Shown in pieces: positions 1 to 54,599 of a stretch of DNA of 54,599 nt (position 1 is its first letter; every line of letters begins with the position of its first letter). Source of the DNA: Perkinsus olseni (taxonomy: Eukaryota; Perkinsozoa; Perkinsida; Perkinsidae); NCBI GenBank assembly GCA_013115135.1, contig JABANP010000360.1:1-54599 (forward strand), in the 5' to 3' direction. A model generated the notes under the pieces. It was given only the letters and a program-made list of their open reading frames with translations, searched no databases and was not told the origin of the DNA. The translations under genes and the position numbers were made by a program.

Positions 1-624
1 ACAAATGAGCGTGTGGAGCGCAGTAAAAGAAGTCGTTGACAGGAGTGCCCAGGCTGGCTCTCTTGTCTGATCACCACTTGCGCAGTGACATACGGCCAGC
101 TTCTCCAGGAGAAGTTCTCCTTGATGCCGCCGAAGAGTCCTCACACTGATTTCCGTCTCCCCAGAGACTTCCCTCATGGAGGCACCCTTGCCTGCTAGCT
201 CATCGGCCCGTTCGTTGGCATTGATGGAACTGTGCCCCGGTACCCATCGAAGGGATACCCTACCAGGGATTTCGGACAAGGACAGATAGATCTGTCTCGC
301 CTTATCCCACCGGGCAGTGGATGCTCGGGATGACAGGATCTTGAGTACCGCCTGAGAGTCCGTGAAGATCTCCCAGGCCTCGTCACCCGCTGTCGAGACA
401 ATCCAGCGGACTGCTTCCAGAACTCCTAGGAGTTCGCAATCCGTAATAGTAGCGTAGGGGAAGAGCTTCCAGAAATTGGAGTAGACCTCTCCGCCCTCAC
501 GATAAACGACCATTGCAGCGCCAGTCTTGACGTCCTTGACCACAGAGTCATCCGTGAAAATGGCGTTCTCGGTTCGGAGAGCCTCGACTGCGTAGCTTCG
601 AAAATCGGAGGTCAGTGCTCTGAA
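1..624 (-). pseudogene. 5'-truncated non-LTR retrotransposon fragment, RNase H domain
   Basis: An open frame on the minus strand runs from a stop codon at 625-627 to the window edge, about 208 codons. It carries a full RNase HI signature in order: FTDDSVV (first Asp), DCELLGVLEAV (Glu), FTDSQAV (second Asp), then WVPGHSSINANERADELA (last Asp). The W-PGH-x-N-x-AD-LA ending is typical of the RNase H domain following reverse transcriptase in non-LTR elements. No reverse transcriptase lies upstream and there is no plausible start codon, so this is a 5'-truncated copy whose 3' end lies outside the window. All four catalytic acidic positions remain. Confidence 0.85.
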
Positions 625-638
625 TTATGTCGTCACAC

Positions 639-659
639 AAATCACTGATTCGAAATCAG
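639..659 (-). repeat. 14-bp palindromic insertion (7-1-7-6), one mismatch
   Basis: Read on the minus strand: 7-nt arm, single base, inverted arm, then six bases of the arm again. On the plus strand AAATCA precedes CTGATTC, G and AAATCAG. One of the 13 constrained positions differs. Confidence 0.6.
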
Positions 660-850
660 CCACTCTTCTCTTACCTCACCTTTTGTAAAGTAACTGCCTT
701 GTCAGTCATCCTATGAAACGTCCCATATGCCCGTATGTGCGTGTCGTTCGACGGCTGGTTCCGGATCAATTACGCTCTCACCGATGTGCTCATTCCTCGA
801 AGGTATTATGCACAGGTCAATACGAACTGACTATCGAAGCACCAGACGCA

Positions 851-871
851 GAGGATTAAATCCTCAGGATT
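851..871 (+). repeat. 14-bp palindromic insertion (7-1-7-6), perfect
   Basis: Arm GAGGATT at 851-857, centre A, inverted arm 859-865, and arm bases 2-7 repeated at 866-871. All 13 constrained positions match. Confidence 0.85.
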
Positions 872-1370
872 TTGACCAGCCTCTTGACTCTGAATGCTTC
901 CCTCGGGGGTCTACTCGTTATCAGCTTTTCGAGAACCAAAGAGGTCTGGGAATACACCGTTCTGGGCGTTTGGGGCATTCTGACACCGATATGAGTAGTG
1001 CACCCCTCTCGGTTCTCGGCGTTGGACTAGAAGCTCACACACACAGACGTACCCGTCTCCACAGTCACTTCTCCAACTTCAAGCGCGAGTGCATATGGCT
1101 CGAGTAAACCTTTAAATCGAGGATCTGCATCCTCACTCCCTTCCAGTCCTCCATGCCCACGATTTCGCAGGATGAAAGCGAGCCCCTGGTACCAACCCGG
1201 CTTTCGGGTTGCGTTGCTGTGATGCAGCGTCACGATGACGGCGTCACCTGTGTTACCGGGAGTCCCTGACTATCCTGGGCCGCTTGAGCGCTTAACGTGC
1301 TTGCGTTGAACTGTGGGCACGCATGCGTCGCTCGGGCCGAACGCACTTTAATCCATAGTTTTTATCCGAG

Positions 1371-1393
1371 CTCGGAAAAGCCGCTTTTCCGAG
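1371..1393. repeat. Perfect palindrome, 11-nt arms around one base
   Basis: Arm CTCGGAAAAGC, centre C, then the exact reverse complement. It has the one-base centre of the 14-bp insertions but longer arms and no direct repeat of the arm beside it. It may be a related variant or a separate event. Confidence 0.6.
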
Positions 1394-2039
1394 AACTTGG
1401 ACTCGGAAATCAGAGCACCTCAATCGACTCCTGGTGTGACATCTGTTACGCCGCGTCACCTATCCCGGGTCTATCTCAACTGATCCAGCACAACTTCGTC
1501 CAGTGGTGTAGCCCGAAGCTTTAACTCGTCCGTATCAGTGCGTGATGAGAATGAGGTGCAGACAGTTAACCACCCGGTCGGCGTAGGGTTGGCGACTTGA
1601 GACATGATGGCACCCTCCGCGCCCTCCCCATGCGGTGAAAGCCTAGTCAAACTTCCGCACATCTGAGCCAGATCTGACTGAGGTGCGGCACATTCGTCCA
1701 ACCTAGCTTGGGGCTATGGCGCTTGTGAACACAGTGCGTGCGAGCGTTTCCTCTCCCTCGACCCCCTTGCAGCGACCCTGCACTGCGTTGAGTTGCCGTC
1801 GAAGCTTTCATAACAACCATCCGTCGTCGTAGCCGTCGCCGCTGCGAGAGTGGGCGAGCGCCAGTTCTGTCCCGTGGTGACGTGACACAAATCTGATGGT
1901 TTTGTTCACTACCAATCGACGTTCATAGTCTTGGGAGTCTGAGCTAGTCGCCGGCATTAAATCGGCAAATCTCAATACCGCCCTAATGTTCGGCTCCTTC
2001 TCGATGAATTATTCCTGTACTTCAGCTTCCGCCACCCCG

Positions 2040-2831
2040 ATGATGAACTCCGTCCCGACTTGGCTCCTGTTCGCTCAAGCTCTGGTCATAAGTACGGCCC
2101 AAGATGTTGGCAGGCTTGCTTACGAGGAGTCTTTCTTCAATATGTATTACGATGTGAACGAGAACAAAGAAGTTAAGTTGACGGTCGAAGTCCCCAGACC
2201 TCTGCATGGTAGAGGCGACATACCTATTGGCGTCGATTTCACTTGGGGGCCTTACCCCCTACGCAAAGAGGAGGGCTTCACCTACACCATCGACTTCAAG
2301 AAATCCGGGATATCACGTGATGATTGGGACCAGTCCATCGAGACTTTCCTTCGAAACAACGGAGTACTCGAGCATGATGACACATTCAACCCGGGTGATC
2401 TGGCCACTCTTACCTACACGGGCGGGGATGAGTTTTTCGTTAACCTCGGCGACGAAGAGATCCTCTTCTTAAGAGTGGGACGTGATTTGGTGCCGGGAGA
2501 ATACGTGTACAAGGAGCCCGTGTCCCCCCGTATGAGGATAAGTTACAAGATTTTCGATAATGGAACTGGTGGTGTACTGGTCAAGTGTAGGAGGCGTAGC
2601 ACTTCCCGCTTCGCTCACATGCTTTATCGTCGCGATCGTGGTCTTCAGTACCTTCACCATGCTGTGGAGTCAGCTGGGAGAGGTACTTTGGATCAATTTC
2701 GTGACCAAGTGAGGTATGTCTGCCCAGGCAAACGTGTGCTTCCCGATGACTTCTCAAGAGTAGTCGCCGCCACTGACAAGACGATTTATGTGGAGTTGGA
2801 AGGAGGTCGTCTGGCTCTCACTAAGGTCTAA
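2040..2831 (+). CDS. Secreted-family protein, copy 1
   Basis: A 263-residue protein of unknown function, the first of a family repeated through the window. I chose the ATG-ATG at 2040/2043. The longer frame from 1986 is disrupted in copy 2, and starting at 2040 puts a signal peptide at the N-terminus (MMNSVPTWLLFAQALVISTAQ, likely cleaved after AQ). The mature part has two conserved halves: an N-terminal module with YDVNEN and a PYPLR...FTYTIDF stretch, and a C-terminal module with PGEYVYKE, VKCRRRSTSRF, AGRGTLDQF, YVCPGKRVLPDDFSRV and a terminal ELEGGRLALTKV. Two cysteines (in VKC and VCP) are conserved in copies 1, 2 and 5. There is no membrane segment after the signal. I recognise no characterised domain; secretion is inferred from the signal peptide. 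Confidence 0.85.
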   Translation: MMNSVPTWLLFAQALVISTAQDVGRLAYEESFFNMYYDVNENKEVKLTVEVPRPLHGRGDIPIGVDFTWGPYPLRKEEGFTYTIDFKKSGISRDDWDQSIETFLRNNGVLEHDDTFNPGDLATLTYTGGDEFFVNLGDEEILFLRVGRDLVPGEYVYKEPVSPRMRISYKIFDNGTGGVLVKCRRRSTSRFAHMLYRRDRGLQYLHHAVESAGRGTLDQFRDQVRYVCPGKRVLPDDFSRVVAATDKTIYVELEGGRLALTKV

Positions 2832-4032
2832 GCCCTCCGTGTCGTGACACATCCGACATTGTGTGATAGACTGTTGATAGTTGTTTACTTTTAGCCCGAG
2901 TACTATCGGCCGCTACTCCGGGCAATTTTTTAGCTTCAGGGTCACTCTTCTCTGCCAGAGACGAAGTGCCTGATAGCCCCAATATTTCCCCGTCGAATTT
3001 CTGTATGAAGCATGGACCGCGAATAGCCTCTCTGATCAGAGAGGCTGCGGGTACTGATTCATCAGGTAGACTATGAGACTATTATTAATCTGGCATCATA
3101 GGACTCCAGCTCCTCTGATAGAGTGTAGCAGGCCTTGCTTTCGATGCCTTCTATCGTTCGTGGATCGTTCACGGTTCCCGAAGGCTTTTCCGCCCTTGTG
3201 CACCGGTTGTACGCATAACGATTCATTCTCGCTCCAGTGGTTCTACTCTTGCGTTACGAAAGAGCTGCGCGTCATTGAACCAATCATGCCATACTTGTCA
3301 GCCCCCTCAGTGTTCCCAGGGCAAATTCCATCGCCACTGCAACTAGGAATGGTCTGACACACACTCAGGCACCCTAACAGGGAGGGGCGTAGTTTCGAAA
3401 CTCAGCGAAGCTTCTTCATGCTGACGACTCCAAGGCGGTGCGTAACAGAGCGATTAGGAGCTTTCAATGACAACGCCCCGGTAGAGAGTATTAGGCTGTA
3501 GCGACATGAGAGATCTCATTAGTCTACCGAACGTGTTACGGAACAGAGTATGCAGCCTCGTGTTAGTGTGCACGGCAATCCTCATGACTGCATACGTAAC
3601 GGTGTCTAAGAGCCTCGAGCCCGCATGCCTTCGTGTTGTGAACGCTGATCTGAGCAGTTCAAAGCTCGAACTTTGGGGATCTCTTGGCGTCCACGCTGGA
3701 GTCGATCTCAGACTCACGGCTTCGTTTCCTACCACTCTTCTCACTACGCTCGCGAATGATCCATACAACAATGACACTACATTTACGACAGTACTATCGA
3801 TCAACTGGGCGAGCCACGGATACGGCGTAGGATAGGTCATGGCGACTCACGGCGGACTATCGCTTGCAACACTCCCCCACCGGGATCTTCCCTGCCGCAG
3901 AGGAGACCCATCATATACTCTCCGTAACACTACAGCGGTCAGCGAGAGAAAATTAAGTGCGGCAGGCATCACAGCAGCCAGCCCGAAGCCCTAGGCAATG
4001 AAACGACAGCGATTCGAGGATGGTGGACCACA
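2832..4032. other. Intergenic region between copy 1 and aminopeptidase gene 1
   Basis: No supported gene. A perfect 22-bp even palindrome lies at about 3025-3046 (arm AGCCTCTCTGA). Open frames on both strands overlap at 3454-3840, but neither shows family features. Confidence 0.4.
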
Positions 4033-6005
4033 CTAGTCCAGTGCTCCTAATAACTGGGAAACAAGAGCAACGCCAAAGCCAGAGGCCCGACCCTCGAGGT
4101 TGGAGCACACCGCCGCCATGTCAACATGTAAAAACTTAACAGAGTCACCGCCAGCCGCCGCGATGAGGTTCTCGTAGATGAATGACCCAGCACAGGAGCA
4201 GCCGGCGCCGGGCGTGGGCTGAAAAAATAGATTTGCAGATCGTCGTGTACAAAGGGAAGGCGCTGCCGAGTCGTCTACCGCTCCGGAACTCACCTGATTC
4301 TTGAGATCGGCAATGTCACTGTGCAGTTGCGGTTTATGAACTTCTGGGCAGAACAGAACTGGGAAGACCAAGTCACCGCTCCTCCTGCCAGCCTCGAAAG
4401 CCTTCTTCTCAGTATCCGCACAATTGCTGAAAATGGCGCCATGGGACAGGCCGGTAGCCACGCCTTGTGCATAGGTCAGCGTTGCCATATCAATGATGAG
4501 CTCTGGATTGAGGTGTTTAGCAGCATACGCAACCCCATCCGCCAAGACCAGCCGCCCTTCACAATCCGTGTTGTTGATCTCCACTGTAAGGCCGGAGTAC
4601 ATCTCAATAATATCACCATGACGATAGGAGTCAGGCCCGATAGAGTTCTCAGCAAGGCAGCCGATGAAATACAGCGACTTGTTCACGATCGCCTTCGTTT
4701 CCACCAGAGCAGCGAACGCCCCGAGAAGCCCCGCCGAACCTGAGCGTGATGTGCGTCACCGCGGTCATAAGGACAAGCTGACCTCCCATGTCGGTCTTCA
4801 TTCCCATCATCCCGTCCTTCGTCTTCAAGGCCAGTCCGCCAGTATCGTACACGATACCCTTACCAACCAAGACAATCGACTTATCATCTGGCTTGGCATT
4901 GGAAGCGTTGCACGAGAGGACCACCAGCGCCGGAGGGTTCGCCGTGCCTGAACACCGCAGAGCGTGGCGGAGCGTAGGCGGTGTGCTGCTGCCCACAAGC
5001 CTTCCCAACGTTCCACAGCCCGCCGAAGCCCTGTCGTTCCAACTCTTGTCCCTTGATGATCTCCAATCCGATATCCGCTCCAAAACGATCCCGAAGACGG
5101 CCAGCGACGCCCTCGATAGCTCTGGTGTACCTTACCGAAACCGGCCTCTCCTTTGACGTCCATCCGACGGCGCGGCCACTGCGCGCCACCAGCGTGTCAC
5201 TACGTGGTAGTGTTGAGTTGATTGGTCGGCATCTCGGTCAGCAATGCTGCCATCCTGATGTTGTCGACCACCAATTCGAGCTTTCCGCGTCGTCCGAGGT
5301 GCGCCGGGCGGCCTTCCGCAGACCATACCACGACACACGACTCGGAGGAGTTCTTGGCTCTCATCGCTCGATTAGAGTTGAAATTCAACCTGTGCGCGGC
5401 TCTGCCCACCGCCATCGCCGTCACGAGTGCATCCTCGGCCGTATAGCCCAGAGCGTAGACACCAAACGGCTCATCATCCATACCAGCGAACTGTGGGAAC
5501 TTCACCAGAGCCTTGGAGACCGCATCGGGACGGGCAGAACTGTGGGAGATACGGTTCACTTCCGTCACTCTAAGCCCGTGTCTGGCCTAGGGCATTACTT
5601 ATTATTTCTCGTGGCCTCCGCGGGCACGCACACAATCACCACTTTCCTCACACCATCAGCGTCCCGAACGTATCCTACTGTCTGAGACGCCTTTGAAGAA
5701 GAGCCTGAACGGCGCAGCTACTGGAAGGGGTTTCAGACTTTACCCGTACCAGCTTCAGCTCGGACGAAGTCATTGATCTGCCGCATAACCCCCTTGGCAA
5801 CGACGCATTTCGGGTCGCTTGCAAACGCTGCGAGAGCGCGCATCTGGCCGACCACGAATATGGTGCTCGAGGACGATAAAGTCAGCGCTTCCTCCCGGTC
5901 GAGGAAGCCCAGCCGCTGACCATACTCCTTCAACAGCAGCTGGTCCACCGGGTCGTAACGTCTCAGGCGTTTGGCAGAGGACTCACCGAGGTGCTGTCTG
6001 TCCAT
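4033..6005 (-). CDS. NPEPL1: M17 leucyl aminopeptidase, NPEPL1-like, gene 1 (7 exons)
   Basis: A cytosolic-type zinc aminopeptidase of peptidase family M17; NPEPL1 is the closest form I recognise. My model is exons 6005-5750, 5704-5599, 5539-5204, 5130-4997, 4947-4783, 4739-4294 and 4218-4033. Every junction is GT-AG, introns are 45, 59, 73, 49, 43 and 75 bp, and the exons total 1,629 nt, exactly 543 codons with the stop. Active-site landmarks are VGKGIVYDTGGL (metal-binding Lys and Asp), MKTDMGG (Asp) and NTDCEGRLVLADG (Asp, Glu, Arg), so the catalytic set looks intact. CLAENSIGP and SCAGSFIYEN also match NPEPL1 proteins. The length of 542 residues is near the family norm. The gene converges with secreted copy 1 and resembles gene 2 closely. 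Confidence 0.88.
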
Positions 6006-6860
6006 TCAAGGGAAGGGATTGGAGGACTCCAGAGGAAAGCGGCTACGGTGATAGTCCCTCCCCGGGGGGGACGCCTAACTGCGGATGACCTCCGCGGTCG
6101 TGGGATTACAGAATCCGCGACGGCCGAGTCGTCCACGTGATCAGCGGGGGATCGCGAGGCCACAATCGCTCGAAGGGAACCCCCGCCCGCCTCGGTTTCT
6201 CCCTGGAAGTATCCAACGCAAGGCACACCGCGAGCACACAAACCGGTGAGAGCAAGACTCTCAAGCTTTGGTTCTATCCTCGACCTTGAGATTTACTGGG
6301 GGAAACAACAGTATGGTTGCACGAGCTATACCATCAGAACTGCCGGCAGAGATTGAGTGCGACAACCTGAGGATGTATATTACGAATGGCGAGCGCCAAG
6401 TCTGTCCCGTGGTGACGTGATGGCGAAGCTCCAAGCCTGTGGTTGCAGTCCCTGGACTTCTTTTGATCCTCTTTGGCGAGGCCTCTTAGCTGTTATGGCT
6501 TCATGACTCAGCTGTGTGTGAATCGACTCCGTTCGGCGATCCACTGTGGATAATACTGGTCCCTATGCCTTTAAGTCTGTGAGAAGTAGCCAGTATTTGG
6601 CGCGCGCTGGTGGTTCAAGCATAGCTTACGTGTGCATGCGTCATGCATAAGCGTTCACGATTTCCTTCCACAAGCCTTCTCAGGCTGTTAATTACGTAAT
6701 GATCCGATTCGACGTTCATAGTGTTGCAGATGTCTGTGCGCCATCGACTTTGCATCGGCCAATCTCAAATTGAGATTTTCAACACCGTTCCGATGTTCGG
6801 CTCCTTCTCGACGAATAATTTCTGCACTTCAGCTTCCTCCAAGGCACTCCCGCCACCCCA
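6006..6860. other. Intergenic region and leader of secreted copy 2
   Basis: No gene seen. It is the divergent space between aminopeptidase gene 1 (minus) and copy 2 (plus). The stretch from about 6710 is homologous to 1917-2039 before copy 1 but has a 14-bp palindromic insertion at 6762-6782. An additional indel just before the start codon breaks the upstream extension of the frame seen in copy 1. Confidence 0.5.
6762..6782 (+). repeat. 14-bp palindromic insertion with paralogous empty site
   Basis: Arm ATCTCAA, centre A, inverted arm, then TTTCAA (one mismatch to arm bases 2-7). The matching leader of copy 1 has the arm only once, at 1969-1975, so the difference is exactly 14 bp. Confidence 0.88.
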
Positions 6861-7667
6861 ATGATGAACTTCGTCCCGACTTGGCTCCTGTTGGCTCAAG
6901 TTCTGGTCATTAGCACGGCCCAAGATGTTGGCACCTTCCTCCATGAGACGCCCCTCTTCAAAATGTTCTATGCTGTGAACGAGGAGCATGAAGCCACATT
7001 GACCGTCGTGGTCCCCTCAGTTTTGGTAACTAGGGGTGACAAAACCTTCGAAGCTTATTTCAACCGCGGGCCTAACCCCCTACGTAAGGTCGAAGATTTC
7101 ACCTACACCGTCGACTTCGATAGTTCCGAGTCAGCCAGTGATGATTGGCACGAGGCGCTCGAGACTTTCCTTGTAAACACCGGAGTGCTCGAGTCTGACG
7201 AGACCTACTCCCCCGACGACACTCAGCCTCGGCCGCTAACCACTCTCACCTACACGAGCGGTGATGAGTTCTCCGTCAACTTCCGCGGCGAAGAGATCCT
7301 CTTCTTGAGGCTTGGACGCAACTTGGTGCCGGGTGAATACGTGTACAAGGAGTCTGTGGCCCCTTACCTCAGGATAAGTTACACTATACGTGTCGATAGG
7401 GTTGGTGGTGTACTGGTTGAGTGTAAAAGGCGTAGCACTTCCCGTTTCGGCCACATGCTCGTTCGCCGCGATCGTGGTCTTCAATACATTTACCATGTTG
7501 TGGAGTCAGCTGGGAGAGGTACTTTGGATCAATTCCTTGACCAAGTGAAGTATGTCTGCCCAGGCAAACGTGTGCTTCCCGACGACTTCTCAAGAGTGGT
7601 CGTCGCCACTGAGAAGACGATCTACGTGGAGTTCGAAGGAGGCCGCCTGGCCCTCACTAAGGTCTAA
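6861..7667 (+). CDS. Secreted-family protein, copy 2
   Basis: A 268-residue paralogue of copy 1, very similar in the last 100 residues. It starts at the ATG-ATG used for copy 1 and opens with signal peptide MMNFVPTWLLLAQVLVISTAQ. The two-module layout is kept: YAVNEEHEATL and PNPLRKVEDFTYTVDF in the first half, then EILFLRLGRNLVPGEYVYKE, VECKRRSTSRF, AGRGTLDQF, VCPGKRVLPDDF and the FEGGRLALTKV end. Function unknown. It sits between aminopeptidase genes 1 and 2, as copy 1 sits before gene 1, which suggests the pair was duplicated as a block. Confidence 0.87.
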   Translation: MMNFVPTWLLLAQVLVISTAQDVGTFLHETPLFKMFYAVNEEHEATLTVVVPSVLVTRGDKTFEAYFNRGPNPLRKVEDFTYTVDFDSSESASDDWHEALETFLVNTGVLESDETYSPDDTQPRPLTTLTYTSGDEFSVNFRGEEILFLRLGRNLVPGEYVYKESVAPYLRISYTIRVDRVGGVLVECKRRSTSRFGHMLVRRDRGLQYIYHVVESAGRGTLDQFLDQVKYVCPGKRVLPDDFSRVVVATEKTIYVEFEGGRLALTKV

Positions 7668-8963
7668 ACCCTCCACGTTGTGACATGCCCGATATCAGAC
7701 TATGTACAGTTGGTCAATTCTCCCCTGGGTACCACTTTCGCCCGACCGAGCAAATCTTCTGCTGACAGCTCAGACGGCTAATGTGTCTCCGCTGGGGGGG
7801 GACTAGGTATTAGATGGCTCATGAAGCTACATCCACTTTTTCGGCACGCCGCTGGCACGTAGTCCTTTCCTGACGTATGTCGGGTGGTGCCCCATTGTTA
7901 CACAGACTGTTGGATCATCATTAACACTGTCTCATAAAATGTCTAGCTGTTCGGGCACGGTGTAAAAGCCCGACCTAAGAGCTATATTATCCACTATTCT
8001 CCCTTTTCAAGCAAGGCTTCTTTAGCCTCCTACGCCCCTTTTCCCTCCACACGGGCTCGCGCTTTTCCAGATAGTAATCGTTCATCTTTGCGTTCAGTTA
8101 GCCGTTCAGTCAAGCCTCTCAAGGGTGCCCGAGGCCGAGGGAGAGAGACGCGTTGATGATGGTAAGAGCTTGGCCGAGATGAATACGATTGCCTAGCTGG
8201 TTTTCTTTCCAAAACCAAGGATCAATTATTGATCCGAGCTAAGCAAGCGCTGGTAGTCGGCACTGTGACGAGAGATGCAGCGGGGCGAGAAAAATACAGT
8301 CCGTAGAGAGAGTCAACATGCGACGCTGAGGCCACTGTGCCACTTGGCAGCAGCGCTTTTCAGCCGGTAAAGAGAGAACCCAACCAGCTGGAAATGAGGC
8401 CACTATGCCATGGCAGTAACAGCAGCACCTCAGGTTTGAAGAAGCATTCAGATACAAGCTCACTGCTCGTGCAGTTACGCTCGAGCGTCGTTCCCGCACA
8501 ATGTGGCATAGTTGCCACATTATGTTGCACTTCCCTGGACACCGTGTGAACCAAGTGGTAAGTACGGAATCATTTTCGAGGCGAACTTCAACCCTTACCG
8601 AATGTATCCTAATAAAGATAACCGCTCACGCCAATCGACCAGCCAGCATGGGGATCGTGAACGTTCATCGCTAACAGGAAAGCACTCGTCACCAAACCTG
8701 GAAGGTACCTGAGGACCGGTGGCATCTGCGTCCCCTCGCCTGCAGACGAACAACAACTCAACGCTTTAATCGTACCATAACTTACGAAACTCTCGACTCC
8801 GCAGAATGATAGTAACAATGAAGTCAATTGAGTTTCACGAGGAAGACGACGGCAGCAGTGCCACAGTAGTATCTTTATTCCGAGAAGGGGAGGGGCAGAA
8901 ACGTTATCGCTACTTCGACCCTCTGTAGGGCCGAGTAGCGTTGTAATTAAGTACGTATGAGGC
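7668..8963. other. Intergenic region between copy 2 and aminopeptidase gene 2
   Basis: No supported gene. An imperfect hairpin at about 8909-8940 (CGCTACT ... AGTAGCG with GC-rich inner pairs) lies just beyond the stop of aminopeptidase gene 2 and could act in 3'-end formation, but this is conjecture. Confidence 0.35.
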
Positions 8964-11366
8964 CTACTGAGGCAGGCAGTCGTTGAAGAGGCCGAGAAGC
9001 TGACTGATGAGACAGACGCCGTAGCCGGTGGCCTTGTTGTCCATAAACTCGACGGGGTAGGCCATATCGACGTGAAGGTACTTGATATCTTCTGTCTTGG
9101 CCGCCGCTGCCATCATGTTCTCATACACGAACCAACCGGCGCACGACACTTGAGCGTTTGTTCTATTCTTAACCTGCAGAAACGAGGAATAACCGCGACG
9201 GCATCAGACGAGTAGGGGAGCCTCCCTCAACAGCGAAGGACTCATCTCCACAGGAGACGAACGAAACCTATAAGCCCCCGAGAACTACACGTCCTCATTG
9301 CCATTAATCAAGCGTCGAAATATGAACCATCAGAAAAACCCGTGGCTCTGTCGTTGTTGGGCGGGCCTCAAACGGCAGCGAAAGACTCACCGTCACGACC
9401 AAAACGAACGAAACCTACGACCTCTTCAGCACTTCAAGAGCTACACGCTCGCCATGGCCATCACACAATCGGCAAAATATCAATCAAAGAAGTCCGTGAC
9501 AATGCCGTTGTTGCCAAGGCTCGAGTCGCCTCCCGTGATCTTACCGAATTCTTCAAATCAGCGACGTCGCTTTGAAGCTCGGCTCTGTGGAACTCCGGAC
9601 AGAAGATGAGGGGGTGCACCATGTCACCGATCTTCCTACCAGCTTCCACGGCAGCCTTTTCGACCTCCTCAGAGTTGGCCATGATAGCTGCGTGGAAGTG
9701 ACCAGTAGCGATGCCACTAGCGCCGGTCAGGGTGGCCATATCGATCAGGAACTCTGGGTTCAAGTGCTTGGCCGCATACGCAGCGCCATCGGCCATCACC
9801 AGCCGTCCCTCAGCGTCGGTGTTATTGATCTCGACGGTAAGACCCGAGTACATGGTGATGATGTCGTCCATGCGGAATGCGTCGGGGCCGATCGAATTCT
9901 CGGCGAGGCATCCGACGAAGTACAACGGCTTGCCGAGCTTCACGTCAGACTCGACGATCGCAGCGAAAGCGCCCAACAGGCCGGCAGAACCTGCGAAGTC
10001 ACATCGTCTGCGGGAGGTTCATCGGGTTAAGGGCAATCGGGTCGTGGGCACACAGTAAAGTGACGCGCCGTAGAGCTAGTAAACGCAGCCACAAGGAATG
10101 AATTTCGGTGGACTTGTGTGCAAACGCAGTCGAGTTGGCGTAACCCTTGTAGTACCTCCCATATCTCTCTTCATCATTGACATGCCTTCCCGACTCTTCA
10201 AGGCCAGTCCGCCAGTATCGTAGACGATACCCTTGCCAACCAAGACAATCGACTTATCATCGGGGTTGGCATTGGAAGCGTTCCACGAGAGGACCACCAG
10301 CGCCGGAGGGTTCGCCGTGCCTGAACACCGCCATTCAGCCGACATTTCCAAATATTTCCCCTTCGTACAAGCCTTCCCCACATTCCACAGTCCCCCGAAC
10401 CCCTGCTCTTCCAGCTCGTTGCCCTGGATGACATTCATCTTCACATCACGCCCCAACGCCTTCAAATCACCAACAAGACGCTCCATGAAGGATACATACC
10501 TGCCGTCGTGACGGTCAGCTTCATGCTCGCCCGAGTTTCCCCCGAACTCACGTTGTAGTGTTGAGGAAGTTGGTGGGCATATCCGTCAAAGTCGCAGACA
10601 TCCTCATTTTGTCCACTACCACACCAAGCGCTTTGCATAGCTCCTTACTGGCAGGGCCCGACTCCGCCGACCATACTCCCACAGTGATCTTCGGACTCGG
10701 CATCTCGCAAGGCGCTCCTCGCTTAGTGCTCAGGTTGAACCGGAAGGCCGCCCGGCCCACGGAAATTCCCGTGACGGCTGCGTCGCGGGCTGTGTTTCCG
10801 AGTGCGAAGACGTGGACGTCGCGACTGCCAGGAGCGGTGAAGTCGGGGAACTTCACTAAAGCCTTGGCCACAGCGTCGGGGCGAGCCGGACTGAAGAGGT
10901 AAGTCAAAACTGGGCAAGTCAAGTCCCGCTAGCTACTACTTGTTGTGCCTCGAGGCTTCAGTAGGGATATTGATGAGAACGAGTTTAACGAACTTGTCTT
11001 CACCAGTCAAATCAGTTTGCTTGATCATGGTCACTATTTGGGAGGGTCGGGAAACCGTGGCCGACGAGGCTGGAAAAAGATTCCGAGATCCAACGCCATC
11101 CCGAGAGTACTCTTATTACCGTCATCATGAACAGTAACAAAATTGCTCAGTTCTTGTTTGAGGAACTCAGGGGCCGCTGCGACAAAGGCCTTCATCGCTG
11201 CCGGCTGTCCGACGACGAAGACGCTCGAAACTGCGGCATCCTTGGGAAGGGCCACGTCGCCGGTGTAGAGAATGGCGGGCCGGTCGAGGATCATCTCCGA
11301 CACCAGATCGCTCTGACGGGCGGACTTGGCAGCCGGAGGGCAGGCCTGAGCTGGTCGCTTAGACAT
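8964..11366 (-). CDS. NPEPL1: M17 leucyl aminopeptidase, NPEPL1-like, gene 2 (7 exons)
   Basis: A second complete NPEPL1-type zinc aminopeptidase. Model exons are 11366-11120, 11069-10940, 10890-10552, 10499-10369, 10320-10156, 9990-9545 and 9173-8964. Introns are 50, 49, 52, 48, 165 and 371 bp, all GT-AG, and the exons sum to 1,668 nt (555 residues plus stop). Exons 5 and 6 (165 and 446 nt) are exactly as long as in gene 1, and all intron positions correspond, so the genes are recent duplicates whose last two introns differ in size. Catalytic motifs are VGKGIVYDTGGL, MKRDMGG and NTDAEGRLVMADG. Its VSCAGWFVYEN segment matches SCAGSFIYEN in gene 1. The start Met heads MSKRPAQ; no signal or transit peptide is obvious. 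Confidence 0.9.
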
Positions 11367-11794
11367 TCCAATGATAAGATTTACTGAGGACACAGGGACT
11401 TGGAAGAGAAGGATCGACGAGAGCTGGAGGCAAGCATGGAAGTTGGGTAGAATGACTATCAATAGAAGCTTTCCTTATACGTCGTGCTGTACAGGGTATA
11501 ATCGCCACGTCTCTCATCACGAAGGCCGCCGCCGGCTGTCTTCACGCCAATTATACGCAATGGTGGGCTTCAAAAACTCACCGGAGTGATCGTGGACCAC
11601 GTTCTAGTTCCGGAAGTGGTTCACTGAACGACCCCGAATTTGGAGGGGTTGGAGAGCATGGAATCGAGGAAGGAGGCGTTGGAAGGAGAATGTTGATGCG
11701 GGCTTATCTCACATGAACCCCACTGAACACTCAGGGACAGATTTCGCTAAGTGGCCCTTGCGACTGAGGTCATATTCGATGCAACGGCAGCTTA

Positions 11795-11815
11795 GGGACG
11801 GACCGTCACGGACGG
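11795..11815 (+). repeat. 14-bp palindromic insertion (7-1-7-6), one mismatch
   Basis: Arm GGGACGG, centre A, inverted arm with one substitution, then GGACGG. Twelve of 13 constrained positions match. Confidence 0.65.
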
Positions 11816-12659
11816 TCGTTCTTTGGGGAACACTGAGCTTGAGCGACTACTTGAGAGAGAATCAGGGACCGAGCTCGAACTCCACGGGAAAAGACTCTCT
11901 CGTAAACAATTCAACTGGTCATTGTTAGTCTTCGAGTTGCCGGGCTGCGAGTGCTGTTTCACAGCTGCCGCTTCCGCTTATTTGGTGCTACGGGCGAGCG
12001 GCCGGCCAGTAACCCGATTCCGTAAGCCTTCCCCGGTTCGATCCGCACACGTGCCATTTAGCGCTACTGGACGTTAGGTTGGATCTTATAATAGGTTCCG
12101 TCTTTCTCTCGACCAGGAGCACCACTGTGTTGAGTCTTCACCTGAGCGGCTCCGGTATCGGCGTTAGGTGGCCTCGTGCGGCTCAGCGGCAAGAGCGCTC
12201 TCCCAGGTCAAAGGGGTCAATCGGGTTTTGGCTACAGAAAGAAGCGGACGTGAACCAATCCGGTCCGTACCGGTACGCTGTGGCCGCAAGGGGTTGGGGC
12301 ATTTCCTTCCCGGGCAGTTCCAAGTCACGCAGACACAGACGTGCGACCTTGAGCCTCCTCCGTCGAGTGACCATGATAGAAACCCTTTCCCAAATGGGTC
12401 CTCACTCGGTTCTTCCCGTTATCTAGTAGGCATCGCAGTCATTCTAGCCACGTTAATACTGACTAGAGAAATCATCCCGATGACCGGAAGTCACGAAGGG
12501 AGGCCCGGCAGAGTCTCTCACTGTTCCCCCTAAAGTTTTCGTCGAGCTAGGGCGACATGAGCGGGTCTGCGGACTACTGCGCGTAGGAAGACGGAAGTGC
12601 AAATTACTCAGAGGAGTTATTTCTTGTATCGCGAGAGGGAAATGTGGGAGAGCGCGGCG

Positions 12660-12810
12660 CTCAGACGAGGCCACGCTGACCTAACGTGGCTACCTGCCTG
12701 TCTCATGGCGCCATTTGAAGCAATTGTGCGGCGGCTCATATCCGCACAATTTGTGCGGATACTGAGAGAAAGCCGTTCGAGGCTGGCCGCTTCGTTGAGG
12801 GCCCAAAGCT
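12660..12810 (+). pseudogene. Aminopeptidase exon-6 relic 1, with internal palindrome
   Basis: The plus strand here matches the coding strand of NPEPL1-like exon 6 (region encoding GVATGLSHGAIF...DTEKKAFEAG), so the relic is inverted relative to both intact genes. Relative to gene 1 it has about 27 extra bases that create a perfect palindrome at 12739-12761 (11-nt arms, TATCCGCACAA, one-base centre). No open frame is kept. Confidence 0.75.
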
Positions 12811-13114
12811 GAGGGGCTCTTTGGCAAGTGTCCATTTGAAGAAGTTCATGTGAGACCCGTTGAATCGGACCTCAAGTGAGTACTCGGCGTCAGCGGAGAT
12901 CATGTGGAATTTGCCACTCGTGTTAGAAATTCGGCCTGTGTGCACGCTCGCGCCAGCCTCTGCCGCGCGGTGACGTGACGCTTGAGGGATTAGTTATCTT
13001 CCTGTTCACCGTCGTTCTTAGCGTGGGCAGCCCTCAGTCGTCCGCATATCCGTCGCCCTTGTGTGGTTGGTTTGTCGTCGAGGACTTTCCTTCAGGCCCA
13101 CCCTCATCTTCCTA

Positions 13115-13915
13115 ATGGTCAATTTCCTCTCGTCGATACTAATTGTTCAACCGTTGCTCGTTACGGCGCAATACGTCGGGAGGTATGTGTACGAGACGGA
13201 AGACTTTCGTATGATCTTCGATGTTAACGACGACCACGAAGCTGATTTCACATTCAAGGCCCATCCGAGGCTTGGCGTCACCCCAGAAGGCTCGACATCC
13301 TTCAGCACTGGGATGGTCCCCTTGGAAAATTTTTCCGATTCTGGCTATCTTTTTGCGCTCGGCAAGCGAGGCCCTGGCTACGCTACCTTCACTAATTTGT
13401 ACAACGCTATTGGCCACTATTTGAGCAAGGCCGGTATAATTCAGCCCGATGATTCGTTCCCCCCTGCTGGGATCCAACACGGTGACCTCACGTTGCTCAC
13501 CTACACTGACAGTGACCACATCTCCACCGACTTCCAGGGCGAGGAGGTAATTTTTAGGAAAGCTGGCATTTTGATACCTGGTACATTCGTGTACAACGAG
13601 CCAACTTCCCCAAGCTTAAAAGTGGTCTTCAAGGTATGCCCTGATGGGATTGTCCGGATAAAAGTCAAATGTGGAAGGCACAGTACTCCTCGTTTCCGTT
13701 GCAAGCTCACTTCTGGTAGTCGAGAGGAAATCTTCGTTGTGGGGCCCGCTTGTAAGGGCACCAGCTGCTCTGGGATGCTCGAGAAGGCCAAGAGTGTTTG
13801 CCGCAAGAGGTCTTTCGCCTCGGGCGATCTATCGGAGGTGGTCTTCGCTAATGATAAGACGATCTACACGAAGATAGAGGGGTCACGCAAAGCACTCACC
13901 AACGCCCGGGCTTGA
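13115..13915 (+). CDS. Secreted-family protein, copy 3 (divergent)
   Basis: About 266 residues from the ATG at 13115 (an in-frame ATG at 13061 would add 18 residues before the signal). The signal peptide is MVNFLSSILIVQPLLVTAQ. The family layout is kept but sequence is diverged: YETEDFRMIFDVNDDHEADF, then EEVIFRKAGILIPGTFVYNEP, VKCGRHSTPRF, SVCRKRSFASGDLSEVVFANDKTIYTKIEG. It has extra cysteines (TSCSG) and lacks the LALTKV ending. Function unknown. Confidence 0.82.
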   Translation: MVNFLSSILIVQPLLVTAQYVGRYVYETEDFRMIFDVNDDHEADFTFKAHPRLGVTPEGSTSFSTGMVPLENFSDSGYLFALGKRGPGYATFTNLYNAIGHYLSKAGIIQPDDSFPPAGIQHGDLTLLTYTDSDHISTDFQGEEVIFRKAGILIPGTFVYNEPTSPSLKVVFKVCPDGIVRIKVKCGRHSTPRFRCKLTSGSREEIFVVGPACKGTSCSGMLEKAKSVCRKRSFASGDLSEVVFANDKTIYTKIEGSRKALTNARA

Positions 13916-15370
13916 GCATTATGCCAATTCACCGTGTAAAGCTGCGTGTCACCGCCGATGACCACAAACAGCCCATTTTCCCTGGGTTATTTTTGCAACG
14001 TTGTTACTACAACTTTCCAGTGCTCGCCCCAACTTCCCCGCTGCCAGCTTAGTGATCGATCTTACGGGTCAGATCTGCCTCTGCTGGAGACGAGCGGTTG
14101 GCTGGCCGACGCCACTTTCGTATTTTCCAAAGTCTTTATAGCACAGCTAGGCGTATGGTTGCTAGATGTTGTATAAAATAGATTGCTATTACCGTACAGT
14201 AGCCGCTAGCGTACAGGGTGGATGATCGAACTCAGACTTTTATCACATGCTGTAGTCGTTTGGGCAGTCTATTCAACAACACCCTTATTTCAACTTTTGT
14301 GGACCAGTGTTTCGCATAGGTTCTACCCCAGTTACCACGGGTTTTGCGTTTCGCAAGTGACAGGGCATCCAATACGTGACATCGGACCCGAACGGTTGAT
14401 GATACAGTTAACCCTTTGCTGGTCCACACCCCGAGATCAACACAAGACACAGGTCTCGATGGCAAATAGCTGTAAGACCTTCGTCGTGCGACAACGGTAC
14501 GCGAGGCTCACGAGGAGTGAACGAAACGATGTTCGCAATCTGCAACACGTAGGGTTGCTTTCATCTGTACATCTAGGGTATATTTCTGCCGTAGGCCCTC
14601 TCGTTGCGTAAAGGGCTTTGGTGAACCTCTGCTCAAGGCGTGGCTACCGGCCTGCCCCATGGCGCGATTGTCAGGGATTATGTGGATACTGAGAAGAAGG
14701 CCTTCTATATCGCCAGGAAGAGGGGTGACTTGGTCTTAAGCCGCAACTGCACAGTAAAAATCATCGATATCAAAGAATCGGCGCTCTAGAACTTTACTTG
14801 TAGTATTTACTACTACCAAACGAGACATATCAGAGAGAATACAACGGTGAGGCTCCGACGAAGAGTGAAATGATAGGGATCCTGTGATCCGCCGTAACGA
14901 CCGAAATGCAAGCGTTGTTGACGAGTAATATGACAATTCAAGAAATTTGTCGACTCTGCGATTGAGCTGATGATGTGTCACCCATTGCGGGTGTACAAAC
15001 AATGTATGCGTTGTTATCATCTCACCTCGGCAATACCAATGCGAGACCTGTCCCAATCGTATAAATGGTAGAACCCGATAAGAGCGGGCAGACCCAAGCT
15101 CCATGTCCCATCGTCACGGAACTCGATGCGCAAGACTGGACCCTGCTATTTCCTATTTCTTTATATGCGGGCCCTGATTGAGGTATCATAGCCATCGACC
15201 GGAATCAGTGTCTGATCCGTGAAGCCTGCTCAAGATTACTTCTGATTTCTTTGGTACTTCCATCTGGCTCGGTTCCATTTTGCACGAAAGCCTTTTTCAT
15301 CAGCGGGTTTTTGGTTCCGACTTCCAACGACCACCCAGTACAGAACTCAAAACCAAGATCCCTTGAGAGG
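13916..15370. other. Intergenic region with a second aminopeptidase relic
   Basis: No supported gene. Apart from the relic at 14635-14760 I see no repeat or mobile element signature. Confidence 0.4.
14635..14760 (+). pseudogene. Aminopeptidase exon-6 relic 2
   Basis: The plus strand encodes a degraded form of NPEPL1-like exon 6. It reads GVATGLPHGAIV...YVDTEKKAFYIARKRGDLVLS, aligned to GVATGLSHGAIF...DTEKKAFEAGRRSGDLVF of gene 1. Only about 40 codons remain. Like relic 1 it is inverted relative to the intact genes. Confidence 0.75.
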
Positions 15371-18300
15371 CTATACCCGATATGGTCGGAAATCGGAGTC
15401 TTCTCGGAAGTGCAAATATATCGCATGCATGAGATTGCCGTGACAAGCTGTAGTCATGTCAGCACAGTCACTCTTGGTCTTCACCAGGCTACCCATCAGA
15501 CCTGATCAAAAGCATCAGAATCAACCACCAATCTTACGCCGAGCACCCACCTGCCATCTTTGACGTGTGACACGAGATCACCGCCATCGTCATGAAAGCG
15601 TCAGCATCCTTATTCTCAACCGCTCGCCGCCACAGCGTCTCAACGGCGGACTCCGAAACAATGAGGTTCCTGCGGGGTGCCGGGCACGGGCTCAAACCTG
15701 CCTACAGCTGACGATTGACGGGGACACTATTCACTCACAGAGGGCCAGAACCATCCGTCCTACGGCGGCTTGCAGGGTTGGCGTGATCGGTTGCCGGCCA
15801 CTCGATATGGGCTTGAGCATCTCTATCCAGCCGTCCTCGACCAGCCGAGGACCCACTTTGACTGCTGTCTGTTGGCACTGTGCCAAATCTGGAAAAGTGG
15901 GCATGGGCAGGGCCCAGACCGGGAAGTGACTTGAGTGCCCAGGCCACAGCAACATCAGTGCCCACCGCTATGCTGACCTGTGACGAGTTCGAACACCACC
16001 GTAGCCCTAGTGACAGCAGCGGTTGCGGCTTCGCTCGCTGCCGATCGTAGGATGACTGTTGAATTCACGTGAGCATCTATGACCGCACTGACGACCTTCC
16101 CCAGCACGCTTCGGTTAATCAGAGAACTGTGACCGAACATCAGCTTCGTTCAACAGATGAAATGGGCTCACCTCTTAGCCAGCGTGATGACATCACAGCA
16201 ACGCGCCAGCAGGGCGACCGGTATCTCAGGGCAAGTGGCCAGGGAGAGCACCAGCGACAACACTCCGGTTCTCGCCAAGTGGTCCGGAATGGCCGCGACA
16301 GTTTTATTGTCGTCCATCAGAGTAACTGGCCAAAGCAAGAAATATCGATCACCGGATGCTCAGAAAACAATTGCAAAAATTACGCGAAAGATGAAAAATT
16401 TACGGTGCTTGAAAAAAAGGGTTGAAGCCATGCAGCGTGGGACGCTGATCGTGGGCACAAGCGACACGGCATAGTGAATGCGTACTGAGTGAGTCGAGAA
16501 GGACGGCCGTGAGCTCATCGCTGGCCAGCTCCCCTGGACTTCTCCGCGAAGACGTGGACGCGGACCACACTATCTTGAAAGCTCTCACGAACGGTGATGC
16601 TTCCGCCTCGAGACTCAGGACAGGGTGTAACTGAGAGACCGGGCTGCTACGCTAACGCCGTCCAGATCATGGTGAAACGCATCGCCGTCACAAAGGGCGG
16701 CTCGCAGAGCAGAGAAGCGATCGTCTCACCGTGGCGACCCGTCCAAGCAGCTGCGTCAGAGTTGCAACGAAGCGATGGGCCTCAAGGGGCCTCTCCCTGG
16801 GGGTTGAGGGACTCCGAGGAGTGCCCATCTGTAAACCAGTTATCGACTCGGACAAGGCCTTCGCTATGCGACCGAGAACGGCGTTGGCTGCGGCGGGGTC
16901 CTGAAGCGGTCACAAGACGCTTCACAGGCGACGAAAAAGAATTTCACGGTACCATAGTCGCAGAGCTGGTGAGCAGGGATTGCAGAGCAATGGCGACATC
17001 ACAGGTGGCAGTGGAGATGTGCTCGGGCCGGAAGCATGGCAGCAACTGACTTTATGGATGAACGGCAAAAACCGCGCAGGGCCAGACCTCGGTCACTGGC
17101 TCGACGAAGCCACCAGCGTTGAGCTTCTCCACGTGATGTATCTTCTCCCCCGTTGCCGTTTGGAACCTGAGAAGCCGGTAGGTGATCGAGACCGAGCTTA
17201 ACTCACGTTCCGAGGAAACTAAAGATCCATCCAGTACTCTACTGTCAGCCCAGCCATGATGAGCATCTAAGGTCGATCCTAGTAACTTACAAGTTTATGC
17301 TGTCACCAATGCAGCTTATCGATGCCAAAGCCAATGAGGCCTTCCACGGGAGCTGTGATGGTGTACCGCAGCTCTTGTCCACCAAACAGGGTGTGACCCT
17401 AAAACACATCGTCTGCCTTTCCCTGCACAAGCGGTGTCACGCTTCCATCTCCGAGCACCCTCGAACAACACGCGCGAAGGAGCGGGGCACGGAGACCTCG
17501 GCATGCTTCAAATTTTGGGGTCCGGCTAATGAAAGATCGCGAGAGCAAGTCCTGCCAAGTCTGCTGATACTATAGCGATGGAGGGTTGTGTCTACGATTA
17601 AGACTGCTCTCCCGACCGACCACTCTCTGACCCATCCAGCCATGCGCTCTCCTTGGTGACTCATCCACAGCACTGCAGGCCTCAGGGCTTCAGCGCTACG
17701 GCGTGCGCCAAGCTGGGCTCGCAGGCTGCGTAGTACCTACATCAGCGCCCAGGAGGGGTAACAGTACTGATGGCTCGCGAGCCCAAACGCGCAGGGAGTA
17801 TATGCCTCACAGACACGGGGCGAGACGGCAAGAAGACTGCTGAGTACCCGAGTACTAGTATTCTCAGTTCTGGTTCAGATCCGCAGAAAAGTCCTGCAGT
17901 CCCTAACTTGCCACAAATTGAAATGGAAAATGTAAAAGGGAAGTGGCGACTAAGTGTTGCCGAGTACCAAAGCTCAGAAAAGCCAACACAGAATCAACAA
18001 CAGCCGGGGATTCCAACGGCCATAAATCGGAAGCGCCGTCGTGCCCAATTATAATCGACGGTCGTCTTACTTGGAGCATAGGGCCACAGAGTGGCATGGC
18101 TCGGGAGGTATCGAAAAGGGTGGTATGCATACTGAGGTAGGGCAACAGCTCTGAGTCGAGGTCCATGCATCGCGAGACCAGGCTCCAAACACCGGATGGA
18201 CTGACAGAAAGGAAGGGCAAGCCAGCCTTGCTGGAATAAAATAGCCTACCTTCCCGAGTCGATCACCGCACTCCAAAGATTCGTCTTTGTAAGCTCCCGG

Positions 18301-21300
18301 GCGAGAGCCTTCAACGATTCCTCGTCCTCTATCGCTCCCATCACGCCCACGGCCGCTTCCCGCATAGCGTCATCGGGAAGCTGCGGCGGCGCCTCAATCC
18401 CCATGAGGGAAGGGAGCCTTTGAACGACCCTAGCTGCCATCGAGCGACTCATGTTGGTCTCCATGATGCGTAGACACTCGATTCTAACTTCCACTTCGCA
18501 CTCGTCGCTCAACGCGCAGTTCACAACTCGCTCCTCGAAGTCCTGCGAGAAGTGTTCGGCAAGGGCTCGCCAAGCCAGTCGACGGGTAAGGACCGTGTTT
18601 CCCGCATGAGTCAGCGGCCTGAGAGTGTCTCTAAGCTCCGTAGTGTCCATTGACGTAGCATGCAGGAGCCACAGGGAGCCGGTCACCATGAAGTGACAGG
18701 CCGTCCCACAGTTAGCCATCGGGCGAATAACATAGGGGACGATTCCGAGCTGCAGGACATCGGTGCTGACAACATTCGGACCGAGGTGAATCACCATAGT
18801 GCACAGCAGCCTGACCGAGTGCAGAGTAAGCTCACGCAGACCGTCAGACTGCAGGAGAAGGAGAATGAACGGCAACCACAAGGACGGTCTGAAGGACTTC
18901 TGCTTCGCTCCGTTGCAGGCCAGGTTGACCAAGTCTAGGAGGAACTCTTCCGGCACTAAAGACAGCTGCCTCCGCGAGTCAATGGCGGAGATGATACTCT
19001 GCATGGCTTCGATCACTTTGTCACGCAGCCTAGGTCCACCCACGGTAAAGGCATGACGAAGCGTCATGCTATACTGGCCGAAGATCATCTCCGCTGTCCT
19101 CGAAGAAGCTGCAGCGACCTCGAGTGGCGGTCTGGAGGACAGAAGGACGTCCAATTTCCTCTCGTAAGCCACGCGATGGGCCTCAGGGATGTCAGTCGTT
19201 GCATAGCGCAACTCTACTGCAGCATAAGAGTCGCCGCTCCAGTGGTACTCCTCGTCTTCGAAGCCCATCGCTCCTAATTGGCGTGCAGCCTTGGCTCTGT
19301 CTGATAGCTCCTGGGGTTGTTCTTGCCCCTCGGAGGCGTGCAGAGCGCGGAAGTCCCGATAGGCTTCTATTGAGACGGACTGCAGCACTAGGACGACCAA
19401 CTTCTCAACCGATTCCGGCCGATGATGGTAGAGTTGAGGGTCCTGGAAACGAGAGACACTTCGAGCGCGCAGAGATACGAGCATAGTCCAAGGATTGACA
19501 TCAAGTATTTTCACACACCATCCGATGTTCCGCGCATGATAGCAACTTGATAATTTCGTTATCCGCTTCGTGAAGAGTGCAGGATGAAGACACTCATGAT
19601 CGATAGTGAGCGGCGCGAGGCGCTGTCAGGAATCTCTAGGCCCCTCTTCACATTCGGACCGCTGCTGCAATTACTGGAAAAGTCAACACTGGATGGGGGG
19701 ACCGATCCTTCGGCTGCGCAGCTGAAGGAGCCCCTCCAGAGACTCACCAGCGACCAGCTCTTGAGATGCTCCACAAGCTTCTCGTTCCTCTTCCTCTGCA
19801 CAAGGACATCTCTCGACATGACTAGCAACTCCGAGCACAAGTCGAAGACAGCCAGCCTCGTCGGCGTCCATGCCCTCACCAAGCTCAGCACTGCTGACGC
19901 CTGAGCGATGATGACTCCAATCACCCCGACTGGCTCTGGCTTACCTCGTAGTACTCCGACGGGCAGAAGTATCGGGCCAGAGCGTCGGCAACAAGATCCA
20001 AGTACTCGATAATCTCGTCCCGAGCAAGGCCGAGGTCGGAGAAACATCGCCTACAGAAATCTTTCTCCCTCGCGCTACGGCCTGGCGACTCCAACGAGAC
20101 GTAGAAGCTTCGCTAGAGTATCGGCTCACATCTTGGCTCCCTTTTCGCCATGCTGAAGGATCTCAACAGCGGTCTTAGCTGACCGATGCAGGGCGCCGCA
20201 CAGTACGGCCGCCGAGGAGCTGTGCACTATGGCGCTGACGACTGCGACTAGTATGAGATGAATCGTCGGGATACAAGGCTCCACGGACAGCCTGAAGGAT
20301 GGGAGATTTCCCGAATCACTCGAGGCCCGCCGTACTTTTCGTTTAGTTTCAGTTTTTTCTCGAGCCCCAGGAGAACCGCGTGGAGCGCTTCAGACACTAG
20401 CTTGCACGTTGGGTCTTTGGCCCTCGCGTCCTGACCCTCGATACCGATTCGACGAACCGTATCCGGCTGAACTCACCTCTGGCTGTTCGATGTTGTCCGC
20501 CAGTGCTGCCACCAGGGCCTCCACAACCAGCACACCAGGTTTGCTGAAGAACACCTCCGGAGGGTAATCGTAGACCATCAGATATCGGACCTAGCCCGAG
20601 CTCTTCTGCACACGGGGACCAGCGAAGTCACCTCGTTGAGGGCAGCTACACGCTTGCTCCGCCCCACACTCGAATACTTTATCCTACACGACGCTTCGAA
20701 GAGACGCCTCTCATCTGATCATCAGCGATGCTCACTAGGCCGGGAGTCGAGGAGTCCCTGACTGAAGAACTCACCGGCACTAGAGACAGCAGTCAGCTCG
20801 ACCCAGCTCGGTCGAGTCTTGGCGGCCTCGGCCTCCACAGCAGCGTGGCCGGGAGGTGGTCGGGGAGTCTTGGGTGGCCGCTGGACGACCGAGGACGATG
20901 GACCCGTTTGGCTCAGAAGACACGACAAGGCAGCGTCGATCTCCTCAGCGTATCTGCTTATACCATGGATGATCAGAGGCAACCACGGAAGGACGATACT
21001 CACCGGGCTTCAAAGCCTCGGAAATCCTCGAAAAAATCTATCGCTCCGCTAGAGATGAACCTATCAAGGCGCTCCTCCCGGGCAATGGATACGCGTGGTT
21101 GCACGCTGGGTCCACAGTTACCAGCCAAACGACGCGTGAAATCCTTACCTCTCTCTTAGATGGGCATTCTCAGCCACACAAGTGGCCACGACTGACGTGT
21201 AGAATTTGATGAAGGACTTAACAAGGTCTGTGTGGGCTGTCCTGTGGCGATCGTTCAACCAGTGTAGAGCCAGCTGTGGGAACTCTACGACTCCTGAGAG

Positions 21301-21496
21301 ATGAGCGTCAGGTCTGGTAGAAGAATCTTTCGACCTTACGAGCAACAGTAATGGGGTTGGTCAGACCAGTGGAGGTCTTAGTCATCAACGCCCTCACCGC
21401 GCGATCTCGCACATCATCAAGTTCATGGCCAAGCTTCATGCAAAGTTCATAAATGGATGCCGCCTGGCGAGTGTCGTCCTTCTCTGTAGCAGCCAT
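15371..21496 (-). CDS. Rotatin-like centriolar ARM-repeat protein (multi-exon, boundaries partial)
   Basis: A chain of coding-like exons on the minus strand. The first exon starts at an ATG at 21496 and encodes KLGHELDDVRDRAVRAL, which resembles the N-terminus of rotatin (RTTN/Ana3), a basal-body and centriole protein. A later exon near 21003-20722 has LPWLPLIIHGISRYAEEID, recalling an FPWL-type motif of rotatin. The largest open exon, 19514-18246 (about 420 codons), is leucine-rich and helical, as expected for ARM/HEAT repeats. It can splice at 18250 over a 49-nt GT-AG intron to 18200 (SPSGVWSLVSRCMDLDSELLPYL). Further exon-like stretches lie at about 17.3-17.6, 16.4-16.6, 15.96-16.14, 15.73-15.95 and 15.6 kb. 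A stop at 15371-15373 is a tentative end. Identity rests on short motifs; I did not resolve every intron. Confidence 0.58.
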
Positions 21497-22701
21497 ACTA
21501 CTATTCCAGTGAATGCACGCTACGAAGGCCGCCAAGCCTGCCTCAATGAACTGTCTAGTACCGATGGATCATGACTCAACACAAACCGCAGTGGATTGAC
21601 GGAAATCGCATCTTGCCGGTTCAAGTCATCTGTCATCAAACGATGGGAGTCCCGTCCCGCTGTACCGGTAGTAACCCAATTAGCAAACTAGTGGCAATCG
21701 TTAAAAGGGATCGAGCCGACCCCTCAGGGGTTCAGAAATAATATCCTTGGCAGTTAGCCCGTAACATACGCCGAGGCATCCGGCTGCTCTATCATCGCCA
21801 ATTCCCGTCGATCTCATCTTTCCCTTTGAACTTCATGCTCGCCAGCTGATCAGAATTCGGAAGAGTGAAGAGTCTCTGCAGACTACGCTTGTACTGTGGT
21901 GAGTACTCGAAATTATCTTCCAGAAATTCTGGTCACCAGGAACCACCACCAGCCTGGGCGCCCACATGCAACAAGGGCAACTCGTACTCTTCTGGCTGAG
22001 GGTCTCAGCCTGAGACCTGACAGCAACAAAAGAGTGACCGTCAGTTGGATGGGTCCCCTAGAAGGAACGAACATCTCGTGCTGCGAAGGGTATTCCCATC
22101 CTTGGGCCTAAGGGAGCTCGTCAGCTCCCGTGTCCGGTTACGAAAGGACAGGCGGCGAACTCTCACCAATCATCTTTGAACCACAGAGTAGGCATGTAGC
22201 TTCTCGTGTCTTCAGCAGTCGCACACTACAGTAGACGCAGGGCCCCTCTCAGAGACTTTTAATTGCGCCACCATCTAGTTTCAAGTGAACTGTTGTCAAG
22301 GCCGTTCCGGCATCCGCGAAACTCAGATATGATTTCCGGATTATAATTGAAGTAAGCTTTGAAGATCTTCCTGAGTCCATGCTCTGTCTCGATAGCCGAC
22401 AAAGACGCTATGTCTGACTCGACCATTGCCGACAGAGGCCGCTTCTGTAATTATTGGCGCGCGCCACTTGGCACCGCGCTGGCGTCACGGTGACACCGAA
22501 GTTCATTGACCATAGGAATGGGGTTTCGGTGTTCAGTGCCACACTCGAGGATCGGTCGGGAATACACGGCCAGTAGTGCATCATTGATCCCGAGATGATC
22601 GAAGTGTCTCCCCTAGGTGGCGGTTCGATCGTTGGGTCGCCTCGTTGGAGCCCAGTTCGTCTGTGTTAGCTGTCAGGGTTGGTTACATCTCCACTTCTCC
22701 T
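21497..22701. other. Intergenic region and leader of secreted copy 4
   Basis: No gene seen. It contains a palindromic insertion at 21996-22016. From about 22530 it is homologous to 27440-27600 before copy 5, and it lacks two 14-bp insertions that copy 5 carries (empty sites at 22556-22562 and 22665-22671). Confidence 0.5.
21996..22016 (-). repeat. 14-bp palindromic insertion (7-1-7-6), one mismatch
   Basis: Minus-strand orientation. On the plus strand CTGAGG is followed by GTCTCAG, C and CTGAGAC; the leading 6-mer has one substitution. Confidence 0.6.
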
Positions 22702-23526
22702 ATGGTGAACTTCGTCCCGACTCGGCTGCTTGTAGCCCAAGCCCTGGTCCTCGCCACGACGGCTCAAAAAGTCGGCACGTTTGTTTACAGGGCACAAACT
22801 TTCAATTTCACCTACAAGGTGGACGAGGGACATAAAGCTACGTTCAGCTACTCGGGGTTTCCTTGGTGGTGGAATCCTGACGACTCCGGTGATAGTACAG
22901 GTTTGCTCAGCCATTACAGCTCCGGTCCGCACCCGCTGAGGCAGGTTGGGCCTTCGACTTATACCGTTGACTTCAAAGGATCTGAACTCGGGGCTCGTGG
23001 CTTTCATGATGCTCTCAAGCATTCTCTAACCACTCATGGAGTGATCGATGTTCCTGATGATGGCATTCAGCCGGATGATTTGATCAACCTGAATTACGAA
23101 AGCGTTGACTGTATCTCAACCAACTTCCTTGGTGTGAAGATCCTCTTCATGAGGGTGGGGCACAGCTGGTCGGCGGGGAAGTTCGAGTACAGGTCGCCTG
23201 ACCGTCCTAGGTTCAAGCTGGTTTACAAGATACGCGATGATGGGGATGTGAGGATACGAGTGAAACGTGGAAGGAGCGGTACCCGTCGCTTCCGTTTCAA
23301 GCTGTCTGAACGCCTTGGGGCGCAGCGGACCTTCAAGTACTACGTTCTAGAGCAAGTCGAGAGGAGGAGATCGCACGATCAATGGGATGATTTATTGAAG
23401 TATGTGAAGCGTATCTGCCCGGAAAAATCTTTGAAGCCGGGTGACCTTAAACAGCTGTTCGTTGCCAGTGATAATACGATTAATGTACAACTCGAAGGAG
23501 ATCTTCTTACTCTCACCAAAGTCTGA
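22702..23526 (+). CDS. Secreted-family protein, copy 4
   Basis: 274 residues from the ATG at 22702; an upstream in-frame ATG at 22645 would put 19 residues before the signal and is less likely. Signal peptide MVNFVPTRLLVAQALVLATTAQ. Family marks include YKVDEGHKATF, GPHPLRQVGPSTYTVDF, VKILFMRVG, RFKLVYKIRDDGDVRIRVKRGRSGTRRF, RICPEKSLKPGDL and LEGDLLTLTKV. It has an expanded proline/tryptophan-rich segment (GFPWWWNPDDSGD) in the first module, as does copy 5. The VKC cysteine is replaced by arginine. Function unknown. Confidence 0.85.
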   Translation: MVNFVPTRLLVAQALVLATTAQKVGTFVYRAQTFNFTYKVDEGHKATFSYSGFPWWWNPDDSGDSTGLLSHYSSGPHPLRQVGPSTYTVDFKGSELGARGFHDALKHSLTTHGVIDVPDDGIQPDDLINLNYESVDCISTNFLGVKILFMRVGHSWSAGKFEYRSPDRPRFKLVYKIRDDGDVRIRVKRGRSGTRRFRFKLSERLGAQRTFKYYVLEQVERRRSHDQWDDLLKYVKRICPEKSLKPGDLKQLFVASDNTINVQLEGDLLTLTKV

Positions 23527-24055
23527 GTGTCGATATCCTCGACTGGCTTTTTCCTAACACCACTTTCGAATATTCTGGCCGTTCGCCAGAATGCCTGATC
23601 TACCATCAAAGTGGAAATCAAATCTGTCTCCTGAAGACGAGCCGATTCTTAAACCAAGTCGTTCCTTCATTCACCTTCGCCTCCTCGTCTATATAGCCTA
23701 TCGCTGCCTATGATTACCTCATAACTAAGCGATAACATCTTGTATTATGGATGCTGCTATAGTAGACGGGTCAATCGACAATTATTGTTATGATGGTACC
23801 ACAAAATACCAATTTAAGACTTCTATCATTAAGCCTAGCCTGGCATCTCTTAGCCCGTTTACGCTAACCCTCCAACGAGGTTACGCGGTGAACCGTGTCT
23901 CTTGCGTTAGTCAAGTTGCCCGTAGTGGGGGGCCTCTTATCGATGGTACGGGCCTTGGCCTTCGCATCATTCTCCTCGAAGAGCATCCTTCCCGCAAGGA
24001 GAGGCTTGAGAGCGGCCAGTTACAGCCGTGGTTCGGGATGTAAACACTCGTCACC

Positions 24056-24114
24056 ACGGCCAATTAGCCGAGGTCTACATTTTCTGAGAATGTAGACCTC
24101 GGCTAACTGGCCGT
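24056..24114. repeat. Inverted repeat, 26-nt arms, 7-nt loop
   Basis: Left arm 24056-24081 and right arm 24089-24114 pair with a single mismatch around the loop TTCTGAG. It lies in intergenic DNA. It could be a small mobile hairpin, or a product of the palindrome-making process seen elsewhere. Confidence 0.8.
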
Positions 24115-24809
24115 AGTTACTACGGCGTAGTATGATTTTCATGACATTGTCCACATTTCAAAACGGAAATCAAATTGGAAACGCAAATTTCAGCAAGTTT
24201 TACCAGGAAGCTGACTGAAATTTCCGACGGCTCGGAAATCTCCTGGATGCGTGGAACCCGGTTTTGGTGTGTTATGAGAATTTTCCAGAGTCGATGCTCT
24301 GCTGGTCTGGCCCACCACTCCCGATGAAGACCGCCGTTGTAATAACTAGCCGAACCCGACGCACCGCTCCGGGGCTCTCTTAGAGAACCCAACTTCTCTC
24401 TAAGCGCGAGCGAGCTCGAGAACTGCTGTAGCTCGATCACGCTCGGGGGTATACGCAGTTTGTATGGGGAAAGTGAGACTTACTTGAGACGGTAGGTAGT
24501 TCAATCGAATGAGAAAGCACTGAAGGAACAGAACTTCGCTCTCCAGATTGCTCATTGGATGAGACAATAGTCGAGGCTGAAGACGCAAGGGGTTATAACG
24601 CGTGATTCACTAGCGAATAATTTGCATTCTGTAGGATGTCGAATCTGCTTGTTGTCATGAGCAGAGCATGAGTTCATGTAGACTTATCACGAGAACTTAG
24701 AAAAGGTTGAAGAAGGCAACAAAGTCAGCTTCCGCGAAAAAATATCGTTCGAAGTTGAAGTAGCGCGTCATGAGAAGGAATCCGAATGCCGTGTTCATAT
24801 CACGTAGTT

Positions 24810-24830
24810 TCATCGGCGATGAATCATCGC
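24810..24830 (-). repeat. 14-bp palindromic insertion (7-1-7-6), perfect
   Basis: Minus-strand orientation: TCATCG (24810-24815), GCGATGA, centre A (24823), TCATCGC. All 13 constrained positions match. Confidence 0.85.
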
Positions 24831-24844
24831 TCTAACGAAGAATG

Positions 24845-24865
24845 TTGCCAAGTTGGCGATGCCAA
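24845..24865 (+). repeat. 14-bp palindromic insertion (7-1-7-6), one mismatch
   Basis: Arm TTGCCAA, centre G, inverted arm with one substitution, then TGCCAA. It lies only 14 bp from the insertion at 24810. Confidence 0.7.
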
Positions 24866-25326
24866 CCATGAGGCTGCTCAGCATATTGCTATGAGCAGTA
24901 CTTGTGCCTGCACCCTCGCGGTACAAGTGGAACTTACAATATCACTTCTGCGTGCCCTCAGGTGGACTTCGTCGTGCATACATTGCTGTCTCTGTATACG
25001 ACAATTGTGCGTGGGAGGACAATGACATCCGACGGGCTTTATGGTTATGTTTACTCTCCCTCAGTAAAGGGTGCATAGATAGAGAGCAGTCAACATAACA
25101 GTCCAATCAATAACAAGAACATACGTGAAAACTGAGTGAGGCTGAGTGAGTAGAACATATTTCGCGGATCTATATTCTAACACTGCTATTCTCGACTGGA
25201 TTTTCCCGTCGCCTTAGTTCGGGGAAGCGGTGAGGAAGACTCAAACTGGTTCGACTCGAAGTTCTGTTCTCGGAGGTGGTCACGGAGCGGTTTATACTGC
25301 ATGAATCATGGGGCTGCACATGGCGT

Positions 25327-25343
25327 GTGCATGAATCATGCAC
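25327..25343. repeat. Palindrome, 8-nt arms around one base
   Basis: GTGCATGA, centre A, then its reverse complement. There is no adjoining direct repeat, so it is not counted among the 14-bp insertions. Confidence 0.5.
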
Positions 25344-26292
25344 ATTCAATGAGAACATGAACAATTTGAGGCCATTGACCTCGTGGCCACTACAGTATAA
25401 GTACTGTGTTGTCCCAAAGTATGAGAAAAGTGATCTCGCGGAGCATTTGGGATGGATGTATGCTCACTAGCCTGACGACGAATGCACGTGTTCGCCGGGA
25501 TGAACGGATGCACCGCGAACCAAGGCGCATGCACTACAGTGAAAACATAGTGACGACTATAGCGTACGCTATGTAACAGCTACAGCCTGGTTAAACACTA
25601 CTCAGCTGTTAGACTACCATAGCTACTCTTGCCTTACTCATAGTAAGGCGTAGTAAGTTCCAATGCGCTTTGCACTAGCGTCCATGAGCATACGTGCTAC
25701 ACTAAGCTAAGCGTAGTGAGCTGTAGTGCTCATTATCGCTGCGCTCCCCTCGAGCCCAATCTTACCTTCCTTTGAGCCCCGTCTCAAAAAGCCACAGTGT
25801 ACAGAGTGTTATGCCTGCGAGTTGCAGAGGGTAGAAACTGGCTTGAAGCCAGTGGCTTCGTTTCGCCTGTTTCGGTTCGCCTGCATCTTGCCTCGCGGCG
25901 CCCTTGTCCATTTACTGTAGGTGGCTGCGCTGTGCGCATGCGTGCACCGCAGCTTGATATAAGGCCCGAGTCAGGGAAGATTAGGGTTGGACTTAACGGG
26001 TCTTCCCACGCACAGTCATTTAGAATGTGTGACGTTGTTGCCTCTCCTACTGGTTCTCAGTCACCGAATCATTCTCGTAGATCCAGGGTGCTCCGCCGTT
26101 GGAAAGAATGGTTGGGTGGATGGAAAAATGGGAAAATACAGAAAAATACGGCAACAATGGAAAAATATGGAAAAATTTTTCGCGCTTCGCGCGTTAATCT
26201 TGAATCCATCGGGTTTGCGAGTGTGAAAGGAAAGCTGAATTTGCGAGACGTGCCCACAAATCTAATTCACCCTATGAGTCTCACAGTAATCG

Positions 26293-26313
26293 CTGAGCGC
26301 CGCTCAGTGAGCG
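26293..26313 (+). repeat. 14-bp palindromic insertion inside the hAT element, perfect
   Basis: Arm CTGAGCG, centre C, inverted arm, then TGAGCG. All 13 constrained positions match. Confidence 0.85.
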
Positions 26314-26481
26314 GTTCTCGTGGAATGCATTCATGTCCTCGGAGAGCCACCTCGTACATGATTTGACCTGGAAGTCCGCCGTTCTAATCTTGCGCTCTTG
26401 TGAAACGCCACAGTCCAAGTATTGGAAACTTCGCTAGATCTTGCAAGAACGCAAGATCGAAATGTTGTTTCTTGGTGGGCG

Positions 26482-26502
26482 GTGCCCACTGGGCACTGCC
26501 CA
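26482..26502 (+). repeat. 14-bp palindromic insertion inside the hAT element, perfect
   Basis: Arm GTGCCCA, centre C, inverted arm, then TGCCCA. All 13 constrained positions match. Confidence 0.85.
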
Positions 26503-26811
26503 GGGCACCTCCTCCTCCTCATCCTCCTCCCTCCAGGGTCCTCTGGTGTCTCTTTTGAACGTGTTGCTGTTGTCGGCGGATGTTACCCCTTGTGCGTAGC
26601 CACGAAGTCGACAACGGTAGCCGTTACGGTCGATATGTCCAATTCGTTCTTACGCGCGCCAATCACGTCTATTCCATTCCTGTGGGCGACCATCCATTGT
26701 GGGAATATGTGAATGAAAGAGAGGAAAGGTCAACTCAGAACTCATTGCCCAGCACGTCGGATCTCTGGGGGAAGAGCAGCCGTTGGAGTTGAGAATGCGT
26801 ATTTTGTATGA

Positions 26812-26832
26812 GCGCCCGGCGGGCGCCGCCCG
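26812..26832 (+). repeat. 14-bp palindromic insertion inside the hAT element, perfect
   Basis: Arm GCGCCCG, centre G, inverted arm, then CGCCCG. All 13 constrained positions match. Confidence 0.85.
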
Positions 26833-27458
26833 CCCAGTGTCGGCGCGTTGCGTTGCAAATCGCAGTCTGTCCCCCGATTTGTGACACCAGTGGCGAAAAT
26901 TCTACTGCCAAGCCTCCGGTTCCCACGCTTTGGCTTACGGGTGGGCCGAAAAACGGTTCTTTGGGTGGATTTCCTGTGGTTTCACGTTATTTTGCTATTT
27001 TTCCATATTTTTCCACCATTTTGTTGCGGCAGGAAATTTTCCGCAGGAAAGATTGGGAAAATAGAATTGCTGCCATTTTGGAGCACCCTGCGTAGATCTT
27101 TTTTGCCTCCTAGGCTACCCTTCGATTGTCGTTGGGTTTCTCTAGTAGTGGATAGGTAACAAGTGTTATAGTGCACACACGAAGAGCAAGGTGGGTACGC
27201 AGCTGCAATAAAGGTAGTTGTCACTATAGTGCAGAGGTGTTCTCGTGCGACGGAATTTCGAACTAACGCGATGTCAAATGCTTGCAGCTCTTGTCTGAAT
27301 CCTATGTGAGCACTCAACTCAACCGGTTAACAGTCAGAAGTCAACAGGCACTAGCTGTGATCGCTATGCTAACTACTAGCTAGCTATTAGCTAGCTAAAG
27401 CTTAGCTCACTCCGAAATCATTCATTGCGTTCAACTTTGTACCACGTTCGAGGCGTGG

Positions 27459-27479
27459 TCGGGGAATTCCCGACGGGAA
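27459..27479 (+). repeat. 14-bp palindromic insertion with empty site in copy 4 leader
   Basis: Arm TCGGGGA, centre A, TTCCCGA, CGGGAA (one mismatch). The copy 4 leader has TCGGGAA once at 22556-22562, and the two leaders differ by 14 bp here. Confidence 0.78.
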
Positions 27480-27559
27480 TTCATGGCCAGTAGTGCATTA
27501 TTGATACTGAGTGGCGGTTCAATCGTTGAACGGCCTCGATTGAGCCCGGTTTCGTCTGT

Positions 27560-27580
27560 GTTAGCTCAGCTAACTTAGCT
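27560..27580 (+). repeat. 14-bp palindromic insertion with empty site in copy 4 leader, perfect
   Basis: Arm GTTAGCT, centre C, inverted arm, then TTAGCT. The copy 4 leader reads straight through a single GTTAGCT at 22665-22671, with matching sequence on both sides. The gain is exactly 14 bp. Confidence 0.93.
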
Positions 27581-27677
27581 GTCAGGGTAGGACAAACCTC
27601 CGCTACCATCGTCGTCATCGAGCCCTCGCTTCCCATCGGATCTTCGATGACTATCTTGTCTTCCGGCGTGATGCTCT

Positions 27678-27698
27678 TCGTGTGACACGAATCGTGTC
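27678..27698 (-). repeat. 14-bp palindromic insertion (7-1-7-6), perfect
   Basis: Minus-strand orientation: TCGTGT, GACACGA, centre A, TCGTGTC. All 13 constrained positions match. Confidence 0.85.
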
Positions 27699-27739
27699 AG
27701 CTTCCGAGTACATTTGTGGCCGACATCTCCACTTCCCAA

Positions 27740-28600
27740 ATGATGAACTTTCCCCTAAATTGGTTGGTAATGAATCAAGCCCTGGTTATCGTCAGCACGG
27801 CTCAGGATGTTGGCAAGTTTGTTCACGAGACGGCAGACTACCGTATAACCTACGATGTGAATGAGAACCATCAAGCTACTTTTACTTTCTGGGTTCCGAG
27901 TCCACCTGGATGGTGGTCCCCGGACAGGAGTTCTTACAGCTTCAGTGTCGTTAGGCAACCACATGAGGAGTTCACCCACGGGCCATACCCCTTGTCAAAG
28001 ACCGACACTTCTACCTACGCCGTCGAATTTGATGGTTCAAGAGCCAGTGCTCATGATTGGTATAAGTCTATTGAGAGGTTACTGCTGAGGAACAACGTCA
28101 TTGACAACGATCATCCCGAGCGGTATGGTGATGTTCAGCCTGGGGACTTGTCCGTTCTGACTTATACGAGCGGTGACGCTTTCTCAACCTCGTTCCGAAA
28201 TGAAGAAATCAAGCTCATGAGGGTGGGAGGCAGCCTGATTCCGGGCTTGTTTGTGTTCAAGCAGAAAGTGGCTCCCTATCTCGAGGTTCGTTACAGAATA
28301 CATCTTGACGGGCGTGGAGATATGAGGTTTAAGTGCAAGAGGCGTCGAACCTCTCATTTAAGTTTCAAGCTTTCCCGCCGCACGAAGGGTCTGTTATACG
28401 ATCACTATGCTGTGGAACCGGCCGGTGGTGGTACCTTATATCAATTCCTCCACCAGGTCAGGGCTGTTTGCCCGACCACACATTTGGATGCTGACGACCT
28501 ATCGAAAGTGGTCTTCGCCACTGAGAAAACTATCTTCGTGACACTTGGAAAGGCTCGCTTGGCTCTCACCTCCTCGGCTCTCTCTATCGGAGGTGCGTAA
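27740..28600 (+). CDS. Secreted-family protein, copy 5
   Basis: 286 residues from the ATG-ATG at 27740, with signal MMNFPLNWLVMNQALVIVSTAQ. Family marks: YDVNENHQATF, a PPGWWSPDRSSYSF insert as in copy 4, GPYPLSKTDTSTYAVEF, SGDAFSTSFRNEEIKLMRVGG, MRFKCKRRRTSHLSFKL, AVCPTTHLDADDLSKVVFATEKTIF. The C-terminus is altered (ARLALTSSALSIGGA). This copy is the closest relative of the relics inside each tandem unit to the right, so its locus appears ancestral to the array. Confidence 0.86.
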   Translation: MMNFPLNWLVMNQALVIVSTAQDVGKFVHETADYRITYDVNENHQATFTFWVPSPPGWWSPDRSSYSFSVVRQPHEEFTHGPYPLSKTDTSTYAVEFDGSRASAHDWYKSIERLLLRNNVIDNDHPERYGDVQPGDLSVLTYTSGDAFSTSFRNEEIKLMRVGGSLIPGLFVFKQKVAPYLEVRYRIHLDGRGDMRFKCKRRRTSHLSFKLSRRTKGLLYDHYAVEPAGGGTLYQFLHQVRAVCPTTHLDADDLSKVVFATEKTIFVTLGKARLALTSSALSIGGA

Positions 28601-29006
28601 CCAGTTCATTTCTACTTTTGTCTTTTCCTCTTTTTCGTGCGCCGCTTGCTGCGCAGAACGTGCTGACATGTATGAGCCTTGTGGCTTCCTGTCCAATGCC
28701 TCGGGCGCTGCTTCAGCAGATACACGAGGAAGACTATTATCATGGTATCAATGACAGACTTCTATCACTCAGCATAGCTCACGAGGTCATTCCGCCTTGT
28801 CACCTGAGCCCTCTGCTGTGCGCAGTAGCTAAGACTTTCTCAAATCCCGTATTCCATGCCATTTGCGTTCTACGAGTTGGGCCTCGTTCGCTACCAATCC
28901 GAATAAGGTGGGGCCGCCAACGCCACAGTATTGCATCTTGAGTCTTCGCAACCCGAATCGTCGGGGTTCCAGCGAAGGAGCGTTTGATACTCAATGCATT
29001 CTTTTC

Positions 29007-29027
29007 TGTCTGGACCAGACAGTCTGG
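29007..29027 (+). repeat. 14-bp palindromic insertion (7-1-7-6), perfect
   Basis: Arm TGTCTGG, centre A, inverted arm, then GTCTGG. All 13 constrained positions match. Confidence 0.85.
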
Positions 29028-29054
29028 TGCAAGGCACTGTGCTGCAGCTCTTCG

Positions 29055-29073
29055 ATGATTGTACTACAATCAT
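29055..29073. repeat. Palindrome, 9-nt arms around one base
   Basis: ATGATTGTA, centre C, then its reverse complement, with no adjoining direct repeat. Confidence 0.55.
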
Positions 29074-29170
29074 AGAAGCTCACAATCATTGTAGGCAAAG
29101 GCGTATACTAAGTATGCTGTACTTCTATGAGCAGTGGCAAATATTTTCGTTGTTCCGAGTAAGTAATCTA

Positions 29171-29217
29171 CCCGACAGGTTTTGCAGTCCGATAATCAGA
29201 CTGCAAAACCTGTCGGG
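29171..29217. repeat. Perfect hairpin, 19-nt arms, 9-nt loop
   Basis: Arm 29171-29189 (CCCGACAGGTTTTGCAGTC) pairs perfectly with 29199-29217 around CGATAATCA. The equivalent place in the tandem units (about 34563-34618) instead has nested GATAGG/CCTATC repeats, so this spot repeatedly gains inverted repeats. Confidence 0.85.
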
Positions 29218-29897
29218 GATATATTCAATCCGATAGAATGATGCACAGACAATCCTCCACTTCTAAGGTGCCCTTGCCAGCAATTCCCCGGGATTCGCGA
29301 TTCGCCGAAAATGAGAAGTATGAGGATCACGTCAAGTGACATTATGGTGTTACACTATCAACGCAACTTCGGAATTCGCAGGATCCGATTCAGGATAGGC
29401 TGAAAAACGAGGAGTGGGCGAGCCCGACGGGCTCAGTATTGTCTGATGTACTTCAAGGTCAGGGACGATTATCCCATTGCGACATAACACCTAAGCTTCA
29501 AATCTTCTTCTAGTTCATAACTTGATTGTGTTGTACTTCGTTTACTGATCAAGGGACTCGGCGAAAGACTCCTAAGTGTGTTTAAACAATATCAACATTG
29601 AATGGCTGATGCCTCAGAGTGTCCTCCGAAGTCGGGTACAGGGAGGCTTCCTGAGGGAGCGAGACACGGAGGGGGCACTGTGAAGTATCGGGGTGGGCTT
29701 AGCAGAACCGGGGGAAAGAAGAAGTCGATGTAGACAAGTCTGAGTGGTTCTTGATGTCACAGTAGTTCTGGAAGGCCTTAATCCCAAATACTTGGAACTC
29801 GAAGTCAGAGGTGTAGTAGTTGAAAGGTCGGGTTGCAGAGATCAAATACCACGTAGGAGGAGTCCCACAGCGGCAGCAAATGAGTAAACTCGTACTA

Positions 29898-30637
29898 CAC
29901 CTTTTCCCGAGCAAATAAAATGTTTTTCGTTCGGTTTAAACCATTTTGATAGCAATTTAGCGAGTGTCATTGGAATTAAAAAATTGTCAAACCAAATTCG
30001 TTTTGTCACCAAAATTAATATTATGAGCAAATACGATTTAACCCGTGTCATTCTATTTGAATCGATTTTGATCCAAATTCGCTATCTAAATCATTCTGCT
30101 ACTACGACCCCCTTCCTGCAACTCGAACACATACTCTAAGCTCATGAAACACGGTAGAACACTAATGCTCGTGAATCACGAGTCGTGATTCTTGCCAACG
30201 GTAACCATACTTCAATGATTCGATCCGGTGGAAGCTCCTCCGAGAACGCTGCCACGTGTGACATCATGTCACTGGCGTGATGTCACGGCTACTACTGTAC
30301 TGTATATGAACTACCTACCATGTTTCGTGTTACCCTCAGCTAATGCTGTGCCTTAGAAGTCCGACGCCATTGACGTTGATCATATTGAGATAGAAGCTAC
30401 GGGATGAAAATTTCACGATGAGACATGCAATGAACAACGGGGATGCGCGCGACTAATTCGGTGACTACTGTAGAGCATTCTAAATTGCATGGAAAGTGAG
30501 ATTTAATATGCGTGACACAAGTATTTTAAACTTGCTAAAGTATTTAAAGTGGATAAAAACTTTTTTAAAATGAAATTCGATTTTCCGTGCCCTTTTAAAT
30601 CAAACGAAAAAACATTTTATTTGCTCGGGAAAAGGTG
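29898..30637. mobile_element. Non-autonomous TA-flanked terminal-inverted-repeat element
   Basis: The 740-bp AT-rich element starts CACCTTTTCCCGAGCAAAT and ends with the matching inverted copy. The terminal repeats extend about 45 bp with a few mismatches. It is flanked by TA on each side (29896-29897 and 30638-30639), the target duplication of the Tc1/mariner superfamily. There is no transposase frame. It interrupts sequence homologous to the tandem-unit spacer. One palindromic insertion (30168-30188) lies inside it. Confidence 0.85.
30168..30188 (+). repeat. 14-bp palindromic insertion inside the TA-flanked element, perfect
   Basis: Arm CTCGTGA, centre A, inverted arm, then TCGTGA. All 13 constrained positions match. 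Confidence 0.85.
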
Positions 30638-31357
30638 TAGAGTCTCTCTCCTCACTCGAAATCTCAGCTTAGGGGGCCCCCCAAAGAATGAAACGGCTGA
30701 CGGTTATATGTAGACAACTGAGGCGCGCGCCAACTACCGTGCGCGGCCCCCTCGAACCAGCGGTTCGTCACAGCACTGTCCCGGATCAGGTCCTGGCGCC
30801 GTATATTTCGCTACATTTACTCGTCGGCACCGTCGGTGCTGAGCTCAATGATGTCTCCGAGGGGACCCATCTCAGATGGGCAAGGTGCTGCCCCAACCGG
30901 CAGTAAGGTCACACAGGTCTCACGACGGCAGCAAGGGTAACACAAGAGCAGACTTTCCCGCGGCTCAAGGCAATGCTATGAATGGCAATCGGCATTTGGC
31001 AGGCACAAGTAACTTGTGCTCAAATCGTTATCGAGCATTCGACGGCTCGAACATGGTGCTCTGGCACTATTCTGCTAGCGTCGGAGGAACACTGGGACAC
31101 GAGGTGCCCTATTGTGCGTACAACATACCGCTGCATCTCCTCGCATCGGTTTTAACCTAGAAAAGCCTCTGGTTTATCTCACACGAGAAACACAAGGCCA
31201 GGGGGAGCTTGTGGAATGAAAATGGAATATAGCTGATGCCCAGACCACCCTGCACGCATAAGCACAGACGGGCGAAACAACACGGAGTGAGACACGGACT
31301 GGGACACTGTCCCGGACCACGTCCAGGCGATCGTCCCATATATTTGGCCACAATAAC

Positions 31358-31378
31358 TCGTCGGTCCGATAGTGTCGG
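31358..31378 (+). repeat. Decayed 14-bp palindromic insertion
   Basis: TCGTCGG, T, CCGATAG, TGTCGG. The inverted arm has three substitutions and the 6-mer one. The homologous segments at about 30820 and 35080 lack exactly 14 bp here, which supports the call. Confidence 0.55.
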
Positions 31379-31380
31379 CA

Positions 31381-31401
31381 CCGTCACCGGCGGTCCGCCG
31401 G
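31381..31401 (-). repeat. Decayed 14-bp palindromic insertion
   Basis: Minus-strand orientation: CCGTCA, CCGGCGG, T, CCGCCGG. Two substitutions lie in the 6-mer. The homologous segment at about 30828-30845 is exactly 14 bp shorter. Confidence 0.55.
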
Positions 31402-31445
31402 TACTGAGCTGAGCTCAATGAGATCAGTGAGCGGTGAGTGGGCGA

Positions 31446-31466
31446 GTCCCACCGTGGGACTCCCAC
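31446..31466 (+). repeat. 14-bp palindromic insertion (7-1-7-6), perfect
   Basis: Arm GTCCCAC, centre C, inverted arm, then TCCCAC. Removing 14 bp leaves GAGTCCCACGGGGTC, which aligns with GAGCCCGACGGGCTC at about 29418-29432. Confidence 0.88.
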
Positions 31467-31726
31467 GGGGTCAATTTCAGCTGATGGAGTTCATCACCAA
31501 CGAGGATTGGTCACTCTCGACGAGAGTCTCGTCCCATGGCAGCATAACACCCATGCTTCAGATATTCTTCTGGTTTTCTAAGTGATCGCGTTGTAATCCG
31601 TTTACTGACCAAGGGGCTCGACTAGAGACCCTCAGATCATGCTTCGACCGTTAAGTACGCTTTTCCTCCCTCTCGGTTCCCGGGAAACGTCCGTGACGCC
31701 GTGACTTATGGCGCCGCCAGGTTCCC

Positions 31727-31747
31727 GCGTGACGCACGCGGCGTGCG
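31727..31747 (-). repeat. 14-bp palindromic insertion, one mismatch, with empty site in tandem units
   Basis: Minus-strand orientation: GCGTGA, CGCACGC, centre G, GCGTGCG. The homologous sequence in unit A (CCCGCGCGTGCGAG, about 35230-35243) lacks the insertion. Confidence 0.75.
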
Positions 31748-31896
31748 ACTCGCACTCGCACGGTGCAAGTATAGCTGAAACTAGGCCAGATAATTGAGTG
31801 TCTCTCTCCACGGGTGAAATTGCCTTATTGAACCTCATTGGCCGCCGATGATTGGCGCTAGAGCGATCGAAAAACCTACCGTTGAGAGGATCAGAG

Positions 31897-31917
31897 CCTC
31901 AGGGCCTGAGGCTCAGG
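31897..31917 (+). repeat. 14-bp palindromic insertion (7-1-7-6), perfect
   Basis: Arm CCTCAGG, centre G, inverted arm, then CTCAGG, about 50 bp before the first tandem-unit gene. Confidence 0.83.
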
Positions 31918-31969
31918 CTGCTGGTCATTTTTCCTCCCGAGTTTCCTCAATCGCTTTTCTTCTCTTTTC

Positions 31970-32860
31970 ATGGGACACCCCACCCTGCCCTGGCTACTAG
32001 TCGCTCAGGCTCTGGTCATCACGGTGGCTCAGGACGCTGGCAAGTACGTCCACGAGAACAGAGATTTCACTATGACTTACTATGTGTACGAGGACCACAA
32101 AGTCGATTTTGCCTTCACGCTGAGTGGCGAACCCGAAACAAGTCGTCCCAATAGCCGGTCTGTGATTTACTCGTTCAGTCCCGGAGCTTTCTACGTCACG
32201 TGGCCGTTCCCGTTAGCGGAGGAGGCGAGCTCTGTGTACACCCTCCACGACGATCATTCTCATCTGAGTTTTGATGACTGGTATAACACAATCAAGTTCT
32301 TGCTAGCAAACGCTGGCCTTGTCGAGCCCGAAAACCTCAACCCTCTGGCGGAGATCCAGCCTGGGGACTTGGCCACCTTGACTCACTACGGCAAGAACTC
32401 TATCACCACGAGCTTCCGGAAAAGAGAGCTCAAGTTTTTGCGGGTGACGCCTACCCTGACACCGGGTGAGTATGTCTACGAGGGACCTCTCTTCACTATG
32501 ACTTACGATGTGAACGAGGATCATGAAGTTACATTCTCGATCTATGTCCCTGAGCCTCCGCTACGTAGGGGTGATATACCTGTAGCTGCTTCTATTTCCC
32601 TTGGCCCGTATCCTTTACGGAGTGTTACCGGTTTCACTTACACCCTCGGCTTCGATAAGACTGGGCCCGACGCGCTTGATTGGCGTGTGGAGCTCGACCG
32701 CTTCTTCAGAAACACTGGACTGATGGATTATGACAAGTTCTACCCATCTGCACCTAGCCAGGAGTGGGATCTTACGGTTCTAACCTACACGAGCGGTCAC
32801 TCTATCGTAACCAACTTCCAGGAGGAGAAGGTCGAGCTCAAGAGGGTCGCACGCAACTAG
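31970..32860 (+). CDS. Tandem unit A: secreted-family gene with duplicated N-terminal module
   Basis: 296 residues with signal peptide MGHPTLPWLLVAQALVITVAQ. Unlike copies 1-5 it contains two N-terminal-type modules in series. The first is about residues 22-165 (RDFTMTYYVYEDHKVDF ... ELKFLRVTPTLTPGEYVYEGP). The second is about 166-296 (LFTMTYDVNEDHEVTF ... PYPLRSVTGFTYTLGF ... EEKVELKRVARN). It stops at the TAG at 32858, where other members continue RN-LVPGEYVYKE. Past the TAG the frame still reads ALGAYVIEEM before a second stop, so the usual C-terminal module has been lost. A pyrimidine-rich tract immediately precedes the ATG. Function unknown. Confidence 0.8.
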   Translation: MGHPTLPWLLVAQALVITVAQDAGKYVHENRDFTMTYYVYEDHKVDFAFTLSGEPETSRPNSRSVIYSFSPGAFYVTWPFPLAEEASSVYTLHDDHSHLSFDDWYNTIKFLLANAGLVEPENLNPLAEIQPGDLATLTHYGKNSITTSFRKRELKFLRVTPTLTPGEYVYEGPLFTMTYDVNEDHEVTFSIYVPEPPLRRGDIPVAASISLGPYPLRSVTGFTYTLGFDKTGPDALDWRVELDRFFRNTGLMDYDKFYPSAPSQEWDLTVLTYTSGHSIVTNFQEEKVELKRVARN

Positions 32861-33046
32861 GCGCTGGGTGCGTACGTGATCGAGGAAATGTGCCCCTAAC
32901 CAGGATACACAGCCTTAAGTGGTGTGATACATTTTCACTTCTTGAACAGGGCTGGGTAACATTATGATAATACCGCTTGATTCACAACGAGAAGTCCATA
33001 CTCGAGATGGAAATTTTGTGAGATACAAGGTCGGTTATGCTCCTCA

Positions 33047-33067
33047 TCCGTAATGCGGAGTCCGCAT
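33047..33067 (-). repeat. 14-bp palindromic insertion shared by the tandem units
   Basis: In unit A: TCCGTA, ATGCGGA, centre G, TCCGCAT, with one mismatch. The unit B copy (36519-36539) is perfect, and unit D (43127-43147) matches A. Being shared, it predates the array. In unit E a DIRS-type element is inserted within its last arm. Confidence 0.8.
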
Positions 33068-34079
33068 GACCATCATAAGATACCTTCCTTTCGTATTATC
33101 TGTGTGATGCAATTTCTCACTCAGATTATAGTCATAATGACTAAGTTATTTTGTCCTGGCTTTCACGCACTCAAGTGAACCGATTGTCCTTCGCGATACG
33201 ATCGAGTAAGGGTGCGTGACACGACCAGCTGACCGCTTTTTTTACTCGTATGCTTTTTATCTCACTTTTGGGACCATTTTGTACCACATGTATCATCGTT
33301 TCGAGTTTTGGTGTAGCCCCCTAAAATTGGGAGCTCATAGCTAACGCGTTGTACGTCATAAAACTAACGTACGACTTCGAGGGGGTTCTCGGTCCCCGGT
33401 CGCATTTTTTCGTCACTAACAATCAAGTGTCTTATTTCTTTCTCACGCTGTCTGCTTCCCCTACCCATGACCTCCTGATCGAGTTCTTGAGTAGGTAAGT
33501 GCGCATGCGTCATGGATCGTCCTGCACCTTCACAAAGTAAGGTTGCGATATCGAATAGTCCACCTCGTGTAACGAAGGACTATTACTACTGTTGATGGAC
33601 TAGGAGGAATACAAATCAGCTCACCGCCTACCTGTCAACCACTTGCCCGCCACGACGATCTCCTTTCGTTAACGTGATCTTAATCGACGATTTGCGAAGT
33701 CGACTCTCATCTGATCGCAGGAACGCATCACCCAGCTGCTGCGTGAGGTAATACAAGCAGTGAGGACAGGATACTCGGCCCGTCGAATTCAGAGGCGTCG
33801 GAAAGGTCTCAGATAGCCGCCCTGACGTTGAACCAACTTCAGTTCGCGGAGGATACTCGAGAACGTCATTAACCTCGATTTATCGTCACAACACAACACT
33901 TGACTTCTCATGCGAGTAAACTGACGATTACCACAATTCCTCAGCTGCGTAAGACGTTATCAGTTCGATATAGTTTCCTCATATTCTCCGTAAATTTGAT
34001 GTACCACCTCGTGTGTCAACGCTGTGTAGTGCAAGGTATCATTATCGGACTCTCGAGTAGCATCTTAAACCTCCTAGCG

Positions 34080-34310
34080 ATGCATTCTGTCCCGACTTGG
34101 CTGATAGTCGCTTAGCGGTGACGCTTTCTCAACCTCCTTCAGAAATGAAGAAATCAAGTTCATGAGGGTGGGAGGCAGCCCGACACCGGGCGAGTATGTA
34201 TAAAACATAATGTATTCAAGGAGAAAGCGGGTCCCTATCTCGAGGTGAGTTACAGAATACGCTCTGACGGGTATGGAGATATGGGGGTTAAGTGCAAGAG
34301 GCGTCACGAG
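34080..34310 (+). pseudogene. Relic of a copy-5-like secreted gene (unit A)
   Basis: A start and part of a signal peptide (MHSVPTWLIVA) run into a stop. Sequence matching the middle of copy 5 follows (SGDAFSTSFRNEEIK...RVGGSPTPGEYV, about 28165-28330), with internal deletion and stops. The 3' side continues into copy-5 downstream sequence (GAAGACTATTATCAT). The same relic is at 37552-37795, 44163-44395 and 53168-53410. Confidence 0.8.
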
Positions 34311-34793
34311 AAAGACTATTATCATAGTACTAATGTTAGACTATCACTAAGCATAGCTCAGGACTCCTTTTTCCCTTATCTCCAGAGACTTGCGCAGTAC
34401 CTCAGTGCCAATTCATTCACCCTCCTGTCCTCGCAACTCCAGTCGACAAGCTCCAGTGAAGGAACATTCAGGATTCAATTGTCTGCTCCCTTACACGGAG
34501 CACTGCAGAGTCGTGCGCTCCTATGTGCTGCGGGAAAATATGTTCGATACTTTGAGTGAGTAACCTATCCGATAGGTTCCGATAGGTGCGATAGGTCCTA
34601 TCGCAGCGCAGAACCCGTCGGGGCAAGGCAATTGACCACTTTGAAGGCACTCTTGACAGCAGTTCCGTGGACATTGGGATTCGCTGAGAGTGAGGACCAT
34701 GGGGATAACGTTAGCAACATTATGGTGTCACATGATATTGAATGGCTGATGCCTCCGAGTGGTATCCGGAGTCGGGTACATGGCGCGGGACAC

Positions 34794-35040
34794 TGTCCCG
34801 GACCAAGTCACGGACCACCGTCCGCATCACGTTCCGGACCACGTTCCGCATCACGTCCCAGACCACGTTCCGGACCACGTTCCGGACCACGTCTCGAACC
34901 ACGTCTCGGACCAGGTCTCGGACCAGGTCCCGGACCACGTTCCGGACCACGTCCCGGACCACGTCCCGGGCCACGTCCTAGACCACGTCCCGGGCCACGT
35001 CCTGGACCACGTCCCGGGCCACGTCTCGGACCAGGACCCA
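34794..35040. repeat. 12-bp minisatellite, unit A
   Basis: About twenty tandem copies of a 12-bp unit related to GTTCCGGACCAC with variants (GTCTCGGACCAG, GTCCCGGGCCAC). Because 12 is a multiple of 3, several frames stay open on both strands and spell four-residue repeats (VPDH, GPRS, RTTS, VRDV). These are repeat artefacts. It ends about 390 bp before the next gene start, so it might affect the promoter. Confidence 0.93.
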
Positions 35041-35114
35041 GGGCTTTCCCCGTATATTTTGCCACATTAACTCATCGGCACCGTCTGTACTGAGCTCATA
35101 GTCCCGTTTCTCCT

Positions 35115-35135
35115 CTGCATTTAATGCAGTGCATT
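35115..35135 (+). repeat. 14-bp palindromic insertion shared by all tandem units, perfect
   Basis: Arm CTGCATT, centre T, inverted arm, then TGCATT. Also at 38570-38590, 45198-45218 and 54177-54197, so it was present in the founder unit. Confidence 0.87.
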
Positions 35136-35179
35136 ACGTCACGAACTATAACCATGCATTTCCTCCTCCTCGGGTCTCG

Positions 35180-35199
35180 GGGAACCGTTTCACTGAAAC
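35180..35199 (-). repeat. Decayed 14-bp palindromic insertion shared by tandem units
   Basis: GGGAAC, CGTTTCA, centre C, TGAAACG. The 6-mer has two substitutions. The homologous founder sequence at about 31680 (GGGAAACGTCCGTGAC) is 14 bp shorter, so it is an insertion. Confidence 0.6.
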
Positions 35200-35427
35200 G
35201 TCAGTGATGTCGCGACTTGTGGCGCCAAGCCCGCGCGTGCGAGTTGGTTTGATCGAACACTGTATAGCTGAAACCAGAGCAAATCTTTGAGTTTCCCACA
35301 TCGACGAAGTCAGAGGAAGTTGCCTCCCTGAACTACAATGAGGTATCAGTGATTGAAACCTCCCGATGAGACTCTCATGAGAGGCTTTCCTCATTAGCTT
35401 CTGCCCATTCAGTCCCTTCTTTTCTTG

Positions 35428-36332
35428 ATGAGAAACCCCGACCTACTCTGGCTACTAGTCGCTCAGGCTCTGGTCATCACGGTGGCTCAGGACGCTGGCA
35501 AGTTCGTTCACGAGAACAGAGATTTCACTATGACTTACTATGTGTACGAGGACCACAAGGTCGATTTTGCCTTCACGCTAAGTGGCGAACCCGAAACAAG
35601 TCCGCCCCATAGCCGGTCTGTGACTTACGCATTCAGTCCCGGTGCTTTCTACGTCACGTGGCCGTTCCCGTTGGCGAGGGCGGCGAGCTCTGTGTACACC
35701 CTCCACGAGTCGTGGACCACGACGAGCATTCTCATCTGAGCTTTGATGACTGGTATAACACAATCAAGTTCTTGCTAGCAAACGCCGGTCTTGTCGAGCC
35801 CGAAAACCTCAACCCTCTGGCTGAAATTCAGCCTGGGGACTTGGCCACCTTGACTCACTACGGCAAGAACTCTATCACCACGAGCTTCCGGGAAAGAGAG
35901 CTCAGGTTTTTGCGGGTGACGCCTACCTTGACACCGGGTGAGTATGTCTACGAGGGACCTCTCTTCACTATGACTTTCGATGTGAACAAGGATCATGAAG
36001 TTAAATTCTCGATCTATGTCCCTGAGCCTCCGCTACGTAGGGGTGATATACCTGTAGCTGCTTCTATTTCCCTTGGCCCGTATCCTTTACGGAGTGTTAC
36101 CGGTTTCACTTACACCCTCGGCTTCGATAAGGCTGGGCCCGACGCGCTTGATTGGCGTGTGGAGCTCGACCGCTTCTTCAGAAACACTGGACTGATGGAT
36201 TATGACGAGTTCTACCCATCTGCACCTAGCCAGGAGTGGGATCTCACGGTTCTAACCTACACGAGCGATGGCTCTATCGTAACCAACTTCCAGGAGGAGA
36301 AGGTGGAGTTCAAGAGGGTCGCACGCAACTAG
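35428..36332 (+). pseudogene. Tandem unit B: secreted-family gene frameshifted by a 14-bp palindromic insertion
   Basis: Nearly identical to the unit A gene, with signal peptide MRNPDLLWLLVAQALVITVAQ. The frame is broken at 35709-35722 by a palindromic insertion absent from unit A. Translation from the ATG stops at 35739 after ESWTTTSILI. The remainder, matching unit A from HSHLSFDDWYN, is open in another frame to the same terminal KRVARN and TAG. Unless the 14 bp are bypassed, only about 103 residues are made. Confidence 0.88.
35702..35722 (+). repeat. 14-bp palindromic insertion in coding sequence, empty site in unit A, perfect
   Basis: Arm TCCACGA, centre G, inverted arm, then CCACGA. Unit A has the arm once at 32244-32250 with the same flanks. 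The net gain is 14 bp and the reading frame shifts. Confidence 0.95.
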
Positions 36333-37609
36333 GCGCTGGGTGCGTACGTGATCGAAGAAATGTGTCTCTAACCAGGATACGCAGCCTCAAGTGGTGTGAT
36401 ACATTTTCACTTCTTGAACAGGGCTGGGTAACATTATGATAATACCGCTTGATTCACAACGAGAAGTCCATACTCGAGATGGAAATTTTGTGAGATACAA
36501 GGTCGGTTATGCTCCTCCTCCGCAATGCGGAGTCCGCATGACCATCATAAGATACCTTTCTTTCGTATTATCTGTGTGATGCAATTTCTCACTCAGATTA
36601 TAGTCATAATGACTAAGTTGTTTTGTCCTGGCTTTCACGCACTCAAGTGAACCGATTGTACTGCGCGATACGACCGAGTAAGGGTGCGTGACACGACCAG
36701 CTGACCGCTTTTTTCACTCGTATACTTTTTATCTCACTTTTGGGACCATTTTGTACCACATGTATCATCGTTTCGAGTTTTGGTGTAGCCCCCTAAAATT
36801 GGGAGCTCATAGCTAACGCGTTGTACGTTATGAAACTAACGTACGACTTCGAGGGGGTTCTCGGTCCCCGGTCGCATTTTTTCGTCACTAACAATCAAGT
36901 GTCTTATTTCTTTCTCACGCTGTCTGCTTCCCCTACCCATGACCTCCTGATCGAGTTCTTGAGTAGGTAAGTGCGCATGCGTCATGGATCGTCCTGCACC
37001 TTCACAAAGTAAGGTTGCGATATCGAATAGTCCACCTCGTGTAACGAAGGACTATTACTACTGTTGATGGACTAGGAGGAATACAAATCAGCTCACCGCC
37101 TACCTGTCAACCACTTGCCCGCCACGACGATCTCCTTTCGTTAACGTGATCTTAATCGACGATTTGCGAAGTCGACTCTCATCTGATCGCAGGAACGCAT
37201 CACCCAGCTGCTGCGTGAGGTAATACAAGCAGTGAGGGCAGGATACTCGGCCCGTCGAATTCAGAGGCGTCGGAAAGGTCTCAGATAGCCGCCCTGACGT
37301 TGAACCAACTTCAGTTCGCGGAGGATACTCGAGAACGTCATTAACCTCGATTTATCGTCACAACACAACACTTGACTTCTCATGCGAGGAAACTGACGAT
37401 TACCACAATTCCTCAGCTGCGTAAGACGTTATCAATTCGATATAGTTTCCTCATATTCTCCGTAGATTTGATGTACCACCTCGTGTGTCAACGCTGTGTA
37501 GTGCAAGGTATCATTATCGGACTCTCGAGTAGCATCTTAAACCTCCTAGCGATGCATTCTGTCCCGACTTGGCTGATAGTCGCTTAGCGGTGACGCTTTC
37601 TCAACCTCC

Positions 37610-37630
37610 TTCAGAATTTCTGAATCAGAA
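37610..37630 (+). repeat. 14-bp palindromic insertion, empty site in unit A, perfect
   Basis: Arm TTCAGAA, centre T, inverted arm, then TCAGAA, within the relic gene of unit B. Unit A has TTCAGAA once at 34138-34144 followed by the same ATGAAG. Confidence 0.95.
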
Positions 37631-38198
37631 ATGAAGAAATCAAGTTCATGAGGGTGGGAGGCAGCCCGACACCGGGCGAGTATGTATAAAACATAATGTA
37701 TTCAAGGAGAAAGCGGGTCCCTATCTCGAGGTGAGTTACAGAATACGCTCTGACGGGTATGGAGATATGGGGGTTAAGTGCAAGAGGCGTCACGAGAAAG
37801 ACTATTATCATAGTACTAATGTTAGACTTCTATCACTGAGCATAGCTCAGGACTCCTTTTTCCCTTATCTCCAGAGACTTGCGCAGTACCTCAGTGCCAA
37901 TTCATTCACCCTCCTGTCCTCGCAACTCCAGTCGACAAGCTCCAGTGAAGGAACATTCAGGATTCAATTGTCTGCTCCCTTACACGGAGCACTGCAGAGT
38001 CGTGCGCTCCTATGTGCTGCGGGAAAATATGTTCGATACTTTGAGTGAGTAACCTATCCGATAGGTTCCGATAGGTGCGATAGGTCCTATCGCAGCGCAG
38101 AACCCGTCGGGGCAAGGCAATTGACCACTTTGAAGGCACTCTTGACAGCAGTTCCGTGGACATTGGGATTCGCTGAGAGTGAGGACCATGGGGATAAC

Positions 38199-38219
38199 GT
38201 TAGCATTGCTAACTTAGCT
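38199..38219 (+). repeat. 14-bp palindromic insertion, empty site in unit A
   Basis: Arm GTTAGCA, centre T, inverted arm, then TTAGCT (one mismatch). Unit A has GTTAGCA once at 34710-34716 followed by ACATTATGG. The gain is 14 bp. Confidence 0.92.
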
Positions 38220-38298
38220 ACATTATGGTGTCACATGATATTGAATGGCTGATGCCTCCGAGTGGTATCCGGAGTCGGGTACATGGCGCGGGACACTG

Positions 38299-38495
38299 TC
38301 CCGGACCAAGTCACGGACCACCGTCCGCATCACGTTCCGGACCACGTTCCGCATCACGTCCCAGACCACGTTCCGGACCACGTTCCGGACCACGTCTCGA
38401 ACCACGTCTCGGACCAGGTCTCGGACCAGGTCCCGGACCACGTCCCGGACCACGTCCCGGACCACGTCCCGGGCCACGTCTCGGACCAGGACCCA
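38299..38495. repeat. 12-bp minisatellite, unit B (contracted allele)
   Basis: Same repeat as in unit A with four to five fewer 12-bp copies, missing from the GGGCCAC/TAGACCAC stretch. The copy number therefore differs between adjacent units. Confidence 0.88.
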
Positions 38496-38881
38496 GGGCT
38501 TTCCCCGTATATTTTGCCACATTAACTCATCGGCACCGTCTGTACTGAGCTCATAGTCCCGTTTCTCCTCTGCATTTAATGCAGTGCATTACGTCACGAA
38601 CAATAACCATGCATTTCCTCCTCCTCGGGTCTCGGGGAACCGTTTCACTGAAACGTCAGTGATGTCGCGACTTGTGGCGCCAAGCCCGCGCGTGCGAGTT
38701 GGTTTGATCGAACACTGTATAGCTGAAACCAGAGCAAATCATTGAGTTTCTCACATCGACGAAGTCAGAAGAAATTGCCTCCCTGAACTACAATGAGGTA
38801 TCAGAGATTGAAACCTCCCGATGAGACTCTCATGAGAGGCTTTCCTCATTAGCTTCTGCCATTCAGTCCCTTCTTTTCTTA

Positions 38882-39076
38882 ATGAGAAACCTCGCCCTAC
38901 TCTGGCTACTAGTCGCTCAGGCTCTGGTCACCACAGCGGCTCAGGACGCTGGCAAGTTCGTGCACGAGACGAGAGATTTCACTATGACTTATGATGTGAA
39001 CAAGGATCATGAAGTAACATTCTCGATCTATGTCCCTGTGCCTCCGCTTCATAGGGGCGACATACCTAAAGCTGAG
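38882..39076 (+). pseudogene. Tandem unit C: secreted-family gene cut off by retroelement sequence
   Basis: Signal peptide MRNLALLWLLVAQALVTTAAQ is joined directly to a module of the second type (RDFTMTYDVNKDHEVTFSIYVPVPPLHRGDIPKA). This gene therefore has the single-module layout of copies 1-5, not the duplicated layout of units A and B. Family similarity ends at about 39076 and LTR-element sequence follows. Confidence 0.8.
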
Positions 39077-39462
39077 CGTCACAGTACGGAGAGTCCGACA
39101 CTCCATACTTCTTGCTCACGTCTCCTCGGGTTTCTCGTTTTAGTAGTTGGTGCATTGGCCCGTGGCTGTAAACTCATCATTTCAGCTCACCCTCTCACGC
39201 CACGTCGGAGGTGATGCGAGAGTCAGCGTTCACCTCTGCAACTCGCCACCGTCTCGCAGTACTGGCTTATACAGTTCACCACGGCTCTGGACCACAGCCT
39301 CTGGTGCCAGGTTCACGGATCGCGGTAGCAATTTGACGGTTTGGCCTAGCCATCCGAAGACCGTGGTTGTACGAAATGTGCCGCAAACGTGCTCACGTCG
39401 TGCGCCGCATGCCTGTGCCATGTTTAAGGGAGGCTGTCTCCTTACGAACGTCGTGTCACCAA

Positions 39463-39483
39463 TCAGTGGCCCACTGGCAGTGG
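39463..39483 (+). repeat. 14-bp palindromic insertion, one mismatch
   Basis: Arm TCAGTGG, centre C, inverted arm with one substitution at its outer base, then CAGTGG. Confidence 0.7.
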
Positions 39484-39516
39484 GTCTTCGTCGACGCGCT
39501 GCGCGTCACAAGTACG

Positions 39517-39537
39517 AACAATCGTTGTTCAACAATG
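39517..39537 (-). repeat. 14-bp palindromic insertion, one mismatch
   Basis: Minus-strand orientation: AACAAT, CGTTGTT, centre C, AACAATG. Confidence 0.65.
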
Positions 39538-39649
39538 ACAAGTGTCATGTTATACGTGGCGTGCGCACTAAACTGTGAAACTCCCTTATTGCAGGCGCGT
39601 ATCTGAAGACTTTCATCCGATCTCTGTGCGCGCCATCCCTCCCTGGCAG

Positions 39650-39670
39650 GCGCTCCGGGAGCGCCGCTCC
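39650..39670 (+). repeat. 14-bp palindromic insertion, perfect
   Basis: Arm GCGCTCC, centre G, inverted arm, then CGCTCC. All 13 constrained positions match. Confidence 0.85.
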
Positions 39671-39682
39671 CAGCTGCACGCG

Positions 39683-39703
39683 AGTACAGCCTGTACTGTA
39701 CAG
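39683..39703 (+). repeat. 14-bp palindromic insertion, perfect
   Basis: Arm AGTACAG, centre C, inverted arm, then GTACAG. Only 12 bp separate it from the preceding insertion. Confidence 0.85.
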
Positions 39704-39841
39704 GGACCCTGCACTCGCGTGGATTCTCCCGCACTCTATTGAACACATGCTCCCCGAACTTCGCAGAGAAGTCTCCCGCCAGTCCGGTTCCGATACTCTG
39801 CAGTAACGGCACACCAGTAAGAGTACCCGAGCTGATCCAAG

Positions 39842-39862
39842 TTGGCCAGCCCAACTTGGGCT
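39842..39862 (-). repeat. 14-bp palindromic insertion, one mismatch
   Basis: Minus-strand orientation: TTGGCC, AGCCCAA, centre C, TTGGGCT. One substitution in the 6-mer. Confidence 0.65.
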
Positions 39863-40335
39863 GGCAACCAGTTTCTAGTATCGCTCTACGCCTGACACGC
39901 AATTCGATGAGGATACATGCTACATTGCGCCACAGATCACGCTATTGATCACAGTGGCGCTTAAATCCCCTCAAGCCTGGGTTTTTTAGCCCTGTTTCGT
40001 CCATCCACTGATGAGACCGAAGACTGTCTCATAGATGACCCGCTTCCCTCTCGTGTAGGGATACGCATCTCTGTTGCTACTGGTGTCTCAGCTGGTGTTC
40101 GACGTCCCCGCCGTTACTGGTCGTCAGGTAGGGTCTGTGGCGTGCGCAGGTCTGGCGCCCTGGATATCCTATGGGACGGTTCCGAAACGGCTGGCTGCGA
40201 AACTGTCCGAGTTGATGATGCCGAATTTAAAGTGTTGCGATGAGTTGCATGCTCACTATTATTCCGTATATAAACCGTAGCCATCTGGCTCAAGACCTTA
40301 GTTGGGTTTTTGCGTTTCCCCAATTAGGATCTAAC

Positions 40336-41772
40336 ATGGCGACACCTTCCGACGAACTCCAAGCGGCAAGAAGCCAAATCCGTCAATCCAAGCGTGCACT
40401 CCGTGACACTCGTGAGAAGTTGAAGAACATCCTCGACGACGAGACCGACGACACCAAGAAGATTATCAATGACCTTCAGGTTAAAGAAGTCAACCTGACC
40501 AAGTGTATCGAGGAACTCGAGTCCCGCATCGCTGAACTCGAGCTGTCCATCGACAACGAGCGTTCACAGATCGCTCGACAAGAAGGCCGGTCGAGAGTTG
40601 CGCTTCCGACATCTCCAACAGCCGACAAGCAGAACAAGCATGCTATTTCATTATTCATGTCCGCCAGCGAGCATGAGCAAGACGACAAACGTGACGACGA
40701 CATCGACAACCACGAGACTCCCTCGAAGATACTCTCGTCCGCCTCCTCCGACCAGCTTACCGCGGCTGACCTTGGCGCTCTCTCGGTACCGTCTCTTCAG
40801 ACTCCGTCATGCATTGGTGCCCATCTGTCCTTGCTGGAACAGCTCTTCCAGGAGGCCGGTGCTGGTACGATCAGCTCTGGTGTGTTCGTACCTCATGGAC
40901 ATCTGCGCATCACTGTGTACAACAAGCTGCTCGAGAGCGTCCAGTCCTGCGAGTTGGTATCGAGTGTCATTCACGACATCGCCCAGAACAGCGAGTACAA
41001 ATGGTCCGTGATCAAGGCTGAACTACAGCAGGAGTTTGCCCGTCGAGACCTTCTCAAAGCCGAGTACAACGCGGTCATGAGGTCTCTCTCCTTCTCTGGC
41101 CTTGGCACCGTGGAAACCTTCTTACGGAAAGCCCTGGCTGCCTTTCGTATGTACCGTACTGTGTACGGTTCTGACCGGGCTGAACTGCGGTCCATGACTA
41201 GATCCGTGGTCATGAAACTGCCAGAGAAGCTCCGGATATGTGTGGTTCAGAGTCTGCAGAGTGAGAAGGTTGGTAGTGGTGACTGGGAACTTGCCTTGCC
41301 GTTTGATGATACCAGTGGTCGTCCGTCTGTGATCTCTGTCATCAGATCCAACTGTCGTACCTTCCGAGATGCTGGTGTCTCTCTCGACAGTCATCACGGT
41401 TCCAACAACAACAGCAACCGTAACCACAGCAACGGCAAAGGCTACCACAACTCTACCGACCGAGTAGCTCAAGTATCTGACGGTAAAGGTGGTCGTGGCG
41501 AGTCTCTCTCCAAGTGGGCTAGCCGCTTCGCGGCTGTGTTTGTCGTCACTGGCCCTGGAGTCGCAGGCTCCCCCGAGAATCACGTCCAGTACGACGATGC
41601 TCGACACTACCCCCGGAAGGATGGTAACGGCGTCATCTGGTTTCTGGCCTATAAGGATGAGGAGAATGGTTCCAAGATCATCGGCGACCTCTCCAGTGAC
41701 CAGTTCGAGACCAGGAGGTTCGAGTTCCGTACCAGACGCCTCACATCTACCCCGGCACCGTCAAAAAACTAA
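40336..41772 (+). CDS. LTR-retroelement Gag
   Basis: A 478-residue structural protein starting MATPSDELQAARSQ (an in-frame ATG at 40240 is upstream but less likely). Residues about 5-95 form a strongly heptad-patterned coiled coil. A capsid-like helical region follows (YKWSVIKAELQQEFARRDLLKAEYNAVMRSL ... VETFLRKALAAFRMYRTVYG), then an Asn/Ser/Gly-rich linker. I see no CCHC zinc knuckle. The frame ends at TAA 41770-41772, directly after an A AAA AAC slippery heptamer, so Gag is probably extended into protease by -1 frameshifting. Confidence 0.75.
   Translation: MATPSDELQAARSQIRQSKRALRDTREKLKNILDDETDDTKKIINDLQVKEVNLTKCIEELESRIAELELSIDNERSQIARQEGRSRVALPTSPTADKQNKHAISLFMSASEHEQDDKRDDDIDNHETPSKILSSASSDQLTAADLGALSVPSLQTPSCIGAHLSLLEQLFQEAGAGTISSGVFVPHGHLRITVYNKLLESVQSCELVSSVIHDIAQNSEYKWSVIKAELQQEFARRDLLKAEYNAVMRSLSFSGLGTVETFLRKALAAFRMYRTVYGSDRAELRSMTRSVVMKLPEKLRICVVQSLQSEKVGSGDWELALPFDDTSGRPSVISVIRSNCRTFRDAGVSLDSHHGSNNNSNRNHSNGKGYHNSTDRVAQVSDGKGGRGESLSKWASRFAAVFVVTGPGVAGSPENHVQYDDARHYPRKDGNGVIWFLAYKDEENGSKIIGDLSSDQFETRRFEFRTRRLTSTPAPSKN
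41763..41769 (+). promoter_or_regulatory. Programmed -1 ribosomal frameshift site A AAA AAC
   Basis: The heptamer is in the correct register (TCA AAA AAC TAA in the Gag frame), so slippage shifts ribosomes into the protease frame, which is open across the Gag stop (KKLSRPDAEV...). The heptamer is the classical X XXY YYZ form used by retroviral gag-pro junctions. A downstream stimulatory structure was not identified. Confidence 0.78.
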
Positions 41773-42356
41773 GTAGGCCTGATGCTGAGGTTCGCGAAAC
41801 ACCTCTGCATCCTGCCGGCCTATCCACTGAAGTTTCGCAATCCGTCTCTCCTCCAGTTAGCGAGGATAGTGTCCTTGCTCTTTCGTCTGCTACCATTCCG
41901 CCCGAGATTATGCTGCGTGGTGCCCTTCGTTCCACATCGTCTAGCACTTGGGACTCTGCCGTTGACGTTCCCGTTCTCGTGGACTCTGGCGCTGGTGGCA
42001 ACTATTTACTGGTGTGTGATACCGATGCTGATTCTCTCATTCATAGCTCAGGCGCTCTATTCACCCCGTCCAAGAGCTCCGGCCCAGTGAAGTCAGTGTC
42101 CCTTGCCGATGGCTCCCGTCGTACCATCAGCAAGTCCGTTGATGTCACTATCGGTATCTACCCAGTCGGCTCGTGTGGTCGCGAATCCCTCGTCGGTCAG
42201 CAGCAGGTGACTCTTAGCGTGCTCCCCGTCTCACCTTGTCCTTTTCTCCGTCCAGGATCTTGGTGTACGCTCGCTGGTCGCAGTCTGCTGGTGCTCTGGG
42301 ATCTGACTACCAAAGGCTCGACTTATGCTACGATAGGCGACGTATGTGTCTTCCGT
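41763..42356 (+). CDS. LTR-retroelement aspartic protease (partial pol)
   Basis: An open frame in the -1 register relative to Gag. VDVPVLVDSGAGGNYLLV has the DSGA active-site motif of retropepsins. The downstream half of the protease is present, but the frame is cut at 42357 by the join to secreted-family sequence. The entry codon is inferred from the slippery site rather than from an ATG. Confidence 0.7.
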
Positions 42357-42940
42357 ACTGGTATAACACAATCAAGTTCTTGCTAGCAAACGCTGGCCTT
42401 GTCGAGCCCGAAAACCTCAACCCTCTGGCGGAGATCCAGCCTGGGGACTTGGCCACCTTGACTCACTACGGCAAGAACTCTATCACCACGAGCTTCCGGA
42501 AAAGAGAGCTCAAGTTTTTGCGGGTGACGCCTACCCTGACACCGGGTGAGTATGTCTACGAGGGACCTCTCTTCACTATGACTTACGATGTGAACGAGGA
42601 TCATGAAGTTACATTCTCGATCTATGTCCCTGAGCCTCCGCTACGTAGGGGTGATATACCTGTAGCTGCTTCTATTTCCCTTGGCCCGTATCCTTTACGG
42701 AGTGTTACCGGTTTCACTTACACCCTCGGCTTCGATAAGACTGGGCCCGACGCGCTTGATTGGCGTGTGGAGCTCGACCGCTTCTTCAGAAACACTGGAC
42801 TGATGGATTATGACAAGTTCTACCCATCTGCACCTAGCCAGGAGTGGGATCTTACGGTTCTAACCTACACGAGCGGTCACTCTATCGTAACCAACTTCCA
42901 GGAGGAGAAGGTCGAGCTCAAGAGGGTCGCACGCAACTAG
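42357..42940 (+). pseudogene. Unit D: headless secreted-family gene fused to retroelement sequence
   Basis: From TACTGGTATAACAC onward the sequence is nearly identical to the unit A gene from 32277 to the TAG at 32858-32860, shifted by 10,080 bp. It lacks the start, signal peptide and first half of module 1. It is not in frame with the protease. Confidence 0.85.
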
Positions 42941-44162
42941 GCGCTGGGTGCGTACGTGATCGAGGAAATGTGCCCCTAACCAGGATACACAGCCTTAAGT
43001 GGTGTGATACATTTTCACTTCTTGAACAGGGCTGGGTAACATTATGATAATACCGCTTGATTCACAACGAGAAGTCCATACTCGAGATGGAAATTTTGTG
43101 AGATACAAGGTCGGTTATGCTCCTCATCCGTAATGCGGAGTCCGCATGACCATCGTAAGATACCTTCCTTTCGTATTATCTGTGTGATGCAATTTCTCAC
43201 TCAGATTATAGTCATAATGACTAAGTTATTTTGTCCTGGCTTTCACGCACTCAAGTGAACCGATTGTCCTTCGCGATACGATCGAGTAAGGGTGCGTGAC
43301 ACGACCAGCTGACCGCTTTTTACTCGTATGCTTTTTTTATCTCACTTTTGGGACCATTTTGTACCACATGTATCATCGTTTCGAGTTTTGGTGTAGCCCC
43401 CTAAAATTGGGAGCTCATAGCTAACGCGTTGTACGTCATAAAACTAACGTACGACTTCGAGGGGGTTCTCGGTCCCCGGTCGCATTTTTTTCGTCACTAA
43501 CAATCAAGTGTCTTATTTCTTTCTCACGCTGTTCTGCTTCCCCCTACCCATGACCTCCTGATCGAGTTCTTGAGTAGATAAGTGCGCATGCGTCATGGAT
43601 CGTCCTGCACCTTCACAAAGTAAGGTTGCGATATCGAATAGTCCACCTCGTGTAACGAAGGACTATTACTACTGTTGATGGACTAGGAGGAATACAAATC
43701 AGCTCACCGCCTACCTGTCAACCACTTGCCCGCCACGACGATCTCCTTTCGTTAACGTGATCTTAATCGACGATTTGCGAAGTCGACTCTCATCTGATCG
43801 CAGGAACGCATCACCCAGCTGCTGCGTGAGGTAATACAAGCAGTGAGGACAGGATACTCGGCCCGTCGAATTCAGAGGCGTCGGAAAGGTCTCAGATAGC
43901 CGCCCTGACGTTGAACCAACTTCAGTTCGCGGAGGATACTCGAGAACGTCATTAACCTCGATTTATCGTCACAACACAACACTTGACTTCTCATGCGAGT
44001 AAACTGACGATTACCACAATTCCTCAGCTGCGTAAGACGTTATCAGTTCGATATAGTTTCCTCATATTCTCCGTAAATTTGATGTACCACCTCGTGTGTC
44101 AACGCTGTGTAGTGCAAGGTATCATTATCGGACTCTCGAGTAGCATCTTAAACCTCCTAGCG

Positions 44163-44395
44163 ATGCATTCTGTCCCGACTTGGCTGATAGTCGCTTAGCG
44201 GTGACGCTTTCTCAACCTCCTTCAGAAATGAAGAAATCAAGTTCATGAGGGTGGGAGGCAGCCCGACACCGGGCGAGTATGTATAAAACATAATGTATTC
44301 AAGGAGAAAGCGGGTCCCTATCTCGAGGTGAGTTACAGAATACGCTCTGACGGGTATGGAGATATGGGGGTTAAGTGCAAGAGGCGTCACGAGAA
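44163..44395 (+). pseudogene. Relic of a copy-5-like secreted gene (unit D)
   Basis: Same internally deleted relic as in unit A, beginning MHSVPTWLIVA and then a stop. Confidence 0.75.
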
Positions 44396-44879
44396 AGACT
44401 ATTATCATAGTACTAATGTTAGACTATCACTAAGCATAGCTCAGGACTCCTTTTCCCTTATCTCCAGAGACTTGCGCAGTACCCTCAGTGCCAATTCATT
44501 CACCCTCCCTGTCCTCGCAACTCCAGTCGACAAGCTCCAGTGAAGGAACATTCAGGATTCAAATTGTCTGCTCCCTTACACGGAGCACTGCAGAGTCGTG
44601 CGCTCCCTATGTGCTGCGGGAAAATATGTTCGATACTTTGAGTGAGTAACCTATCCGATAGGTTCCGATAGGTGCGATAGGTCCTATCGCAGCGCAGAAC
44701 CCGTCGGGGCAAGGCAATTGACCACTTTGAAGGCACTCTTGACAGCAGTTCCGTGGACATTGGGATTCGCTGAGAGTGAGGACCATGGGGATAACGTTAG
44801 CAACATTATGGTGTCACATGATATTGAATGGCTGATGCCTCCGAGTGGTATCCGGAGTCGGGTACATGGCGCGGGACAC

Positions 44880-45122
44880 TGTCCTGACCAAGTCACGGAC
44901 CACCGTCCGCATCACGTTCCGGACCACGTTCCGCATCACGTCCCAGACCACGTTCCGGACCACGTTCCGGACCACGTCTCGAACCACGTCTCGACCAGGT
45001 CTCGACCAGGTCCCGGACCACGTTCCGGACCACGTCCCGGACCACGTCCCGGGCCACGTCCTAGACCACGTCCCGGGCCACGTCCTGGACCACGTCCCGG
45101 GCCACGTCTCGGACCAGGACCC
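44880..45122. repeat. 12-bp minisatellite, unit D
   Basis: Closely follows the unit A array with several single-base losses (GTCTCGACCAG for GTCTCGGACCAG). Confidence 0.88.
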
Positions 45123-45514
45123 AGGGCTTTCCCCGTATATTTTGCCACATTAACTCATCGGCACCGTCTGTACTGAGCTCATAGTCCCGTTTCTCCTCTG
45201 CATTTAATGCAGTGCATTACGTCACGAACTATAACCATGCATTTCCTCCTCCTCGGGTCTCGGGGAACCGTTTCACTGAAACGTCAGTGATGTCGCGACT
45301 TTGTGGCGCCAAGCCCGCGCGTGCGAGTTGGTTTGATCGAACACTGTATAGCTGAAACCAGAGCAAATCTTTGAGTTTCCCCACATCGACGAAGTCAGAG
45401 GAAGTTGCCTCCCTGAACTACAATGAGGTATCAGTGATTGAAACCTCCCGATGAGACTCCTCATGAGAGGCTTTCCCTCATTAGCTTCTGCCCATTCAGT
45501 CCCTTCTTTTCTTG

Positions 45515-46427
45515 ATGAGAAACCCCTGACCTACTCTGGCTACTAGTCGCTCAGGGCTCTGGTCATCACGGTGGCTCAGGACGCTGGCAAGTTCGTTCAC
45601 GAGAACAGAGATTTCACTCATGACTTACTATGTGTACGAGGGACCACAAGGTCGATTTTGCTCTTCACGCTAAGTGGCGAACCCGAAACAAAGTCCGCCC
45701 CTATAGCCGGTCTGTGACTTACGCATTCAGTCCCGGTGCTTTTCTACGTCACGTGGCCGTTCCTGCTGGCGAGGGCGGCGAGCTCTGTGTACACTCTCCA
45801 CGAGTCGTGGACCACGACGAGCATTCTCATCTGAGCTTTGATGACTGGTATAACACAATCAAGTTCTTGCTAGCAAACGCCGGTCTTGTCGAGCCCGAAA
45901 ACTCAACCCTCTGGCTGAAATTCAGCCTGGGGACTTGGCCACCTTGACTCACTACGGCAAGAACTCTATCACCACGAGCTTCCGGGAAAGAGAGCTCAGG
46001 TTTTTGCGGGTGACGCCTACCTTGACACCGGGTGAGTATGTCTACGAGGACCTCTCTTCACTATGACTTTCGATGTGAACAAGGATCATGAAGTTAAATT
46101 CTCGATCTATGTCCCCTGAGCCTCCGCTACGTAGGGGTGATATACCTGTAGCTGCTTCCTATTTCCCTTGGCCCGTATCCTTTACGGAGTGTTACCGGTT
46201 TCACTTACACCCTCGGCTTCGATAAGGCTGGGCCCGACGCGCTTGATTGGCGTGTGGAGCTCGACCGCTTCTTCAGAAACACTGGACTGATGGATTATGA
46301 CGAGTTCTCACCCATCTGCACCTAGCCAGGAGTGGGATCTCACGGTTCTAACCTACACGAGCGATGGCTCTATCGTAACCAACTCCAGGAGGAGAAGGTG
46401 GAGTTCAAGAGGGTCGCACGCAACTAG
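45515..46427 (+). pseudogene. Unit E: secreted-family gene with many single-base indels
   Basis: Aligns end to end with the unit B gene, including its 14-bp palindromic insertion, but has more than a dozen additional one-base insertions or deletions (for example AACCCCTGACC for AACCCCGACC, and a lost C in AAACTCAACC). No frame survives. The indel pattern looks more like consensus error than natural decay. Confidence 0.8.
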
Positions 46428-46633
46428 GCGCTGGGTGCGTACGTGATCGAAGAAATGTGTCTCTAACCAGGATACGCAGCCTCAAGTGGTGTGTGATACA
46501 TTTTCACTTCTTGAACAGGGCTGGGTAACATTATGATAATACCGCTTGATTCACAACGAGAAGTCCATACTCGAGATGGAAATTTTGTGAGATACAAGGT
46601 CGGTTATGCTCCTCCTCCGCAATGCGGAGTCCG

Positions 46634-46812
46634 AGCGAAAGTTAGATGTGCAGCGAAGAACAAAGCCCGCGAAGGTGGGCCACGAAGTGGCACGCACACA
46701 AGGAGACAGACCGCAATTGAATCGACTGCCCACGCTAGGACACAAAGGTGTCCCCAAACTAAGGAGGAGTGCAAAGCACGATCAATAGTTAACGTCAAGC
46801 TGAAGAAAATTT
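46634..46812 (+). repeat. DIRS-element split direct repeat A1
   Basis: Begins GCGAAAGTTAGATGTGCAGC and ends near GTCAAGCTGAAGAAAATTTT. It corresponds to A2 with scattered small indels. Confidence 0.88.
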
Positions 46813-46814
46813 TC

Positions 46815-47900
46815 CATGGCGGACTACACCGAGATCGTTGAGGAAGAAAGTCGTGAACTTGTTGATGGAGGACGATGCGGTCGACGCCGAAATTAAGAAG
46901 CTGCTCGTGGAAAAAAATTGGTCGAGGAAAAGGTCTACTCCATACTGCTGTTGGGTAATCTTGGCAATGACTTGGTCCTGAGGGATGACAGCAGCCGTTG
47001 AGGAAGATAAGCGGGACCTTTTCAAGCTCCACCTGGTATCACTAATCGACGAGGCCAAGGCGCACTTGAAGGCGAAGCGTCGCCGAGCAGCCGAGCAAGA
47101 AGATGATGCTGCTGATCTCAAAAATTGAGAGAAAACGTTGCAGCAAGATTTGGTGAAGGTCTACAGATCCCAGCTAGTGTCATACCTTCTCACAAGGTCT
47201 TATCACGTATGGTCCAGTCTCCTAATAACTACGTCCCGATCGGCGAATTTCTATCAGGATCTACGGATCCAAACAGAGGTGGTGTCAAGCACGCCGAGGA
47301 TCTGATTACAGGTAAGACGGTCCCGGTGCAGTTGACCAAGTCTCGTAAAATAGACAGCTTTTCGGTTTGGCTTTGAGGGGTTCTGCAGATGGGCGGGGGC
47401 ACTGTTCCTTGTCTCTCCGAGCAACTCCGAGGTGGACCCGTTGAGCATACTGGCCTATCTCATTCGCATCGCCCAGTTGGTGGACAAGAGTTCTTGGCGT
47501 GATGCAGTGGTATTTGATCATCAATACCGTTCGGCGTCTTTGGGGTACCACGAACAGGGTCACTCCTTGGGTGAAGTGTTAAGGTCCGATATGAACCCTT
47601 CCTTATATGTTGGTGCCCAAATGGGAAAACTAAAAGATGACGACCTTTTTCGGTTCGGGCAAAAAGCCCCGAAGGGCATGACGAGGTATGTCGTTTCTTC
47701 GTGCGGGGAGATGCAACAGGGGCCGAAAGTGCCCTTTCAAGCATCCATCTAGGTTGCAACCCAGGTCATTCTACGATATGGCCAACGATCCCGATTTACG
47801 TGACGCCTACTTCCGTCGCCCATCAAGATCCCCATCTCCCAAAAAGGTCTCGTAGGAGACGGTCTCGCTCTCCGAAGGAGGAGAAGAAATCAAAAAACTA
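46815..47900 (+). pseudogene. DIRS-element gag-like region (frameshifted)
   Basis: Pieces in different frames read as one degraded gene. It starts MADYTEIVEEESREL (46816), followed by acidic and lysine-rich helical sequence (MEDDAVDAEIKKLL, then RRRAAEQEDDAADLKN). A stretch DPLSILAYLIRIAQLVDKSSWRDAVVFDHQYRSASLG and LGEVLRSDMNPSLY (47432-47650) resembles the gag-like protein of DIRS/PAT elements. The C-terminal part is SR-rich (RRPSRSPSPKK). Several frameshifts interrupt it. Confidence 0.6.
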
Positions 47901-47915
47901 GTAGAGTCCCGATTC

Positions 47916-49337
47916 GTGCCCGCCCAATCGGGATTTTCTAGCGGTTTTGCTTTGGAGCGGGAAGAGGTCTGCGTTACAAAAGTTAATGAAGCGAACGAAG
48001 TGAATCTGAAACCCTCTGATCTTGGACAATCCTATCAGTTCCACTCTGGGCCGAATAGTCTGGGCAATGAACTGCTTAACATTGCCCGTAATTGCTTGTA
48101 TGATTATGTCGATTCTAGAAAGAAAGCTTTCACAGCAGGGGCTGGGTTAGATGCACCCACGCCGTGGTTGCCCAAAGTGGGACCAAATAGAGGCTTAGCG
48201 GTCTCCATTGCATCCTGCCTGTTAAGGGCGGTCTACTCTTCCGGGTTGTATGATGTTTTATCCGAGGTGGCTCGTGAGGGGTTTCCCACGTCGTCGGAGG
48301 GTCCTTTCATGTCTAAACTTGCTTCCGTCGCCGCTTCAACCGCGGGACAAATTGGCCGCCTCCTCGATTTGGACCCGTCACGTGCCGTCTGTGGATCACC
48401 GTTGCGTCCTCATATAATCTCGGGTTTATTGAAAGCCCTCGGGTATGATGAGGAAGCGAAGGCCCTGCTCGAAGAGTTGGACCTAGGTTTTTCCATGGGC
48501 GACGTCTCGTCAATCCCCGAGAGCCAGCTGTGGCCAAAGGCCAAGCGAAATCCGCAATTAGATGTACGTAGGGTTTTTGACAACTACCAATCCGCTACTG
48601 ACAAGGAGGAGGTCCTTCTCAAAATAATTAACCAAGAAGTTAACTCTAATCGGATGAGACCCTTCGATCCATCGAACGGTCCGGGGGACTGTGTCTTCAC
48701 TCCTATGGCGCTGATTCCAAAAGGAGTCGATGAGAATAGTACTGACCCCAAAAAGTACCGAATAGTCGAAGACTATAAAAGATCAAAAATAAATGAAGGT
48801 GTTCATTTAAACCAAACCCTTCTGCTACCGAAACTTTCTGATCTCAGACTTCTACTGAGCAAAGTAATACACGACGATGCTTCGGATCAAAGTATCTGCT
48901 TCTTCGTCGTCGATATAGAGAGCGCTTATCGTCAGGTAGGCGTTAAGTCTGAGGAGCAACTAAAGTTGAATGTTCGGGTAGGCGCTAGATGTTTTAGACA
49001 TCTACGCCTACCTTTTGGGCACCGAGCTTCTGGTTACAACTTCTCTCGGGTTGCGGGAGCGGTTCATCGAATAGTCCTGTCCTTGCTCCCCTTAGTAGGC
49101 CTGAATTGTCACGGCCTACTATATGTCGATGATATGCTCTTCGTATGCAGGGAAAAGTCAGCGGTTCCTTCAATGTGTTTTGTCCTCCTTACTTGGTCCT
49201 TATGTGGTCTGTTCCCCTCATACAGGAAACTTCAGCTCAATACTTCGGCTAAGTTCATCGGCTTCCAATTTGGAGTCATCTGGGCAGAATGTCTCGGTAA
49301 CGGTGCCTACTTCCAAGATCGACAACCTGATCTCTGA
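47916..49337 (+). CDS. DIRS-element reverse transcriptase
   Basis: 473 codons, with an ATG at 47916 that is probably not the true start because the same frame extends upstream. RT landmarks: IPKG and YRIVEDYKRSKINEG, motif A FFVVDIESAYRQV, motif B RLPFGHRASGYNFSR, motif C LLYVDDMLFV, then YRKLQLNTSAKFIGFQFG. Around 49275-49300 the expected continuation (SVTVPTSKIDNLISDISEMLSKKSVSLDWLAKVGGKL) lies in another frame, so a frameshift separates it. Confidence 0.88.
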   Translation: MPAQSGFSSGFALEREEVCVTKVNEANEVNLKPSDLGQSYQFHSGPNSLGNELLNIARNCLYDYVDSRKKAFTAGAGLDAPTPWLPKVGPNRGLAVSIASCLLRAVYSSGLYDVLSEVAREGFPTSSEGPFMSKLASVAASTAGQIGRLLDLDPSRAVCGSPLRPHIISGLLKALGYDEEAKALLEELDLGFSMGDVSSIPESQLWPKAKRNPQLDVRRVFDNYQSATDKEEVLLKIINQEVNSNRMRPFDPSNGPGDCVFTPMALIPKGVDENSTDPKKYRIVEDYKRSKINEGVHLNQTLLLPKLSDLRLLLSKVIHDDASDQSICFFVVDIESAYRQVGVKSEEQLKLNVRVGARCFRHLRLPFGHRASGYNFSRVAGAVHRIVLSLLPLVGLNCHGLLYVDDMLFVCREKSAVPSMCFVLLTWSLCGLFPSYRKLQLNTSAKFIGFQFGVIWAECLGNGAYFQDRQPDL

Positions 49338-50131
49338 TATTTCGGAAATGCTGAGCAAGAAGTCTGTGTCACTGGACTGGCTGGCCAAAGTCGGTGGTAA
49401 ATTAATCTGGGCTTTCCAAAGCTACCGGTATCTTAAATCTCATTTGAGCTCTCTCTTCGGTTGCAAAAAGCATGATGGAGAGGAAGAAGCTTAAAGTGAT
49501 TAGGACTCCTCATAAGCTGAGGAGAGATCTAACAAGCCTAGGAGGTCACTTGAATGATATCCGCAGAGCGGGACTTGTCTTCAACATCGCCCCTATATGT
49601 CATAACCTCTCCTCTCCGAAGAATGCGTGCATAGTCTCGGATGCATCGACAAAGGCGATAGCTGGTACTCTGTACTTCGAATCGAAGTGGTCATATTGGA
49701 CCTTAAGAATCAACTCTTTGCCCCTTGAAGTACGAGAAAAAATCTTGAAGGTGCCGGCCTGTGCGTCTGCAAACGACATATGTCAACTCGAACTTCTTGC
49801 GGTTCTCATCAGCCTCGCCCTCCTAGCTCAGAGGGACAAGGCCCCGATGATCTGGGTTTTATGCGATAATATGGGGGTGGTGCATATTCTCAATAAAATC
49901 TACAGCGGCCAAGACCAACTCGCTTGGCTACTACAGCGGGCGGTCCCATTCTTGCTCAAGTTCGTCCCCAACCTGGTTCCATATTACATCAGCTCGAAGC
50001 AGAACTTCCTGGCTGATGGTCTATCTAGGGAAACCCTAGAAGATTTACCATCGGATTGGATGAGGTGCTCCCCGCCCTTACAGTGGCTCTGTAACTCAGA
50101 CAGTCTACGCGGGCCCAAGAGCTCGCATTAG
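49290..50131 (+). CDS. DIRS-element RT connection and RNase H
   Basis: The connection segment (TVPTSKIDNLI...WLAKVGGKLIWAFQSYRYLKSHLSSLF) is open to 49494 in one frame. The RNase H domain is open from 49472 to 50131 in the next, again indicating a frameshift near 49475. RNase H residues are ACIVSDASTKAIAG (Asp), ICQLELLAVLISL (Glu), WVLCDNMGVVHIL (Asp) and SSKQNFLADGLSR (Asp), the form typical of DIRS-type pol. RT and RNase H were presumably one polyprotein. Confidence 0.82.
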
Positions 50132-50270
50132 TCGCGTTTCACATTCCCATTATGCATCCCATATTTCCTTCTCAGGCGCCGAAGGTGCGAGTAAGCAACA
50201 ACGGGTTGCCCTTGTACATAAAGGCCCAACACAAGAAACTCTGGCAGAGTTTGTTGCGTCCGCGCATGCG

Positions 50271-51407
50271 GTGATAACTAGGCAGCTGTATGGTACGGCA
50301 GCCAAGTTCTTCTCGTCCTTTGTAGCGCCAGAGGTTCCCTTCCCTCTACGAGTTCCCTTTGTTCAAGCGTTTATATATGCTATGACAAAAACTGGTCTGT
50401 ACAAGTACAACACTATTCTAACTTATACTAAAAGTCTACGATCGGCAAACAGCTCCTTTGGTTACACCTTATCTGAGGCAGATAAGTTCTGCATAAATCT
50501 GGCACTCAAGGCCGCCCGGAGGAAATCCGACGGGTCACTCGCGCAAAAGCGTGCCCTACAAAAAGAAGAGTTGGTGTTGATGGCAACAATTTCGGAGGTC
50601 CCAGACAGCAATATACCCCTGGAAATGCTCCAAGTAGCTTCTCTCGTAACCGTTTTTGGGCTCTTCAGAGCTAGGGAAACCTTGGCTCTACGATACAAAG
50701 ACGTATCGTTTGGTAAAGACGGTAAGTTGATGGTGGACATTGTCAGGTCGAAAACCGATCAATTCGGTGAGGGGGCTCAAGTTATTATCGGATGTGTTAG
50801 CAACGACCCTTCATCATGCGCAAATAAATGTTGTCCTTCACATCGTCTGCAAAGGTGGCTGGAGTCGGTACCCGTCTCTCACGGTAACAACCTCATCTTC
50901 GCTGACTTGTCATACAATCAGTGGCGTAACGACTTGAAGTCTATCATCTCATATATAGCTCCATCGGTCTCGACTCCACAGCCCAATGACGTCGGAGTAC
51001 ACAGTCTCCGGCGTACTGGCGCCCAACTCATGTGGGCTGCTGGTTACTCACTGTTCCACATCCAAGAGTATGGACGATGGAAAAGTCTCGCCCTCATGGA
51101 CTACTTGAAAGGAGTGACTAAAGGTCTCTCCACCTCATATGCGGCAGCAATGTTATACACTCAAGCATCCACAAAAACCATCGGCAACGCCACGGTGACC
51201 CAGGTACCGGCCTCAACTGCATCAAGTGCACCATCAACTGGAGCCTACCCAATGATAGGGCTTGGCGACACCGCCGACGCTGGTTCCACTTCTAACAATG
51301 AGAGCGTGATGTCCTCGCCCATCAAAAAGGGTGTTCGTGTCGAACCGGCGAAGCCGGCCCCGGCCAAACAGAAACAAGGCAAAGGGGCAAACACGAGGAG
51401 TGGCTAA
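50271..51407 (+). CDS. DIRS-element tyrosine recombinase
   Basis: 378 codons. The catalytic core is complete: FGLFRARETLALRYKDV (first Arg), DIVRSKTDQ (Lys), VHSLRRTGAQLMWAAGY (H-x-x-R), YGRWKSLALMDYL (Trp in the second-His position and the nucleophilic Tyr). It would join circular cDNA intermediates to the genome, which explains why there is no target-site duplication. The C-terminus is low-complexity and basic (PAKQKQGKG). It lies downstream of RNase H, as in Ngaro elements. Confidence 0.9.
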   Translation: MITRQLYGTAAKFFSSFVAPEVPFPLRVPFVQAFIYAMTKTGLYKYNTILTYTKSLRSANSSFGYTLSEADKFCINLALKAARRKSDGSLAQKRALQKEELVLMATISEVPDSNIPLEMLQVASLVTVFGLFRARETLALRYKDVSFGKDGKLMVDIVRSKTDQFGEGAQVIIGCVSNDPSSCANKCCPSHRLQRWLESVPVSHGNNLIFADLSYNQWRNDLKSIISYIAPSVSTPQPNDVGVHSLRRTGAQLMWAAGYSLFHIQEYGRWKSLALMDYLKGVTKGLSTSYAAAMLYTQASTKTIGNATVTQVPASTASSAPSTGAYPMIGLGDTADAGSTSNNESVMSSPIKKGVRVEPAKPAPAKQKQGKGANTRSG

Positions 51408-51423
51408 CCTGATCGGGAGGGGC

Positions 51424-51664
51424 TGAGACTTTGCTGCAAAAGCTTGCGATGTCCCAGCCGGCGTGATCCCAGCGCGGCTAATGAGAGTTTCGTCAAAGAC
51501 TGCGACTTCATTCCAGCCACGCTCGGGTTCCAGGTTTACCATTCCTCTGTGAAGGGTCCTACTCTTTAAACCGTCGTCCGTCTAACTGTTCCTTTCTGTC
51601 CTCAACAACAATAGTTGTGTTTTAAAAAAAAGTTATTTGGGAAACGTTCAACGGCTGAAATCTA
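51424..51664 (+). repeat. DIRS-element split direct repeat B1
   Basis: Starts GGAGGGGCTGAGACTTTGC and ends CGGCTGAAATCTAA. It is repeated as B2 with small indels and contains a T-rich tract after TTGTGTT. Confidence 0.87.
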
Positions 51665-51683
51665 ATCGAGCTAGCTTGCGCTG

Positions 51684-51877
51684 GCGAAAGTTAGATGTGC
51701 AGCGCAGAACAAAGCCCGCGGAGGTGGGGCCACGAAGCGGCATTAGCACACACTACACAAGGAGACAGACCGCGAATTGAATCGGCTGCCCGCTGCCAGG
51801 GACACACACAAAGGTGTCCCAAACCAGGAAGGAGTGCAAAGCACGATCAATAGTTAACGTCAAGCTGAAGAAATTTT
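51684..51877 (+). repeat. DIRS-element split direct repeat A2
   Basis: Copy of A1, separated from B1 by about 19 bp (TCGAGCTAGCTTGCGCTG). Confidence 0.88.
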
Positions 51878-51894
51878 ACCCATCCCGACCCTCC

Positions 51895-52145
51895 CGGAGG
51901 GACTGTGAGACTTTTGCTGCAAAAGCTTGCGATGTCCCAGCCGTCTTGATCCCAGCGCGGCTAATGAGGAGTTTCGTCAAAGACTGCGACTTCTTTTCCA
52001 GCCACGCTCGGGTTCCAGGTTTACCATTCCTCGTAGAAGGGTCCTACTCTTTAAACCGTCGTCCGTCTAACTGTTCCTTTCTGTCCTCAACAACAATGGT
52101 TGTGTTAAAAAGTTAGTTGGGAAACGTTCAGCGGCTGAAATCTAA
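51895..52145 (+). repeat. DIRS-element split direct repeat B2
   Basis: Copy of B1. Its end at TGAAATCTAA joins tandem-unit sequence (GTGTGATGCAATTTCTC), giving the right boundary of the element. Confidence 0.87.
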
Positions 52146-54498
52146 CTGTGTGTGATGCAATTTCTCACTGTGATTATAGAATCATAATGACTCAGTTATT
52201 TTGTCCTGGCTTTCCTTGCCTACGCACTACGCGTGAATAACCGGATTGTCCTCCATCGCGATACAGCCGAGTAAGGGTGCGTGCATCGATTCAGCTGACC
52301 GCTTTTTACTCGTATACTTTTATCCTCACTTCTTGGGACCATTTTGTACCGCTTACGTATCATCGTTTCGAGTTTTGCGTAGCCCCTAAAATTGGGGAGC
52401 TCCTATGGCCCAACGCGTTGTATGCGTTAGTCGAAACTAGCGTATTACGACTTCGAGGGTTCTCGGTCCCTCGGTCGCATTTTTCGTCACTAACAATCAA
52501 GTGTCTTATTTCTTTCTCACGCTGTCTGGCTTCCCCACCCATGACCTACTGATCGAGTTTCCTTGCGTAGGTGAGTGCGATGCGTCATGGATCGTCCTGC
52601 ACCTTCACAGGAAGTAGTTGCGGATATCGAATAGTCCACCTCGTGTAACGAAGGGACTATTACTACTGTTGATGGACTAGGAGGAATACAAATCAGCTCA
52701 CCGCCTACCTGTCAACCCACTTTGCCCGCCACGACGATCCCTTTCGTCAGCGACGTGATCTTGATCGACGATTTGCGAAGTCGACTCATCTGATCGCAGG
52801 AACGCATCACCCAGCTGCTGCGCGAGGTAATACAACAGTGAGGGATGAGGATATTCGGCCCGTCGAATTCCAGAGGCGTCGGAAAGGTTCTCAGATAGCC
52901 GCCCTGACGTTGAACCAACTTCAGTTCGCGGAGGATACTCGAGAACGTCATTAACCTCGATTTATCGTCACAACACAACACTTTGACTTCCTCATGCGAG
53001 TAAACTGACGATTACCACAATTCCCTCAGCTGCGTAAGGCGTTATCAATTCGATATAGTTTCCCTCATATTCTCCGTAAATTTGATGTACCACCTCGTGT
53101 GTCAACGCTGTGTAGTGCAAGGTATCATTATCGGACTCTCGAGTAGCATCTTTAAACCTCCGAAGCGATGCATTCTGTCCCGACTTGGCTATTGATAGTC
53201 GCTTTAGCGGTGACGCCTCTCAACCTCCTTCTGTGAAATGAAGAAATCAAGTTCATGAGGGTGGAGGCAGCCCGACATCAATCGGGCGAGTACATGTGTA
53301 AAACATAACGTGTATCTACAAGGAGAAAGCGGGTCCCTATCTCGAGGTGAGTTACAGAATACGCCTCTGGACGGGTATGGAGGATATGGGGTTAAGCGCA
53401 AGAGGCGTCACGAGAGAAAGGCTGGCCATCATAGATACTGTTAGACTTCTATCACCAAGCATAGCCTGTGACCTCTTTTCCTCTATCTCCAGAGACTTGC
53501 GCAGTACCTCTCAGTGCCAATTCATTCACCACCCCTCCTGTCCCGGTAACTCCAGTCGACAAGCCCCAGTGAAGGGAACGTCTCAGGGATTCATCTGATC
53601 GGCTCCTCTACACGGTGCACTGCAGAGTCGTGGCCCCATGTGCTGCGGGAAAATATGTTCGATACTTTGAGGAGTAACCTATCCGATAGGTTCCGATAGG
53701 TGCTGATAGGTCCTATCGCAGCGCAGAACCCGTCGGAGCAAAGCAATTGACCACTTTGAAGGCACTCTTTCGACAGCAGTTCCGTGGACATTGGGATTCG
53801 CTGAGAGTGAGGACCATGCGGATAACGTTAGCAACATTATGGTGTCACATGATATTGAATGGCTGATGCCTCCGGGAGTGGTATCTCGAGTCGGGTACAT
53901 GGTCACGGATCGCCGTCCATCACGTTCCGACCACGTTCCGCATCACGTCCTCAGACCACGTTCCGACCACGTTCCGGACCACGTCTCGAACCACGTCTCG
54001 ACCAGGTTCGACCAGGTCCCGACCACGTCCTGACCACGTCCTGACCACGTCCTGACCACGTCCTGACCACGTCCCGGGCCACTGTCCTCGACCAGGACCC
54101 AGGGCTTTCCCCGTATATTTTGCCACATTAACTCATCGGCACGGGTCTGTACTGAGCTCATAGTCCCGTTTCTCCTCTGCATTTAATGCAGTGCATTACG
54201 TCACGAACAATAACCATGCATTTCCTCCTCCCTCGGGTCTCGGGAACCGTTTTTTCACTGAAAACGTCAGTGATGTCGCGACTTGAGGCGCCAAGCACGC
54301 GCGTGCGAGTTGGTTTGATCGAACACTGTATAGCTGAAACCAGAGCAAATCTTTTGAGTTTCCCACATCGACGAAGTCAGCGAAGTTGCCTCCCCTGAAC
54401 TACAATGAGGTGGATCGTGCGATTGAAACCTCCCGATGAGACTCTCATGAGAGGGCTTTTCCTCATTTAGCTCTGCCCATTCGTCCCTTCTTTTCTTG
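52146..54498. repeat. Remainder of tandem unit E, indel-rich
   Basis: Continues the unit E spacer where the DIRS element interrupted it. It aligns with unit B from about 36572 to 38881, with very frequent small indels. It includes the copy-5-like relic (53168-53410), the 12-bp minisatellite (about 53925-54100) and the shared palindromic insertion (54177-54197). No coding gene. Confidence 0.82.
53925..54100. repeat. 12-bp minisatellite, unit E
   Basis: Shortened and degraded version of the unit A minisatellite, with many copies reduced to 11 bp (TTCCGACCACG). Confidence 0.8.
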
Positions 54499-54599
54499 AT
54501 GAGAGCAAACTGCTGACCTACTCTGGCTACTAGTCGCTCAGGCTCTTGGTCAATCACGGTGGCTCAGGACGCTGGCAAGGTTCACGAGAACAGAGATTT
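54499..54599 (+). pseudogene. Unit F: start of another secreted-family gene
   Basis: Matches the first 100 bp of the unit B gene (ATGAGA...CTCTGGCTACTAGTCGCTCAGGCT...) but with several indels that break the frame. It continues past the window edge. The array therefore has at least one further unit. Confidence 0.75.

What the first reader, a model, noticed from the sequence alone, without database searches (positions are those of the whole stretch)
639..39862. A class of 14-bp palindromic insertions with fixed 7-1-7-6 geometry
At about 29 distinct loci the sequence reads X(7), one free base, reverse complement of X(7), then X without its first base (6). Seventeen copies satisfy all 13 constrained positions: 851, 24810, 26293, 26482, 26812, 27560, 27678, 29007, 30168, 31446, 31897, 35115, 35702, 36519, 37610, 39650, 39683. 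About a dozen more have one mismatch. Chance per position is about 4 to the minus 13, or roughly 0.002 expected in this window on both orientations. Arms differ at every locus and the centre base varies (A, C, G, T), so this is not a sequence family but a fixed-geometry process that copies whatever is at the target. Candidate mechanisms are hairpin-templated repair of a staggered break, such as an excision footprint with P-type nucleotides, or a constrained template switch. I know of no described element of this form.
Basis: seen in the sequence. Interest (0 to 1): 0.96.

Follow-up and report, generated by a model that had tools for sequence, protein, structure and literature searches.

The report
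Uniform scars of departed jumping genes
A single-celled genome, likely that of the mollusc parasite Perkinsus olseni, carries many 14-base insertions that each mirror and repeat their own 8-base site; they are most likely scars left where hAT-type jumping genes cut themselves out, and their uniform shape suggests that this organism seals such breaks in nearly one way.

Summary
Each scar turns an 8-bp target T into T1-7 + rc(T) + T2-8 (+14 bp, 14 constrained positions). The window holds 24 exact copies (20 distinct targets), with none in 20 shuffles. A 200-kb sample of the same genome holds 38, with no comparable excess at other lengths. Comparing paralogs, 20 of 21 distinct 14-bp insertions are these scars, and in 15 of the 20 the partner copy holds T at the gap. 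The same genome has hAT-type transposons with 8-bp target duplications: one in the window (26084-27090), and a 506-bp family 99-100% alike among its 12 full-length copies. Two insertions have pristine empty paralogs. Scar targets share the target bias of those elements (T at 2, A at 7). The geometry follows if hAT transposase leaves hairpin-capped flanks that are opened and annealed through the two T copies. I therefore read the scars as hAT excision footprints. Palindromic footprints centred on the complement of the bordering base are known from Ac/Ds. What is unusual is one full-length, TSD-templated form at a density that suggests thousands genome-wide. Missing: a site with the element in one copy and the scar in another.

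The parts
100..121 (.). exact scar, T=CTTCTCCT
851..872 (.). exact scar, T=GAGGATTT
24111..24132 (.). exact scar, T=CCGTAGTA
24809..24830 (.). exact scar, T=TTCATCGC, shared with paralog C74
25838..25859 (.). exact scar, T=CTGGCTTC, shared with paralog C74
26076..26083 (.). left 8-bp target site duplication CGTAGATC of a resident hAT-type element; paralog C74 (L073) holds CGTAGATC once at this place, with no element
26084..27090 (.). resident hAT-type element, 1007 bp, terminal repeat CAGGGTGCTCC; 6 of the 9 copies looked at (this one included) have both ends with their own 8-bp duplication
27091..27098 (.). right 8-bp target site duplication CGTAGATC
26293..26314 (.). exact scar inside the element, T=CTGAGCGG, also in the other copies that cover the site (with 1-2 mismatches in L050 and L048); in copy L049 a younger scar is nested in it
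26482..26503 (.). exact scar inside the element, T=GTGCCCAG
26812..26833 (.). exact scar inside the element, T=GCGCCCGC; present in the window, L047 and L053; empty target in L048, L049, L050, L051 and L052; L046 differs from both
27560..27581 (.). exact scar, T=GTTAGCTG, shared with C74
27677..27698 (.). exact scar, T=TTCGTGTC, absent from paralog C74
29007..29028 (.). exact scar, T=TGTCTGGT
30168..30189 (.). exact scar, T=CTCGTGAT
31446..31467 (.). exact scar, T=GTCCCACG
31897..31918 (.). exact scar, T=CCTCAGGC
34138..34145 (.). empty target TTCAGAAA in paralog A, the site scarred in B at 37610
34710..34717 (.). empty target GTTAGCAA in paralog A, the site scarred in B at 38199
35115..35136 (.). 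exact scar, T=CTGCATTA, present in all four paralogous segments
35702..35723 (.). exact scar, T=TCCACGAC; a partner segment in the window holds T without the insertion
36518..36539 (.). exact scar, T=CTCCGCAT
37610..37631 (.). exact scar, T=TTCAGAAA, only in segment B; segments A and C have the empty target; lies in a segment similar to the ORF at 27716-28600 and shifts its frame
38199..38220 (.). scar with one mismatch, T=GTTAGCAA, only in segment B; A, C and D have the empty target
38570..38591 (.). exact scar, copy of 35115
39650..39671 (.). exact scar, T=GCGCTCCC
39683..39704 (.). exact scar, T=AGTACAGG
44221..44228 (.). empty target TTCAGAAA in paralog C
45198..45219 (.). exact scar, copy of 35115
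45797..45818 (.). exact scar, copy of 35702
54177..54198 (.). exact scar, copy of 35115

Best explanation
The 14-bp insertions, each of which rewrites an 8-bp target T as T1-7 + rc(T) + T2-8, are most likely excision scars of hAT-type cut-and-paste transposons whose hairpin-capped flanks would be opened and joined by pairing the two copies of T. Steps. (1) Shown: hAT-type elements in this genome insert with an exact 8-bp duplication, leaving T-element-T. (2) Inferred from hAT chemistry: the transposase nicks one base into each flank, so T8 on the left and T1 on the right leave with the element, and each flank is closed by a hairpin whose tip carries the complement of the lost base. (3) Inferred: the hairpins are opened some bases from the tip, giving 3' tails whose first eight bases are rc(T) on the left and T on the right. 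(4) Inferred: these tails are complementary over eight bases whatever the flanks are; they anneal, any excess is trimmed, gaps are filled, and the product is exactly T1-7 rc(T) T2-8. The fixed 7-8-7 geometry thus comes from the 8-bp duplication, not from a fixed nick position.
For: Insertion of exactly 14 bp at one T: 37610 and 38199 in segment B against empty A and C (and D for the second). In an all-against-all comparison of the fetched DNA, 14 bp is the commonest insertion of 5 bp or more: 22 of 81 rows, 21 distinct events after merging two rows of one event. Of these 21, 20 are scars (19 by script within 2 mismatches; one, L006:986, by eye, since the aligner shifted it; one search also scored it as a scar), and in 15 of the 20 the partner holds T at the gap. 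Of 28 rows of 6-13 bp, where shorter footprints would fall, only 4 fit a partial form within one mismatch, and two of these lie in triplet repeats. Two more scar events were seen. hAT elements: 9 of 9 copies of the 506-bp family fetched at both ends, plus L043, have perfect 8-bp duplications; its 2874-bp relative L076 has duplication GTGTCGGG and a hAT dimerisation domain at 21.9 bits, cut-off 21.4; 21 hAT dimerisation hits genome-wide. Two insertions have pristine empty paralogs. Scar targets are biased to T2/A7 (0.39 each; p=5e-7), like the element duplications (0.50), and 17 element duplications score above 5000 random 8-mers on the scar profile (p=1.2e-5). T2/A7 is the Hermes preference (PMC10368747, passages; PMC8721813, passages). 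Model: a simulation that joins by the longest pairing returns the observed string in at least about 95% of random cases when four or more bases pair.
Against: No site was found with the element in one paralog and the scar in another, so the conversion of a filled site into a scar is not shown. Filled polymorphic sites (2) are much rarer than polymorphic scars (22) in what I compared, though not over identical regions; none of the 8 longer-insert candidates had an 8-bp overlap. One of 21 distinct 14-bp events (L073:1361) is not a scar. The uniformity is unusual: hAT footprints elsewhere are mixed, 28 types among 128 in Candida (PMC5873905). In the sequence scan the shortest class, T1-7 directly followed by T2-8, is also above resampled sequence (289 against 78) and cannot be told from short tandem repeats, so simple footprints may be hidden there; one-base classes are 29 and 27 against 19 and 17. 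Hairpins were not observed.
Confidence: 0.87

Rival explanations
1. Hit-and-run cutting: a hAT or domesticated transposase makes an 8-bp staggered break at an unoccupied target (or an aborted insertion), the ends are filled in and hairpinned, and the same annealing gives the scar, with no resident element.
For: Polymorphic scars outnumber polymorphic insertions 22 to 2 in what was compared; no filled-to-scar pair found. The same string would result, and the target bias would also be that of hAT.
Against: It needs an extra step with no example here; resident hAT elements with 8-bp duplications and near-identical copies exist. A repeated cut-and-paste cycle also leaves many scars per resident copy.
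Confidence: 0.07
2. Template-switch mutation: the replication fork copies T backwards from the other strand and returns, without any transposon.
For: The product has the inverted-copy-between-direct-copies form that a double switch would make. One longer inverted duplication (40 bp, C74 against window 25365) shows that other palindromic insertions occur.
Against: Switch lengths should vary; in 200 kb k=8 gives 38, its equal-trim neighbours 1 and 0. The one-base offsets and the T2/A7 bias shared with the elements are unexplained.
Confidence: 0.03
3. Excision scars of another transposon superfamily with 8-bp duplications, such as Merlin, which has been reported from Perkinsus marinus (PMC8101967).
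For: Merlin makes 8- or 9-bp duplications and relatives occur in Perkinsus marinus (PMC8101967, passages). The genome was not searched for Merlin here.
Against: Merlin has terminal repeats of 24 bp or more ending in GG; the 8-bp-duplicating elements found here have short repeats starting CA, TA or GA, and the 2874-bp one carries a hAT domain. I recall no flank-hairpin chemistry for Merlin.
Confidence: 0.03

Closest known systems
Ac/Ds (hAT) excision footprints in plants, yeast and Candida albicans
   Same: Palindromic P-nucleotide insertions centred on the complement of the bases that border the transposon, hairpin intermediates, microhomology at the joint (PMC5873905, passages; PMC1978519, passages).
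   Different: There the products are mixed: 28 types among 128 in Candida, arms up to 20 nt in yeast, 11 of 17 alike in one Arabidopsis study of an atypical Ds. Here the detected scars carry the whole rc(T): 20 polymorphic 14-bp scars against at most 4 partial ones.
hAT superfamily transposons (Hermes, hobo, Ac, Tam3)
   Same: 8-bp duplication, short terminal repeats starting CA or TA, T2/A7 target bias, hAT dimerisation domain in the transposase.
   Different: The scars are not the element; they hold no transposon sequence.
V(D)J recombination coding joints
   Same: Flank hairpins, P nucleotides, microhomology (recalled; the comparison is also made in PMC1978519).
   Different: No programmed joining and no signal sequences; the complementary overhangs would come from the target duplication.
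Excision sites of DNA transposons in rice genome comparisons
   Same: Excisions usually leave altered sites; 58 of 94 carried filler, on average 13 bp (PMC4423477, passages).
   Different: There the filler is described as foreign and variable (1 to 123 bp), and hAT events were few; here the added bases are the target's own complement and repeat, 14 bp net.

Membership tests
hAT excision footprint | Inverted repeats centred on the complement of the base that bordered the transposon on each side | tested here: met
   24 of 24 exact window copies: left centre = complement of T8, right centre = complement of T1
hAT excision footprint | Derived from an 8-bp target | tested here: met
   Sharp peak at k=8; the partner holds T at the gap in 15 of 20 scar events
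hAT excision footprint | The site previously held a hAT element | tested here: inconclusive
   No paralog pair with element against scar found; shared target bias is indirect support
hAT superfamily (elements at window 26084-27090 and L043 1428-1933) | 8-bp target site duplication | tested here: met
   9 of 9 copies of the 506-bp family fetched at both ends, plus L043; 6 of 9 copies of the window family (window, L046, L047, L048, L050, L053; the other three lack an intact left end); empty paralogs
hAT superfamily (elements at window 26084-27090 and L043 1428-1933) | Short terminal inverted repeats starting CA (as listed for hAT in PMC4423477) | tested here: met
   CAGGGTGCTCC and CAGTGTGTTG; L009 has TAGAGATGGGC
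hAT superfamily (elements at window 26084-27090 and L043 1428-1933) | Transposase with hAT dimerisation domain in a longer relative | tested here: met
   L076, longer relative of the 506-bp family: PF05699 21.9 bits against cut-off 21.4, so marginal. For the window family no coding relative was looked for.
Merlin | Terminal repeats of 24 bp or more ending in GG | tested here: not met
   The elements found have short repeats that do not start GG (definition from PMC8101967)
Template-switch mutation | Variable length of the copied inverted stretch | tested here: not met
   One dominant length

The most novel reading that the evidence does not exclude
In this alveolate parasite, breaks left by departing hAT transposons are sealed by one nearly deterministic route: opened hairpins pair through the target duplication itself. 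Every departure therefore writes the same signed 14-bp scar, and the genome keeps a countable fossil record of thousands of jumps that far outnumber the resident elements and can shift reading frames in gene families.
Probability: 0.6. Interest if true: 0.75.

Novelty: new variant of a known kind. Interest (0 to 1): 0.6.

Why it matters
The Ac/Ds footprint studies I read passages of score footprints at one reporter locus at a time. Here one genome keeps them in large numbers, in one recognisable form with almost no background in resampled sequence. That would let transposon departures be counted and dated without the elements, and the repair route after hairpin breaks be studied in an alveolate. 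It also names a source of +14 frameshifts in a parasite's gene families.

Tried and rejected
Chance: rejected by resampled sequence and by the E. coli control. A sequence family: rejected, since targets differ (89 distinct among 115 exact copies in 330 kb). RNA genes: no Rfam match at gathering thresholds in the window, no tRNA. Template switching and Merlin: see rivals. A link with introners was considered only from a paper (PMC7789003, passages: introner direct repeats there are 3-5 nt) and not tested. Search for a filled-to-scar pair: not found. Repair genes: a partial Ku hit just over its cut-off, one DRMBL (SNM1/Artemis/Pso2-type, recalled) hit and 9 family-A polymerase matches; this does not decide the pathway. 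L012 gave no match in solved structures. Paper searches in the held library listed no report of such scars in Perkinsus; I saw only the listed part (12 of 108, 12 of 2,174), and most subscription papers are not held. One search ran with unsupported BLAST scores and gave nothing; it was repeated as and more strictly. In some searches alignments under 78% identity or 150 bp, and gaps whose flanks matched at fewer than 16 of 20 bases, were dropped before counting.
Full report
What was checked. All 17 listed copies exist, three of them one base off. Every one of the 24 exact + strand copies in the window also obeys a further constraint: the free centre base pairs with the base that follows the motif. 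The unit is therefore 22 bp long and is best written T1-7 + rc(T1-8) + T2-8 for an 8-bp T. It reads the same way on both strands. With 14 constrained positions the window has 24 exact, 9 one-mismatch and 22 two-mismatch copies, against 0, 0 and 0.1 in the mean of 20 Markov-1 resamplings.

Is the geometry a sharp peak? Target length 5 to 14 and trims 0 to 3 on each side were tabulated in the window; lengths 5 to 14 with equal trims 0 to 2 were tabulated in a 200-kb sample of the same genome, 10 kb from each of 20 contigs. Length 8 with one base trimmed at each side stands out: 24 in the window and 38 in the sample. Equal-trim neighbours at length 7 and 9 give 1 and 0 in the sample. In the window four unequal-trim classes of length 6, 7 and 9 have 4 to 6 hits where resamplings have none; I did not follow these. 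Twelve further resamplings of the 200 kb gave no exact scar, and 50 kb of E. coli K-12 gave none. Density is uneven: 8 of 20 sampled loci have none and one (L044) has 15.

What organism. The nearest relatives of the ORF at 27716-28600 are proteins of Perkinsus olseni (up to 92% identity) and P. marinus. I take the genome to be P. olseni; no record name was shown.

The insertions are 14 bp at a single T. The window contains four paralogous segments. Segment B has a scar at 37610 where A and C read TTCAGAAA once, and another at 38199 where A, C and D read GTTAGCAA once. Between L044 and its 94.6% identical paralog on C131 the indels of 10 bp or more are 14, 14, 14 and 13 bp, and all three 14s are scars. 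Between the window at 24131-28700 (element left out) and its 97% identical paralog on C74 there are four 14-bp indels, three of them scars, besides one of 15 and one of 40 bp. Over the fetched DNA (53 sequences, 339 kb), 14 bp is the commonest insertion size of 5 bp or more: 22 of 81 rows, 21 distinct events. Nineteen of the 21 span a scar with at most two mismatches by script; L006:986 is a scar by eye; L073:1361 is not. In 15 of the 20 the partner holds T at the gap. Of the 59 rows of other sizes, 4 overlap a scar; the 12-bp and 18-bp ones are known scars aligned against a third variant. Two further events (L048:468, and the C74 scar that faces window 24617) make 22.

Are other footprint lengths hidden? 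Shorter joints would appear as insertions of 6 to 13 bp. Of 28 such rows, 4 fit a partial form within one mismatch, and two of those lie in triplet repeats. In the sequence scan, classes with two or more bases of rc(T) reach at most 9 against 87 full ones; the class with none (289 against 78 in resampled sequence) cannot be told from short tandem repeats.

Transposons with the right duplication are present. A search for 8-bp direct repeats enclosing terminal inverted repeats found a 1007-bp element in the window (26084-27090, duplication CGTAGATC), a 506-bp element in L043 and a third type in L009, besides one weaker candidate in L035. The 506-bp family has 12 full-length copies 99-100% alike. 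Nine of the other eleven were fetched at both ends, and all nine have perfect 8-bp duplications, each different. Of nine copies of the window family looked at, six have both ends with matching duplications. The 2874-bp relative of the 506-bp family, L076, has duplication GTGTCGGG and encodes a stretch with the hAT dimerisation domain, just over the cut-off. hAT dimerisation domains occur at 21 places in the genome, and one ORF of about 580 residues has that domain and DUF4371, which I recall as part of hAT transposases. Two insertions could be compared with a paralog without the element, and both partners hold T once with nothing added.

The scar targets look like the element targets. Among 89 distinct scar targets, T is favoured at position 2 and A at 7 (0.39; G2 0.13; p=5e-7). 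The 17 duplications of actual elements have the same lean (0.50) and score above 5000 random 8-mers on the scar profile (p=1.2e-5). This is the preference reported for Hermes (passages).

Why the geometry follows. hAT footprint palindromes are described as centred on the complement of the base next to the element, with hairpin opening and microhomology joining (passages of PMC5873905; PMC1978519; the one-base nick of Hermes is recalled). With T on both sides, the left hairpin gives a 3' tail that begins with rc(T) and the right hairpin one that begins with T. These pair over eight bases whatever the flanks are. A simulation that joins by the longest pairing returns the observed string in at least about 95% of random cases when four or more bases pair. 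Hairpins, nicks and annealing are inferred here, not observed.

What is known and what is not. The kind of product is known: it is a hAT footprint with long P nucleotides. The uniform, full-length form is the variant; other hosts give a mixture. What is missing is a site seen both filled and scarred. In the paralogs compared, scars (22) outnumber filled sites (2), though the regions are not identical. A cut-and-paste cycle in which each resident copy has moved many times would do this; so would cutting without lasting insertion, which I keep as the main rival.

Consequences. The scar at 37610 lies in a segment similar to the coding sequence at 27716-28600 and shifts its frame; an older, two-mismatch scar at 34195 lies in the same stretch of segment A. 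Scars can be nested: copy L049 carries a younger, imperfect scar inside the older one at the position of window 26293.

Noticed in passing
window 25365 against L073 (C74): C74 carries a 40-bp insertion that makes an inverted duplication with arms of about 34 bp by eye, a much longer palindrome than the scars; it could be a one-sided hairpin product or a template switch.
   Followed up: partly
window 47916-51407: Reverse-transcriptase ORF (RVT_1) followed by two further ORFs; the last (50271-51407) resembles, from memory, a tyrosine recombinase, as in DIRS-like retroelements, but has no Pfam match.
   Followed up: no
window 1986-2831, 6861-7667, 13061-13915, 22645-23526, 27716-28600, 31970-32860: Family of related ORFs with a hydrophobic start; the two tested have no Pfam match, and all 18 relatives found for one of them are Perkinsus proteins.
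   Followed up: partly
window 34795-35033, 38298-38488, 44896-45116, 53921-54094: Minisatellite with a unit near GTCCCGGACCAC that varies in length between the four paralogous segments.
   Followed up: no
L043 1428-1933 and its genome copies: A 506-bp hAT-type element 99-100% identical between 12 copies: a very recently, perhaps currently, mobile family.
   Followed up: yes
L046, site matching window 26812: Copy L046 is 18 bp shorter than the scarred copies and 4 bp shorter than the empty ones at this target; possibly a different repair product.
   Followed up: no
L009 1967: A 7-bp insertion at the right end of the 8-bp-duplicating element of L009 fits a partial footprint form with one mismatch.
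   Followed up: no
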